Of a stretch of DNA of 64,000 nt, positions 1 through 64,000 are shown piece by piece; positions within the stretch are counted from its first letter, which is position 1, and every line of letters starts with the position of its first letter. This DNA is from Trichuris trichiura. Taxonomy: Eukaryota; Nematoda; Enoplea; Trichinellida; Trichuridae. The notes beneath the pieces were generated by a model. It was not told where the DNA came from. It did no database searches and saw nothing but the letters and a program-made list of their open reading frames with translations. A program made the position numbers and the translations under genes. The stretch spans positions 1-64,000 of the forward strand of contig JBAJFE010000004.1 in NCBI GenBank assembly GCA_037903355.1, read 5' to 3'.

Positions 1-27
1 ATGTAGTTTAGATAAACAGGATTTCTT

Positions 28-176
28 TTATTGAAAGTGTCTTTATTACGGATTCTCCCGTTGAGACGTAAAATAAAAAGATTTTTTCTTTTCAGAGCTT
101 TCGGGTCTAAAGATACTTTCAATATGAAAACACATACTCCCGTACCAAAGCATCATGTTTTCAAGATTTCTTTTAT
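28..176. repeat. Penelope terminal-repeat fragment
   Basis: The stretch begins with the same segment found at 1912-2150 and 56717-57877 (sequence around TTTATTACGGATTCTC, then GAGCTTTCGGGTCT). It then jumps directly into the outer end of the inverted copy (CATACTCCCGTACC, CATCATGTTTTCA). It is therefore a short, internally deleted inverted copy of the Penelope terminal unit. Its left boundary is too close to the window edge to find a target duplication. Confidence 0.6.
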
Positions 177-179
177 TTT

Positions 180-1896
180 ACTGTTTTGTCTTGGTCAGCA
201 CTTACCTTACGTTTTATTTACTCAAGACAAAGATGAATGTACATCAGATGAATCCTCCTGAGCAAAGAGTTAAAATGTATTGGGATTTACCTTTCGAACG
301 ATCTTTACGCTGCTTCTAGACCATTTGAAAGAAATGTCTGAAAAGTTCACCATTTGAAAGGAATGTCTGTTCTGGTTTAAGGCCTTTTTTCTTCTTCACC
401 TTCTTTCGTAACAGATGGCTGTTCTGAAATGGTTACGACAGCTACCACTCTCACCGGTCTTCAGGACAAAAATTTCTGACGCTGATCTTGTCTGAGGGCA
501 TGCAAAGACCCGCAGGTGTGCATCGGGAATACCCATCGTTTGAACAGTTTTTTAAACCCTATTTATCACGTTCTGCGTACCCTTCCTTCGGACAGCTACT
601 CACTTACCGATAGCCCAAGAGCTATTCAATCATTCCTTCAAGTGTAGTCTTTGTCGAAAAATAAACTCGCCAAAGTAATGCCTGAGGCTGACTAGACTCA
701 AGTGCCAAATATTACAGAAGCCATATTCCTGCTTCAGAGCCATATAATCATGCAGTTGACATTCTTTGTTTGTATAATAATTTTTCGACATGTGAAAGGC
801 TACAACAGTCCAAAAGTATAGGCTTTTTGGAAAGAGAAAGAAATTCCTTCCAAGAGGAGACGGCTTACAAGTTGGCCGTCTGTAACAAAACCAAACTCTA
901 GTTTTACGCAACTTAAAGAAAGGGCAACTAGCAGCTGATGACAGCAATTAAAGAGACAAGGCACTAAACATAACGGGAGAGCGTTAGCACGACAGTAAAG
1001 AACAGTTAGACTCAGGATGCTGCAGGTACGATGAGCAATAAAAGACGCTAAAACGGCAGCCAGCATAGTACATTCATTCCTTCTGTAGTTCTGTTCTTCA
1101 CGACGAAATGAGATAATCGAAGCATGACGCTTTGCTCGATGAATGCCAATGGGGCGATGCTCTCACAGGCAACCGTTTCCGTACCAACAGGTCACTCCAT
1201 CGGCGCGTTTCAGTGCTGCTAATTCATCGCCACTGGTTCAAGAGCATCTGCATGCCATCCGGGAGGGTTCATTCCCACATGCTCATTAGGCGCTTACTGG
1301 TTCGCCACAATTGGTTCGTTCACTTTGATTCGCTGCCACTGCTACTGTCGAGGCCTTTGCCGGTGGCACTACTAGCGCGACACTTTCCTTTTGGCTTCGC
1401 CAAGGGTTTGTGTATCCTTGTTCCATTATAGCCGCAAATTTATCTTCATTGGTTCATCCCCTCTGGTTCATTGTTGTTTGCAGGTTACGTTCACTCAATG
1501 CCCCTGCTTTGTTTACTGCTACTGGTTTACCTAATTAGTTGTTAATTCATTCCGTATGAAAGTGGAATAATGTCAATGAACCCGCGGACAGCTAAAGAGC
1601 AAATGTGAAGGAGAGATATCAAATTAAAAGGAGTGAGACTTCGCCATGTGGCAGGCTGATGTTCTTAAACCAATGGGAATGAGCCAAGGGCATTGAACCT
1701 CACCGATGGAGTGAGCTGTTGAGTTAGAAACGGGTGTCTGGACGAGCATAATCTCGCTAGCCGATAGCTGGCAAAACGCTGCGTATCCTCAGATAACTTA
1801 GGATAACTAAGGTTCTACTGTATTAGGAGAAAACGTATACGGCAATTGTAATTCTGCCGTCGGAGAGATGGAAGGCCACATTCACCCTCCTGATGA
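180..1896. other. No supported gene
   Basis: Short ORFs on both strands have no recognisable family and no consistent splice structure. Between about 1225 and 1530 a TGGTTC-type hexamer recurs several times at irregular spacing, which may be a decayed repeat. I see nothing else to annotate. Confidence 0.5.
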
Positions 1897-2209
1897 CAGA
1901 ACTAGACCCTTGAAAAATATCTTTATTACGGATTCTCTCCCATTGTGAAGTAAAACAAAAACATTTTTCTTTTCTTCCGGAAAGTTTGGTTTTTGGCGCA
2001 CCGTCTTCACAGCGGTGAGATTATGTATTACGATTAGACACATAATCTCACCGCTGAAGACGGGTCGCGAAAGACCCGAAAGCTCCGGAAGAAAAGAAAA
2101 ATCTTTTTGTTTTACTTCACAACGGGAGAGAATCCGTAATAAAGATATTTTTCAATATGAGAACACACGCTCCCGTACAAAAACATCATGTTTTCAGAAC
2201 TAGACCCTT
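1897..2209. mobile_element. Palindromic Penelope-derived cassette 1
   Basis: A 15-bp direct repeat, CAGAACTAGACCCTT, at 1897-1911 and 2195-2209 brackets an inverted repeat centred near 2033. The right arm (about 2038-2155) is well preserved. The left arm (about 1912-2020) is the same sequence inverted, with several substitutions. The right arm contains a hammerhead-like core at 2054-2081: CTGAAGA, then CGGGTC/GACCCG able to pair as stem II, then GAAA. The arms match the ends of the larger cassette at 56677-57880. This is a non-coding insertion made by a Penelope-type retroelement; the direct repeat is the target-site duplication. Confidence 0.8.
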
Positions 2210-2555
2210 TTCTATTTAAAAAAATTTATGTGCTGACTACTTAATTCAGAGCTTTCGATGCTCTCTAATTCTGTCAGTGATAGCAGGTGTTACAACAAAA
2301 GCTTTTGCTCAGACAGCGTAAAACTTCATTATTCTTCAGGAAGTACGGGCTCACTAAAACAATGCAACACACTGTCTTGGTAACGTATGCTTTGGGAAGA
2401 ACCCAGGACGACAGGAATTCTGTAGAAATAACATTGACACAACAGATAAAAGGCGACAAGTTGAAGAAGAGCGGTTTAGTGAGAGCTGCACAGAACAGTA
2501 GATTTGAACTCATTGGTTATGATAGCTTGACGCGCAGTGGAACTTCCACTTATTT
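2210..2555. other. No supported gene
   Basis: There are overlapping short ORFs on both strands without recognisable domains. Near 2247-2285 a GAGCTTTC...GTCAGTGATA string looks like a decayed Penelope terminal core. Confidence 0.4.
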
Positions 2556-2897
2556 ATGTTTCTTTGGAATGAACAGGTGAAACCATGGTTATTGCAACCC
2601 ACATGTAATGATAGTCAGGCTACGCATTGGTTCGGAGGCCATTTCCTTGCGGGGTTCTTTCGGTGTGTCATGATGGTGAAGTACATGCAGACCTATCGTA
2701 GCATAAAGAAATGTTTACTCTTGCATTATGTTTCTTTGGAATGAACAGGTGAAACCATGGTTATTGCAACCCACATGTAATGATAGTCAGGCTACGCATT
2801 GGTTCGGAGGCCATTTCCTTGCGGGGTTCTTTCGGTGTGTCATGATGGTGAAGTACATGCAGACCTATCGTAGCATAAAGAAATGTTTACTCTTGCA
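2556..2897. repeat. Perfect 172-bp tandem duplication
   Basis: The 172-bp unit starting ATGTTTCTTTGGAATG at 2556 is repeated immediately at 2728. The copies are identical by eye for about 170 bp, up to TTACTCTTGCA at 2897. Each copy carries the same 60-residue ORF, but nothing suggests it is a gene. This is either a very recent tandem duplication or an assembly artefact. Confidence 0.9.
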
Positions 2898-3138
2898 AAC
2901 CATGAGCAAACGTACATAGTTTATTCGGCCGTAAGACAAAGCGTATGAATGTAGCATAACGCTGTGTAATGCCCAACCCACTCAATATACAACATGGTGA
3001 AAGGAAAAAATTTAGACTTCAAAACTGACTGATGGATTTTTTCCTGTAAAGTACCTTTTCGTGTCTTTACGCTGCCATGTAAGCTGCGTTACCTTTATCG
3101 AGGATGACTAAAAGCTCGGTTCTGAGCGGGTGCACAGT

Positions 3139-3274
3139 TATCATCGATAGAGGTCACGCAGCTTTATCATCAAACTTCAACAGCCATTGCGCATACTTAC
3201 AGCTGCAGGAGCACCCACCGACTGAGCGCGCAGCCGTCGTCGATTGAGCATACAGATATCATCGATAGAGGTCA
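3139..3274. repeat. Two-copy direct repeat, 118-bp period
   Basis: An exact 18-bp string, TATCATCGATAGAGGTCA, occurs at 3139-3156 and 3257-3274. It is followed in both places by a similar TTATCATmAAACT segment. These are probably two diverged units of an old tandem repeat. The remainder of 2898-3720 shows no supported gene. Confidence 0.6.
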
Positions 3275-3725
3275 AGCCGTGTTATCATAAAACTACAAGG
3301 AGCTGTGATTTCCCATCTTTTGCTGCATCAAATAGACAAGCGTAACGCGACAGGTTAGCTGATAGTAACCAATGAGGATGAAGTGCGTCGTTTCTTCGCT
3401 GAAACGTTGAACAGTTTGCGTCTCCATTCGCTTCGTGTTCGTGAAAAGTAGAAGGCGGTGCTACCTAGGCTTTGGCATTTGAAATGGGATGAAGTTGTTT
3501 CTTCAGACCACCGTGCCTCGTTGGTTCGTAAGTAACAGTGACGTACTGGGACAGTTTGAACACACTTGCTTTCTTCAGTTTCGTCTACATTCGTCTCTGC
3601 ATACTAAGTGTGGTTCTGTATCGCGCTCTTAGTAGCAACTGAAAAAACCCTGTGACTAACGAAGAATAAGTTCCCTTAATGAAGGAATTTTTCAGCTTAG
3701 TGCATTCTGCGTGCGATCTGTGACA

Positions 3726-4160
3726 AGGAGAAACTACAAAGCTGGATTCAAGTTGGAAATCGTCAAGATGGCAAAAGAAAGCAACAATGCACAGGCGGCC
3801 AGGAAGCATGGCGTTACCGGAAGACGGTAATAGATTAGAGGAAATAGGAAGAGGCCCTGAAGAAGATGCCAAAGAAAAATGCGCAAGTCACTCAGGCATC
3901 GCCTACTAGCCGGAACTAGAGAACAGTTTGGCAGAACGGGTACGACAACAGAGACAGAGCAGTCGTATCATCACAAGGACAGACATGAGAGATCAAGCGA
4001 TGAACTAAGCCCACTGCAACCCACGCTTATACTACGGTTTTACCGTAACGACTGGATGGTGCAGCTGTTTCATGAAAAGGAACTACTTGGTGCTGAGATA
4101 AAAGACGGAAACCGTTATTAAGCCTTTCCAAAAGCGCTCCATTTCTACCCTGTTGCATGA
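3726..4160 (+). pseudogene. Pogo-class transposase N-terminal remnant (POGK-like)
   Basis: With two or three frame changes the plus strand reads as the DNA-binding half of a pogo-class transposase. The first helix-turn-helix is RRNYKAGFKLEIVKMA followed by NNAQAARKHGV. Next come PELENSLAERVRQQR and then GWCSCFMKRNYLVLR, the usual end of the second CENP-B-type helix-turn-helix domain. In-frame stops and shifts are numerous, so it is dead. No terminal inverted repeat was found. The catalytic half of the same transposase type appears at 7630-8905, so the two may be parts of one element split by later insertions. Confidence 0.65.
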
Positions 4161-4169
4161 CACAGAAGA

Positions 4170-5505
4170 CGATGGACAGCCAGACAGTGACGAAGATCAT
4201 ACTTGGCATAGCCGTTTTGTCTCCTGCTATTAATGTTCTCTGCGTCATACGCCATGTTTATCCGCTTCTACAATCTATTTCTCTGTGTTTTACATGCAAC
4301 AGTTGTAATAGACATCCAATAAACCTACTCAATTCGATTCATTTCTCATAGCCTATGCAGTGCTGTACAACACGCGCTAATGGCCAGCTGATGGGTTTTC
4401 CTGTTGAAGTTAAGGCAAGACAGTTTCAATTGGATGGACGATTGGCATTCACGGGAAACTGACTAATCAGACTTGACCTAGACATGAGCAATCAGCGTCG
4501 CTGTAATTGGGCCAATCATTACCACCCTTTACTTAGGTGGGGTAAGTTCTTATAAACCGTAATATACGGTATTTTTCCGAATATTCACAAACAGGAACGC
4601 AGATGCATCATGAGGCTTTCTCAAAGCTTACATGATTTAAAAAGTTAAAGATTCGTAACATTGTTCCAGTTGGTTCAGCGGTTTAGATTGTTCACTGTCT
4701 ATCACCCTCAATAAAATTCACCAGTTGATGACGGAACAAACTGCGCTGAAATTTTCGCCGCTGTAAGTTTTCAGAAGACAGGACGGATGGTTTCGTTAAG
4801 CTAATGACGACTGACCGAAAGGTTTAAATAAACTGTTTTTTGTATCACCTGGCACTGAAAGCTATGCTAAAAACATTGTGCCGCTGTGGTAGTTGACTTA
4901 GTTCATGGTCTTTTTTAGTCTGTGAAATTATGTCAAGTAACACAAAAATTATTAGCCTAAGCTCTAAACACTGACCAATTATTTAGTAAGAACATCTCTT
5001 ACCATTTTTTGCATGCTGGTTGAATCTGATTATTGTACCTTTTATGCGACCGTGCGTATGAAGTAGAATAAAAAAGCCCTGTTCGCCTAACGAATAAATA
5101 TTAAATATGAACAAGACAAAAAATTTTAAGCACTATCGTGTGAGACGTTGCTTTCCTAACTGCATATCAGAGCAGCTCATACGTGCGAGCTACTACCGTT
5201 TTTCCCTATAATAAGACCATCCTGAAGATACGCCTTAGCACTACTTTTAGGATGCTCTTCAGTATAAGGCCTACCCTGAAAATAAGCCCCAATTCTGATT
5301 GTCCACCAGAGAGGCACATCTAACAAGTTCGTTGGAAAATGTGACAACCGTATCATATAGTAAAATACCCAGCATCTGTGTGTATGGTTAAATTGATGTA
5401 ACTGTAGATTTTATGAGTAAAGTGGTTTGGTACATCTGCGTTTGTAGTGATCTTTAACGCAATCTGTCCGAACGAATTCTCCTAGTGATTCTTGCAACTT
5501 TGTGT
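4170..5505. other. No supported gene
   Basis: AT-rich sequence with only short ORFs. I recognise no exon, RNA gene or element in it. Confidence 0.5.
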
Positions 5506-5508
5506 GCA

Positions 5509-5770
5509 ACAGGTTGGTGCAAAAGTGCAATTTTGATTGCAAAAGGAAATATTCTCGCTCTCAGACAAGATGCCTTCAAAAAAGAAGATTTATAGTGCCA
5601 AGTACAAGAAAGCAATCCTGGAAGACTCCCAAGGCATGAATCTGACGGCCTTGAGCAAACAGAGGAAGCTTGATCTCTGAATGGTTCGAAAAGGGCAAGC
5701 ATAGTACGATAAACTCTGTCGAAAGATGGACAAGGGAAATGCAAAGAAGCGTAAGTGTGGATCAGGTCAG
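5509..5770 (+). pseudogene. Tigger-type helix-turn-helix fragment with mariner-like terminus
   Basis: An ATG at 5571 opens a reading frame beginning MPSKKKIYSAKYKKAIL and continuing through LTALSKQRKLD before a stop. The lysine-rich start and spacing resemble the N-terminal helix-turn-helix of pogo/Tigger transposases. Just upstream, at about 5511-5530, GGTTGGTGCAAAAGTG resembles the terminus of mariner-family elements. The two signals belong to different families, so this may be a chimera of two insertions. Only about 60 codons survive. Confidence 0.4.
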
Positions 5771-5776
5771 CAACTA

Positions 5777-5893
5777 CAGTTTAACCTCCATAAGGTGCCC
5801 ACCCAACAAACCGGGGAAAACTAATCAACATAGGAAGTGGTCAACATACGGAGACTATGGGTATAAGTGGCTTGGCTGAATAGATTAGCATCT
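5777..5893. repeat. Tigger-type TIR fragment
   Basis: It starts CAGTTTAACCTCCATAAG directly after a TA dinucleotide. It continues with the same approximately 110-bp sequence found at the left ends of the elements at 24318 and 37517. Only one terminus is visible here. Confidence 0.55.
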
Positions 5894-5899
5894 GTATGC

Positions 5900-6540
5900 G
5901 TTTTATTCTGTCGCTGTAGCAGAATTGCCGCGGGAGGGCGTAGCTCCTTGAGCGATTCCTTGAGCTTGTGCAGAGGAGTTTATTACAGAAGAAGTGCGTG
6001 GCATAATGATATGTACAGAATGGCACAGTAGTACTGCACTTGTCAGGCCTTCTTTTTCGTCTGCGTTTCTGTCTGTCTTCTGCCCGTCGGCACGCGTACA
6101 TTTATACCCCCCTGCAGTTGTTTTGCAGAGAGATTGTAGGCATTAATCCGCTTCTGTCACCGCTTGAAGCAGTTGAACTACAGGGATTATGCCCAGGCAC
6201 ATGCGTCTCCACACTGCATGTGGCATTTCGGTAATAGGCAGGTTAACCGGGAGCGTGCATGTCTATGTGCTACGGGCAGCCGTTTGCTGGACCACGAATT
6301 ACTACCACCCACTTGCGTCTGCAGCTGCAACTGCCATGCCTTGGCATTCATTAAGTGTGTGGATAAAGCGGCACCGGCGGTCATGGCGTTTCTTGAAAAG
6401 CCGGCTTCGGCGAAATCAAACCAGCCTACCCAATTAGCAGGTAGGGAGCCGATATGTTTTCCACAGTTGCACAGCACAGCATCTATTGGAGGCCTGTTAA
6501 ATGGCGAGGTGCATAAAAATAACATTGTAACATCACTACT
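5900..6540. other. No supported gene; overlapping ORFs on both strands
   Basis: A 134-codon ORF (6164-6568, plus) and a 112-codon ORF (6187-6525, minus) overlap in a relatively GC-rich patch. Neither has a recognisable domain, and neither is supported by splice signals. I do not call a gene. Confidence 0.35.
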
Positions 6541-6544
6541 TCAT

Positions 6545-6705
6545 ACGGTATGTGTTCTTGCCCGTTGATGGGTTCTGAAATTAAACCGAAGCAAATGCCC
6601 TACCAACGGATGGATGAGCAATTATTAAGGAAAAATACAGAACAAGTACTTAAACAGTTCGGAGCTTTTGGGACTAACCTTGTCCCGTTGTCAGCGATTG
6701 TAGTA
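6545..6705 (-). repeat. Penelope terminal-repeat remnant
   Basis: It contains the family landmark CCCTACCAACGGATGGATGA, then TTATTAAGG. It ends in the inverted hammerhead-like core (on the minus strand CTGACAA, CGGGAC...GTCCC, AAAGCTCC). The CTGANGA box has a G-to-A change, so it should be catalytically dead. It is a close relative of the arms at 42440-42840. No partner arm and no target duplication were found. Confidence 0.6.
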
Positions 6706-6766
6706 ATGGTACTTTTACTCCGATGTTAGGGTATTTATAGGTACTGAGGGGGCGCCAGTCGCCAGA

Positions 6767-7190
6767 TGCAAGTAGGCTGGATTCGTCATATTTCGCTCCG
6801 TGGGAGAATGCTGCTGACGCGTAGGTGGGAGAATATGAAATTGAGGAAACACGCAAGCCGCGCCGGCGGGCGTGCAAAAAGCATCGTCAAAGCGACGAAA
6901 CCAGTTCTGTTATCAGGAATCTCTGATGCACGGTAATGAAAAACTTCGCTACGTTGAGTAATAGCACATTCAGGCACTGACGGTTAACAGCTGCTAGCGT
7001 CTGACACAGAGCAAATTGAAGTGGCCAACTTACAGAGAGCAAACTAGCATTGCGTCTATATACCACGTTACGGCTAAAGCGGTCAACTTCCCACTTAAGG
7101 AGATATTCGATGCACAGAGGTTGTCCTTGCGCTTATTAACGTGCGGACAAACCAACTGGTCAAAATTCAGTCAACTTAGATGGTCAACTG
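6767..7190 (-). repeat. Tigger 5'-end solo fragment
   Basis: This is nearly the same sequence as the 5' end of the Tigger element at 23815-24253. It ends in the inverted terminus GGTCAACTG followed by TA at 7191. The minus strand carries a decayed reading frame (TQRSEVFHYRASEIPD...) shared with the copies at 23846-24031, 24503-24733 and 44493-44846. The transposase itself is missing. Confidence 0.6.
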
Positions 7191-7439
7191 TATTATTTCC
7201 TGGACTTGAGGACATCATTTGTGAATGAAATGCTGACAGAAGAGCACAGGCTTTCGTTGTGCGCAGGTGTGATGTTCAGGCATTTGCCCTTCCAATGGCA
7301 TCACGCTTAGAGATATCCCTTAGAAAATTCAAAGCGTCACAGCGCTAGATGGAAAGCTTCCCTCAGCGATATGAACTGTCACTAAAGAGATTGACATTGT
7401 TCCAGCTTGAAGATAATGAAGTTAATAAACGTGCATTTG

Positions 7440-7625
7440 CATTCATGGTATGGTACGTCTTCTACGGCTTTCCTGTTTTTTGATAGTGGTCTCTGTAGTT
7501 AGACGAAACAACTGCTCTACCAACGGATGGATGAGCGCTTATTAAGAAAATTCGTGCGAAACCAATGCACTCAACTTTATTATCAGAGCTTTCAGAATAC
7601 ACTAATTTCATTGTCAGTGAATTCC
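7440..7625 (-). repeat. Penelope terminal-repeat remnant
   Basis: It contains CTACCAACGGATGGATGAG, TTATTAAGAAAAT and a decayed AGAGCTTTC...GTCAGTGAA core. It is the same family as 6545-6705 and 42440-42840 but more diverged. The stem II pairing is no longer convincing. Confidence 0.5.
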
Positions 7626-7629
7626 GTCA

Positions 7630-8905
7630 TTTGCATTCAAGTTCTTTGTTGTCAGAATCGATTTTTCTGAATACCAGCTGTCCCATATGATTGCTACAGA
7701 TGAAACTGCAGTGTTTATGGGCCAAAGATTTCAAACAGCAACTGACCGTAGGGGGGCCTGGTTAATCTACATTCCTTCTACTGGTTATGAATGTGCTAGC
7801 GTCGCGTGCAGTTTGGCAATTCGTTTGGACTGAAAGTCCCTCCTCTAATCATTACAAAGGAAAAGAAAAACGAAATTTAGCGTGTTTCAGGTATTTATGT
7901 TCTTCAAACCGAAAAAGCCTGATGAACGCAGTCAGTTATAAGCAAGTAGGTCGATTTAATGCTACCGTTTATTTTGCGAGATGGCCAAAGAAGAATGGTA
8001 GTCTGGGAGTCAGCCAGCATTCACTGCTCTAAAGAGATGAAGAACTTTCTTTCAGAAAGAAGAAAGGATCAGGTAATGATTCCTGCAGGAATGACTGCCT
8101 ACCTACAGGCTCTTGATATTGGAATAAACAAGCCACTCAAAGACAATTTGTGCAGTGAAATCAATTACTACATTGAAAACAAAATGCAGAGAAATCAACG
8201 TGGAAACTTTATGAGGCTCAGGTTGCAAGATGTTGTGACTTGAGTGAAGAACTCATGGGACAAAATCACTGATTACTGTGTTGCTAATGCTTTACGGCAC
8301 TGTTTCACAAGGTCAGGATCGCCAGGGCTCTCCCGTGAACGTTTGGGCCCCCCAGTAATGATTAGTCGATTTCGAGCGCGCTGATCAGCTGGATGGGAGC
8401 ACGGAGGGTAGCCCGGACGTCATAATGTAGATACTGCGTTTTCTGCTTAGTGTGCTGAACACTTACGTTCCCATCTCCGAGCTAGCTCTCTTCTGCTGTC
8501 CTCCCTTCCAGCCAATCAGAATTGCGGGGCGCAAAATCATACAGCCTTTTCTCAGGCAGGAGACACAATACCAGACCCGCAAGCCATACCTTCCTATGCA
8601 CTTCAACACGATTGCCCAGGTGGGGCATTTACCCTCCACAGCCCAAAAGGGCTCCCCAAGCGCCCCCTTGGAGATTTGGACCTCCTGGTGAGACACATGC
8701 CGCACCGTGAGAATCACTGCTCTATGAGCAGGCTACTTGGACAAGAAATGCTCGTTCAAGGAAAGCTCTATTGCAAGGCATGAGAAGCTGGGCTCAAAGG
8801 TGCTGCAAGAAATGGAGTTGCGAGAAATTCCGGCCGGAATTAAGAATTTGGAGATACATGAAGACGTCCCAGAAAATGATGACATGACTGTGTTCGAACA
8901 AACGT
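7630..8905 (+). pseudogene. Pogo-class transposase catalytic remnant (POGK-like)
   Basis: The plus strand, with frame changes, reads as the DDE half of a pogo-class transposase. The first catalytic region is MIATDETAVFMGQR, followed by IYIPSTGYE. Next is VWESASIHCSKEMKNFL (second region) and then IPAGMTAYLQALDIGINKP, the family's hallmark IPxGxTxxLQxLDxxxNKPxK box. The C-terminal part continues (VTWVKNSWDKITDYC), is interrupted by a 422-bp hAT-like MITE (8298-8719), and resumes with YLDKKCSFKESS to a stop near 8905. It may be the second half of the element whose N-terminus is at 3726-4160. Confidence 0.65.
8298..8719. mobile_element. hAT-like MITE inserted in the pogo remnant
   Basis: The left end is CACTGTTTCACAAGG and the right end is the inverse of CAGTGATTCTCACGG. 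The flanking octamers CTTTACGG and CTCTATGA match at 5 of 8 positions, with all differences transitions, as expected for an old hAT duplication. It separates two parts of a transposase reading frame. Internal GGGCCCC-rich sequence is shared with the hAT at 31803-33059. Confidence 0.5.
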
Positions 8906-8910
8906 AGCTA

Positions 8911-11900
8911 TCTGTACATTTTTGTAACCTTACATTTGTGGTTCTTCTTCTAGGTGATTCGATCTTTCTCTTCCTTTACATTTACGCTTCGTATGGGCTT
9001 CTACACATGAGTAAATGAACAAGCGTAGTGTGATACGTGAAATCATAATACACCACCCCGGAAGATAAGCCCTGCCATGTTTTTTGAAGGAAAAATAAAT
9101 ATAAGACCCGGCCTGATTATGGGGGAAACGGAATCTGTTGGAATTGTGCGCCAGCTAGCGACACGCAAGCACAGTTTCGTCACCTCTTATCAACGCGTTC
9201 CCCTTTTTTATCTTTCGCTCTGCTGTGTGCAGTCTCATCATTTACTCGCTTGCTTGTTTTCGTAGTTGGCTGTTCCCTGCTTTCTGTGCTGTTAAAGCTA
9301 TTAATGCTGTTTTGTTCTGTTTGAGCCTCAACCGCGGTAAAGTTTCAACAGTATCTAACTGCAATGGCGCGGCAAGTTCACAAAACTTCTGAAATAAAAA
9401 AAGTATCATAAACAATGGGTTTCTGTTAATACTGCAAAATTTTAAACAGCCACAGATAGGGAAAATGGTCAAAAGAATATATCTTTTAGAAACTTCTTTG
9501 CTCCATTCTCAGCTCAAGAGAAGAACTGACTTTATGTCATTTTTCGAGTAAGTTTTTTGTCGCAATCGCAACGTCACGAACCATGCCCAATCACCTAAAG
9601 CATGTTGTTTAGACGGCAATACCATCATGACTTCGCATAGAAACGAAGTCAATGTCATTAACGGTGAAATGTAAGTCGAAAGAATCAGTGACTAAGAGAA
9701 AATAAAACATAATCGTCTTCTATTTGGAAAAGCTAAGCTAGAATTGATTTATACCTAACAGTCTTGTCGTAGAAATTAGTTCATTCTGTAAGGTGTGCAT
9801 CAGCGAAACATAAAAGCTTCAACGTTTTCCTCATTCCGATAGTTATTGTACACTGTTTACTGTGCATAAGAACAGCAACTTTACTGTCTATACTGCAGTG
9901 CTCACTCCCAAAATTCTTAGAATCATTTTTAGGTGCCTGCCGGTTCAAAAAAGAGAAATCAAAATGTGGAAATTCAGTGAGTCATAGAACGTCTGAATAA
10001 ACACAACTTTAAAAGTCAATGTTAAGAAATCAAACCACTATGCACGTATAACGTGCAAACTTAGGTGAAGAAGTTCTTCTCGGACCAATTTCAGCCTTCG
10101 TAGGAAGGAGCTACGCCGCACTGGCGCACTGACAGCATGTTGCGCAGATACTCTGTTTCCTAAAATTATGCATTTTTCACGATTCGCACAAGATACAGTG
10201 AGAAATAAAAAGGGTGTGAAAAATTAAAGACTGCTGGCTTCATAACGCATCTTCAAGCTCCAAGGCATAGAAACTGCTTTTATTTTCCGTTATTGAAAAA
10301 TATAGGAATCAAGATTCTTGAAAATTCCTGTCACTATCATAAGCGACATAAGGAAAACAGTAAGTACGGAAAGGTTTATTTCATATTTTTTAATAATGGA
10401 AACCAGAAATAAAAACCTTTTTCATTCCTCAAAAATAAAACAAAATAAAGAGAGAATGGCACGGGAATGTGTCATTACGAAATACTAATCAAACAGTCGT
10501 AGCGCATTATCATTGAAAATGGCCTGCCGCGAATGCTTCCGTCAGGCTTCACTTAAATTTGTAGTGAGATCTGATTGACTTATTTAAATAACTAACATAT
10601 AGCTTTCTGACTTCCTCCGATTCATTTTCATCGTGTTTAACAACTGCTATATTCGATTAGGACCAAAGACAACGGATCCATAGAAGATAGACCTATCTTT
10701 TGCACAATAGCCGGCTAGGGACCGCTAAAAGAAATGTTACTACTGATGGCTTTTGGCTCCCTCTCATCTCCACGAAGATGCTTGCATTAGAAAATGAAGA
10801 AAGTTAAGCTGCACAACACGATGAGAAGGTAAAAATATATAGGGCAACTTGAGGTGAAGTTTTAGTTACTTTGTTTCTCTTAAAACACCATTTATAAAAC
10901 GTCTTCATGGCCTTTTTAGGGATCCGTAAACAACATATGTAGTTCCTGCGTCACGGATAACGATCAAATTACGCCGTGTGAAAAACGTCTCTTTGATTTA
11001 ACCGCAGGAAAGCTAAGATTCACGGCATAGTGACCTAAGACGTGGGGCAGCGGAACATCAACAAGCATGTTTCACAAACAGCAGACGCATCAACAGTTTT
11101 CTTCCTAATCTTAGTGGGTTAAATTGATTGGGACTTCCTTTTTCACGTCTTAGGAAAACCCTTCAGTCTAGCGTCTGCTTTCTCATAATGAATTATGCGC
11201 AGCATGTGGCTTTGGAATCTATTTCATAAAGTGTTTCCATTCCTATCTAAGCCTGATTGCAGAGCTATAAAATGCGATCTTACAGACAGTACTCGGTTCT
11301 TCACCGGCTGGTATCACAGCCCTGATTGTACATCTGATGGCCTCTAAGAAACATTCGGAAATTTAGATCACCGTAACACGCATTCGCGCCTTCCGTAGCT
11401 TCATAGATCACCAGCAAAGGCCTTACGTTAAGGCTTGAAGATGATATTGCTTTTCTTTTGAACTCTTTGCGGATTATTATGCAATCAGTCAGTGACACTG
11501 GATACCTATTGCTAAACATAGGATTGCTTGTTTAGTACTCCTGTGGCACATACTCTAAACATCCTGCAGAAATAACTGATTACAGATATCACCCATATAG
11601 ATAGCGAAAATGAACCTTTTCCATATTATTAGATTGAATTAAAAGTGCTCACTATTTGCTAGTCGTGATTTAACTATTTGAGTCTGTCGTTAATAGAAAA
11701 ACTAGGTAAAATATGCTGTGCGGCCGGCCCCTTAGTTTCATTTTCGTAAGGGGAAGAATTTAAACCTGTGTAAGGTCAGCTGCGACAGTATCATGCGTTG
11801 CCCCCTCCATGTGGAGATGAAGTACCAGAAACACCTGGTCACATATGCTATTTGTGCGGTAAGGATATTCTCAGCCTGAGCGCAGTGAAACGGTAGATCT

Positions 11901-13225
11901 CCAAATTATGGGTGAATTTGAGGTTTTGAGAAAGCGCTGGTTTCGATGTCTATCAGACATGGATTTAGACGCACTAATGACGGAGTTTCAGGAGAACAGT
12001 TGAAGAATGATGGGCCGGATGCCAACGACTTCATATTGCTTCAGACGACGACTATACTTCCCAGCTTCATTAGGTTAAATATGATCAGCGATAAGCCAGA
12101 CGCTACTTGAAGCAAGCAAACGATAAAAGCGTCAAGTTTGTTACAGAACCCTCCAGGAAACATCAGACGTTGCGTGAGTAGACCACCTTATCATCAAATA
12201 TTGATGCCGGATTCTTTATGGTACTGCCTAGCAGGCTCTACGCTGGCTTCTCTGTGCCTTCACAAAGCCAGTCCAAGTCAGAGCTGATGACCATCACCAG
12301 AAGAAACTGGTTCCTGCGTTTGGTACACCCACAAAACTGAGCATTGGAGCGTGCTTTGAGAAGGGATAACAGGTATGATCGAAGTGTGTAGCAGTCAGCT
12401 AGCGAGACTCAAGGTAAATTTATTCTTGATACCTACAAGAATCAAAAAGTCATTTTTTCCAGCATAATAATACGCAATTGCATTTCGCAAAAGTCCCTTG
12501 CCGGTTTCTGAAGAAAAGGGCACGGGAAGTATTCTGTTATCCACTATACTCCTCACAAGCTGCTCCTTTGCATCACTAGTTCTTGCAGTTTATCGAAAAC
12601 GTCTTATTGGAAAAATTCAGAAACCTTGATAGCATGGAAAGGATGCTATTGAACTTCTCGCAACTGGAGCCTCTCTTCTACAAATACGGTATCGCGAACC
12701 TATATAATAGAAGGTTAAATTCAACAGTAGTGAATATATATGTGATTGGTATTTTTTTATTTTAAAGTTACGTAATTGTACAATACACCAGAGATTCTAT
12801 TGTCTGAGTTTTCGATTAGCTGAATCAGTCACGAAGCATAAATTTAAATTTTCTGTAAAAGTACAGGTCACGTCCCGTGACCGCGCTTTTGGGTTAAGAA
12901 GGCTTTCAGCGGATAGTGACGAACACCACCATACACGTGGTCACTGCCTGTTTAAGTGTGGTAATAGAAAAGTCCAACTTACAAATAAAGCATGCTATTG
13001 CATAGGTACAAAGTTAGACGCAAAAGAACACTCTATCTAATAAATGATGCACTTGCTGAACGACTAATGGGTGCTTTGCTTCGGCACCGTAAATAAGTTG
13101 GGCAAGCAATGACTCACGCGCCACACCCAGAAAACAGCACGGTAGAACATGATTTCGCTTCGTTACCTACTAGTTATTGGAAAGTAACCACTGACAGATC
13201 AAACTGCGTTCTTTCCTAGAAAGCA
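8911..13225. other. Gene-poor stretch
   Basis: Only short ORFs are present. At about 11770-12010 the plus strand gives a Cys/His-containing peptide (HICYLCGKDILSLSAVKR) and then GEFEVLRKRWFRCL, which hints at a lost coding fragment. There are stops between them and no family match. A small perfect stem, GGTCACG/CGTGACC, lies near 12868. I see no supported gene. Confidence 0.4.
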
Positions 13226-13289
13226 ACGAAACTTTAATAGGAACTACCCTTTTGTGAATCATTGCTGAAATATTAGAGAAGCATTTTCA

Positions 13290-14030
13290 GCAAGCGCTCT
13301 CCATGGTACAGGGTTCTATGATCCAGAATTACAGACGCTACGTAGGTGCCGCTTTCGTCATTGCAAAGAACAGGAACGCAGGATTCTTGTTAAAGCACCT
13401 GTATAACACATCTCTGAGACAAATAACTTTTATCATTGAAAAAGATTCTGAAAGTTAACTTCCTTTTCTGGATACTTTGACGATCTTCGATGAGCAAATC
13501 GGTTAAAAGTAAAGTTTCACCGGAAAGCAGTACATTTAGATGAATAGCTTCACTACTCACACTATCCAGATTCGGTCGTTACATGAATCATCAAAAGAAT
13601 GGTATATAGAGCCGTCAGCAGCTACAGCCCTGTACTTTTGCAGCAAGAGCTACGCTACATAATATACACATCCCTTAATGATGGATATCTTACGCCACTC
13701 ACCAATCGCATAATCTCTAAAAGAGATCATCAGAGGCAAAGCATCGTTTTAAAACTCCAACCTAAGAAGCCTTCACTAATGATCTCTTGATAAGGCATTT
13801 ATACTCCGTCGTCATACAATGCAACCTAAGTTCCTTCGTTTTTTACGGAAGACGAGGTGACTAGCATTGAAAGCTATGGACGAAAGAACTTATTTTGCAA
13901 AAGTCTCAAGCAATCGAAAGCGTAAAATGTTTCCGAAGATTTTCACCAAACGCTCTCTGTTCAATAAAGATCAGCCTGTCATATAGGCCAAAAGTCAAAA
14001 GTTCCATAAGAATACTTTGCGTCCAAATTG
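13290..14030 (+). pseudogene. Penelope-like reverse transcriptase remnant
   Basis: Decayed RT sequence reads RYVGAAFVIAKNRN (where YVDD should stand), then ITFIIEKDSES and LPFLDTL, the conserved end of the Penelope palm/thumb. A later segment, LNDGYLTPLTNRIISKR, resembles the post-RT linker (NGYPxxxxxxxIxxR). Multiple stops and shifts show it is inactive. No YIGETG endonuclease motif was found downstream before 14030. Confidence 0.6.
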
Positions 14031-14143
14031 AAAAGAAATTTAACTGGCTTAACGCACTTCCCAACTGAAAGCTGTTTTTCTGATCATGATACCATGTATA
14101 CTCGAAGCGCAGTCCTCAGTAAAAGCAATCATAATGAACACAA

Positions 14144-16030
14144 TCAAATTACCTCACGTAAACAATTAACTTGCGACCGCAAGATGGAGATTTCTTTTTC
14201 CAGGACCAATACCTGCAAGGCCATACTATCTTCCCGCAGTTTACGGTTGTAGCGAGATCTCTGCGCCGCTTCATTGTTTCTTTTACGCTTTTCATAGTAG
14301 CACTGATCTTTCTTATCTTCTGGAATCGGTCGTCTTTCTTTCCTCTGTGCTTTGGGTAGCTCGCCATATACGCGAAATCCTGAAAAAATAACACTGACTT
14401 CCATCAAAGATTACCTTGACGCACATGTAAACGCCCTTGTCTAGGAGAATAAACATAGTGGTACTAGTAGCAGAAGAAGAAGAAGAAGATGAAGAAGAAG
14501 ATGAAGAAGGTTATAAGGGAGTCTATAGACAGTGGAATCGACATGCAAAGCACAGAATACTTAAAAAGTTAATTTTCGATTGGACGTGAGACACATTTTG
14601 CCCGCTCTGATTTCGTCTCGAATTAATTTTTCTTCTGGTGCTTCTGCATTCCATCATTAGAACGGAGGAAACTACATAACGGGTCAGTATTCTTTCCTCT
14701 TTCCCTGAATGGCTAGGAGAAATTGACAGCGGCCTGCTTGGACAATGCTCTAATCAAAATTCATCCTACAGACTAACGCAGGTGAATGACAAAGTTTTCA
14801 TTGTGCAAGCACAAGTTAAGTAGATTAACAGTGACAATCATTTTCAAATATTGACAGGCTTTTTCGATTACCGTTAAAAGGAAAACTGTCTATAACAAGG
14901 GGATTATTTCTTTTTTATGATATTAAAAGCACTGCGTCTTCTAAATGCTACTTAAAAGGACGCAACCCATAGCAAAATTATAAGTAGTCAGGAAATTACT
15001 CAGATACGCATCTATTGGCGAGACAAAAATTTGAGACTTCTTAAACTAAACCTAGGTTGGGTTTACAATTATCACAGAAAAACTAAACCTAGGTTGGGTT
15101 TACGCTAACGCTTCAAACGCTACAAAACGACCATTCAACACAAAACTTTAACCGAAGGGTAAGAAGCAGACATTTTTGAACTGCTCTGTTCAGTCTTCAT
15201 AGACTCGGTCTGCACAGAAAGGTTAAAGATGTAACAAATCATACTCGAAAGGTCCGCGTCTATCCTTCAAGATTAAAATTTTGAAATGAGCACTTGTTTT
15301 GCAGTAGTTTTAGCAGCGCAGAGCTCCTCCACTAACAAAGAAACCAATTTTTAATGACATCACGAAAATACTTTAGATCGGTGTCTGTGGCGTCGAGTCC
15401 CTTTCTTGATGGGATCGCAATGCGTACATTTTTCTAAGGCTGGCATAAAACTTCCTTCTTGAGATAAACATATACCACACATGTGAGCATTAGCTACAGA
15501 AACCTTACCTTGTGTATTCGATGAGAACGAATGGGCACGAGACTGAAGAATTAGCTTTGCTGGGTCAGAATGCAAAGAAAGACTGTCGGTCAGAGGAGTC
15601 ACAGGTTGATTGCCATTTGGGTATACAGTTCCTTTTAAATCTTTCACGGCACCTTCAATAGGCAAAAGTGGTCAACAAAAACCAATGTGCCTGAATGACC
15701 ATGTTTACAACAACAATAACAAGGAACCTAACAATGCATTTATGCAAAATTAGTAACAATCTGAAGACGTGTTTACTCTTACACTCGTAACCTGACTTAC
15801 TCTCCTGAAAAACAACTTTGTAAACAAAATGAAATAACGTGTTCAAGTAAATAACTGCTTGATCTACTTAATCAAAAAAATTACTAAAATGATAGACTTT
15901 TTGAATGCAGAACTGCATAAAAATATTACTATAAACAATCAAATGTTAAGGAAAATGCCGTCAAACCTAATGACATACCTTTACTTAACTCATGTATCAT
16001 AATGTCAAAAGTCTGCGCCGTTGTATCCAT
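14144..16030 (-). CDS. bZIP transcription factor, PAR/CES-2-like (3 exons)
   Basis: Exons on the minus strand are 15979-16030, 15509-15652 and 14144-14379. Both introns are phase 1, with donors GTATGT and GTAAGG and acceptors ATTGAAG and TTTTTTCAG. The joined protein is 143 residues: MDTTAQTFDIMIHELSK, a variable middle, then a C-terminal bZIP. The basic region is YYEKRKRNNEAAQRSRYNRK, with the invariant N-x2-AA-x2-SR pattern of the PAR/NFIL3/CES-2 branch. A short zipper of about four heptads follows, ending LREVI. It should act as a nuclear DNA-binding dimer. The stop follows a possible GTAATT donor, so a further C-terminal exon is not excluded. Start: the first ATG in exon 1, which ends in a strong donor. 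Intron 2 is 1.1 kb, long for this genome. Confidence 0.8.
14466..14510. repeat. GAA-rich microsatellite
   Basis: A run of GAA/GAT triplets inside the second intron of the bZIP gene. Confidence 0.85.
15043..15103. repeat. Exact 24-bp direct repeat in the bZIP intron
   Basis: The string starting AAACTAAACCTAGGTTGGG is present at 15043-15066 and 15080-15103 without mismatch. Each copy contains the palindrome AACCTAGGTT. Confidence 0.85.
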
Positions 16031-18029
16031 TTCGATTGGTAAAGGTTTTCCAGCGCGCAGTTACTAATAAGGTTGCCTAACAATGAAAGACCACTAAGGT
16101 AACAGCATTAAGGGTAGGTCACAGTAAGAATTCCCGTTTCATAAATGTTCCTCAGGGTTGTAGCCTCATGCCAACGCACTGATTACTTGTTCTGATCGTC
16201 AACATGAGTTTATGTGTTAAGCAAATATTGTAACGCCAAGTGTGAATAAACGTGGCACTATTCCATCTACTAAAAAATAGGTTGCGTAGTGAAGGCAGTA
16301 CGAGTTTTTATTACAGAAGTTACGGTATGCCCCTTGCGACGGCTAACCTGTAAGTGACCAGGGGTCGGCCGCGGCAAACCCACTGTTGACCCAGGATGGC
16401 AACGATGCATGCTGTAACGTAAACAGCATACGACAACGCCTCCTCTGCCACGTGACACAGTTTATTATAAAAAACCAACGAGCGAATGGTTGTACGACCT
16501 GGTATTACCGCGCCAACAGGGCGGACCCGACCGCAAGCATGCGCGCGTGCGTGGGTGCAGCGAACTAAGATCAGCTGAATTCTATACTCACATTGATACT
16601 TGCTGTTTTCGTGTTAGTTATTAAAACCTTTGACCAGCCCTTCTGAGAATCATACGACGGACACGCCTGAGTCCACGCTGCATACTTATAGCTCCCGTTT
16701 GATGAAAACCAGGATTACAAAGGCTAAAGTTTCCAGAACCCCTCCTTAGCGAAATTAGTTAAGTCAGAGTTTATTAAGGAGTGCTAGGACCCCCGCGAAC
16801 CCTGGAAGGAGCGGTGAACGCCAAACAGTAATCAGGGAGCACTGAAAGGCTGAGGGTCATTACTAGATCAAAGGCGCTACTGTGAAAGAAGCAAGTGAAA
16901 ACTGACTTTCGGCACTAAGTAGTGGTTAGAATGCAGAACGCTGACGAATGACAGCTAAAAAGTTTTCCAAGCAACCAAAATCTATCCTCCAGGCACGACA
17001 GTGTCTTGCAGGCCAACCGCTTACGCAAATCGCCTGTCAGAACTGCGTTCAAATGAGCATGACACTCCTGGCAGCTGCGATAGGCGCCTATAAGAGTGCT
17101 TGAGGCCGATTGTGTCACTGTTGCAGGCAATGTATGAAATTGGTCATTCTATATAACTCCTAGACAATCTATAGATTGTCCAAAATCCTTACACAATGCG
17201 TGAAACACTTAAAATTTTACAAATTTTCTAGGAATTCTGTGCAATGCCTAATGGCAAGCCTGCAAAGTATGAAATCAACTCTTTTCATCAGAGCCCCTAT
17301 AGTCCTTCAGTGGCGACACCTAGACTAAGTGAATTGTCTTCTCGCTACTTTTCCAGCTAAACTTTCCTTACATCTTGCCTTAGACTTAAGCTAGGGCAGA
17401 ACAGGACAGCTGACAAGGAAGTGAGAAAAACTGGGTACTTTGGTTGTAAAACTTTGCTAACTATAGTGTTTTACCCAAACCTAAGTCTAAGCCAAAATGC
17501 AGGCACACCTAGTCTTGTTGCACTTCGTTATAATTGCGGTGTGCCAACCAAGACAAACTGTGCAACCGAAGGACAGCTATGGATATTTGGCGCGCCTAAA
17601 CTCTGACTTTTGGCAGGTTTAAGCAGTGTACCACACTAGTGAGAGAAAAGTTCAATTCATCAGCGGTAGTTCTTCTGCCCGTCGTTCAATGCAGTGACCT
17701 CTGGCTATATTTGTATGATAAATGACACCGACGCGCTACCGCTGCGCAGCCCTCATAATCTGGGCAGTACGTTCAAAGAAACGCTGCATTTTTGCATTTC
17801 TGCACTTAGTTCATACCGTTGCGTCCTACAGATTAGCAGTTCAATAAAGGTAGGACAGTTGTTTCCCAGGACTATTTGCCATTAAGGCGTACCTAGTTAG
17901 CCTTCTCGACTTCTACTGATAGGTGCCTTTCGTTCGTCGTTTCTTTTTTCATTACAGACACTGTTTTCCATCAACGAGAAGGATTCGCTTTATGTAGGAA
18001 TTCAAGACATTTCCACTGCGGTGACCATA
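16031..18029. other. No supported gene upstream of the bZIP gene
   Basis: Short ORFs only. A perfect 18-bp palindrome, GACAATCTATAGATTGTC, lies at 17163-17180. The bZIP promoter should lie just right of 16030, but I recognise no core element. Confidence 0.4.
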
Positions 18030-19528
18030 ATGACTCCTACGTCTTCAGTTGAAAAGAGGTGTGCACATCCTTTACTTTAAGTCAAAAGTTAGAAATAATC
18101 AAGCTTAGAGAAAAGGGCACGTCAAACACCAGGATAAGCCGAAGGTTAGTCAAATGGTCAAATCAAAAGAACGAAATAAATTGTGCAACCCCAGTGGACT
18201 CAAAATAAAACCGCGAAATAGATTTATTACTATTGTGGAAAGGGCCTGCTAGTATGTATAGGAGATCAAACTAAACACAACGTTCTTTTAAATCAAAGTA
18301 TAATTCAGAGCAAAGTCCTACAGATCTCTTCAATTCCAAGAAGCCTGAAAGAAGTGAGTAAAAGGCAGAAGAAAGATTTGAAGCCAGCAGAAATTGGTTC
18401 GCGATACTTAAGGAAAGAAGCCATCTGCATAATGTGAAATTGCAAGGTCAAGCAGCTAAAGGTAATGTAGAAGGTGCAACAGGTTTTAAAAAATATCTAG
18501 CTAAAATAATGAAGCTGAATGCACTGAAGAGCAGATTTTCAATGTGTACATGGAACAACATTCTTTTGGAAGAAGATCCCTAATAGGATTTCCATAGCCT
18601 GTGATATAATGTCAATGACTGGCTTAAAGGCTCCAAAAGACAGGCTGAGCTTTTTGTTAAGGTCCAGTGCAGCTGATGACTTTAACTTCAAGCCAACGCT
18701 CATTTACTATTTTGAAAATCCTTGAACGCTCAGGAATTACGTGAAATCTAACCCTCCTGTGCTTCGCAAATAGAACTAGACCTCGTGAGTGGCGACATAC
18801 CTCTTCAAAACTGGGTTTATTGGTTATTTTAAACTCACTTTTGAAAACTACTGCGCAGAAAATTGCTTCCAAAGTAATACTTATCCTAGACTGTGCACAT
18901 TGTCACCCAAGAACGCTGGTGGATATGTACAGAGAGATTAACGCTCTTCACTTACCAGCTAACGCAAAGTTTATTCTGCAGCCGATCGGTCACAGAGTAA
19001 CCTCCACATTTTAGTCTTACTATTTAAGAAATACACTCCTAGAACCGCAGCAGCAGTCGATAGGGATTTCTCAGGTGGTTCTGGACAGGGTACACAAACT
19101 CTTTCTAAAGGACTGACGGTTTTGCATGCTATTAAGAATGTTTGTCTCATGGGAATAATCGCCAACATCAAAAGGTATTTGAACTAACTTAATCTCACCT
19201 TCACAAGTGACTCTAAGGGATAAGAGAGTTCAGTAGAAAAAGTGACTGCAGATGGGGTACAAACAGGTAGAAAAATGAAACGTAAGTGAAGCCTGAGAAT
19301 GTGAATGAACTCCTGCAATCTCACGATATAGCTTTCATGGATGACGAGATGCTTCTTATTGATCAACAGAGAAGATTCTTTCTTGAGATGGAATTCGCAA
19401 CTAGAGAAGACCCACTGAGCAGTGCTGAAATGACAACAAAGGACTTACAGTAATAGGCAGATTTAGTTGATAAAGCTGCAAAAGAGTTTGAGAAGATCAG
19501 AAGTTCTACTGTAGGCAAAATGCTGTAA
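18030..19528 (+). pseudogene. Tigger1-like transposase, near full length but decayed
   Basis: Starting from ATG at 18030 the plus strand can be followed, with many stops and shifts, through almost a whole Tigger1/TIGD1-type transposase. The order is: an N-terminal helix-turn-helix remnant, ASRNWF then KERSHLHNVKLQGQAA (CENP-B-type domain), the first DDE region near LKAPKDRLSFLL, ILDCAHCHPRTLVDMYREIN (second region, with D followed by the usual N changed), SILQP-like ILQPIG, HAIKNV, then DEMLLIDQQRRFFLEME and the C-terminal STVGKML before a TAA. No TIRs were recognised. It is a dead copy. Confidence 0.75.
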
Positions 19529-22060
19529 TTAAACATTGCACGTATGTTACTGCGTTAGCATGTATGTGTATGCTACCGTTAACTGGGCTACAACGTTCAC
19601 TAAGAGATTAAGGTGTAGGTGGGCATATGGCTCACAGCTGAGGCACCTCTAGGTTGCACAAAGTCCCTAGGAGCCTGTCTGTCTGTTTCGACTTTACTAG
19701 AATTTTACTTGCACTTTTATCAGTTTTGACCGCTTCAACAGACTCAGCTACAATTTTACTAATTTCCACCGCTTCAGGCTTCCTGAAGTATGTAGAAGTA
19801 GAGTTCAATTCATTTGGTCAGGGTTGTGATAAAGCTAAAGGGCATTATTGTTCCTTGATTGTGCACGCAAGACAATTCAAATCCCTGACTGAGCTGGTCA
19901 AAAATCTCTTACTGCTCGTACTCTTTGACGGAGTGATCGTTGGGAATCCATTTGCTGATGCTGTCAAGACTCTCATCAGAAAAACTTGCCTCAAAGTAAA
20001 ACAGATGCTATATATTCCCATGTCTAAAATGTCCAATGAATTTTTTTAATGGTAGAAGCCGAAGGAGGCCCTCGCCTCATGGACTTAAAAGAAACGGTGA
20101 ACCTGTCCTTTTTTAGACTGCAGTTGCAAACGCAACGATGACTTGCTTATTTTTTCTTAAGCGGCTCTCGACCGTTGTCCTCGTTTCCATCTGTGTGAGT
20201 TCCTCTTCGTATGCTCTCTCCTACTCTCTTCAGCTCAGATCGCCTAACTTTCTTGTATTCTCATGCATTAAGCAGTAGCCTTTCCAGTGAGTCATCTGTT
20301 CTGCTGGCGATGAGACAAGACTGGTTCTGAAACCAACGAAAAACAAAGGGCATTCCTTCTCTTTTAACAAACGGGTAATTCTGCAAATAAGTTCTACAAA
20401 CTTTTTTATGTTTTTTCATCGCTCCCTGCCTGAGGTTAACAAGTATATCTTTGCGCTGAATCCACTGTTTAAACCTATGGCTTTTTTTAAACAGTCACGT
20501 TTCGCTGCACTACGGCTACCGTTTCACTGTCATTCACATTTGATGCTAATTAGGGTAGTTAATTTCTAAATGTTCTGTTATTTCATGGCAACAACACGCA
20601 TAATTCTGATAAATGAATTGTTAAATGAACACTATTTATTTAAAGATGCGTCGAATTAATAAATTTTTGCTAGTTAAAGATGGATACAGCAACGCTTACA
20701 GTGCCTACGCAGAAACTTTAAACTGTTAAGATTGACTTGTAATGATAACCGCAACACCCATCTTATTTGACTAAAGTAGGACCTTCATTAAGTCAGCTTG
20801 GTGTCACCTCAGGTACCTGAACCTGTATGTAGCATCACACCATACCGTGTAAGTATTGTGCCAGCCGTCAGCTTATCTACTGCCACACATAAAGCTTTAC
20901 AGCAGCATCATTGTTTTCTTGAATAATATTAGTATTATTTCAGACTACTGCATAAGTAACAGCTACCACGCCAACAGCTCTGTTATTCATACTATCCTAA
21001 TATACACAGTTGTCCAAGGTAAGCTTTACAGCTACCAACCTTCTTTCGCTGAAGACGGGATCTCGTGGTTCTGAAAGCTTCGAATGTCTTATTACAATTT
21101 ATTTCGTTAAAATGTGCAAACTGTGATATCTTCATAAGAGTTACCCAAAAGTGTCCAGCCTTGTTTACTTGCAGAAGACTGTAGGTGATAGTATTAATGC
21201 TTTACTGGTTTTGGCCTCTCTAGAGAGGCAGATAACGTCTGATAAATTATTCCAAAGTGAGCAGTCATGCACTGGTGAAGCGCTTGCTTATAGTACACAC
21301 GGGCGAAGGGACTGAGCAGACCCAGGCCCAGAAGGTAGCCTACCAAACGGCAAGTGATACATATAAAACCTAGAGCATGACTATCGCACAGTGAAAGCAG
21401 CAACGACTTGGTAAACTAAAAGCATGTATCAATGTAAGGTAGAAATGGTGTGTCCTTTGCAATTTTATTTACTGTCACTGGTAACAAACTGAACGTATCA
21501 GAAAACTGAAGAGCTGAAAAAGTCAGAGGGCTAATTACTGAGATGTCGCAGAGCCAGCTCACTAAATTACAGCAGAAAGGCCAATAAGTGTGATCTATAT
21601 GCTTGCCTGGTGGGATGTCATTAGCTGTGAATTACTGAAATGTGGGCAAGAAAAGTGGCATTACGCCTATCCGTTTGATTTTATAGTTCCTTTTGTGCAG
21701 TAGAAACGTCATCAAAACGTGCTCTCAATTTTCATATCCTTTTAAAATTGAGGTCACTTTTCTGCAATCTTATAAAGAATCGTGTCTTCAACGTCAGCTG
21801 CAATAGGACCAAATGTGCCGTGAAGCAAGCATTGAAAATACATCATTTCGTCTTTTTTCTTAAAAAATTTCCTTGTTTTATTCACAAACTGGAAACCAGT
21901 ACAAATTCAGCTTCTTCATAAAACTAAAGATTCGAACAGCGGGAAAAAGCTACACTATGATTAACCGTGACATTCTTTATCTTCAAAGCAGCTTACAGGT
22001 GGATGTGTCAGATTTTATCAGCGATTCAATTTTTGTCACATGACTAAAAATAGTTCTCAG
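19529..22060. other. No supported gene; one unexplained 131-codon ORF
   Basis: A plus-strand ORF at 19654-20049 gives 131 residues with a hydrophobic start (FDFTRILLALLSVLTAST) but no known domain. It directly follows the Tigger remnant and may be part of another element. The rest is short ORFs and AT-rich sequence. Confidence 0.35.
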
Positions 22061-22095
22061 GGGTGATTTATTCTCCAGTTCGGAGGCTGAAAATG

Positions 22096-24253
22096 CTACT
22101 TCAAATTCCCAGTCAGAAAATGGTCGCTGGATATCAGAGCTGAACAGTAAACTGGGTAGTTCGGTATATGCATGAGGCTTTTAAAGGGCCAGAATTGCTT
22201 TTTCAAAAAAGCGTCAGTTCTAGTCTGGTGCTTGTTTTTACTACATACATAAACGGCAAGGGCAGCCTCCGCGCTGGCTACCCTGCTCAGCCTCGCTAAC
22301 ATGCTCCCGACGTCCTGTTCTTTCAGTTTTTGTACCGCTTCCATCCCATTGTCACTTTCCTCTTCTGCGACGTTTCCTGCGCTACTTGCTTCTACTCTCA
22401 TTCCCAGTTCAGCTACTATAGATTGGAAGATTGTTTGTGGATCAGGTTCGGTAGAAGTGCCTATCTCATCATCTATTGCAACGAAATCCTCGAAATCGGC
22501 TCCTTCAATCTCTGCCTCGCGAGTCGGACTATTCGATCAGAGCTCGACGTCATTCTCTTGGTCTCTGACGAATCCAGCTCTCCTGAAGCAGTTCTTTATT
22601 GCCTTCGGTTGAACCTTATTCCAAAAAGAGCTGATCCAGAGTACAGCATCCAAAGTATTAACGGACATAGCAATCGAAGTCGCTCCCACAGATGAGCTAG
22701 TGGACTTCTGCTTTGCTAATGACCCACTGCAGAAGCTGGGTCCTGTATTTCGCTTTAAATGTCTTGATTACTTCTTGATCTAGGGGCTGGGTCTTTGGGG
22801 AAGTGCTTGGAGACAGGAATTTCAACTTCATGTTTGTAAGGTGCCTCAAGCGGGGATTGCTGGGACAGGTGTCTGCCACTAATAAGATGGAACGTTTGAT
22901 TCACTTCACCTGTTGGTCGACACTTCTTACCTACTCCTCGAATATGGCGGCTGTCATCTAGGAGCATTTATTTGATCTCCAAGTGACGGGGAGGACGTCA
23001 AACCTCGGGTTTCTAGACGCGCGCTGACCTACCGATCACCAATGGCTTCAATTTCTCCCCACTTGCGCTAGCGCAAGAAAGCATAGCGAAGACTTCCTTT
23101 AAGAGCTTCCCGGTTTTGCATTTGTTGCTTTTTAGTACAAGGTTTCTATCAGGCATAGGCTTGAAGAGCAAGCCGCATTCATTAGCACTGAAAATGTCTT
23201 CTTCCTTGAAGCCAATGGCAAAATTACGAAACTCTGCGATGAAGTCTTCCAAGACCTCGGCAGGAACTTCGTTAGATTCACCACATAAGATTTCCTGGGA
23301 GATCTTATGACGGAGATTGAATTTCTCGAGCCAACTGCTTGATGCTTGGAAACCTGTCAACTTGAATTCCAAGGCGAACCTTCTAGCAACTTCCTGAATC
23401 ATTGGGCTATACATCCGTGCATTAGCTGCTCTCGTTTGCCTAAACCAACTTAATGCTGCTTCATTGACTTGGTCCAGGGTAGCTCTCCTCCTTTTTCGCT
23501 GCGCATTTCCGCTTTCATTATTATTTCCGCGTCTCCCAAGTACTCACGTTTACCTCTCTGGATTTTGCTAACGTTAGCCTTGCTGACATGGAACCATTCT
23601 GCTATCTTTCTTAAACTGTTTGTCTCGAGAAAGCGGATAAGATGCGCTTTTTCCTTCAATGCCGGCTCTCTCGGTTCTTTTTGTTCAGGCATAGTGCAAA
23701 CTATAGACCGCTTGGTAGCTATTACTGCGTAAGGCGGAATGCTTTTATTCGTCAAGACATGTTAACGCCACCTCCCGCACGAATACAGCAAAACCAATGA
23801 ATATAACTGAGCTTGACGCTAACGAATACAATTAGGCTCGATTCGTCATATTTCGTGCCATGGGGAAATGCTGTCGACGCCTACGTGGGAGGTCGTGCAA
23901 ACGAGAAAACGCTCAGGCTGCGCCGGCAAGCATAAAAGAAGCATCGTCAAAGCGACGGAACCAGTTCTCTCTTCAAGAAGCTCCAATGCATGATAATGAA
24001 AAACCTCGCTATGTTGAGTAACAGATAGCACACTCAGGCACTGGCGGTTTACAGCACCAAGCGACTAACGCAGAGCAGACTGAAGTGGTCAAAGATGGAG
24101 ATCAACCTAGCATTGGGTCGATACACCACGTCACAGATAAAGCGGTCAACTTCCCACTTACGTAGGTGGTTAACGTATAGAGGTTGTCCTTGCGCTTATT
24201 TACGAGTGGACCAACCAACTTGTCATAATTCGGTCAACTTTGGAGGTTCCACT
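22096..24253 (-). mobile_element. Tigger-type DNA transposon, degenerate
   Basis: The 5' terminus is at the right, near 24253 (minus strand CAGTGGAACCTCC is shared with the other copies). The transposase is broken into pieces: 23450-23755 (helix-turn-helix, ETNSLRKIAEWFHVSKANVSK), 23013-23414 (second helix-turn-helix SSSWLEKFNLRHKISQEI, then SANECGLLFKPMPDRNL and KLKPLVIGRSARV), about 22697-22967 (LSPSTSPKTQPLDQEVIKTFK) and a C-terminal piece down to about 22220. The first catalytic Asp of the usual NADETGLF box reads Asn (SANECGLLF), and several stops are present, so it is inactive. The 3' TIR was not found. Confidence 0.75.
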
Positions 24254-24317
24254 AAACGTCAGAACACCGGAACAGCGAAGCAAAGACTGGAAACTTTAGG
24301 ATTCACATACACATTTG

Positions 24318-24967
24318 CAGTAGAACCTCCATAAGTTAACCACTCAAGGGACGGGGGAAAACTGGACAACATGGGGGTGGTCAACATAGGAGGCTGTGGG
24401 TATAAGTAGCTCGGCTGAATAGATTGCAGTTGAACCACCGTAAGTTGTCCATTCAACAGACTGGTCAGGTTACTGTGAACAAACTAGCATTGCGTCCATA
24501 TACTACGTCACGGCTAAAGCGGTCAACTTCCTACTTACGGAGGTTGTCCTCCGTCTGCAGCATTCGCTCAGTGGGCGTAGGTGAGAGGTTATGTAATTGA
24601 GGAAACGCGCAAGCTGCGCGGGCAAGCATGAAACAAACATCGTCAAAGCGACGAAATCGGTTCTGCAATCAGGAATCTCCAATGCACGGTAATGAAAAAC
24701 TTCGCTACGTTGAGTAAGAGCACACTGAGGCAATGACGGCTAACAGCTGCTAGCGACTGACACAGAGCAAACTGAAGTGGTCAACTTACAGAGTGCAAAT
24801 TAGCATTGCGTCCATATACCAGGTCACGGCTAAAGCGGTCAACTTCCCACTTAAGGAGGTGGTCAATGTATAGGAGTTGTCCTTACGCTTATTAACGTGC
24901 GGTCAAAATTCGGTCAACTTAGGGAGGTGGTCGACATAGAGAGATGGTCAACTTCGGAGGTTCTACT
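24318..24967. mobile_element. TIR-only Tigger derivative (composite)
   Basis: It begins CAGTAGAACCTCCATAAG and ends in the inverse, GGAGGTTCTACT. It contains a second internal terminus (CAGTTGAACCACC at about 24427) and the solo 5'-end sequence seen at 6767-7190. It probably formed by insertion of one copy into another. No transposase is present. Confidence 0.6.
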
Positions 24968-24974
24968 ATATATA

Positions 24975-25178
24975 CAGTCAGCCCTCGTTATCCGCCGTTA
25001 ATTCGTCCAAAATTCTGAGCGTTTTACCTCGTTAATTTGAATTCCGCGTTGTAAAGGCTACCCTATGAAAAAGGCTGAATACCTTAGGAAGGAAGGAAAG
25101 AGGGCAGGACAAAATACGGAGCTAGAATATAAGCTGAAAATGTTGGACGAATTAACCGCAGATAACGAAGGCTGCCTG
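24975..25178. mobile_element. 204-bp pogo/Tigger MITE
   Basis: The terminal inverted repeats are CAGTCAGCCCTCGTTATCCG on the left and the inverse of CAGGCAGCCTTCGTTATC on the right. TA flanks both sides (24973-24974 and 25179-25180), the duplication expected for this superfamily. It shares its ends with the larger element that starts at 25272. Confidence 0.8.
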
Positions 25179-25197
25179 TATATATATATATATATAT

Positions 25198-25236
<39 letters not shown>

Positions 25237-25271
25237 TAGATATAGATATATATATGCGGTGTATATATATA
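25179..25271. repeat. TA/GATA microsatellite
   Basis: (TA)n and (GATA)n run between two pogo-type elements. The flanking TA target sites may have seeded the expansion. Confidence 0.9.
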
Positions 25272-25384
25272 CAGGCGGCCTTCGTCATCCGCGGTTAATT
25301 CATCCAACATTTTCAGCGTTTTACCGCGTTATATAGGCTACCCTATGAAAAAGGCTAAATAGCTTATGTTCTAGCTGTGTATTT

Positions 25385-26621
25385 CGTTCTGTCCCCTTGA
25401 ATTTCTTCGGGAACGTCGAGGCAGCTACGAAATAAGCCGATGCCGTTTCCCCAGTGATCTTTAAGTTCTTGAGGTTGAAGCGCTTCACTTATTTTGCTAG
25501 CCATCCTTTGCTAGCAGTAAACCTTTTTCTCTCATTCTCTGCAACAACGCCGGAGAAGTGCTCATATAAGCTCAGCGCTTTCTCCTGAATAATTTTTTCG
25601 TCGACGAGGACATTCTTCTGCGACATGTCCTCTATCCAAATGCTTAGAGGTTTCTCGGCCTTTACGAGGATTTTGTTGCGAACTACAGCAGCTCCTTTCC
25701 TCAATGAAGGGTCGGGAAGATCGTTTCCTCGAATCTCAGCTTCCTTCCGTTTTATGGTAGGAATGCTGGATTCATTCTTCTCGATCCTGCGGCCCACTTC
25801 AGCAAATGACAATCCGCTTTTCAAAAAATCAAGGACTTCAACTTTCCCATGAAGAGTAAGGACGCTACGTTGTCTCTTAGCCCTAGAGCAGGGGTGGGGA
25901 ACGTCCGGCCCGCGAGACCATTTTCCGCCTACGCGTTGGGGCAACCGCACATGGATGCGAGATTCAATGAAATGTGATTGTGGGAAGTTATTTTTCATAA
26001 AGCGATAAACGTATTGTATGTGAATCCTAGTAAGAACATAAATCTTGCGTAACAAGCAGGGAGCGTCAGGCTGGCTCGGAAGACTGCGTTGCTGACAGCT
26101 CTCTGTCGACAAACCGACATTGTTAGTCCTCGGTGACAAGCAGTAGGCGCCACTATAGTGTGTGTGCGCGCATAAGTAGCGTGGATCATTGCTTTGTTCG
26201 AGATAACGACTGTCCAGCTTGCTAGAGCACTTCTGCTTTTCTTGCTTTCAGTAGTCACCGGCATCGTTCTCATCGGTTTCTGTCGACCCCCCGTCCTTTA
26301 CGTCTTCGAAGTACAAAAAGGTTATTTTGTTCTCTGTAGTTGCGATTATGTTTTTGACAACTGGGTTGCAGAATTGTCTCAAAATTCTGCCTTTTATCTC
26401 GGAGTTTCCTCACCAGGGAAAAGCAGTTCAAAGCATCCCATTAGGGGTGACTTAATAAACATACGTGCAAATAAAGCAGGTTGTTTTTCGTTTAAGTATG
26501 CTATACGGCCCGCGAACGGTCTTATAAACGTCTAAACGGCCCGCAGCACCAAAAAAGTTCCCACCCCTGCCTCTAGAGGAACCGCTCTGTTCACTTACTT
26601 GCCTTCTCTCAGGCATCCTCC
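25385..26621 (-). pseudogene. Tigger transposase N-terminus split by a hAT insertion
   Basis: The frame starts MPERRQVSEQSGSSR at about 26621 and is cut by the hAT (25889-26569). It resumes as AKRQRSVLTLHGKVEVLDFL, the first helix-turn-helix. It continues AEVGRRIEKNESSI, IWIEDMSQKNVLVDEKIIQ, KALSLYEHF and ASKGWLAK, the CENP-B-type second domain, and fades out by about 25390 in KNLKITGETASA. The pieces line up once the 8-bp duplication is removed. The catalytic domain is absent. Confidence 0.75.
25889..26569. mobile_element. Non-autonomous hAT element
   Basis: The terminal repeats are CAGGGGTGGGGAAC (left) and the inverse of CAGGGGTGGGAAC (right), followed by GGCCCGC-type subterminal sequence on both sides. 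The flanking octamers CCCTAGAG (25881-25888) and CTCTAGAG (26571-26578) differ at one position. They fit the nTCTAGAn target preference known for Charlie/Ac-like hATs. Internal ORFs show no transposase. Confidence 0.8.
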
Positions 26622-26967
26622 TATGCGACACCAGTTAAACGACGCGAAAGTTCGGACCCACCGCATTGCAGCGAAACTGATGTTCGCGCACGGCGAATAG
26701 GCTCGACAACGCGTACGAAGCAGTGTAACGAACAATCAGAAAAATGACGAGGCGTCATTAGGATTGTGCACGGTTAGAGAAGTGTTGTAGGCAGAAAAGT
26801 CTTTCGCGCTCGGGCAGACGATAACGCTGCTGCTCAGGCAGGCAACGACATTACTGCAACTGTAATGCCAGCCAGCGCTGCGCATGTTTTTATGAAAAGA
26901 TGACGTCACTATTTCACGCCGGACAAACCGCGTTGTTTAGAACCCCGCGGATAACGAGGGCCGCCTG

Positions 26968-28060
26968 CATATATATAGTGTCTCTAAAGCTTCTATATAA
27001 GCCCCGCATTAAAATTTCCGCCTGCTATTACATCAGCCCCTAAACGTACACAAGATCAGCGAAAACTGGTTGCCACTGCTTTCTAATGCAGTAAACCTTA
27101 GCAAACTGCGTCGCCACTGTAAGCACGGAACACTAGCCATCGTTTTAAAGACATCATTACGAGAGAAAAGCCATTTAATTGCTTATTGCGGTAACGATCC
27201 TAGTGAGTAAGTGTTTGCTGAAAATAAAATGGAGCTTCTGAAACCTGCCTGGCTACGTCATAATGCTGCTGAGAGGAGCAGGCAGGCCCTAAAAACCCCA
27301 AATATATATTCTGTATAGATCTTTCTCACAAAGCTTGTTGACGTAATGCACAACAGGATAAAATCGTAAGATCCTGTTCCAAGAGAACTTGCCCGCCACT
27401 GGAAGAACAGCCAGGCTTTTAACTAGCGATGGATGACGCGGTGCTCCCTCGATGGCTTGAGCTGCTGTGTGAATGACAGAGGCGATAATGTTTTTTCTAC
27501 TTGCAGTCCCTGCATGCGCTTGCACTTTAATATTGTTTTACGTTCAATATACATAATTCCTTCTCCGAATCATTCAACGAAGTAGACTGATAAGTGCTAA
27601 AGCAAAGAAAATGTTATTTTGTTGCTGATATGCACTGCGCAGTTAGACCTATGACTGTTGCGAGTGCACTGTTCATTCCCTTATTATCCACTAAATAAAG
27701 TTGCCCTTACTCCGTTAACAGAGCCTTTCCTATTATCTACGCGTCACTGTCTGTCAGTTCAGTTCGCGCTGTGATCATTTGCTCTAATAGGCTGCGGATT
27801 AGGGTAGAGCACTGGCCCTGGATTCAGATGTAAGCTTGGATTTCCGCTTAGCCCTTGGCTTAATCTCAGAGCTAAATTCACGCTTTACTGTTTAGTCGTA
27901 CGGGCTTGTCGCATGCTTCATTAACTAGCGTGCACTATGACCTCAGGCTGAACCACAGCAGTTAATAGACTAGTGCTGCTTTTGTAATTACATTTTTTTC
28001 TTTCGCAGTGGGTCTGCAGGCTTGGTAATGTTCTTTCATTTGCGTCTGCCAAATTCACTG
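26968..28060. other. No supported gene
   Basis: Short ORFs only. I saw no domain, RNA gene or repeat. Confidence 0.45.
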
Positions 28061-28069
28061 CCTTGATTG

Positions 28070-28412
28070 CCCGTAGTTCTTACAGGCTAGCGCGTATTTT
28101 ATCCACCTGCTTTAATTTTGGCCTTTGTCTAGGACGTTCTCCCCTAATTTGGGTGTAGAGTAGTGAGCGTTTCGCTGGATTGTTGTTTTTCCGCCTGAAT
28201 AAATGCCCAAATCAGCCCGAGCGTTCTTCTCTGAGCTCGTTGACTATAGATGCTACTTGTACTGTCACTCTTACTATTTCGTTATAGGCATGGGCTGTAC
28301 TACCTACTCTGAAAGTTTGCCTGAGCACGGTTGTTTCCATGACACGCGACTGCTGTTCATCTTTGTTCGTGATCGCGCAGTACTCAGAACCATAGGCAAT
28401 CCTTACGCGCAT
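28070..28412 (-). pseudogene. LINE reverse-transcriptase C-terminal fragment
   Basis: The minus strand reads RIAYGSEYCAITNKDEQQ, RVMETTVLRQTF, YNEIVRVTVQVASIV, then after a stop GHLFRRKNNNPAKRSLL and RGERPRQRPKLKQVDKI. This is the well-known tail of non-LTR endonuclease/reverse transcriptases (YGSExW..., MLR, NE.IR, GHVLRR, GRRPRGRPKxRWxD). It is a short 3' fragment with stops. Confidence 0.75.
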
Positions 28413-28747
28413 AAAAAGACACCAAATTTTCGATTTACGTTTTCGTAAATTAAGGCTTCTACATAAGCCTACATTTGTGGTTAAGCATAAACTTAATCCA
28501 GTGTCTATCAGGGCAAAAGATAACAGAGCAGAGTGAACCAGCAGCTATACCCACGTGGCCAGTACGTAATCGGAAACACTTTTAAGTAGCTGACTTTATA
28601 TACATTGTGGTGTTTTTAGAGTGACGAAACCAATCTCTGCGGTTAAAGATAATTTGCTATAAAATTGAATTTTACTTTAAAGGCTAATAGATCGGCAGGC
28701 TGGGTTTCAAACGCTAGATTTAATGATTTTATTACAGCACTCGAATC
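28413..28747. other. Short intergenic gap before paralogue A
   Basis: No element or exon recognised. This should contain the promoter of the gene that starts at 28748, but I see no clear TATA or initiator. Confidence 0.35.
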
Positions 28748-30374
28748 ATGAATACATATGTATTGCTGGTCATCTTTATACAAATAAGCAGCGCAAAAGC
28801 ACTCTGCCCACATGAAGTTGACAAAAATTTGATTGGAATTGAAAAGGAAAAAAACTGTTGGACTTTTATGCATATCACTCCAACCCACGGTGAAAGTGCG
28901 CTGAAACAAGCAAAGAAGCTTTGTTATGAAGTTTTTAACGGTACAGTATTCCCACCGACTAGCGACTTGAGCAGGCTAGATTCGCTAAAAATACGTCTGC
29001 AGACAAAAAGCGTAATTGCAAGATCTTTTATTACTGACAACTGCCTCCAGAATCACACCAGCGGTAGCAGAGAAATAAAAATTAAAAGCCAGTTTGGAGA
29101 GGAAAAAATTTCACTGAATGCAGACCAGTCAGAAATTGACACGATGATTAGCCGCTTGCAAAGTGACAGGGCCAACGCCTGCCTTGTATATCATATTCCA
29201 CGAGAAGGAAATATATACCTACAGAAAGTGATCAGCTGTTCGCAACCAAGTTTTGATTCAGTAATTTGCATAAGCGAACCACTGAAGCATTGTTATAAAC
29301 AGCAGAGCGATGGAACTTGTCTCTGCGGAGCTGACCATCCAATATACGAAGGAAAGTTTTGCGTTCATGGTATCTAGAAAATATTATTTCTGCTGAATCT
29401 AAAATATGCATCGTTAAGAGACGAACGAATGCAGAGAAACGAATCCTTGCCATAACGGTGCTACCTGCATTAAGCATGAAGAAAATGGCAGTTACAGCTG
29501 TAAATGCAAAAGCTCAAAATTCACAGGAGAAAAATGCCAGAATAGTAACTCATCCAGATAAACTAATTTGCATTCCAATTGCACTGCTTGACTTCAGAGG
29601 AGGATCCATGCAAAAACAAGCAATGTACACACGGAAGGTGCGTCGTTATTTTCCCTGACTTGCCATACTGCCTGTGTGACAGTGGATACACTGATGAGCA
29701 GTGTGCCACCGGTCGGTATTTTTAGTTTCAAATAGCTGTTCAAAGAAAGAATGGTGCATTGTAGTTATCGATCCATGCAAGAAGGTTTACTGTGCATTCA
29801 ACGGAACTTGCGAAGCAAAAGGCAACACCTTTGTTTGTAATTGCAAAGAAGGATACCAAGGAAACATGTGTGAAAAAAGTAATAATTTTATTCCTCAATT
29901 TTATTACCCAAACGATTATTTGCAGAGCAACTAACCGGGCCCGGTATGGCACTTCCGGTAATTACTGGAAGTGTAGGAAGCGCGATGATACTTTTATTGT
30001 GTCTTGGTGCTGCATTCATACTTACACGTAGAAGGGTAAGATGGCGATGTTATGCTTAATTGGATAGCTTTAACCATTCCAAATTTAGAAAAGACATCTG
30101 CGGTTAAGACGTGCAAGTGGAATGGAATCCACGGTAAGACAATGGAAGAAAGAAGATTAGTGCACGTACAAGCGATTGATTTCAGATAGGTACAAGTGTC
30201 TACGGGAAGCCACTCTGGCAATCCCTCATGGAATCCACTAAAATGAGTACTAAAGTAAGCACGGTAAAAGCTATGAAAAGCGGAAGTAGCGGAAGTACAG
30301 CAAAGGGCAGTCCAGTCAAAAGTCCAGGCTCACCAGCTGCTAAACAGAAGCCAGGAAAGGCACAGAAAAAATGA
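28748..30374 (+). CDS. Selectin-like type I membrane protein: C-type-lectin-like domain, EGF modules, TM (paralogue A)
   Basis: Six exons join in frame: 28748-29369, 29419-29544, 29598-29711, 29765-29878, 29926-30035 and 30186-30374 (424 residues). The first four introns are phase 1 and 47-53 bp; the last is phase 0 and 150 bp. A signal peptide covers residues 1-18. Residues 20-175 form a Cys-rich domain with NCWTF and ALKQAKKLC spaced as in C-type lectins, but without an obvious carbohydrate-binding triplet. A Cys-rich segment and three EGF modules follow (for example NPCHNGATC and DPCKKVYCAFNGTC), each ending at an exon edge. A TM helix (PVITGSVGSAMILLLCLGAA) precedes RRR and a basic Ser/Gly/Lys tail. 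It should sit on the cell surface with EGFs outside. AATAAA is at 30489. The donor of exon 3 (GTCGGT) is weak. The paralogue is at 35456. Confidence 0.85.
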
Positions 30375-30494
30375 AAACGTTGAACAGAAATAATAGCGTT
30401 TAAAAAGTTAGTAAACATTAGGAACAGTCGTGCGAAACGAACTTTGAAGATCTGTCTTCAAGTGAAGATCATCTTACTCTAATAACTGAATAAA

Positions 30495-31794
30495 CTGTTT
30501 TAATTAAGATATTTCCAACTGACTATTAATACATGCGTAGTCTTTACTCTGGATAAGTAAAAATACAGCCGGATCCCGTACCCGCGTTTTCTTCCTCCAC
30601 CGTTCCCACAGTAAGTATTAAGCAATTCGCCGCTTGCGTAGAAAGTAAAACCGGTTCTAGGCATTTCTAGGTGAGCAAATCAAACTAATCAGCTAAAATA
30701 ATATTATTGATGGACCTATCATGGATTTCCACGCTTTTTAAATGTCTGCCCTTTTTATTCAGACGAGCAAGGTTGCTAGCATCTTGCGGTTCCTTATTTC
30801 TAGACGGTGACAAGCTAGTGGCGCTATATGCTTCTTTGTCAGCAATTCACACGGTTACTGGGGACTAAACACTCAGTAAATAACCGTGCAAAATTAAGAG
30901 CCCTATTCAAAGAGTGCACAGACATAGTGTACCCATGCCCGTGTCTGACTGGTAGCCTCGCAGTTACGAGGCAACGATGCACCGCCAATGTTTGGGCGCT
31001 TTGGCAAGAGGGGCGACTGATGCACGTGTGGGGCCACTACGACAACATTCAGCTGCACGACAACATACGGTCACATACTAGGCAAAATCGAAGGGTTCCG
31101 TAGGTAGGGTGGGACAAACCACCCACCAGGTGTAATGATGAGCTGCAACTCACCTAGTCATTGCACACAAATGCTGGAATAGGCGGTTTCACATACGACA
31201 GATTCAGAACAGCTAGAAGATATTTACAAGACGGCTACCCTTGCAAAAATTCATAATGTAACAAACAGAACAGCACACCTAACATGTGGTACATTTCTGA
31301 AAAAAAATTATAATAGACCATAAATCTTCAGTGAGAGCGATAGAAAAAGTAGACGTTCGTGAGACTCCTCCTAGAGACTGGCTTGTTAGCGGAGGGTGCA
31401 AAAGAGTCAGCATGAACGGACCAGTCTATTTTAACGTGTGGAAAACCAATGCCTTACCAACGCCCGCCATGGTCTGAATATAAAGGAAGTGAATAATTGC
31501 CGCTGGACAAAGCGCGAAGGAAAGTGATAGAGCAGAGCGAAATCATCAGCTGTACACGCGGAGACATGAATAGTGAGGATAAAAGTGGAGGGAATGAGAC
31601 TAAGCTGACAGAGTATTGAACAATCACTAAGTGGGGTTGCCACCTCGCTTTCACCTACTTATACTTAGTCGCTTAAAAAGGTAAAGAATTTAAGTCTTTC
31701 TAGAATCCCTAACCTTATTCAGTGCGTGAGAAAACGCTTAGCGTTTTTATCGAGTTGCAACGCTTTCACGTTAAGGTTCATTTATGATGGGACC
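30495..31794. other. No supported gene
   Basis: Short ORFs on both strands (for example 30828-31103 plus, 31431-31643 minus) have no recognised domain. It is the first part of the roughly 5-kb spacer between the two lectin/EGF paralogues. Confidence 0.4.
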
Positions 31795-31802
31795 ATTTAG
31801 AC

Positions 31803-33059
31803 CAGTGTTTCTCAAGCGGAAAGCCGTTCGGGCCGCCCATGAAAACGTTTCCGAGCGTCTAAACCCCCTATTCTGATTGGCCAATTTCGAGCGCACCGAT
31901 TGGCCAATTTCAGCGCACTGATTGGCTGAAATGGTTGCAACGCTAGAAGGTCAACTACAGCAGTACAGATTTATTTCTGCAAACTGTTTTTCGAGAAGTC
32001 AGCGAGAGCTGCTTGGCTCGCCCAGATGCAACCGAACTAGCCTGTCCATGTTGGGTTCGATCGAGGTGACTCGCAGACGCAGATCGCCGCGTCTGATTAC
32101 TTGCAGCCGAGTGCTTTTCTTCGTCACTATGTCCGTAACGATACTAAATGCGCGCTCCACCAGACTCGATGAGGGAAGACAAACCAGTAACCTTTTTACC
32201 ACGTCCCATACGCCGGAGTACAACTCTGGGACTTCTTTCTGCAGCCAGAACTGCTGACAACCCTATGACAACCTGCCTTCAACTCCACGTTCGACTGCAA
32301 CTCCAGCAGCTCTTCTTGCAATGACATCTCTTGCGGAACTGGAGCGAGCATAGGAGAAAAGCAACTGCACAGACAACGCGTTTGCAGAAAATGCGTGAGC
32401 AACACACGGAATTCCCTGTCGCTAACGCGTATGCTTGCATTGTAGCTGCGTGGACAATAGACGCGAGGAAAGAAAGCGAAGAAAAAGGGAGTCGACTTTT
32501 TACAGAGCTAGGGCAAGAGATGGTAATCGTTGACAAAATGGCAAAGCATCGACATTGCTACCAAGCTACGCCAACACGCGCTAATCGCTGGTTGAATCGT
32601 AAAGCAGGTGGAAATATATTGCAAAAGCTATGATGCATTCTGATAAGGGGGCAGCTATTCTCTGATGTGAATTATGTGCTCTGCGTTCAATGCTTCTCAG
32701 CAGAAAGGTTTTCTTACTCAACCCTACGCCGGGAAGGTCACGGTGTCAAACCTGCGATCCCTTCTGCAGTGTGTTCTCGAATGGTCATTTTCACGAGCAG
32801 TGATTGGTTCATGTGGTGGAGTGGGAGGGTAGGGGGTAGCCGGCATCACGCATAGCATGCAACTTAATCTTAACCAGTACGCACAAAACTTGACCCTCGA
32901 ACCTCACCTTCCGATGCACCTCAACACGACAGCTCAGGTGGAGCATGTGCCCCACACAGCTCAAACGGGACCTCCAACAGGCCCCTTAGCGTTTTGGGCC
33001 CCCCACCTTGGATTTCAAAAGGGCCCTTCGGTGGAGCACTTGCCCCGCCGTGAGTATTG
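31803..33059 (-). mobile_element. hAT element with transposase C-terminus
   Basis: The left terminus CAGTGTTTCTCAAGCGG and the right terminus, ending GCCGTGAGTATTG, are bounded by ATTTAGAC (31795-31802) and ATTTTGAC (33060-33067), an 8-bp duplication with one mismatch. The minus strand encodes the hAT dimerisation domain of the ZBED/FAM200 kind: PSSSLVERAFSIVTDIVTKK, then RLQVIRRGDLRL. A helical piece (SLQEELLELQSNVELKA) lies upstream on the same strand. The rest of the transposase is missing or scrambled, so the copy is not autonomous. Confidence 0.8.
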
Positions 33060-33705
33060 ATTTTGACTTTGACTCGTTACGCTGAAGACGGTTCAAGGGT
33101 GGACCAAAAAGCTCTAGAGTACAAAACTGGGGTATAAACCGGCTCTACCGAAAATAAACTTTACAATGCAAATTTACTAACCCGTTACAAAATGCTACGT
33201 GTTCCATGTTACAACACTTGTAAAAATAAGTTGAAGCAACATTGTTGATTCATCGTAACTTTTAGAGCTTTTAACAACTTTCTGCTAACATTCTGCCAGC
33301 ATAGGCACACCTCAGTCAGCAAGGGCATTGATCAAAAACGGTGAACCACACATTTTGGCACGGCTGCGATTCTTCGATGTACTTTCTGCACCGATCAACC
33401 TGCATAGACCAGAAAAGTGATGCCGAAGATGCTGCATTTCCCGGCTGAAGCCTTAAGAAATCTTTTGGATCTCGTTCCCAACAGCTTTCGTTTACGATGG
33501 AACATGAATCAATGAGAAACATCCGTTCCTAGATGTCCTTGTGATAAGAAGAAACAGCTGCTTAAGAATTACGGTTTACAGGAAGCCTACCCACTCAAAC
33601 AGGTTTTTCAATTTCTACTCCAAACATCTGATGAGCATCAAAGTGGGCATCATCACAGGTTTGGTTGACCGCGCCGTTAATTTTCCCAGCCTAGAACACC
33701 TAAGC

Positions 33706-33869
33706 CATAGTTTCTCAACCTTTTTGCCCCAGGGCCCCCTAGGCATTGTCAAGGCCTACCGTTGATTGGGACAATGTCCTGCCGCATTACCCTCCATGGC
33801 CCTCTCCAGGGCCCTTCTGGCTTCCAGGGTCACCATAAAATCTCCCAGGGCCCACGTTGAGAAACACTG
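33706..33869. mobile_element. 164-bp hAT MITE with perfect 8-bp duplication
   Basis: The ends CATAGTTTCTCAACC and the inverse of CAGTGTTTCTCAACG flank a GGGCCC-rich core. ACCTAAGC is exactly duplicated at 33698-33705 and 33870-33877. It splits a Penelope-like element, so it is younger than that copy. The termini match the hAT at 31803, its likely autonomous relative. Confidence 0.85.
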
Positions 33870-34029
33870 ACCTAAGCGAATAGGTTAGCCAAATTAGTTG
33901 GACTCGGCACTACAATGACTACCCACCAAATTAACCGATTTCTCCATAAGCAGACGCTTAAGATGTGTGCAGGATTAAACAGTATATGCGAATCAAGAAG
34001 AGCCGCAACACACAAGAATAGCTTTGCCT

Positions 34030-34340
34030 TGTTTTTCCGTCAATAGAGACAAGATTCGAAGCATTTCTAAAGTTTTAAGTGTTATGGTGTCTCGAAAAAC
34101 TGGGTGCCTTTTAACAGGCTTTGGTTGTTTCATAGTTGATCTTCTGGTTCACGGGTTTGGCCTGTTGGATGTATCTGTAAGTAAACTTCAAAATGCCCTA
34201 CCAACGAATGAATGAGCGAATTGTTAGAGAAATTACAGAACAAATCGGATACCGTACGTTTCAAAACTGCTCTTGTTCCGTCGTCAGCAGTGTTATGGTG
34301 TCCTTCAAAAAGTCGATGCTCAACGGATTTAAAATTTGTA
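34030..34340 (-). repeat. Inverted Penelope terminal repeat
   Basis: It has the landmark CCCTACCAACGAATGAATGA, then a decayed core (minus strand CTGACGA...GAGCAG...AAACG). The same sequence in the same orientation appears at 37890-38150, with roughly similar divergence. Confidence 0.55.
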
Positions 34341-34870
34341 CTACCTTCTCATAAAGTGAAACTTTCCATTGAAAAAATTTCAAAGGAGTCTGCAACGTTA
34401 CGCGCAGCTGCTGGGCAACTTTCATTGGCGAAACAGGGCACATGTGGCGCACAGGTTTAAACAGTACCTAATCGCGCTCAATGCACACAGAACGGCTGAA
34501 AAGCGGCATCGAGTGGAGACTATGGTCACAGAAGAATGCGCGCAAAAGAAAGATCTGAAAAAAATCATGGAAAAGGCAGTGAGCTCTTCAACCGTTGAGG
34601 AACCCGCAGTGACATGTTGTTCGAATGACTAGGTCGCTGTCACAAGAATGCACCAAAAACTCTTTTTCGACCTCTGGAAGCTCGAAAAGAGGCACTGTAT
34701 ATTCACCACAACCCTTGCATTAACAGAGACAAAGGAGTAGAAGTTAATGCTAACTGGTCAGCAGTGGCAGTCGCGACAGATTGCGCAACGATCTACTGGG
34801 TCGCCTCACCGACTCCTCATTCTTTCATTGGAGAAGACTACTAGTGACATCGGTGACAGTTACCACCTAA

Positions 34871-35455
34871 ACATTTAGCGCCGGGGACGGAACAAGGAAC
34901 TACCAAGCGTCGCTTTTTATTGTTTTTTGGATTAAAATTTTGCGTTCAAAGAAGTTTGCTGTATTTCCAGTCAACCTGAAAGATTACTCCATTAGAAACC
35001 AAGTTTTCAATTACAATAAGAGAACCAAACAAGCAGGCCATTTTTAATTTGATTATTAATAGAAATGAATTTTCAAGTCAAAGATAATACTGCAACCCAT
35101 ATGAACCAGTTTAAAGTAACAAGCATTTTAAAATTAAAAGTTAATGACAATACCGCACGCACAGTAACAACAAATTTGAGCAGACACGTACATAGCAACC
35201 ATGGGACAAATATCAGCGAAGGATTCCAGTGAATAATGGTTTCCATGAACTGCTATTCTTTGTCTATCGAACTTGTTCATTATTTCCTACAATAACGCCA
35301 AACCACTACAGCCTTAGCTATTCGACAGCGCTCAAGATTGAATCCTGTGGACTATAACTGTGGGACTCACTGGCACTCGCTGTGCCGCTTCATGTGCATT
35401 CTTGCCAACCGGTAAAGCAGCTGCTCTAAGCGAACACGTTTTCTTTCACTTACGC
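34871..35455. other. Intergenic region before paralogue B
   Basis: AT-rich, no element recognised. An in-frame upstream ATG at 35360 could extend paralogue B by 32 residues, but that would bury its signal peptide. Confidence 0.4.
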
Positions 35456-37063
35456 ATGATGAACACGCATGTAACACTCATTTTCGCGCTGCTGCTCACG
35501 AAGGTCTCTACTGACTTTTGCCCATCAGATCTAAATGAACATTTTTTTGGTACAAATTTGACAGTAGGAGGAACTCCAAAGTGTCTCACGTGGCTAAATG
35601 AACCGAATGTTAACGAAACAAGAGGATTAGATCTTTGTAATCTGTTCTTTCAAGGAAAATTAATATCGATGAACCATTACGACGATGTGAAAAATTATTT
35701 CGAATTACTGGGCAATAATAAAAAGAGAAGCTTAAAAGGAAAGATATACCAACTTTATGGAAAAGTCTCAAGTGCCACAGAAACTACGATAACAGTTCAA
35801 TTTGACGACGACACAAAAAAAAGTTTTCAAGTGGAAGTCTCCAGTGAAACACTGAGAAAAGGAGAAAGTGGCCATTTCCGTCAACTATTATGTATCTTTT
35901 CAAAAGTTGGCAATGATTCGAAGTGGCTAGACGATTGCGAAAATACAACAAAGGTTAAGGGTCGATTCTGCCTGAGTGAACGGATGAAAGTGAATCCCAT
36001 TGCTGACGAAAAAAAAAAATCATGCACTCCGGAGCGCCAAGGATCATTGTGCTTATACAGTGAGTTAATTGTTTTTCCTTTCCCTCTTGAAGGACAAACA
36101 CTAATAAGTTGTTAAGATTATGACCCGTGTAAAGGGCCAAACCCATGTCGACACCACGGTCAATGTAATTCAACAGGAAGATTATTTCAGTGCAACTGTA
36201 CTTCGGATAGATATACGGGAGACAAATGCAAGAATGGTAAAACATTTAGCAGTCTAATCCAGTCTTACAGTCACATTCAAGTAATCACTCTATGCCATTC
36301 GTACAACTGCGGAACTGGAAGATGTGATGAAGTGAAAAGAAAGAAACAGCTAAAGCCGCTGTGCACGTGTAAAGTTGGAACGACTGGACCTGCATGCGCT
36401 GAGAGTATTTCTGAACAGTACCAAGAAGGATTCCAAAAATTCACTCTTTCAGGCGTTGACTTTTGCAAGAATGTCAAGTGCTATTTTAACAAAAAGTGCT
36501 TAAATGGTGCCAGTGATTATACATGCAACTGTGAAGGAGCCTACGAAGGAAAGAAATGCGAGAAAAGTGATGCTATATTTTTGTCCTAGTCGTGTTAACA
36601 CAAATCTTCTGTCCGCTTAGAAATAACAAGCGCAGGCATTAACAAAACTATAGTAATCGCGGCAGCAGGAGGAGGCGGTTTCGTCCTCCTTTTCGCACTC
36701 TGCGGAATTTTCCTTCTGAGCCACAGAAAGGTGGACACTATAAATTTCACCTGTGAGTCGTCAAATTTAATTATGTGCTTTTACAGAAGAAAAAGCGAAG
36801 GGCAGTCGGCAGAGCTAGCCTGGCGGTAAGAAAAACACAAATTTTACTATTTCAATTAACCGTCACTTAAGATGGGTAGCGTCATGGAAAGTAGCATGGC
36901 TGGACAATCAATCCTGGCGTCTATCCTGAAAGGAAGCACCATGAAAAGCACGGTGAGTCGAACAGAATCCACAACGAATAAGGGCGCGCCAAAGAATACG
37001 ACACCGAAGAAAACTCAGTCACCTAGCAAGGTAAAAAATTCGTTAAGACGAACGACTAACTAA
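35456..37063 (+). CDS. Selectin-like type I membrane protein (paralogue B)
   Basis: Seven exons join in frame: 35456-36059, 36117-36236, 36282-36404, 36453-36566, 36621-36730, 36787-36825 and 36872-37063 (433 residues). Introns are 45-57 bp; the first four are phase 1, the last two phase 0. The chosen start MMNTHVTLIFALLLTKVSTD is a signal peptide matching paralogue A. A diverged C-type-lectin-like domain (KCLTWL, LDLCNLFFQGKLI) is followed by three EGF modules, each on its own exon (NPCRHHGQC, SYNCGTGRC, KNVKCYFNKKC). The TM helix is IAAAGGGGFVLLFALCGIFL. The tail contains KKKRR and Ser/Thr/Lys repeats. The EGF4 and TM exons (114 and 110 bp) have exactly the lengths of their counterparts in A, so the two arose by tandem duplication. 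AATAAA is at 37113. Confidence 0.85.
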
Positions 37064-37118
37064 GCTTTTACCTAACTTACAGTGAACGGCATTGCGCGGC
37101 TGTGAAATGAGAAATAAA

Positions 37119-37516
37119 GCTGACATGTAGCGACTATTTGTCTTACACGTTTCACTCGTAGTAAAGTATTTATGTTCGCTGCTACTTAAACGTGCAATAT
37201 TTCAAACTTCGCACTAATTTAAGCGTAAACGAGTAAGTGCCTGATGAGCTGTAAGTTGCACGAGACTCAAGACAGTCAAAAGAATTTCTATGTTTATGAG
37301 AGACGAACACTCGTTTAATCAAGTAACTGCTGTTCAGCCTTAGTTAACCGTACGAATCACTATAAACTCTGCTTAATATATGCAACGGCCATCCTTGATT
37401 TCAGGTCCACAATAAAATCTTGAAACACAAAATCTTGACGCAAAAAGTCTGAGATCACCGGCCTCCTTGATTTCAAGTTCTACACTTAGGTTAGATCAAG
37501 AAAACTTGTGGACTAC
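37119..37516. other. No supported gene
   Basis: Downstream flank of paralogue B; nothing recognised. Confidence 0.4.
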
Positions 37517-37831
37517 AGTTGAACCTCCAAAGTTGACCACCTCCCTAGGTTGACAGAATTTTGACAAGTTGGTTTGTCCGCACGTTAATAAGCGCAAGGA
37601 CAACCTCCGTAAATGGGAAGTTGACCCCCTTAGCCGTGACGTGGTGTATAGAAGCAATGCTAGCTTGTTCTCTGTAACTTGACCAGTCTGTTGAGTGGAC
37701 AACTTACGGTGGTTCAGCTGCAATCTATTTAGCCGAGCCACTTATACCCGCAGCTTCCCTACGCTGACCGCTTCCTGTGTTGACCAGTTTTCCCAAGTCT
37801 GCTGGGTGGTAAACTTACAGAGGTTAAGCTG
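37517..37831. mobile_element. 315-bp Tigger-type MITE
   Basis: It starts CAGTTGAACCTCCAAAG and ends with the inverse (GAGGTTAAGCTG). TA is on both sides (37515-37516, 37832-37833). Internal sequence is shared with 6767-7190 and 24318-24967. It has no coding capacity. Confidence 0.8.
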
Positions 37832-37889
37832 TATTTTCCAACGAGGAAATGGAATGGGGTAATCAGAATTATACCGTTCAGACAGTTTG

Positions 37890-38200
37890 CTGGTAGAGAT
37901 CAAAGGCTTGGTGTTAACTACAACCTCTGAGCGTCAAACCGAAAAGTCTTTCGGAAGAAAGGGAGTCTTTTAACAGGTTTTGATTGTTTCATGGTAGATC
38001 TTCGGTTCACGGTTTTAGCCTGCTTGGTGTATCTGTAAGTTGACATCGAAATGCCTTACCAACGAATGGATGAGCAAATTGTTAGAGTATAATGCAGAAC
38101 AATTCGACACATTACGTTTCGGAATTGCTCTTGCTTCGTAGTCAGCGGTGTAAGAGAGCTAGCTCCTTTACGCCGCTGACGACAGAACAATACGTTTATT
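37890..38200 (-). repeat. Penelope terminal repeat with small palindromic end
   Basis: It carries the landmark CCTTACCAACGAATGGATGA, then AGTCAGCGGTGTAAGAGAGCT. This reverses almost at once into AGCTCCTTTACGCCGCTGAC. The second arm is only about 60 bp before it diverges. It looks like a truncated member of the palindromic cassette family. No target duplication was identified. Confidence 0.55.
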
Positions 38201-38509
38201 AGACAATTGCATTTTCAAAGTCTTTGTTTGCCTGCTTTAAAAATGGAGCGCGCATACTTCGAAAGCTCTGCAACTTTTACATCAGTAGTTTTGACTCAAT
38301 AAATGATTGTCCTTCCCTTGGAAGGAAAAATGAAGGAATTTATGATACGGGTAGAGTAATCGGGTAGTTGCCGTATAATGCGTTTTTCGCATGTACACGA
38401 TTTTGCCGGCCGGAAAACGTGGGTACATGGCATGGTCGCCGTATGTTTTTATCCACAGAGTGCAAACACAGACCGCGTCCCGATCTCATGCGCATTCTTC
38501 GGTCACACC

Positions 38510-39700
38510 TAACCAAACATTGACTCTACCGTGATAAAAACGCTTATGATTCATATCAGAAGCTATAATTTTTTCTCTCTTTCTTCGTACGGGGTTTCTC
38601 TATTTTCTAAAAAATCCAGCGTACACGGTAATGAGCCCCGTTCTTCAAAAAAACTTTTATTAATAACCAGAGCTTCAGGCATCGTCTTTGCCCGTTTTCA
38701 GTTGTAAAAAAAACGAGTCCACCACCTAGGTTGGTCGACTATTCAGCAAGTACTCCCACTCAGCCGACCTGGGCAGAGGTAAAATCGGTTGGGTCCTACC
38801 ATGGACTGCGTTGATGTTCGCCTCCAGCCCTAGTCAGCCGTGCAAGAGCATAAGCGTCACTGCTGACCGTCCCGGGCGGCGACAAACGAACAATAATAAT
38901 AGCGGTGAGGTCTCTGCGTAACCCGTCACCTTCGCTGGTTTAAAGTGACTAAGACTTACATAATCTTCTTCCTTGAGTTTGATCATCTTCTCTTACTGAC
39001 GTTGTCCCAAAACCTCCACTCTTCATCCGCCGTTGAGCATTGAAGGGCCTGTGTCACCCTTATTTTTTTGGTTGTTCATTTTTTCTTTCTTTCTTCGTAA
39101 GGGGTTTCTCTGCCTTTAAAAAAATCCAGCGTACACGGTAATGAACCGGACTTTTTTTACCACTGAAGACGGGCAAAGACGATGCCCGAAAGCTCTGGAT
39201 ATTAATAAAAGATTTTTTGAAGAATGGGGCTCATTACCGTGTACGGTGGACTTTTTAAAAAACAGAAGCTATAATGTCAGAATAATGATTAATAACATCA
39301 TAGAAGCCTGGAATGATTTCTCCAAACAATGAATGCATCGCTTTTAGTGGAACCTTATCCCAGATCTGATCTGTAATTCTAAAGATTTTGTACCTTATGA
39401 TCAAGTACGAAAAGTTACTGAAAGCTGCGTTCAGCTAGGTAGGCTTTGAAGAAATTGAATATGAAGATAATGAAAATATTCTGAATTATCAACAGAGTGA
39501 GCTGATCACTGAAGAGCTGCGGGAGAATCAGAAGGGAGAGAAGCAGATGATAAAAAATCTGAAAGCTCTTTCGCGATAGCCGACGATTCCGGATCTCTCA
39601 GATGCTCTAGAAGCTATTGAATAACGTTTTAAATGGTTTAAAAACAAGGATTGTAAAGTCCAACGCAACTACAGGAGGTATCAGAGTTAGCCTGTAGCCA
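38510..39700 (+). pseudogene. Tigger transposase C-terminal remnant, split by a Penelope cassette
   Basis: Reading across the inserted cassette (38570-39262), one frame continues: IDSTVIKTLMIHIRSYN, then VRIMINNIIEAWNDFSKQ, stop, NLIPD. Further on are LGRLGFEEIEYEDNE, QSELITEELRENQKGE and PDLSDALEAIE. The IxEAWN...W..L.PD pattern and acidic tail resemble the C-terminus of Tigger-type transposases. It is a dead remnant, useful mainly because it dates and orients the cassette insertion. Confidence 0.5.
38557..39275. mobile_element. Palindromic Penelope-derived cassette 2
   Basis: The 13-bp duplication CAGAAGCTATAAT (38557-38569 and 39263-39275) brackets 693 bp. Inverted copies of the terminal unit lie at its ends (about 38585-38715 and 39075-39240, both containing CAGCGTACACGGTAATGA). 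A central segment of about 350 bp is not shared with the other cassettes. The right arm has a hammerhead-like core at 39163-39191: CTGAAGA, CGGGC/GCCCG, GAAA. The insertion interrupts a Tigger remnant reading frame. Confidence 0.8.
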
Positions 39701-39987
39701 TATAAGCCACTGCCACACGGAAGAAGAATGCGTCAGAAACAAGAGAAGATCGAATTCTGCTTTACTGCAATGAAGCAGCATTGTGAGAACAGCCAAGCGC
39801 TATCTACCATGTCTAATATAACCTTAGCCACCCGTAACTTAGCATAGTGAAATTTCAAAAAAGTGATTCCATTGGACCACCACTCCTTTCTAGATATGTG
39901 GTGACTTATGTTAGAGCTGAGAGGGCCTCTTTGCATAAGTCAAAAACGAAAGCATCTCCCTTAAAAGCCGCTTTGAGTTCTATCCAC

Positions 39988-40311
39988 TGTAAAGAGTTCA
40001 TTTTGAAGATATAATGTCTTCGTACGGGACCAAATAATTTCATTTTGGCTTCTTTTGTACGGATTTTCTGTGTCCCGTTGAATAAACTTTTATTAATAAA
40101 CTTTTCTTAATAAAATGTCCGTAGCTTTCGGGTCCGAACTTGACCCGTCATCAGCGGTCTAAGGATTGACGTCAATCCTTAGACCGCTGATGACGGGTCA
40201 AGTTCGGACCCGAAAGCTACGGACATTTTATTAAGAAAAGTTTATTAATAAAAGTTTATTCAACGGGACACAGAAAATCCGTACAAAAGAAGCCAAAATG
40301 TAAAGAGTTCA
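39988..40311. mobile_element. Palindromic Penelope-derived cassette 3: perfect 260-bp palindrome
   Basis: The 13-bp duplication TGTAAAGAGTTCA (39988-40000 and 40299-40311) flanks the insertion. Positions 40041-40300 form a palindrome with 130-bp arms, no mismatch and no spacer, centred between 40170 and 40171 (GATTGACGTCAATC). Each arm has the most canonical hammerhead-like core in the window: CTGATGA at 40187-40193, stem II CGGGTC/GACCCG, GAAA at 40212-40215, and its mirror on the minus strand. The left end has about 40 bp outside the symmetry. Lack of mismatches points to a very recent origin or gene conversion between arms. Confidence 0.9.
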
Positions 40312-42426
40312 ATCGTAAAAGTTACCCCGTTAATGTATCTTCGTCATAAACGGGATGAGAACGCCATGAGAAAAGGAATCCATGCCTTCGCGGGCATAGC
40401 GGTTGAATAAATGGCTCACACATAGAATAATTCTTTTTCGAACGCGGTCTATTAACATTTTTCTCCGTTGTTGTTTACAAGCAATCTTTCTAACGCTTTG
40501 GACCAAATCGTAATTTTCTTACAGCTTACGTGTCTCTCATAATGCGATTTCACATAACGCGAGATTTTCCAAGATTTTCAACTGACCGCATCTTCGCGCC
40601 ATACGAGAACTACATGTACATTCAGCTTATTTCGTAGGGAACTTGACTCCGAGCATAAAAAAGAATCAGTTGCTAAATATCCTTACTTTTGCTTTACTTC
40701 ATAGGCTTCCCTATTTTAAATCTTTTTTTGGCTGACACACAAGTTTCACTTGTCAATACGTAAAGCCACGAACTTACGCAATTATGAATAGTGGTTCACT
40801 GTAGCCCTTTCCGCTCAGATACTCAATGAAGCGATGAGCTAAGCCATGCACAATTACCCAGGACGGATAGGTTAGCAGCGGATAATCCTGACAAAGCAGG
40901 ATATGACAACCTATTTCAGTATCGTTGCCAAGCGGACTGCAGGGACGTTCTTAAACTGGTAATAGCTATGAAGAGTCACGAAGAGTCAGATATGACTAAG
41001 TGCCTAAACAACAACGCCACTAATTTGCGCCTGTTATTAATGTTAGCTTAACATTATGAAAAAACAGTGAAAACTACCACCATCATTGCTAATCCATGCG
41101 CCGGCAGCGACTGGAGTGCTCTTTATTATTTTGGCTTTTTATCAAAATAACCAACGCAATGCGAAAAAAAATGGCAGGAAACAAACGCATTAGCACACAC
41201 ATTTGTAAGCAGCCTGAGTTAACGCAACTGAAACCGCCAGAGGATCTCTAGACTAAACTGTCCATATGAAAGCAGGTTCATTTTGAAAGACATCCCAGCA
41301 TCACAAAGTTGAGCTCTAGAAAGCGAAGTATAACTACAGGCATTTCAGCGAGTGAACGAAATTTTAGATAACTATCCTTTCAAGGAATCCATAATATTAA
41401 TATTAGTGATAACCAGATCAGCCGATTCAATTTGGATGACGCCATTAAGAAGAGAATGCGCAATTCAAGAAATAACCGGCTAAAACATATGGAAGTTTTT
41501 AATCGAAATCGATTTTAAGATGAGATTATATAATACTACCAAGAACAACTTCTACCTCTATCTATAATCCTATAATTTCGTCAGTAATAAATGTATTGAC
41601 AGAAAAAACGAAAACATGAAATAGTGCAACCGCATGTTGAACAATGCAAACAATGTTTTCAAGGGCAACTATTCTGCAAAATTTACCTTCTGATTCACCG
41701 ATGATAAACCTTCATAGTAACCCAAATCATGTAGTTTTTTCCATGCATTGGTGAATGAATTAATCAGAGTCTGAAGATGACTCTGAATTGGAACTGAAAG
41801 TGAACGGTGATCGCATCGTGTTATTTATTATAACCAAACGCTGGCTAACCTAACACCAGAAGTTCGCGACGTCTGAGCTGCTATAAAAGATGTGTTAACA
41901 GATTAAGAATAGCGTGAATACAAACAAACCTGCAACTGCACTACTTATGAATTCGACGCATTCATTTATTCTCTTTTGAATAAGTGTTCCAAATTCTGGC
42001 GGAACTACGGGACGTCCACTCACCAGAGCATAGCATTCTGCAATCATGTATGTCAAAGCGCGGCTATGGAACTATACAGAAGCCCGGATGCCAGTACAGT
42101 TGCCAAAAATGTTCGAAAGAAACTCCCACTTTACAAGACAATGAATAACGCCTTCTAATGCTTTATTCCCAAGTTAACAACTCCAAGACGCCACTTAAGT
42201 GAGCTACTAAATAAAATACACTATTCGTTAAATTGATGTCATAGACAAGCAAGTCCGCTGATTGTCCTGACCAGGCGTGATGGCTGACACTCACTGAACT
42301 GTTGACGCAAGAATCAAGCCTTGTCGAAATCCTAACAGAACATTTCGCGCTGAAAACTATTTCAAAATATCCTCGTTACGCGTAACGCATTAGTGGAAGA
42401 AGTGGAAGATGGCCTTTCATTAGGGG
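40312..42426. other. No supported gene
   Basis: AT-rich, only short ORFs, no domain or repeat recognised. Confidence 0.45.
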
Positions 42427-42853
42427 AACCTACATTTATCTTGAACACTGGATACTTCTTAACGGGGCTGAAGATTTTCACGATGAAGTTTTCGTACGGC
42501 TTTTGTCTTGCCCGTTCTTAGTTTCTGAAATAAACCAAAGCAAATGCCCTACCAACAGACAGATGAGCAGTTATTAAGAAAAGTTCAGAACAATATTATC
42601 CGTTCAGAGCTTTCCGGACCAGCCTTGTGCCGTCTTCAGCGATGACGATTGTTTAAAACCGCTCACAACCATCATCGCTGAAAACGGCACAAGGTTGGGG
42701 CAGAAAGCTCCGAAAGGGTAGCATCATTCTGAATTTTCCTTAATAACTGCTCATCCATCCGTCGGTAGGGCGTTTGTGCTGGTTTTTTCCAGAAGCTAAG
42801 AAGGAGCAAGACAAAAACCGTACGAAAACTCTATCACGAAAACCTACATTTAT
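42427..42853. mobile_element. Palindromic Penelope-derived cassette 4
   Basis: The 13-bp duplication AACCTACATTTAT (42427-42439 and 42841-42853) flanks two inverted arms of roughly 165 bp around a centre near 42665. The arms begin GTTTTCGTACGG and carry CCCTACCrACrGAtrGATGA. They have diverged by roughly a fifth, so this is an older member. Core boxes are CTGAAGA on the left arm (minus) and CTGAAAA on the right arm, which breaks the hammerhead consensus. Confidence 0.75.
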
Positions 42854-44570
42854 AATTCGCTGTTCTTAAGAGTGTAGTTTTGTTACACGGAAACCCAGAA
42901 TTTTTACTAACGAATACAGCAAAAATATCCTGGCAAAAGACAGGCAAGTAGGGGAAGTAGTAAAAATCGAGAGATGCTACTTATTTTTATTCTAAGCTTC
43001 TAGGACTTAACATCTCTTTTCAGCTGAGCAATTCGATTGGTTAGAAACGGAAATTCCATAGTGCATAAGAATAGTTCACTTTAACTTTCAATTATCGATA
43101 GAAAAGGTTTACTTCAATATCAGTACATCAAATGATACTGGAATCTGCCCTATACTCCTTTGCAAAAGATCAGCCTATTCGTTCCCCCCACAGGGGAGAA
43201 AAGGAATTGGCCACCCTGATTCATTTCGTTAACACTTTATCAAGCTTTTCGTAAGGGTTTCATCATAAGTTGTCAACTATCTAAAACGCTCGCGATAAAA
43301 AACATTCTGGACTTCGGAATATACAGAGCGCTGCAGAAATTACTGAGCTAATACACTGTTTCCTTTGGTTTACGACGTATTCACTGAGGCGCTGGGGAGT
43401 TACTGCGTTTTGATGTGCATTACCTGCGGATAAACAAAAATGCGTTGGACCTAACTTCAAATCTAAAATTTATTTACTAATTCAAATGCAAATTACACAT
43501 ACTACCACGGCAACACTCTTGTGAACTTTGAAGGATCTATTACGCTCATCATTACGCGGTTTTTCTGTGAACGTAGAAGTACGCTATTCGATGGCTTTTA
43601 AAAATGATTCTTTTGCTAAACAGACGAGCCAATGTCACGTTCTACGTCTTGTGCAAACCAAAGGAATGAACACCCTTCTTACAGGCACCACATCCATCAG
43701 TAAATGTGCTAATTTTTTAGTCGCAGATGAATCAATCCACTGCGCAAAATGCCATTTGCAGCATTTTCATCTGTGAAATCATGTCAACGCTCTAAGGTTC
43801 CAGATTTCCGATAACGGATAACTAACGGTTTTTTATGAATAATTTTATGTAAGACCCCCTTCATTTAACAGGCTGTCTTGCACCAAAATTATTCATAAAC
43901 AAATACACCTGTTGCAGAAAACTTAATACAGTATTCAATAAACGGAGCAGATATTTTCTCTCCCTCCTCTTTTGCTTTCCTTTTTATTTTGGTGTAACTA
44001 CTTATTCATTTATGTATTATCCTTCCGTATGACCCTCCCCCTACCCATTTTCATTACATTTTTTCTTCTGAATCCCTTCAGTTGTATCGTAACTTGCCCT
44101 TCTTTTATCAAGGATTAACCTTTAAAATTACTTACTTGCCTAAGTGGTGTGGAAAGTTGACATTTTATGCTGCTCAATCCACTTAGCTGACAACCAGACC
44201 TAGTTGTCCGAAAGGCTTTGACATTTTCTTATGCTTGCATTTATTTTTCATTAGACAGGCACATCATAACATTTATCACGAGAACTTAAACCCGGATGCA
44301 AGACGTCCTATAGCCAAGAGAATGTATTCTTAATAGGAGCAAGCAGAATTTGACGATGAGCCAGCGTACTGTAAACTTGCCAGCCTTCCAGTTCCACACT
44401 TACTTAAAGCTTCGGCATAAACACAATGCTAACATTTTCGCTTAGGCTTACACAAGAGTAAGACAACATGGTCAGTTGTTGTAAACATGTTGTCATGCGA
44501 CCAGGGGGTCGCCAGCCCCGCGGTCACCGACAAAAACAGCGAATGGAGACTGTCCCCGGGTCATACGTGA
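42854..44570. other. No supported gene; one short inverted repeat
   Basis: An 82-codon ORF at 43528-43776 has no recognisable family. A perfect 15-bp inverted repeat (TTTATGAATAATTTT at 43832-43846 and its inverse at 43885-43899) encloses 38 bp and could form a hairpin. Nothing else is supported. Confidence 0.45.
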
Positions 44571-44574
44571 TAGC

Positions 44575-45026
44575 CACGATGTCAGCTCAACGCGAACGAG
44601 TACAATTAGGCTCAATTCGTCTTCGCACCATGGAAGAATGCTGTCGACGCCTACGTGGGAGATCGTGTAAACGAGAAGACGCTCAAGCTGCGCAGACAAG
44701 CATAAAAGAAGCATCGTCAAAGCGACGGAACCAGTTCTCTCTTCAGGAAGCTCCAATGCGCGGTAACAAAAAACTTCGCTAGGTTTAGTAATATTCAGAC
44801 ACCGACAGTTAACAATGACTGACACAGAGCAAACTGAAGTGGCCAACTTATAGAGCGCAAACTAGCCCTCAGTCGATACATCACGTCATGGCTAAAGCGG
44901 TCAACTTCCCATTTACGGAGGTGGTCAATGTATAGAGGTTGTCCTTGCCCTTATTTACGTACAGACCAATCAACTTGTCGAATTTCGGTCAGCATAGAGG
45001 GGTGGTCAACGTTGGAGGTTCCACTG
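44575..45026 (-). mobile_element. Tigger 5'-end derivative beside cyclin H
   Basis: It matches 23815-24253 over most of its length and ends GGAGGTTCCACTG before TA at 45027-45028. A decayed minus-strand frame (EVFCYRALELPEERTGSVALTM) is shared with the other copies. Its right end lies only 50 bp beyond the cyclin H stop codon. Confidence 0.65.
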
Positions 45027-45075
45027 TATTCCTAAGCTGTTATGCACTAATTAATGGATGGTCTGTCATGTTTGA

Positions 45076-48000
45076 TCACCGGATCACGAACAAGCACACG
45101 ATGAAAGTTACAAAATTAGTCAGAGCTTCTAGCTCACGCAGTTTTTTCTCACCATTGACTTTTTCTGTCAAGCGATTTGCTTTCTCACTATTCCCATCAC
45201 GATTCGCCATTGCAACAAGCCTATTGAAAGACAACTATCAAAACTAAATGAAATTACCTAACTTTTAAGACGCTGACCGTTGGAATCCTTCCATGCCTTC
45301 TTCTTTTAAGGCAGCAAAAATAGCTGTAAGTGCAATCTAAATGGATTTGGTGAAAGGGTCTGCAAAAAGGCAGTAGAAAACTATTTTGCAAACCTGACTT
45401 GGCGAATACAAAAGGCACGCATCGGTAATGAGAGAATTCCAAAGAAAATTTTCTGATGCAACACGGATTTCCCGATCGCGCTTTGAAAACTCCGGGAAGC
45501 ACTGCTAAAAAATTTGGTAACTGAAAAAATTGATTGCCTCAGCAGTTTCATTAGCATTCTTTTAATCACTTATTAATTTTTTTTAGTCAATGAGTATAAC
45601 ATTTCCAGGTTCTTGCACATAATCCCGCTATCACCCTTGCGCAGAAGACCTTCACAATCTCTATTCCCCACTGATGACATAATGGAGAACGCAATTTTCC
45701 TAAGCGATACAACTGTGAACAGCGTTCTCTTCTTACATAACAACAGCAGACTGGCCGAATGCTCACTATAAACTACAGGAATTCTTGACTCATAATGACA
45801 TTTCGTCCAGGCCATTCAATCGAAAGTCATGAGCAAAATGCAACCTATCCTGAGCTTGCTAAAACCACCTATCTCAGGTTACGGAGGGCGGCAGGCAAAA
45901 AACAGGCTGCGAAACACTGATTCTGCCTGCCAGCAATGCCTAAATGTTGAATCAAGCGTTCAAGATTGTCCGTAATTTACTGAACCCCACACTGAAGAGT
46001 GCATGTGCACAAGTCTGAACGCACATGGAGCCTTAACAATACTTGATACACTGTGTTGGAACAAGTAACTTTTTCGGGTAAGATTTTTTGGCGACCTGCC
46101 TGCAAGTGTTTCTTTTCATGCACAGTTCTGTCCGCCGAAGCTTCCTGACATTTATGCGGCTTTTAGGCTACTGGTTGGCTACTTATTCACCTCTCCACGT
46201 TCTGCTGTTAAACCTCTGCTACTACTACTGCTCTGACAAATTCTCCTACTCCGCTATTGAACCTATGTCTACTGCCTCAGTTCCACGCTGTCGAAACACA
46301 TACCCCAACAAGGTGGACTAAACTTAGGGATCTTATTAGGTTGCGAAGAAAGTCCTAGCTCCTTTTCAGTACACTCATACTTCTAGGTTCGTCTGCATGT
46401 AAACGATACAGCAGCTTTAACGCTCTACATGCTACTTTTTAGCTGCTGTCATTCTCTCTTACTTACCAGTTACCATGAAGGAATACAGTTACTGCGGAGT
46501 TAGCCATTGGTTTTTTATATAGAAATGGATGTGATCTGCCTTGACACCATTACGCTTCATGAGCTCAAAGTGGGTCACAGGGCAGCTAGAGTAACGCGAA
46601 AATTCCAATCGCCTTAGCATTTCATGCGACTCCAAAAACAAAACTGTGCGCCGATGATTCCTGAATTCTGGTTGCAGAGTCACATATCTTCCAGACGAGG
46701 TCACAAGTCGCCAGTTCTGGAAAACGAGGACTTGCGAGCTGCCGTGCAGGCTCAGCTGAACATCACCATTCAAACATCAGTGGCAGACGTAGGGGCAAGC
46801 CATACTAACATTCACTTGAACCCAATCGGCAAAGTCAGGATGACGAAAAGTGTAAGCGCAGTTCCATTTGTCGCAACCACGCCACAGATTTTAATAGTTA
46901 AATCGATGCAGTTGGACACTGACATTCTCTATCATCTAACTTACTCATTTGGCCTATTTCCTAACCATTATCGCCTTCGCGGGAATTTCGACTCATTTGT
47001 GCGCGATCAGGTACAAGATAATCCAGAAGGACAACGCCCTCGCGTCTGTATTAACCTTGTAAGCTGATTTTTTCAGAGAAAGCATTCGCTTCTAGAATGT
47101 TGGTAACATTGCGCTTATTCGAGTCGTGCACATTTTGACTAATAAAATTATTTCAAAGAAGAGCTGCGGCGTTTCAAGCTTTCCCAGTTTTAAAGTGGCC
47201 AAACTTTCTTCACAACGACGTCATTTGCCTTTGGTGCAGCCTCAACTATGGCTGGGTGAAGGGGCTATGACATCCTCACTTTCATTTACTCCGTATTGTG
47301 CATTTCTGGTTCACCTCTGCCACCGCCATCCTTTCCTAACATTAGTTTCACAGTGGAAGGTTGCTTTTGAAGTTTATCTGATAATTTTCCAAAGTTTTTC
47401 GCTCCCATCAGCTCTTTTCTGTAACTCAAATCACTCCTATTACCCTCCCCTATTAGAATCCTTCAATTTAGAGGGGAAGCATTAGTCTTTCGTATCCAAG
47501 ATTGGCGTAACTCAGCAGCGCTGCTTTTCTCCTCCAAGTCCATTGCTGCCCTGTTACTGTCGCTATGAGTCGTCTCAGGAAATCCTCTGAACCCTTGATG
47601 ATTACCAGTTTGGCGTGTGTAGTTTCTTTAAGAAGGAAAAATAATTTAACTTCTGACTGTGAACTTTTCTTATTACAACGCGTATTTCTTCGTACTAATG
47701 ACAAGCGAGAACAATCTACCCTATCAAGCATCCTCTACGTGATTGTCAGTTGTTTCAATCGTTTGGTAAATGGCGTTTAACTGCTCTACCATTCTACAAC
47801 GTGACTGCCCCAATTTTGGCTAGCTACCCTGTCTCAGAGTTTAAAAAACGCATCATATGTCATATTGCAGGCCTGAAAAAAACAATAAGGCACAAAATTC
47901 CAAGTGTACGCCTTCTATGAGGGTGCCGACTTCTCACCACCATGAAGTTGAGGTATAGCAATTTGCGGGGCCCCTGTAACTGCAAACTCTGTTCGCAGCC

Positions 48001-48773
48001 ACAGAAATAATTCCAAACAAAATTAAGCAATAGTAGCGCTCGTTGTAAAACACTACACCGAGCAAGATCAATCTTTTGGTCAAAGAAAGTAATCAACACT
48101 GACCATGAGGAGAATGTAAAACCCTTCCAGGGGAGTAAAGGGTTCATGCACAACAAGTTGCGAACAAAGCCGTTTGATCAAAATCGGCTCCAGATTTCTG
48201 ATCATTGCGACATTGTCTTCAGGTCGTCCACTTTTCAGCTTGCTCACAAATGTTTCAATAGGTATGTAAGAATCTTCGATTTTTGAAGCCAAATATATAA
48301 TAGCCGTCCTAAGAACTCGCGTTCGAAGTTGAAGCGAAAAGGTGTCACCAGCAATTACATGATATTCTTAGCGTTTAAGTAGCGAAGCAGACTTGCGTTC
48401 AAATAAAAACGTTTGAAGTGAACAAATGCCGTATACTGCAAGAACAAAAGAGTCAACTGAATATGTGAAAGTGTTAACTTACAATCACTCGGGTAGGTAA
48501 AGGCGGTTCGAAGCTACGACAAAACTTCAGAGCGTTTTCCTCCACCATCGAACGAAACATGCGCTCTTCATCAACAGTGAGAAGCGCTTTCTGAGCTGAT
48601 TCTGTCTATAAATAAACATTAGATATAAAGCTGAGCTTGTACAGTTCATATCCAACCTCGGTAGAACCAATAAGTTTCTTAATAAACATTTTCCGTGCCT
48701 CCCTTCGTAATTCGTCAAGTTTCTTTTGATTTTCAAATGTCCAAAATTTCTTGTGAGTACTCATGGAATACAT
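45076..48773 (-). CDS. CCNH: Cyclin H (CDK7/TFIIH kinase regulatory subunit), 7 exons
   Basis: Exons in coding order: 48657-48773, 48483-48605, 48359-48435, 48104-48308, 45394-45504, 45278-45336, 45076-45220. All phases agree, giving 278 residues. Cyclin H landmarks appear in order: N-terminal KKFWTFENQKKLDELRREA, LKFCRSFEPPLPTRVI, HFKRFYLNASLLRY, TAIIYLASKIED at the cyclin fold helix, QLVVHEPFTPLEGFYIL, NFLWNSLITDACLLYSPSQ and IALTAIFAALKEEG. The protein should partner CDK7 in the CDK-activating kinase and TFIIH, in the nucleus. Six introns are short (47-57 bp where measured), but intron 4 is 2,599 bp and contains extra minus-strand coding-like sequence. The last exon (LTEKVNGEKKLRELEALTN, then a hydrophobic end) is shorter than in other animals. 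The donors GTTGGA, GTCAGT and GTCAGC are weak. Confidence 0.85.
46489..46755 (-). CDS. Unidentified coding-like terminal exon within cyclin H intron 4
   Basis: After an acceptor TGTTCAG, 88 codons remain open to a stop: LSLHGSSQVLVFQNWRLVTS, then YVTLQPEFRNHRRTVLFLES, CPVTHFELMKRNGV and a C-terminal WLTPQ. Composition and the Trp/Cys pattern look like real protein, and I do not recognise the family. A preceding stretch (KWNCAYTFRHPDFADWVQ) can be joined through a 58-bp GTGAAT...TTCAG intron, but no acceptor opens that stretch. It could be a nested gene, a lost gene, or alternative cyclin H sequence. Confidence 0.4.
   Translation of the reverse strand: MSLHGSSQVLVFQNWRLVTSSGRYVTLQPEFRNHRRTVLFLESHEMLRRLEFSRYSSCPVTHFELMKRNGVKADHIHFYIKNQWLTPQ
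47290..47640 (-). CDS. Possible nested coding exons, unidentified
   Basis: Two minus-strand open stretches follow each other: one ending MDLEEKSSAAELRQSWIRKT...N-stop near 47477, and one reading SDLSYRKELMGAKNFGKLS...GGRGEPEMHNTE-stop near 47300. Both are hydrophilic and protein-like, but all three frames stop between them before any GT donor. I cannot join them. They lie in intron 4 of cyclin H. Confidence 0.25.
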
Positions 48774-49346
48774 TACCTGAGTGAAAAGAGTACCACGCCA
48801 ATATGGGTAAGTTGCTGAAAAAATAAAACATAGCTATGAAAGCTACGAAAAAAAGCAAACAGCGTAATTACAATACAACGCGAAGAGATAAACATTTATT
48901 GCAGCATTTTTTAAACAGATGTGGCTGTTTTGATGTGTTATCAACCCATTCTGTAACGCAATTGAGTTTTCATTTGAAAGTTTTTACAAGGCTCTTTCCG
49001 TTACACAACAGAAAAGACGCGACATGTCTTCAAATGGAAAATTTTATTAATGCGCTTATGATAAGGTGTTTGAAAAATGAAGTTGCATTCTCCGCTTCTC
49101 ATAATGGTCAGTTCACTATGCAAACAAGTCTTATGGTACAGTATTCTCAATGCTTCAGAGTTTTGAGGCACCAAGCATGGAAACAACGTGGGTCCAAAAG
49201 CAAAGCCGAATGCAAAAAATCTTTACACCACGAAACCGGTTGCGTCCGCTAAAAAAAATATGAAGAGATACAGCTGCAAGCATAATGATTTGGTATTGGG
49301 CGCATACTTATTTTGTCTGTTAACGTAGCATACCTTGCAAGAACTT
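48774..49346. other. Upstream flank of cyclin H
   Basis: A plus-strand 138-codon ORF (48836-49252) overlaps a minus-strand ORF; neither is recognised. The cyclin H promoter should lie just right of 48773. Confidence 0.35.
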
Positions 49347-49650
49347 TTAGTCGAAAAAAGAATGCAGCTTTCCGTAACTGGCCAAACAAGAAATTTGCAT
49401 GCTTCTTTCATACAAAAATTTCCTTATATTAATAGGAAATACTACCCAAGCAGACAGGATGAAAAAGCTGCTTATAGTAAATAAAACAGAAGCGCATACA
49501 AAAACAACAAGAAAGAGGAATAAACCTAGTTTCTTGTTTTCATTAACCTGGATTGGGCTGCGCATAATTTTCACCCCAGAGGGACAACATAGCTTCTACT
49601 GCACCGTTAAAGCAGCGCTCATGGATAAGAAACTTCAGAGGTATACTTCT
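49347..49650 (-). CDS. Possible exons with a hydrophobic segment, unidentified
   Basis: The minus strand can be read as FLIHERCFNGAVEAMLSLWG...PNP up to a GTTAAT donor, or as a 75-codon ORF with a strong hydrophobic segment (LFLFLVVFVCASVLFTISSF) followed by FPINIRKFLYER. The two readings exclude one another in part. The hydrophobic reading would be a single TM helix. Neither can be assigned to a family. Confidence 0.25.
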
Positions 49651-50273
49651 GTTTTACGAAATACTTAATACTCACAATTATTTCAGTTTTAATTTCTACA
49701 ATTGAAAGCGAAAGCAAATGGAAAGGATGAACCACCTATCCTCGGTAAACGGGCCGAAATTTTGAGATCCAAATAGCCTTACGAAATACCTAAAATAACT
49801 TATTATACCGTTCGCCACGCTCGTAGAAAACAGGCCATAATTATAGATTACTGAAGTTTCGTCGTTCCTGAAGCCGTGCGATGACGATTAGCTCAGAACA
49901 AAGCTAACAAAAATAAAATATCCCCAAACTCCTAGACAACGCGGAAAAGCAGTATTAAAACTTAAAAACAGACCTTATCAAAAAGGCTGCGAAAAAGATT
50001 CAAGATTTTACTTGTCAAACCAGTAAACGTAGAAACCTACAGTATTCTGTTAAACTCAGGCAAACCTAACATTCGTTAACCGGCGAACGTATGTATTACA
50101 GCTGCATGTCTTAATCGCATGTATGTTTTCCAAATTTTTAATATCACATTATGAATTAATTAACTGTGCTTATCATTTCTCGGAAAATTGTCCCCCTCTT
50201 TTATCAATTTTGTCAGAATTAAATTTTTTTGTAGGAAGGTAGAACATCGTTGCTAAAACTGATTTCAGTTGGT

Positions 50274-50918
50274 TCATACACCCGCAAGATAAAACCGGTC
50301 AGAATAATTTGAACACAATTCAGAAAAATGGATCTTTTTCTTATTAGCGCCGGAAAGAACATTCCATTTGTCTACACGAGTGACGTACAAGGCTCTGCCA
50401 AATATCGCCCCACTTTTCCAGCTTCGAGACTGCAGTTGCCACCCAGGGCACGTAAACACAAAGCCTCCAGGAACTGCGCTCTGTTTCTGAGCCATAGCTA
50501 TTTGTTAGCAAGAAACATTAGGAGTCTAAGCGACGATTTCGTGAAAGGCAATCCCATAAGCGTGATCCATCTTAATCAACTCCCAGGTGTCAGTACATGA
50601 GGAAAACTGTTTGCTTAGCTTCAGTTTGCTGCGTCTTTATGGGACCGCTCTACGAAACAGATTGAAGAATCGCAAAGCACACGCTTTGTATCTTTGCATC
50701 AATTGTAGGTGTAGCAAGCCCTTGAACAACGCGAGTTTTTCTTCGAGTTCATCGGAAATTTTCCGGGACTTTTCAGAAGCTGGAATGCACAGGCAAATAT
50801 AATGGTATTGAAATGTCGAAACAATTAAGATCAGAATTCCGATGAATGCGTAATACAAATTTGAAGGCTCACTCGTCCGCGACGTTTTCTCGTATCTTGT
50901 GGTAAAACATGCCCACAT
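50274..50918 (-). CDS. Unidentified small membrane protein, 4 putative exons
   Basis: Joining 50683-50918, 50535-50628, 50378-50497 and 50274-50339 gives 171 residues in consistent phases. The N-terminus MWACFTTRYEKTSRTSEPSN precedes a TM helix (LYYAFIGILILIVSTFQYHY). A Lys/Glu-rich helical segment (SRKISDELEEKLALFKGLLH), WELIKMDHAYGIAFHEI and LWLRNRAQFLEALCLRALGG follow. The first intron (54 bp) is typical; the other two (37 and 38 bp) are shorter than elsewhere in the window and reduce confidence. I do not recognise the family. Confidence 0.4.
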
Positions 50919-51231
50919 CCGTTACTAACTTGAAATATATTCGTACAAAAATAAGCCTTTCTCAACAGCTTTCGCGCTCGAGAAAAATAGACAAACGTGA
51001 AAACGCAGATGAGCTGTGCTGCTGCACATGGCTTTTTTTTTAAATTAAAGGACGCCGGTAGATCGATTCAGAGTGCAGAAGCGAAACAAGTGAGGGAATG
51101 AGCAGTTTGGTAAAGAACGGCAGAGCATGACGGTTACTAAATATCAACGCACTCGGAATACTTCTTTTCAGCTTCCTGATCATGGTACGAGTAGCGATAC
51201 ATCACAGGCGTACATGCGCCACTGATGATAC

Positions 51232-51379
51232 TGTAACACGCGAGGATAACACAAACCGTTTATTCGTCTCGGACACAGCTACACGCAACAACCAGCCAAC
51301 TCGCGACCTCCCTCGCAGCTACTGTCTCTTCTCTCATTCTCAGGTTATGCACTCTCTGCTCATATCCCGACGCATTACA
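51232..51379 (-). repeat. 3' LTR
   Basis: 148 bp. It differs from the 5' LTR at three positions, all transitions. On the minus strand it contains AATAAA (GACGAATAAACGG), a likely polyadenylation signal. A purine-rich tract on the minus strand (AAGGAAGGGATAA, 51380-51392) directly precedes it and overlaps the pol stop codon; this is the likely plus-strand primer site. Confidence 0.9.
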
Positions 51380-54300
51380 TTATCCCTTCCTTGGAAAAGT
51401 CATGTCCTCATGACGACGATGCCGTTGCGTCTCGATTATGTAATCTGCAAAACGGCAGGGAGGGCGCGTAGCCCGCCTGGGCCTTTCCTTTGACAGCACG
51501 GGTCTAGAGCCGGAAGGGTGCTCGAACAGCTGTGCACCAGCGTTTTCCGTGCACACGTCCTCCCCGATGACCATTCTTGCAGGCAGGTAGCCGCCGGCCT
51601 GTCGCCTTCCACTCCAGGTTTTCAAGTCCGGTTGACCGCTTGGCGGCCGGGGACTAGTCTGCCGTCGCATACCTGCATGTTCTCTTGCTGATTTTTCAGG
51701 CAGGCGGATGTCAGGCGGACAAGTCTTCAGGCGATCTGCGTGCACCACGTGCACATCTCTCCTCCTTTTAGCATGCTGAATTCTATACGTAACTGGAGAT
51801 AACTGGGCGGTTATTCGGTATGGACCCTTCCAGGGCCTCAAAAACTTCCGTTTTTGTCCCTGAAGGACACGGGGCACAAACAATAAAACTGTGTCACCAA
51901 CGTTAAGGTGCCGTGGACGAACATGGGAATCGTAGTACAGCTTCTGTCGCCTTGCCTCTCTCGTTGCCCTACTCTTGGCCTTGTCGTCCAATCGCTTCAG
52001 TATTCCTTCCAAATTTTCCACGTGCCGTTCCGGTGTTTGAGATGTTGATTCAAGATGCTGTGCGACGTCCTCAGGGACACGGCAGTGCCGGCCGAACATC
52101 ATTCTGTAGGGCGACTGCCCGGTACTACTGTGAATGCTCACTCTATATGCCATCATTACCTTCGGTAAAATGAGATCCCAATCTTTCCCATTGGGAGCAA
52201 TAGTTTTGGCGAGCATGTTCCACACGGTCCGGTTCATGCGTTCCGCCTGACCATTACTAGACGGATGGTAAGGCGTAGTTCTCGTCTTCTGAACGCCTAG
52301 TTCATCGCAAACCCCTTTAAACAATTCGGATTCGAATTGCGTTCCTTGGTCCGTGTGTATCACTTCTGGGACTCCATACCTGCACAGGACTTCTTGCACT
52401 AATGCCGTTGCTACCGTCTCTGCCTGTTGATTCAGCATTGGGATGGCCTCCGCGTATTTCGAGAAAGCGTCCACCATCATTAGAATGTAGCGGTTTCCTT
52501 TGTCAGTCATCGGTAGAGGGCCAGCTATGTCCAGTGAAAGTTTCTGCCAAGTGTGGCTTACTTCCTGTAGCTGTAGCGGGGACCTCTTTTTGGGGAATAC
52601 ATTATTTCGCGTGTTGCATTCCCAACACGATCTAACGTAACGCTTCACATCCGAACGATAGCCCGGCCAGTAGAAACGTTCACTCACATGCGCTAAAGTT
52701 TTTCCTTCGCCAAGGTGGCCCGCCGTGGCCGCACTGTGAGTTTCTTGCAAAACTTGCGGAACCATTTCGCTAGGGACAAGCAACTGCAACCTTACGGAGC
52801 CATCGTCCTCATACCACTCACGCCACAGGACTTCGTTTTGCAAACGGAGACGATCCCAGTTAGCCAGTAACAGAGAAGTTGCTTTTGACTGTCTTGTTGG
52901 CAGTTTTGCTTTACTGTTTGACTTTTTTGCTAACCAAAACGGTGCGATGTCCAAGTTTCGTAACTGTTTCTCCTTCACACCATTCATATCTGAGAAGCTA
53001 ATGGCAGCGATCTCGGCCGCGGTGGCGGCGTTCGCGGTGGGACATGGTACCTCGCCGTTCCGACCACACTGCTTGCACACGATACGCGACAAGCTATCAG
53101 CATTCGCATGTTGTCGTCCAGTCCGATGGACAACTGTAAAACGGAAACGCTGCAATTTATATTGCCACCTGGCCCATTGGCCGTCGGCATCCTTAAAAGA
53201 CTGAAGCCACTGTAGGGCACCGTGGTCTGTACGGAGAACGAATTCTTCTTGTAAGTATGGGGCGAATTGTTCAATGAAAGTTATGACTGCTAGCATTTCA
53301 CGCCGTGTTACACAGTATTTCTGCTCCGCACGAGAGAGTATTCGACTGCCGAAGGCCACGGGATGTTCTTGGCCCTTTTCATCCAACTGAGATAACACAG
53401 CGCCAATTGCTACCATGCTCGCATCAGTATCCAAAATGAAGGATTTGGTGAAATCCGGAAAACGCAGAACAGGCTCACTCGTCAAAGCGTCCTTTAGCTT
53501 GGAAAATGCATCTGCACAATCTCTGGACCAAACGAATTCCACGTTCTTCTGTGTAAGTCGATAAAGAGGCGCGGAGATCCCGGCAAATCCGCGCACAAAA
53601 CGGCGGTAATATGCCGCCAAGCCGAGGAAGCTCTGCAGTTCATGGAGGCATGTCGGCGTAGGGTAGCTTTTGACCTTCTCCGTAAGCGTTTTATCAGGAG
53701 ATACACCAGCTGCCGAGATTAAATGTCCAAGAAAGGTTATTTCTTTACGAAGAAATTGACATTTCGTAGGGCTGATCTTTAGCCCTGCTTGCCGAAAACG
53801 TTGCAATACTTTCCCCAGGCGTTCTAAGTGCCCATTGAAAGTGCGGCTAAAAATTATTACATCATCCAGATAAACGAGGCATGCCTCCCACTTAAGCCCA
53901 GCGAGAGTTAGTTCCATTAGCCGTTGAAAGGTAGCTGGGGCCCCTGTCAGTCCGAAGGGCATCACGTTAAAGTGGAACAACCCATCGTGAGTAATAAAGG
54001 CTGTCTTTTCCTTGGCCTCTTGTTCTAATTCTACCTGCCAGTAGCCACTTAGGAGATCGATAGTAGAAAAGAACTGGGTTCCAGACAGAGAATCCAAGGT
54101 CTCGTCAATTCTTGGCAAGGGATAAGCATCCTTTTTCGTCAGCTCATTCAGTTTTCTGTAGTCCACACATAAGCGAATCGACCCGTCCTTCTTGCGAACT
54201 GGCACAACTCCTGCCGCCCACGGGCTCTCAGATGGCTCAATCAATTTGTCATCGATGAGATTTCTTAATAACGCGCTAACCTCTTTCCTATCTTTCGGGC

Positions 54301-55366
54301 ATAAGCGCTGCAGCGGCTGCCTTACCGGTCTCGCTCCTTCTGTTAACGTTATCTTGTGGCGTAAAACCTTTGTGCGACCTAAGTCGCGTTTCCCAACGGC
54401 GAAAACGTCACGGTAATTCCACAGAACACCAAATAGCATACTTATTTGCCTCTCGTCCAGACTCGCACCAGCCGCTTCTCTCGCTAACTTCATCAGCGCA
54501 GGTTTCAAGGGAGAATGGCTCATCTGATTCACGTTTGTCGTCGCCAGTGCCGCTGAGCAAGCGTCTTGCGTCTCTATGCCGGTGAGCTTCCCCAGCAGTG
54601 CCCCCTTTCTCACGCAGAACTCCTGTTGCGTAGGGTTCAGAATGAACGTCCTAAATCTACCATTTAGCACGGTGACAAGGCTCCTGGCCGCATAACCGCC
54701 TTGCCGTTCAAAGTGATGACTACTTTCAAAAATTGCATCACCTGAAAATGTCCTCTTAATAGAGCAGGACACTGCTGCTGTCGATCTAGGAGCGACATTC
54801 CTGTCTTCTGCAACGTATACGCATTCTTCCACACAACTGGGCTGATCATCTGCCTTGAGTACTAAAGGCACTTGCGCGGCACCTTCGCAGGACAAAACAT
54901 TCCGCTTGAGGTCCACGACAAATCCATGTAGCGTAAGAAAGTCAATTCCCAATAAAGCTGAATAATGCAATCTGTCGACCACAACGGCATCGATTGCGAA
55001 ATTTTTCGAGGCAAGGCGGATACGGAGGCGTGCTTCGCCGACAACAGGAAGAGGAGAACCATCAGCGAGAATCAGTCGAACAGCGCTTCGCTGAAGCGCC
55101 ATGTGGCCGCCGACTCTCTGGAAAACGTCTGAGCTGATCAAAGTTCTGCCTGCGCCAGTATCTACCAGCATACACAAATGTATCCCATTCACGGATGCGT
55201 TAACAAATACCCGTGGGGCAACGGTTGCATTTGCCGTCGGTTGGTTCTGGACCGCCTTCAGTTGTTCCAGGCCATCCGCTCGGTCCCTGTGGATGGCCCT
55301 CCTGTGTTTACCGAATAACTCGGGCATCGACGAGCAAGGTGCCCATAGCCCTGACATTTCCAACAC
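51380..55366 (-). CDS. pol: Gypsy Pol polyprotein
   Basis: 1,328 codons from the first Met in frame, probably made by -1 frameshifting from gag within 55258-55366. Domains in order: aspartic protease (LVDTGAGRTLISSDVF), reverse transcriptase (VRKKDGSIRLCVDYRKLN, then LVYLDDVIIFS as the YxDD box), RNase H (FILDTDASMVAIGAVL, LRTDHGALQWL), and integrase with a His/Cys zinc domain (SCWEC) and DDE core (LDIAGPLPMTDKGNRYIL, IHTDQGTQFES, SSNGQAERMN). A GPY-type end is present (RPWKGPYRITAQLSPVTYRI). All catalytic residues I can see are present. I found no standard slippery heptamer in the overlap. Confidence 0.93.
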   Translation of the reverse strand: MLEMSGLWAPCSSMPELFGKHRRAIHRDRADGLEQLKAVQNQPTANATVAPRVFVNASVNGIHLCMLVDTGAGRTLISSDVFQRVGGHMALQRSAVRLILADGSPLPVVGEARLRIRLASKNFAIDAVVVDRLHYSALLGIDFLTLHGFVVDLKRNVLSCEGAAQVPLVLKADDQPSCVEECVYVAEDRNVAPRSTAAVSCSIKRTFSGDAIFESSHHFERQGGYAARSLVTVLNGRFRTFILNPTQQEFCVRKGALLGKLTGIETQDACSAALATTNVNQMSHSPLKPALMKLAREAAGASLDERQISMLFGVLWNYRDVFAVGKRDLGRTKVLRHKITLTEGARPVRQPLQRLCPKDRKEVSALLRNLIDDKLIEPSESPWAAGVVPVRKKDGSIRLCVDYRKLNELTKKDAYPLPRIDETLDSLSGTQFFSTIDLLSGYWQVELEQEAKEKTAFITHDGLFHFNVMPFGLTGAPATFQRLMELTLAGLKWEACLVYLDDVIIFSRTFNGHLERLGKVLQRFRQAGLKISPTKCQFLRKEITFLGHLISAAGVSPDKTLTEKVKSYPTPTCLHELQSFLGLAAYYRRFVRGFAGISAPLYRLTQKNVEFVWSRDCADAFSKLKDALTSEPVLRFPDFTKSFILDTDASMVAIGAVLSQLDEKGQEHPVAFGSRILSRAEQKYCVTRREMLAVITFIEQFAPYLQEEFVLRTDHGALQWLQSFKDADGQWARWQYKLQRFRFTVVHRTGRQHANADSLSRIVCKQCGRNGEVPCPTANAATAAEIAAISFSDMNGVKEKQLRNLDIAPFWLAKKSNSKAKLPTRQSKATSLLLANWDRLRLQNEVLWREWYEDDGSVRLQLLVPSEMVPQVLQETHSAATAGHLGEGKTLAHVSERFYWPGYRSDVKRYVRSCWECNTRNNVFPKKRSPLQLQEVSHTWQKLSLDIAGPLPMTDKGNRYILMMVDAFSKYAEAIPMLNQQAETVATALVQEVLCRYGVPEVIHTDQGTQFESELFKGVCDELGVQKTRTTPYHPSSNGQAERMNRTVWNMLAKTIAPNGKDWDLILPKVMMAYRVSIHSSTGQSPYRMMFGRHCRVPEDVAQHLESTSQTPERHVENLEGILKRLDDKAKSRATREARRQKLYYDSHVRPRHLNVGDTVLLFVPRVLQGQKRKFLRPWKGPYRITAQLSPVTYRIQHAKRRRDVHVVHADRLKTCPPDIRLPEKSAREHAGMRRQTSPRPPSGQPDLKTWSGRRQAGGYLPARMVIGEDVCTENAGAQLFEHPSGSRPVLSKERPRRATRPPCRFADYIIETQRHRRHEDMTFPRKG

Positions 55367-56127
55367 TGCAACCGTCGCCGAAGTCGTTCTCTCGGCTCAT
55401 TTCGCATGCGCCGTCTAGCATTGACGACCATAACGTTTTCAGTTCCATTAGAGATCACCAGTTGTCGCAACTGACGAATGCTCTGTTCTATGTTGTCCAA
55501 GCGGCTCTCAATGTCGGTTACTGCTGGTGGTTCAGAGGAGACTACTGGATCCATTATGCTCGCTGGTGACCCCCATTCTTCAGCCGAAGCAACTGCTGAC
55601 GGTCGGCGCAGTGAAGACTGCAGCGTTTGCTGAACTGTCAGTTCGCGGACTGACTCAGCCACTGTCGTGGGCATCGCTCGACGCACCAGATACTGCAGCT
55701 GCGGATCTTGGATCGATTGCAGCAACTGCGCGTTGACCATAGCGTCAACAGCAGAGCCGTCCAACGACGGATACGCCTTCTCTGCTAACGACAGCAACGC
55801 TTCTGCATGAGCTGTCCAGCTCTCCGTTGGCAATTTCCTTCTCGACCGAAACGCCATTTCATGTACAAGCTGCTGCCCCGGAGCCTCAAACGTCTCTGCT
55901 AAAGCAGCCTTCGCAGCATCAAAAGACCGAACAGCACTTTCCGGCAACCGCCGAAAGACACGTCCAGCCGCCCCTGTTAACCGTAACTGCAGCCATTGTA
56001 ATTTCACGTCGTCCGTCCAGCCGTTCAGCCGGCTACAGATTTCGAAAGCAGCGATCCATTCGTGCCAGTCGCCATCTCCATTAAACGCCTCCGGCGATGC
56101 AGCGATCCTCACAGGGTTGGGAACCAT
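55258..56127 (-). CDS. gag: Gypsy Gag polyprotein
   Basis: 289 residues from the ATG at 56127 (MVPNPVRIAASPEAF). The open frame extends upstream into the LTR, but this is the first Met after it. A capsid-like helical region (WHEWIAAFEICSRLNGW, LQWLQLRLTGAAGRVFRRL) is followed by a coiled stretch and one zinc knuckle, CWKCQGYGHLARRC, in the CX2CX4HX4C pattern. The gag stop lies 109 nt inside the pol frame. Confidence 0.9.
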   Translation of the reverse strand: MVPNPVRIAASPEAFNGDGDWHEWIAAFEICSRLNGWTDDVKLQWLQLRLTGAAGRVFRRLPESAVRSFDAAKAALAETFEAPGQQLVHEMAFRSRRKLPTESWTAHAEALLSLAEKAYPSLDGSAVDAMVNAQLLQSIQDPQLQYLVRRAMPTTVAESVRELTVQQTLQSSLRRPSAVASAEEWGSPASIMDPVVSSEPPAVTDIESRLDNIEQSIRQLRQLVISNGTENVMVVNARRRMRNEPRERLRRRLQCWKCQGYGHLARRCPSYSVNTGGPSTGTERMAWNN

Positions 56128-56165
56128 CAGTCCTCCTGGAGTCGCCTGGCCTTCGGGGCTCACAT

Positions 56166-56181
56166 CCTGTTCGCTGCGCCA
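56166..56181 (-). promoter_or_regulatory. Candidate primer-binding site
   Basis: One base after the 5' LTR the minus strand reads TGGCGCAGCGAACAGG. TGG is the standard start of a primer-binding site (complement of tRNA CCA). I cannot name the tRNA. Confidence 0.6.
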
Positions 56182-56182
56182 T

Positions 56183-56330
56183 TGTAACACGCGGGGATAA
56201 CACAAACCGTTTATTCGTCTCGGACACAGCTACACGCAACAACCAGCCAACTCGCGACCTCCCTCGCAGCTACTGTCTCTTCTCTCATTCTCAGGTTACG
56301 CACTCTCTGCTCATACCCCGACGCATTACA
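56183..56330 (-). repeat. 5' LTR
   Basis: 148 bp, identical to the 3' LTR except at three transitions. It should carry the element's promoter; no TATA box is obvious. Confidence 0.9.
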
Positions 56331-56664
56331 ATACTCCGCAGTAAAAATGGATAGAGCACACTTCACAAAGTTTGACCCCTTTGCGTTAAGCGAATGAAGG
56401 ATTGTGGCTTTTGCAGAAAGCCCTTTAAATTAAAAAGGCTCTCGCGGTGCAACATCTCTATGTGAAAGCATGCGAGAAGCTGAGATGGAGCGTGGATGAT
56501 AGTGTCTTTCATGTTTCAGTAGAAATATCAGTCTCTTGGAGCACAGCTGACAGTTCTTGTCCTCCCCAAGTGAGCTTTGTGCCGTTACCAAAGGGGAGCT
56601 ACAGAGGCTTTCTTAAATTTAGTAGCTGCACGTCTGCTACAGTCGCTTTCGTAGCAATATGGAA
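56331..56664. other. Gap between the Gypsy element and cassette 5
   Basis: A plus-strand ORF from 56447 (MQHLYVKACEKLRWSVDDSV...) runs up to the cassette's target duplication at WKEDKI. No family recognised. Confidence 0.35.
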
Positions 56665-57892
56665 AGAAGATAAAATTGAAAACATGATGCTTTTGTACGG
56701 GAGCGTGTGTTTTCTTATTGAAAAATATCTTTATTACGGATTCTCTCCCGTTGTGAAATAAAACAAAAAGATTTTTCTTTTCTTCCGGAGCTTTCGGGTC
56801 TTTCGCGACCCGTCTTCAGCGGTGAGATTATATGTAGTGCGTGGGGTACCATTCATCTTCCATCGCTTTCCGTGGTTTTAAAACGAGAGTTTAAAGATTT
56901 TAAAGTTTTTCCTTCTTTGTCTGTCAGCTGCCATTTCCTTACTCCTGTATTCTTGTAGGGAATTTGTCCGTGTATTTAGGCGAGCTTCTAGTTTTTTCTT
57001 CCATTTTTAACCATTTGTTCCAAAAAATGTTATTGATTTAAACCTTTTCTTCAATATATGTCTCATCTGATTTATAGTATGTCCAGTTTTGCATTTTGCG
57101 TGTCATCTGCCAAGGGAGCAGCAGTTGTGGAGTGTAATGATATTGCTCCATAAATTACTGATGTCTGCTCCTTGATCACGGTTGAAGGTCAAATTGTTTC
57201 TAATATACAGCGCTTCCTTAAGTTTCCGTAGCCGTAAGTTACTTTCGTAGCACAGTTCTCCACTACGGTGAAGCGGTCGTTTGCAATTTACGGCATGTTC
57301 TACCACAGCTGAAGCTTCAATTGCTTCACCCAAGAACCCTGTGCTACGAAAGTAACTTACGGCTACGGAAACTTAAGGAAGCGCTGTATATTAGAAGCAA
57401 TATGACCTTCAACCGTGATCAAGGAGCAGACATCAGTGATTTATGGAGCAATATCATTACACTCCACAACTGCTGCTCCCTTGGCAGATGACACGCAAAA
57501 TGCAAAACTGGACATACTATAAATCAGATGAGACATATATTGAAGAAAAGGTTTAAATCAATAACATTTTTTGGAACAAATGGTTAAAAATGGAAGAAAA
57601 AACTAGAAGCTCGCCTAAATACACGGACAAATTCCCTACAAGAATACAGGAGTAAGGAAATGGCAGCTGACAGACAAAGAAGGAAAAACTTTAAAATCTT
57701 TAAACTCTCGTTTTAAAACCACGGAAAGCGATGGAAGATGAATGGTACCCCACGCACTACACATAATCTCACCGCTGAAGACGGGTCGCGAAAGACCCGA
57801 AAGCTCCGGAAGAAAAGAAAAATCTTTTTGTTTTATTTCACAACGGGAGAGAATCCGTAATAAAGATATTTTTCAATATGAGAAGATAAAAT
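56665..57892. mobile_element. Palindromic Penelope-derived cassette 5 with coding arms
   Basis: The 12-bp duplication AGAAGATAAAAT (56665-56676 and 57881-57892) flanks a huge inverted repeat. The arms are 56717-57255 and 57339-57877, 539 bp each and differing at about four positions by eye. The 83-bp spacer continues the left copy. Each arm, read outward from the centre, encodes the C-terminal end of a Penelope GIY-YIG protein (CYESNLRLRKLKEALYIR, FNRDQGADIS) and then the terminal repeat. A hammerhead-like core lies at 57775-57804 (CTGAAGA, CGGGTC/GACCCG, GAAA), mirrored at about 56790-56819. A one-sided tail (56677-56716) matches the outer end of cassette 1. It is two Penelope 3' ends joined head to head. 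Confidence 0.9.
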
Positions 57893-58340
57893 GGTCTATT
57901 GGACCCCAACGCCCCGGAATTAGTTCTGAATCTATTTGAAATAGAATCTACCCAAGCCGAGTTTGAAATTCAAGAAAGTTTGATGGATCTCCGCAATGAT
58001 ATTAATGTAAGTCATTAGTTTCCGCGGCTCAGAAAAAATTTTTGGATCAAGACTGATTTGCCCAATACGAAAGATCTCAAAGATTGTAGCCGTAAAATCG
58101 CTCATCAATATTGTTACCTGCCCAAGAAATCTTATCCTTCGTCTGTTTGACGTCATCTCAGCTTTTCAAGCGTCATAAAAATCGTCGCGTAGCTACCTCA
58201 TTTCGCAGCGTTTCAGAAATGCTCCTAACCATCGACGGCTGTGTCAGGCTGACATGTCAAACTTGCTGTATCCTTGCGTATTCGACTCCTGCAAATGGAG
58301 GTGTTCGCAGAACAGCTGCACTCTACATCGAAAAAGTGTG
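57893..58340 (+). pseudogene. Possible hAT-like (ZBED/GTF2IRD2-type) remnant
   Basis: The plus strand reads NAPELVLNLFEIESTQAEFE then IQESLMDLRNDINV. After a stop it gives FWIKTDLPNTKDL. The LxDLxND...FW pattern resembles the region just before the dimerisation domain of hAT-type transposases. Decay is heavy and no dimerisation motif is certain. Confidence 0.3.
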
Positions 58341-58896
58341 CTAAGCGTTCTTCTTTTGTTACGTGGATTGGGTGCATTCACTGATGAAAGTGGATTGCAG
58401 AGGTTCGCTAATTCGCCCATCGATACGAAAAACTTATTATTCTGCCGTATTTGAATATATTCGTCCGCTGCCTAATTCGTCAAAAGTCTTTAGAACTAAT
58501 GCAAGGCAAAACTGAAGGGATACTAGCTGACTTAAGATTACAATTCTAGCTTCTGGGAGACAGATGGTCGGCACGGAAGGTGATCTACCATTATCTCTAC
58601 TCTTGTCACATCAACACTGACCGGGCCGCGCCATTATGGATCCCTTACCGAACGAACGCCTAATCCGTTCATTGCCTGATTTTGTCAATCTGGGAGTGGA
58701 CTGCTTCAGACCCATCCAAGTTGTAGGAATTCGAGAGCCAGTAGGACGACTTTACTTATAAAGAGGCAACTCGCGATTAAAGGCATGATAGTACAACCGA
58801 CTAACTAAAAGCAGGTTAGGTACTATATGAGGGTGAGTAGGTGTCGTCAGAATGCTCCAACGTGCCACTCAGAGTGATGTTATCTTCAGATAGTCG
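58341..58896. other. No supported gene
   Basis: Nothing recognised. Confidence 0.4.
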
Positions 58897-59075
58897 CCCC
58901 GCCACTACGGACTATCAGTTCACTGAGAATGTAATGCTGACACCGACTCAGTAACTTTGTGAGGATGTTGGTGACATTGTCGCTGCTTGGAACGTAATTC
59001 AACTTAATGGCTCCATCGTTGACCTTGTCCTGGATGAAGTGACGCTTAATCGCGATGTGCTATGTCCGTACGTTA
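58897..59075 (-). pseudogene. Ty1/copia RNase H C-terminal fragment
   Basis: The minus strand reads RT-stop-HIAIKRHFIQDKVNDGAIKL then NYVPSSDNVTNILTKLL. This is the unmistakable end of copia Pol (RTKHIDIRxHFIRDxVxxGxIxLxYVPTxxxxADxxTKxL), with the Lys codon before HI changed to a stop. About 50 codons survive. Confidence 0.8.
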
Positions 59076-59088
59076 TCAACCCAGTTTC

Positions 59089-59418
59089 TCAATTGCAGAC
59101 GCTATCGCCGTCATTACGGAGGCAGAACACGAGATCTTGTCCAGCCGCAAACCTGTCCAGCAGCCTTCGCTTTATGTATTCGTACAGGGAGTTACTGTCA
59201 GGGTCCGGTAGATCCTCTACTTCGAGGGCCACGCTTTCACTCAGGGAAGCAACAATACAGTAAAACTTAGTCAATGACGTGCTAATCTGGCTAAAGGCGA
59301 ATTGCGCCTCAGTTTTTGCGAACCATACCTTTGCGTTGAGTGGCCAGAAGGGCAGCAGCTTTACAGCCACGGCTGCAGACGCGTGTACTTTTCCGACGTT
59401 CAAGGTCTCCTTTTGCAA
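59089..59418 (-). pseudogene. Gypsy-type gag fragment
   Basis: A 109-codon minus-strand ORF includes AVAVKLLPFWPLNAKVWFAK, TEAQFAFSQISTSLTKFYCI and VASLSESVALEVEDL. This pattern (KLPPFW...P..WF...EAQF...T..T.F..VV..L) is the capsid start of Mag/CsRn1-like Gypsy gag proteins and differs from the intact element at 51-56 kb. The ORF ends abruptly beside copia sequence. Confidence 0.7.
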
Positions 59419-59975
59419 TAAGGGCCACTACTGTAGCGGTATCGTGAACCGACTACTAAAGAAGGGCTCACTTGTTCGAATGAGACAACAACAACCTGTA
59501 TGTACTGCACCCATGTCAAGGTAATTGAGTACAACCTGGAAAAAGAGTGCTCAGGCCAACGTCCGCTGCACCACAAGGACTTAACTATATGAAAATGTAT
59601 GCCCCCATTGCGAAAAAAACCAAAGTTCACTAACAATTAATTTTTTGTGACCCTGACTTTCGCATTTGCGCGGCTTTCGCCGGGTTGGATAGCTACGCGC
59701 ATAGATAACCGCTTTCGTGCTTACCTGCACACTCTTACAACATACTGTACAATTTCCTGACAGGTGTTTTCTTTCCCGGTTGTTATTCTTAAGTTTCTAG
59801 TACTTGTTGATTCCTAGCTTACTTTGCGTATTTTCAAACCGACAAATCACTTTGCGTTTCTGACTTTTTATCTCTACCAATACATTTTGCTGAAAGCAGT
59901 TGTCGGCTTGTGCGCGCTTTTTACACTGTTGTTACATTTATCACAGTTTAAGCCACATGCTTTGAATACGGAACG
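59419..59975. other. Gap before the small two-exon gene
   Basis: No gene recognised. An overlapping ORF in another frame starts at 59824 and runs into the next gene; I treat it as a shadow. Confidence 0.35.
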
Positions 59976-60370
59976 ATGGCTCGACTTCTCGGTAGTCACT
60001 TTCTGGCCAAGTTTGACGTGCAACTGTTATCTGAACATATTTCTCCTGGCCGTCCGTTTAAAGTCGCCCACCGGTTTACTACCTCAGCCATGCTTTGCAA
60101 GAAGATGCTTATGCCGACATACGATCATGTGCCTATTCCATACAAGCCATTCAGCAGCAGTTATCAAAAGGAAAACTACGTGTTCAATAGAATACTGACC
60201 GTTGGCGCGATAATGCTATTATCAACTTGCACTTTTGTGGGACCAATGCTAAAACTGTCGCGACGCGCTTTTTACATTTTTCTTTTTAGATGCACGCCTA
60301 TGATATATGGGATCTCGAAGCACTTCGAGCACCGAAGTCCTACCGCAATCGAGTAGTTCATCGGGACTGA
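59976..60370 (+). CDS. Small single-pass, probably mitochondrial protein (2 exons)
   Basis: Exons 59976-60236 and 60290-60370 are joined at phase 0 across a 53-bp intron (GTGGGA...TTTTTAG) to give 113 residues. The N-terminus is basic and free of acidic runs up to HRFTTSAMLCKK, as in a mitochondrial presequence. Then comes MPTYDHVPIPYKPFSSSYQK and a single TM segment (ILTVGAIMLLSTCTF), ending in YDIWDLEALRAPKSYRNR. The PTYDxxPxPxxPxxxxYQ...N pattern before one TM helix resembles the Deltameth_res (prag01)/COX7B-like family of small inner-membrane proteins. That family link is tentative. Confidence 0.5.
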
Positions 60371-60560
60371 ACGATACAATGCCTTGGAAAGTCCTGAAAA
60401 ACAGCCTACGTGAAAACTTAAAATGAATTTGTGCAGGTTCGCGTTAAAGTTGAAAAGTTCACGAAAAAAATATTCGTTTCTTTGATTGCCGTCTAGAAGT
60501 GCTCGGTCCGAAACATATCGCTCTGAAGACAGTTTGACAGGCGTTTAAAAATAACAGCTG

Positions 60561-60782
60561 CGACGTTTTATATTGGTCGAAATAGTTGAAAACGGTCTAT
60601 TCACTGTTGACCATAACAAGAAAATGTGTCGAATGAGAGCTTTCGGAAACGGACAGTTTCCGAAAGCTCCGATTCGATACATTTTTTTACTACGCTAAAC
60701 GGAGAATAAACCGTTTTCAACCAATGCGATCAAATACGACGACTCGTTGTGGAGAGAACACGTATCTTCGACGTTTTATATT
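60561..60782. mobile_element. Palindromic Penelope-derived cassette 6
   Basis: The 14-bp duplication CGACGTTTTATATT (60561-60574 and 60769-60782) brackets an imperfect inverted repeat. The arms share TTGAAAACGG, AAATGTrTCGAAT and GAGCTTTCGGAAAC. The centre (GGAAACGGACAGTTTCC) falls inside what would be stem II of the hammerhead-like core, so CTGANGA is lost and only GAAAGC remains on each arm. It lies between the small mitochondrial-like gene and the Smad gene. Confidence 0.75.
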
Positions 60783-60878
60783 AGTAAATAATACAAAAGA
60801 TGCGATGCTTCAGTTCCAGAGCATTAGAGAAGTGTCCGTGAGCTTTCACCTATCTTTAGCTTGGCAGTGCTCCTGCCT

Positions 60879-63055
<2,177 letters not shown>

Positions 63056-63537
63056 TGGTTGTAAGGTCTTCTACGACTTTTCCCGTTTTTTCGTTGTGCT
63101 GTTATCTGTTATCGTTGTGCTACAACCCCGGATTATTTGTCGCGAGAGTCACTTCCATCGCCGCCGGGTTAAAGAGGCTCTTTACATCCGCCATAACCCT
63201 ACGATCAACCGTGACGTAGGACTAGAGATTAGCACGGCTTGGGAGCCACTTATAAGTAAAACCAAGTGTTGCTCACTGCCGCGCTGACCTCGCCCCAATT
63301 CCTATTGTCACGTGTGCCTTTATAATACCATTCGGAGAATAACAACTCCTCCACCACCTCACTGACGACGGAACTAGAGCGTTCCGAAAGCTTTGAACAT
63401 TAAAAAAGTTGAGTGCGTTGATATCTGTACATTTTCTTAATAACGGCTCATCCATCCGTTGGTAGAGCAGTTGTTTTAGTTTAATTACAGATAACAGCAC
63501 AACGAAAAAACGGGAAAAGCCGTAGAAGACCTTACAA
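63056..63537 (+). mobile_element. Penelope 3'-end insertion with long inverted termini
   Basis: An inverted repeat of about 53 bp (63056-63108 and 63485-63537, both including the AAAAAACGGGAAAAG / CTTTTCCCGTTTTTT core) encloses the element. Inside, the plus strand encodes HFHRRRVKEALYIRHNPTIN then RDVGLEISTAWEPL, the Penelope GIY-YIG C-terminus. A hammerhead-like core at 63362-63390 follows (CTGACGA, CGGAAC/GTTCCG, GAAA), then an inverted terminal repeat with CATCCGTTGGTAGAGCAG. TTTCAT occurs outside both ends but the duplication is not clean. It lies in the Smad 5' region. Confidence 0.7.
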
Positions 63538-63819
63538 CCACAATTTCATCATGGGAAAATGAACTGTTTCGAAGACATGATAAACTTGATTATCTCCAGA
63601 TCAATCGAAAAACGCATATCTAATTTTGAACATACAATAAACCCTTGCAAGAAACTAATGTTAAACGTCTGACAGGGACGAGGAGGAGCATAGCACATTA
63701 TTAACAGTCAACACTGAGAAACTCGTATAAACAGTTCATTGACGGTCGACTTGGAATAATGTGAATCCTGAAAGCCCGATTGAATTCAACAGATCAGTAT
63801 TCCGTGATATATTTTATTT

Positions 63820-63940
63820 ATGCCAAGAGCCGTTTTGTAAAGACCAGTTTGCTTCCACAGCTTTTGAACCACCTGAAGCTGTCTTCAGCGGTAAAACTGA
63901 TTACTATCATCAGTTCATGAACTAGGTAACATGTCAGTTG
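63820..63940 (-). repeat. Penelope terminal-repeat remnant
   Basis: The minus strand has CTGAAGA (63882-63888) followed by CAGCTTC...AAAAGCTG, a rearranged relative of the hammerhead-like core. The rest of 63538-64000 shows nothing I can support. Confidence 0.4.
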
Positions 63941-64000
63941 CCATAGACATCGACGCGTCAAAAATGCTGGAGAACAAGATGGTAACTTACAAGCTATCTG

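Follow-up and report, generated by a model that had tools for sequence, protein, structure and literature searches.

LINE-1 twin priming starts cDNA synthesis from each side of a staggered cut and leaves an inverted part between the target duplications. For Penelope-like elements (PLEs), inverted terminal repeats with one tail are already known, and the insertion route is unsettled. A 2013 study of Adineta vaga suggests self-priming on an antisense template for head-to-head Penelope copies (PMC3846280). Purified PAc (Poseidon, from Anolis carolinensis) cleaves the two strands of its target and extends each of them, and its reverse transcription begins at two neighbouring positions that delimit the genomic tail; this 2024 study left the later insertion steps open (PMC11167929). 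The palindromic insertions described here offer a genomic test of the route. What is new is a near-strict rule of one tail per pair, together with evidence for priming from both sides of the target; none of the titles and abstract openings that literature searches listed indicates a one-tail count or two-sided priming for PLEs, which is not proof of absence.

The window (64,000 nt; positions 1-64,000 of Trichuris trichiura contig JBAJFE010000004.1, assembly GCA_037903355.1) contains seven insertions built on one plan, with two arms in inverted orientation enclosed by a direct repeat. The first-pass annotation had listed six of these, all of which are real and hold at the coordinates it gave, with exact repeats of 15, 13, 13, 13, 12 and 14 bp, but it had overlooked a seventh of the same plan at 33-164. 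It had also described the two terminal units as symmetrical; the units are indeed inverted, with 79-99% complementarity in the longest pair at each of the six sites, but the symmetry fails, since one arm extends about 30-40 nt further than the other at its outer end. We call this the tailed arm and its partner tail-less, and assign arms to families A-E; none of the insertions has a strand as a whole. In family A, the additional insertion (20-177) has 13-bp repeats at 20-32 and 165-177, a tail-less arm from 33 and a tailed arm up to 164, while insertion 1 (1897-2209) has 15-bp repeats at 1897-1911 and 2195-2209 around a tail-less arm at about 1912-2026 (+), a join and a tailed arm at about 2038-2194 (-). 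Insertion 5 (56665-57892), also of family A, has long arms, tailed at 56677-57326 (+) and tail-less at 57323-57880 (-), between 12-bp repeats at 56665-56676 and 57881-57892. The young family-B insertion 3 (39988-40311; 13-bp repeats at 39988-40000 and 40299-40311) comprises a tailed arm at 40001-40172 (+) and a tail-less arm at 40169-40298 (-) with a 4-bp overlap at the join, and family-C insertion 4 (42427-42853; 13-bp repeats at 42427-42439 and 42841-42853) a tailed arm at 42440-42652 (+) and a tail-less arm at 42665-42840 (-). Diverged insertion 6 of family E (60561-60782; 14-bp repeats at 60561-60574 and 60769-60782) has a tail-less arm at about 60575-60650 and a tailed arm at about 60651-60768 that starts about 35 nt further out. 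Insertion 2 of family D (38557-39275) is more complex: between 13-bp repeats at 38557-38569 and 39263-39275 lie a tailed arm that starts at 38570 and with its extension reaches about 39076, a second, partial tailed piece at 39080-39147 and a tail-less arm at 39152-39262. That extension of the left arm is a 361-bp segment, which is probably the element's own interior because the same segment adjoins the same arm at many other loci; captured host DNA was rejected on this evidence. A scripted check found the two repeat copies identical at all seven insertions, and when boundaries were placed randomly in the same loci a repeat of at least 10 bp occurred in 2 of 1213 trials.

The Penelope origin proposed for these arms is supported by reverse transcriptase and GIY-YIG pieces at genome loci that we sampled (L-numbers). 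The piece from L047 has a Pfam match to RVT_1 and none for GIY-YIG, and the piece from L026 has a GIY-YIG match (PF01541) above cut-off and none for reverse transcriptase; there are 71 GIY-YIG matches in the genome. For the L026 piece, the top six protein relatives all come from Trichuris suis (63-80% identity); five of them carry PF00078 or PF28514, and some of the T. suis relatives bear the name reverse transcriptase. The predicted reverse transcriptase is thus related to those of PLEs, the assignment to the PLE type resting on its joining with a C-terminal GIY-YIG endonuclease and on the terminal structure, which comprises inverted terminal repeats with an optional 30-40 nt tail and a target-site duplication. 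In L047 a partial 5' repeat (query positions q1-97) lies ahead of the ORF; no upstream terminal repeat or full-length 5' end was seen in eight other long copies traced towards their 5' ends.

A hammerhead consists of the core CUGANGA, stem II, GAAA, a U-H cleavage site and stem I. Both arms of insertion 3 carry a motif (40120-40222, sense strand outward on either side) that we take to resemble this core. Among 70 distinct strings chosen by a motif that fixes the core, the first three pairs of stem I are held in 68, 66 and 68 strings with both sides changing (CCG/CGG, CCA/TGG, TCG/CGA, ATG/CGT), the fourth and fifth pairs in just 7 and 18, and U-H stands at the cleavage position in 68. Stem II pairs in 61, 67, 64, 67 and 59 strings when one extra base is allowed before the stem, and poorly otherwise (first pair 5/70). 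An Rfam search of the window gave no hammerhead family at E 1 or better and solely microRNA-precursor matches below curated cut-offs, a result that long hairpins can produce. We describe the motif as hammerhead-like and predicted. The idea that templates end at the predicted cut found no support: few arms end there, and family-B ends fall at q114-116 against the expected q121.

The flanking repeats had been interpreted as target duplications and a search for them elsewhere in the genome proposed; 54 sampled insertions, including those of the window, are enclosed by a repeat of at least 10 bp, and for three insertions an uninterrupted version of the target site is present elsewhere in the genome, which backs that interpretation. 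No uninterrupted site was found for the seven window insertions in the genome DNA sampled, the sole row spanning 56677 being its own right flank. Duplication length ranges from 10 to 18 bp across 40 insertions, and with unequal arms this departs from the fixed duplication length and equal arms of a DNA transposon with terminal inverted repeats (MITE). A repeat of at least 10 bp was found at only 7 of 15 family-C pairs and at none of six family-D pairs in the main locus set, in which the family-D insertion of the window was mispaired, its own 13-bp repeat being found separately. Inverted repeats are prone to artefact, but every enclosed pair is bounded by an exact repeat of its own, its arms are unequal and three target sites exist uninterrupted, and that the palindromes arose by fold-back during assembly or library preparation is scarcely credible.

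The two arms of an insertion are almost always of different kinds. The sample comprises the 54 insertions with an enclosing repeat of at least 10 bp (43 of the main set, six further loci, L047, L060 and those at 33, 38570 and 60575 in the window), and by script 52 of them have exactly one arm with the tail of about 40 nt and one without. L060 is a 53rd case by hand, its tail-less arm having an internal gap with the first piece starting at q39; family-C L078, whose repeat is a low-complexity 10-mer, was scored tail-less on both sides. Within this sample the one-tail rule is near-strict. Outer ends form distinct clusters (q1-13 for tailed and q38-47 for tail-less arms of family B; q36-47 for tail-less arms of family A). 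Because the two kinds are about equally common over the sampled arms, which are not an unbiased sample (34:37 in A and 32:30 in B), independent choice would yield matched pairs in about half of cases. Because the initial searches were run with tail-containing queries and only the best candidates were scored, pairs of tail-less arms could be hidden; tail-free queries added four more enclosed pairs, each one-tailed (L090, L091, L099 and L101), and most copies lie outside the sample. L049, with a 24-nt tail-less arm, was dropped as an enclosed pair, no enclosing repeat of at least 6 bp having been found.

This rule bears on self-priming, in which a transcript or cDNA would fold at its own end and copy itself, the resulting hairpin then being inserted. 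Fold-back accounts for head-to-head inverted arms, for palindromic joins and for the closeness of arms within an insertion. However, a copied arm would share the outer end of its template, so that two tails or none are expected, whereas one tail is seen in 52 of 54 insertions (53 with L060), and as set out below target microhomology occurs at both kinds of outer end and the joins resemble those of two separate ends. Self-priming is accordingly strongly disfavoured. The same counts make it exceedingly improbable that the pairs are two unrelated nearby insertions or the product of a later inversion between single arms. The pairs L020 and L066, which have two tails, may be separate insertions, since neither yielded a repeat and the two arms of each match the query at different identities (86/97% and 98/90%); but a single repeat encloses the pair in 54 cases, nearly all of these are one-tailed, and, among the 100 listed of 212 places, all 15 pairs of adjacent family-B motifs no more than 6 kb apart and outside one tandem array are head-to-head.

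Single arms also occur. Within the sampled DNA of the main locus set, 24 arms have no partner, although one of these is in truth the far arm of L047, and a tail-less arm alone is seen at 11 of 19 family-A and -B loci of the further set, several with less than 300 nt of flank. Three of 13 short single arms tested (L014, L064 and L103) are enclosed by a repeat; one-armed insertions are thus real, and two-sided priming would not be obligatory.

At the outer ends, the terminal bases of the duplication agree with the RNA beside the start point over more nucleotides than in shuffled assignments, both for tailed arms (family B, mean 2.0 vs 1.01 nt, p 0.0005) and for tail-less arms (B, 1.95 vs 1.18 nt, 0/2000, 20/20 insertions; A, 2.15 vs 1.12 nt, 0/2000, 20/22 insertions given). 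Together with the near-strict one-tail rule, microhomology at both kinds of end favours priming at both sides of the cut over fold-back. Inner ends concentrate at a single position in families A and B. In these two families the start site of the tail-less arms lies at an ATG that resembles the start codon of the element's ORF. Joins were counted by hand in 38 insertions, excluding the two-tail pairs, L026, L029, L047 and L054: 24 have 1-17 nt unaligned to the arms, some of which may be element sequence, five are blunt and nine overlap. An extra base from an RNA cap at the joins was discarded as an idea, the signal being too weak.

An exact-pattern search of the whole genome found 22 close-joined palindromes (13 of family A and nine of family B) with 21 different joins, so that nearly all formed separately. 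The earlier view that the arms represent several diverged subfamilies with repeated origins is supported. Its suggestion of a non-autonomous class spreading as hairpins, each palindrome being transcribed and then mobilised in trans as one unit, is mostly unsupported. Such a class might give the many short palindromes that are seen, and the numerous family-B copies at 98-100% identity. L009 and L021 moreover have an identical 28-nt join and a variant confined, within sampled DNA, to their tailed arms, with different duplications and flanks without similarity; whole palindromes may therefore be copied on occasion. But one palindrome join is not found at many sites, the pattern used placing this one at these two loci only, genome-wide, and the head-to-head plan extends to coding copies (L047 and all six GIY-YIG pairs). 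We consider mobilisation as hairpin units very unlikely. The join and tailed-arm variant common to L009 and L021 are unexplained by two-sided priming.

Alignment of arms within and between loci, as had been proposed, showed that the two arms of one insertion resemble each other more closely than do arms taken from different insertions, in all three families compared (divergence 0.028 vs 0.054 in A, permutation 0/5000; 0.012 vs 0.017 in B, p 0.0014; 0.114 vs 0.170 in C, 0/5000). The nearest tail-less arm of a tailed arm is its own partner, ties counted, in only 6 of 25 cases in A, 8 of 19 in B and 6 of 14 in C, and the step to one RNA for both arms is therefore weak.

Two-sided target priming is the reading we favour: probably, every palindrome arose by an integration of its own, with reverse transcription primed by the two 3' ends of a staggered cut, one at each of two neighbouring RNA sites. 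In a single integration event of the GIY-YIG PLE, the endonuclease would make a staggered cut with 3' overhangs of about 10-18 nt, as the duplications suggest, and both overhangs would prime on element RNA, the outer RNA site giving the tailed arm and a site about 40 nt nearer the RNA 5' end the tail-less arm. Both cDNAs would extend towards the RNA 5' end, to which we infer that the fixed inner end corresponds, and joining of their free ends would leave head-to-head inverted arms between duplications; longer cDNAs would give coding head-to-head copies. That this is the normal route of PLEs is a broader proposal to which we give even weight for and against: one RNA would supply two start sites, one per strand, short hairpins would be run-off copies of its 5' leader, and each palindrome would preserve the two start sites used in its event and the 5' end of the RNA. 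If two-sided priming holds in other animals, odd inverted PLE structures would be the signature of the insertion route and not later damage, and the palindromes of any genome that has them would document where its RNAs start, where templates end and where targets are cut.

As in LINE-1 twin priming, both cut sides would prime and an inverted part lies between duplications; in LINE-1 the inverted portion usually derives from another, internal stretch, whereas both whipworm arms start at the same element end. Retrozymes, to judge from the portions of two reports available (PMC4918200, PMC7761336), are likewise short, non-coding and non-autonomous with a hammerhead-like motif, but the whipworm arms are inverted and end off the predicted cleavage point. 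The Adineta vaga Penelope elements, as far as the consulted parts of PMC3846280 describe them, are similar in their head-to-head inverted pLTR, in a 31-bp tail optional at one inverted pLTR, in one element whose inverted pLTR is 37 bp shorter and in duplications of 8-10 bp; they differ in having low copy number and mostly an ORF, whereas the whipworm insertions are often just two short arms, with one tail per pair in 52-53 of 54 sampled insertions. PAc resembles the whipworm element in its two start sites bounding the tail, in cleavage and extension of both strands and in a hammerhead motif near the ORF start, although the main text of that study does not assign the two starts to opposite sides of a single insertion; the main start of PAc lies 111-118 bp into the ORF, whereas the starts of the whipworm element are the ATG and a point about 13-14 codons inside (PMC11167929).

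Re-comparison of both repeat copies confirmed the six palindromes with exact flanking repeats that the first-pass annotation had described in the window, which begin at positions 1912, 38570, 40001, 42440, 56677 and 60575. A seventh insertion with the same plan lies at 33-164 (20-177 as a whole) and has a 13-bp duplication. When boundaries were placed randomly at the same loci, a repeat of at least 10 bp was obtained in 2 of 1213 trials. The arms fall into five families, designated A to E: family A is represented by the insertions at 33, 1912 and 56677, and families B, C, D and E by one insertion each, at 40001, 42440, 38570 and 60575, respectively. All five families also have copies elsewhere in the genome, which comprises 72.7 Mb in 62 contigs. 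Forty each of the 891, 470 and 798 first-look candidates for families A, B and C were scored, and copy counts are lower bounds. There are 212 exact matches to the family-B core motif (93 on the plus and 119 on the minus strand); many genomic B copies share 98-100% identity, and this family is young.

Pieces of long A/B copies matched reverse transcriptase (from locus L047) and GIY-YIG endonuclease (from locus L026). Together with the terminal structure, these matches identify canonical Penelope-like elements (PLEs) and bear out the Penelope origin proposed for the palindromes. The six best protein relatives of the reverse transcriptase piece are all from Trichuris suis, and 71 GIY-YIG matches were found genome-wide. 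Domains typical of animals, MH1 and EGF among them, also occur in the window, with a partial MH1 (Smad-type) domain at 61859-62338; together with the T. suis relatives, they make a whipworm the probable host. The minus strand at 51326-56229 carries a Gypsy-type element that has a CCHC gag-like frame and a 1338-aa open frame containing protease, reverse transcriptase, RNase H and integrase; a 151-bp direct repeat (97%) lies close to each of its ends. Tc5-type transposase DNA-binding domains occur in open frames at 23013-23543 and 25489-26247, and a long, imperfectly paired hairpin whose loop is an AT repeat (25156-25294) gives weak microRNA-model matches.

Counting element positions (q) from the outer end, one arm of an insertion begins near q1 and carries a tail, and its inverted partner begins near q40. 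Among 67 candidate pairs, 62 had one tail, two had two tails and three were unclear; one unclear and two one-tail pairs, inside L054, L047 and the window D insertion, are mispairings. An enclosing repeat of at least 10 bp was present in 43 of the 67. Eleven further insertions (tail-free queries supplied L090, L091, L099 and L101; the others are L095, L098, L047, L060 and window 33, 38570 and 60575) brought this number to 54, of which 52 had exactly one tail when recounted with a single script. The tail-less arm of L060 has an internal gap and fails the script, and its first piece was placed by hand from q39, giving 53 of 54; the script scored both sides of L078, whose repeat is a low-complexity 10-mer, as tail-less. 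Without the insertions with low-complexity repeats (L050, L059 and L078), all 51 are one-tailed (50 by script, L060 by hand). The same plan holds for L047, a 5.16-kb insertion in which two long coding copies lie head-to-head within a 12-bp repeat. Self-copying of a transcript or cDNA into a hairpin that is then inserted would account for the inversion, but it predicts equal outer ends and the observed ends are unequal, making this fold-back route very improbable.

Microhomology between the last duplication bases and the RNA immediately past the start point was compared with shuffled assignments at three kinds of end. Mean matches were 2.0 nt versus 1.01 nt at the A tail-less end (p 0.0005; 20 of 22 insertions), 1.95 versus 1.18 nt at the B tailed end and 2.15 versus 1.12 nt at the B tail-less end (0 of 2000 shuffles and 20 of 20 insertions for both). 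These matches suggest that tailed and tail-less outer ends are both reverse-transcription start points. The tail-less start coincides with an ATG at q40 (A) or q43 (B), so that the coding sequence for the first 13-14 ORF residues would lie in the tail. A+T content across 40 insertions was higher in duplications (0.688) than in flanks (0.626), the window value being 0.571. Uninterrupted target copies, each with the duplicated stretch once, were found for three insertions: a Penelope copy for L044 (95% over 119 bp), a satellite copy for L024 (92% over 120 bp) and a repeat copy at window 25766-25885 for L055 (86% over 120 bp, with three differences within the duplicated stretch).

Inner ends were counted after excluding arms below 85% identity, a few arms being copies from one tandem array. 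In family A, 37 of 71 arms end at q150-169 and none at q180-289, while 20 reach q300 or beyond or leave the examined sequence; in family B, 25 of 62 end at q170-189, four at q200-299 and 15 extend likewise. A predicted hammerhead-like core follows about 20 nt downstream of these preferred ends, and tracing eight long copies 5'-ward yielded no full-length copy to confirm them. A small second cluster of B arms ends at q110-130, near, not at, the predicted hammerhead cut. Exact-pattern searches recovered 13 (A) and 9 (B) close-joined palindromes genome-wide, with 21 different joins. The only common join is that of L009 and L021, on contigs C19 and C21, whose two tailed arms alone share a variant; their duplications differ and their flanks lack similarity, and this palindrome may have moved as a unit.

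In the sequence examined, 24 arms had no partner, although one of these is L047's far arm; of 19 further A/B loci, 11 had the tail-less arm only, several with less than 300 nt of flank. Many single arms continue into coding sequence, and their partners may lie beyond the examined stretch. Enclosing repeats in 3 of 13 short single arms tested (L014, L064 and L103) indicate that one-armed insertions exist. Outside a tandem array, all 15 pairs of family-B motifs neighbouring within 6 kb were head-to-head (100 of the 212 places listed), as were all six GIY-YIG pairs within 6 kb. Inside the array, at 6.39-6.48 Mb of C9, the contig that begins with the window, three motif pairs were head-to-head, five opposite and six on the same strand. 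This array (C9:6390000-6476913; L092 and L107) lies near the contig's far end and repeats family-B arms, some at spacings of about 7.5 and 13.7 kb.

Two-sided target priming, in which both 3' ends of a staggered cut would prime reverse transcription, is the probable mechanism: it explains why target sequence is duplicated, why the arms are inverted and end unequally, why microhomology occurs at tailed and tail-less ends alike, and why the joins vary. Although the sample contains tailed and tail-less arms in about equal numbers (34:37 in A, 32:30 in B), a pair almost always combines one arm of either kind, which suggests that a single RNA, carrying one copy of each start site, could serve both target strands. 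On average, arms resemble each other more closely within an insertion than between insertions; the partner was the nearest arm, ties included, in just 6 of 25 (A), 8 of 19 (B) and 6 of 14 (C) cases.

The A. vaga report describes inverted pLTRs, one with a tail, and short duplications, and proposes self-priming on an antisense template (PMC3846280). In vitro, an Anolis element cuts and extends both target strands, with two adjacent start sites bounding the tail, and the two strands do not differ in the start site used (PMC11167929). The palindrome structure is, from these descriptions, already known; the near-strict one-tail rule, two-end microhomology, preferred inner end and independence of joins were not found in the PLE literature examined. 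The present palindromes connect the structure seen in A. vaga (PMC3846280) with the two-start-site chemistry of the Anolis element (PMC11167929).
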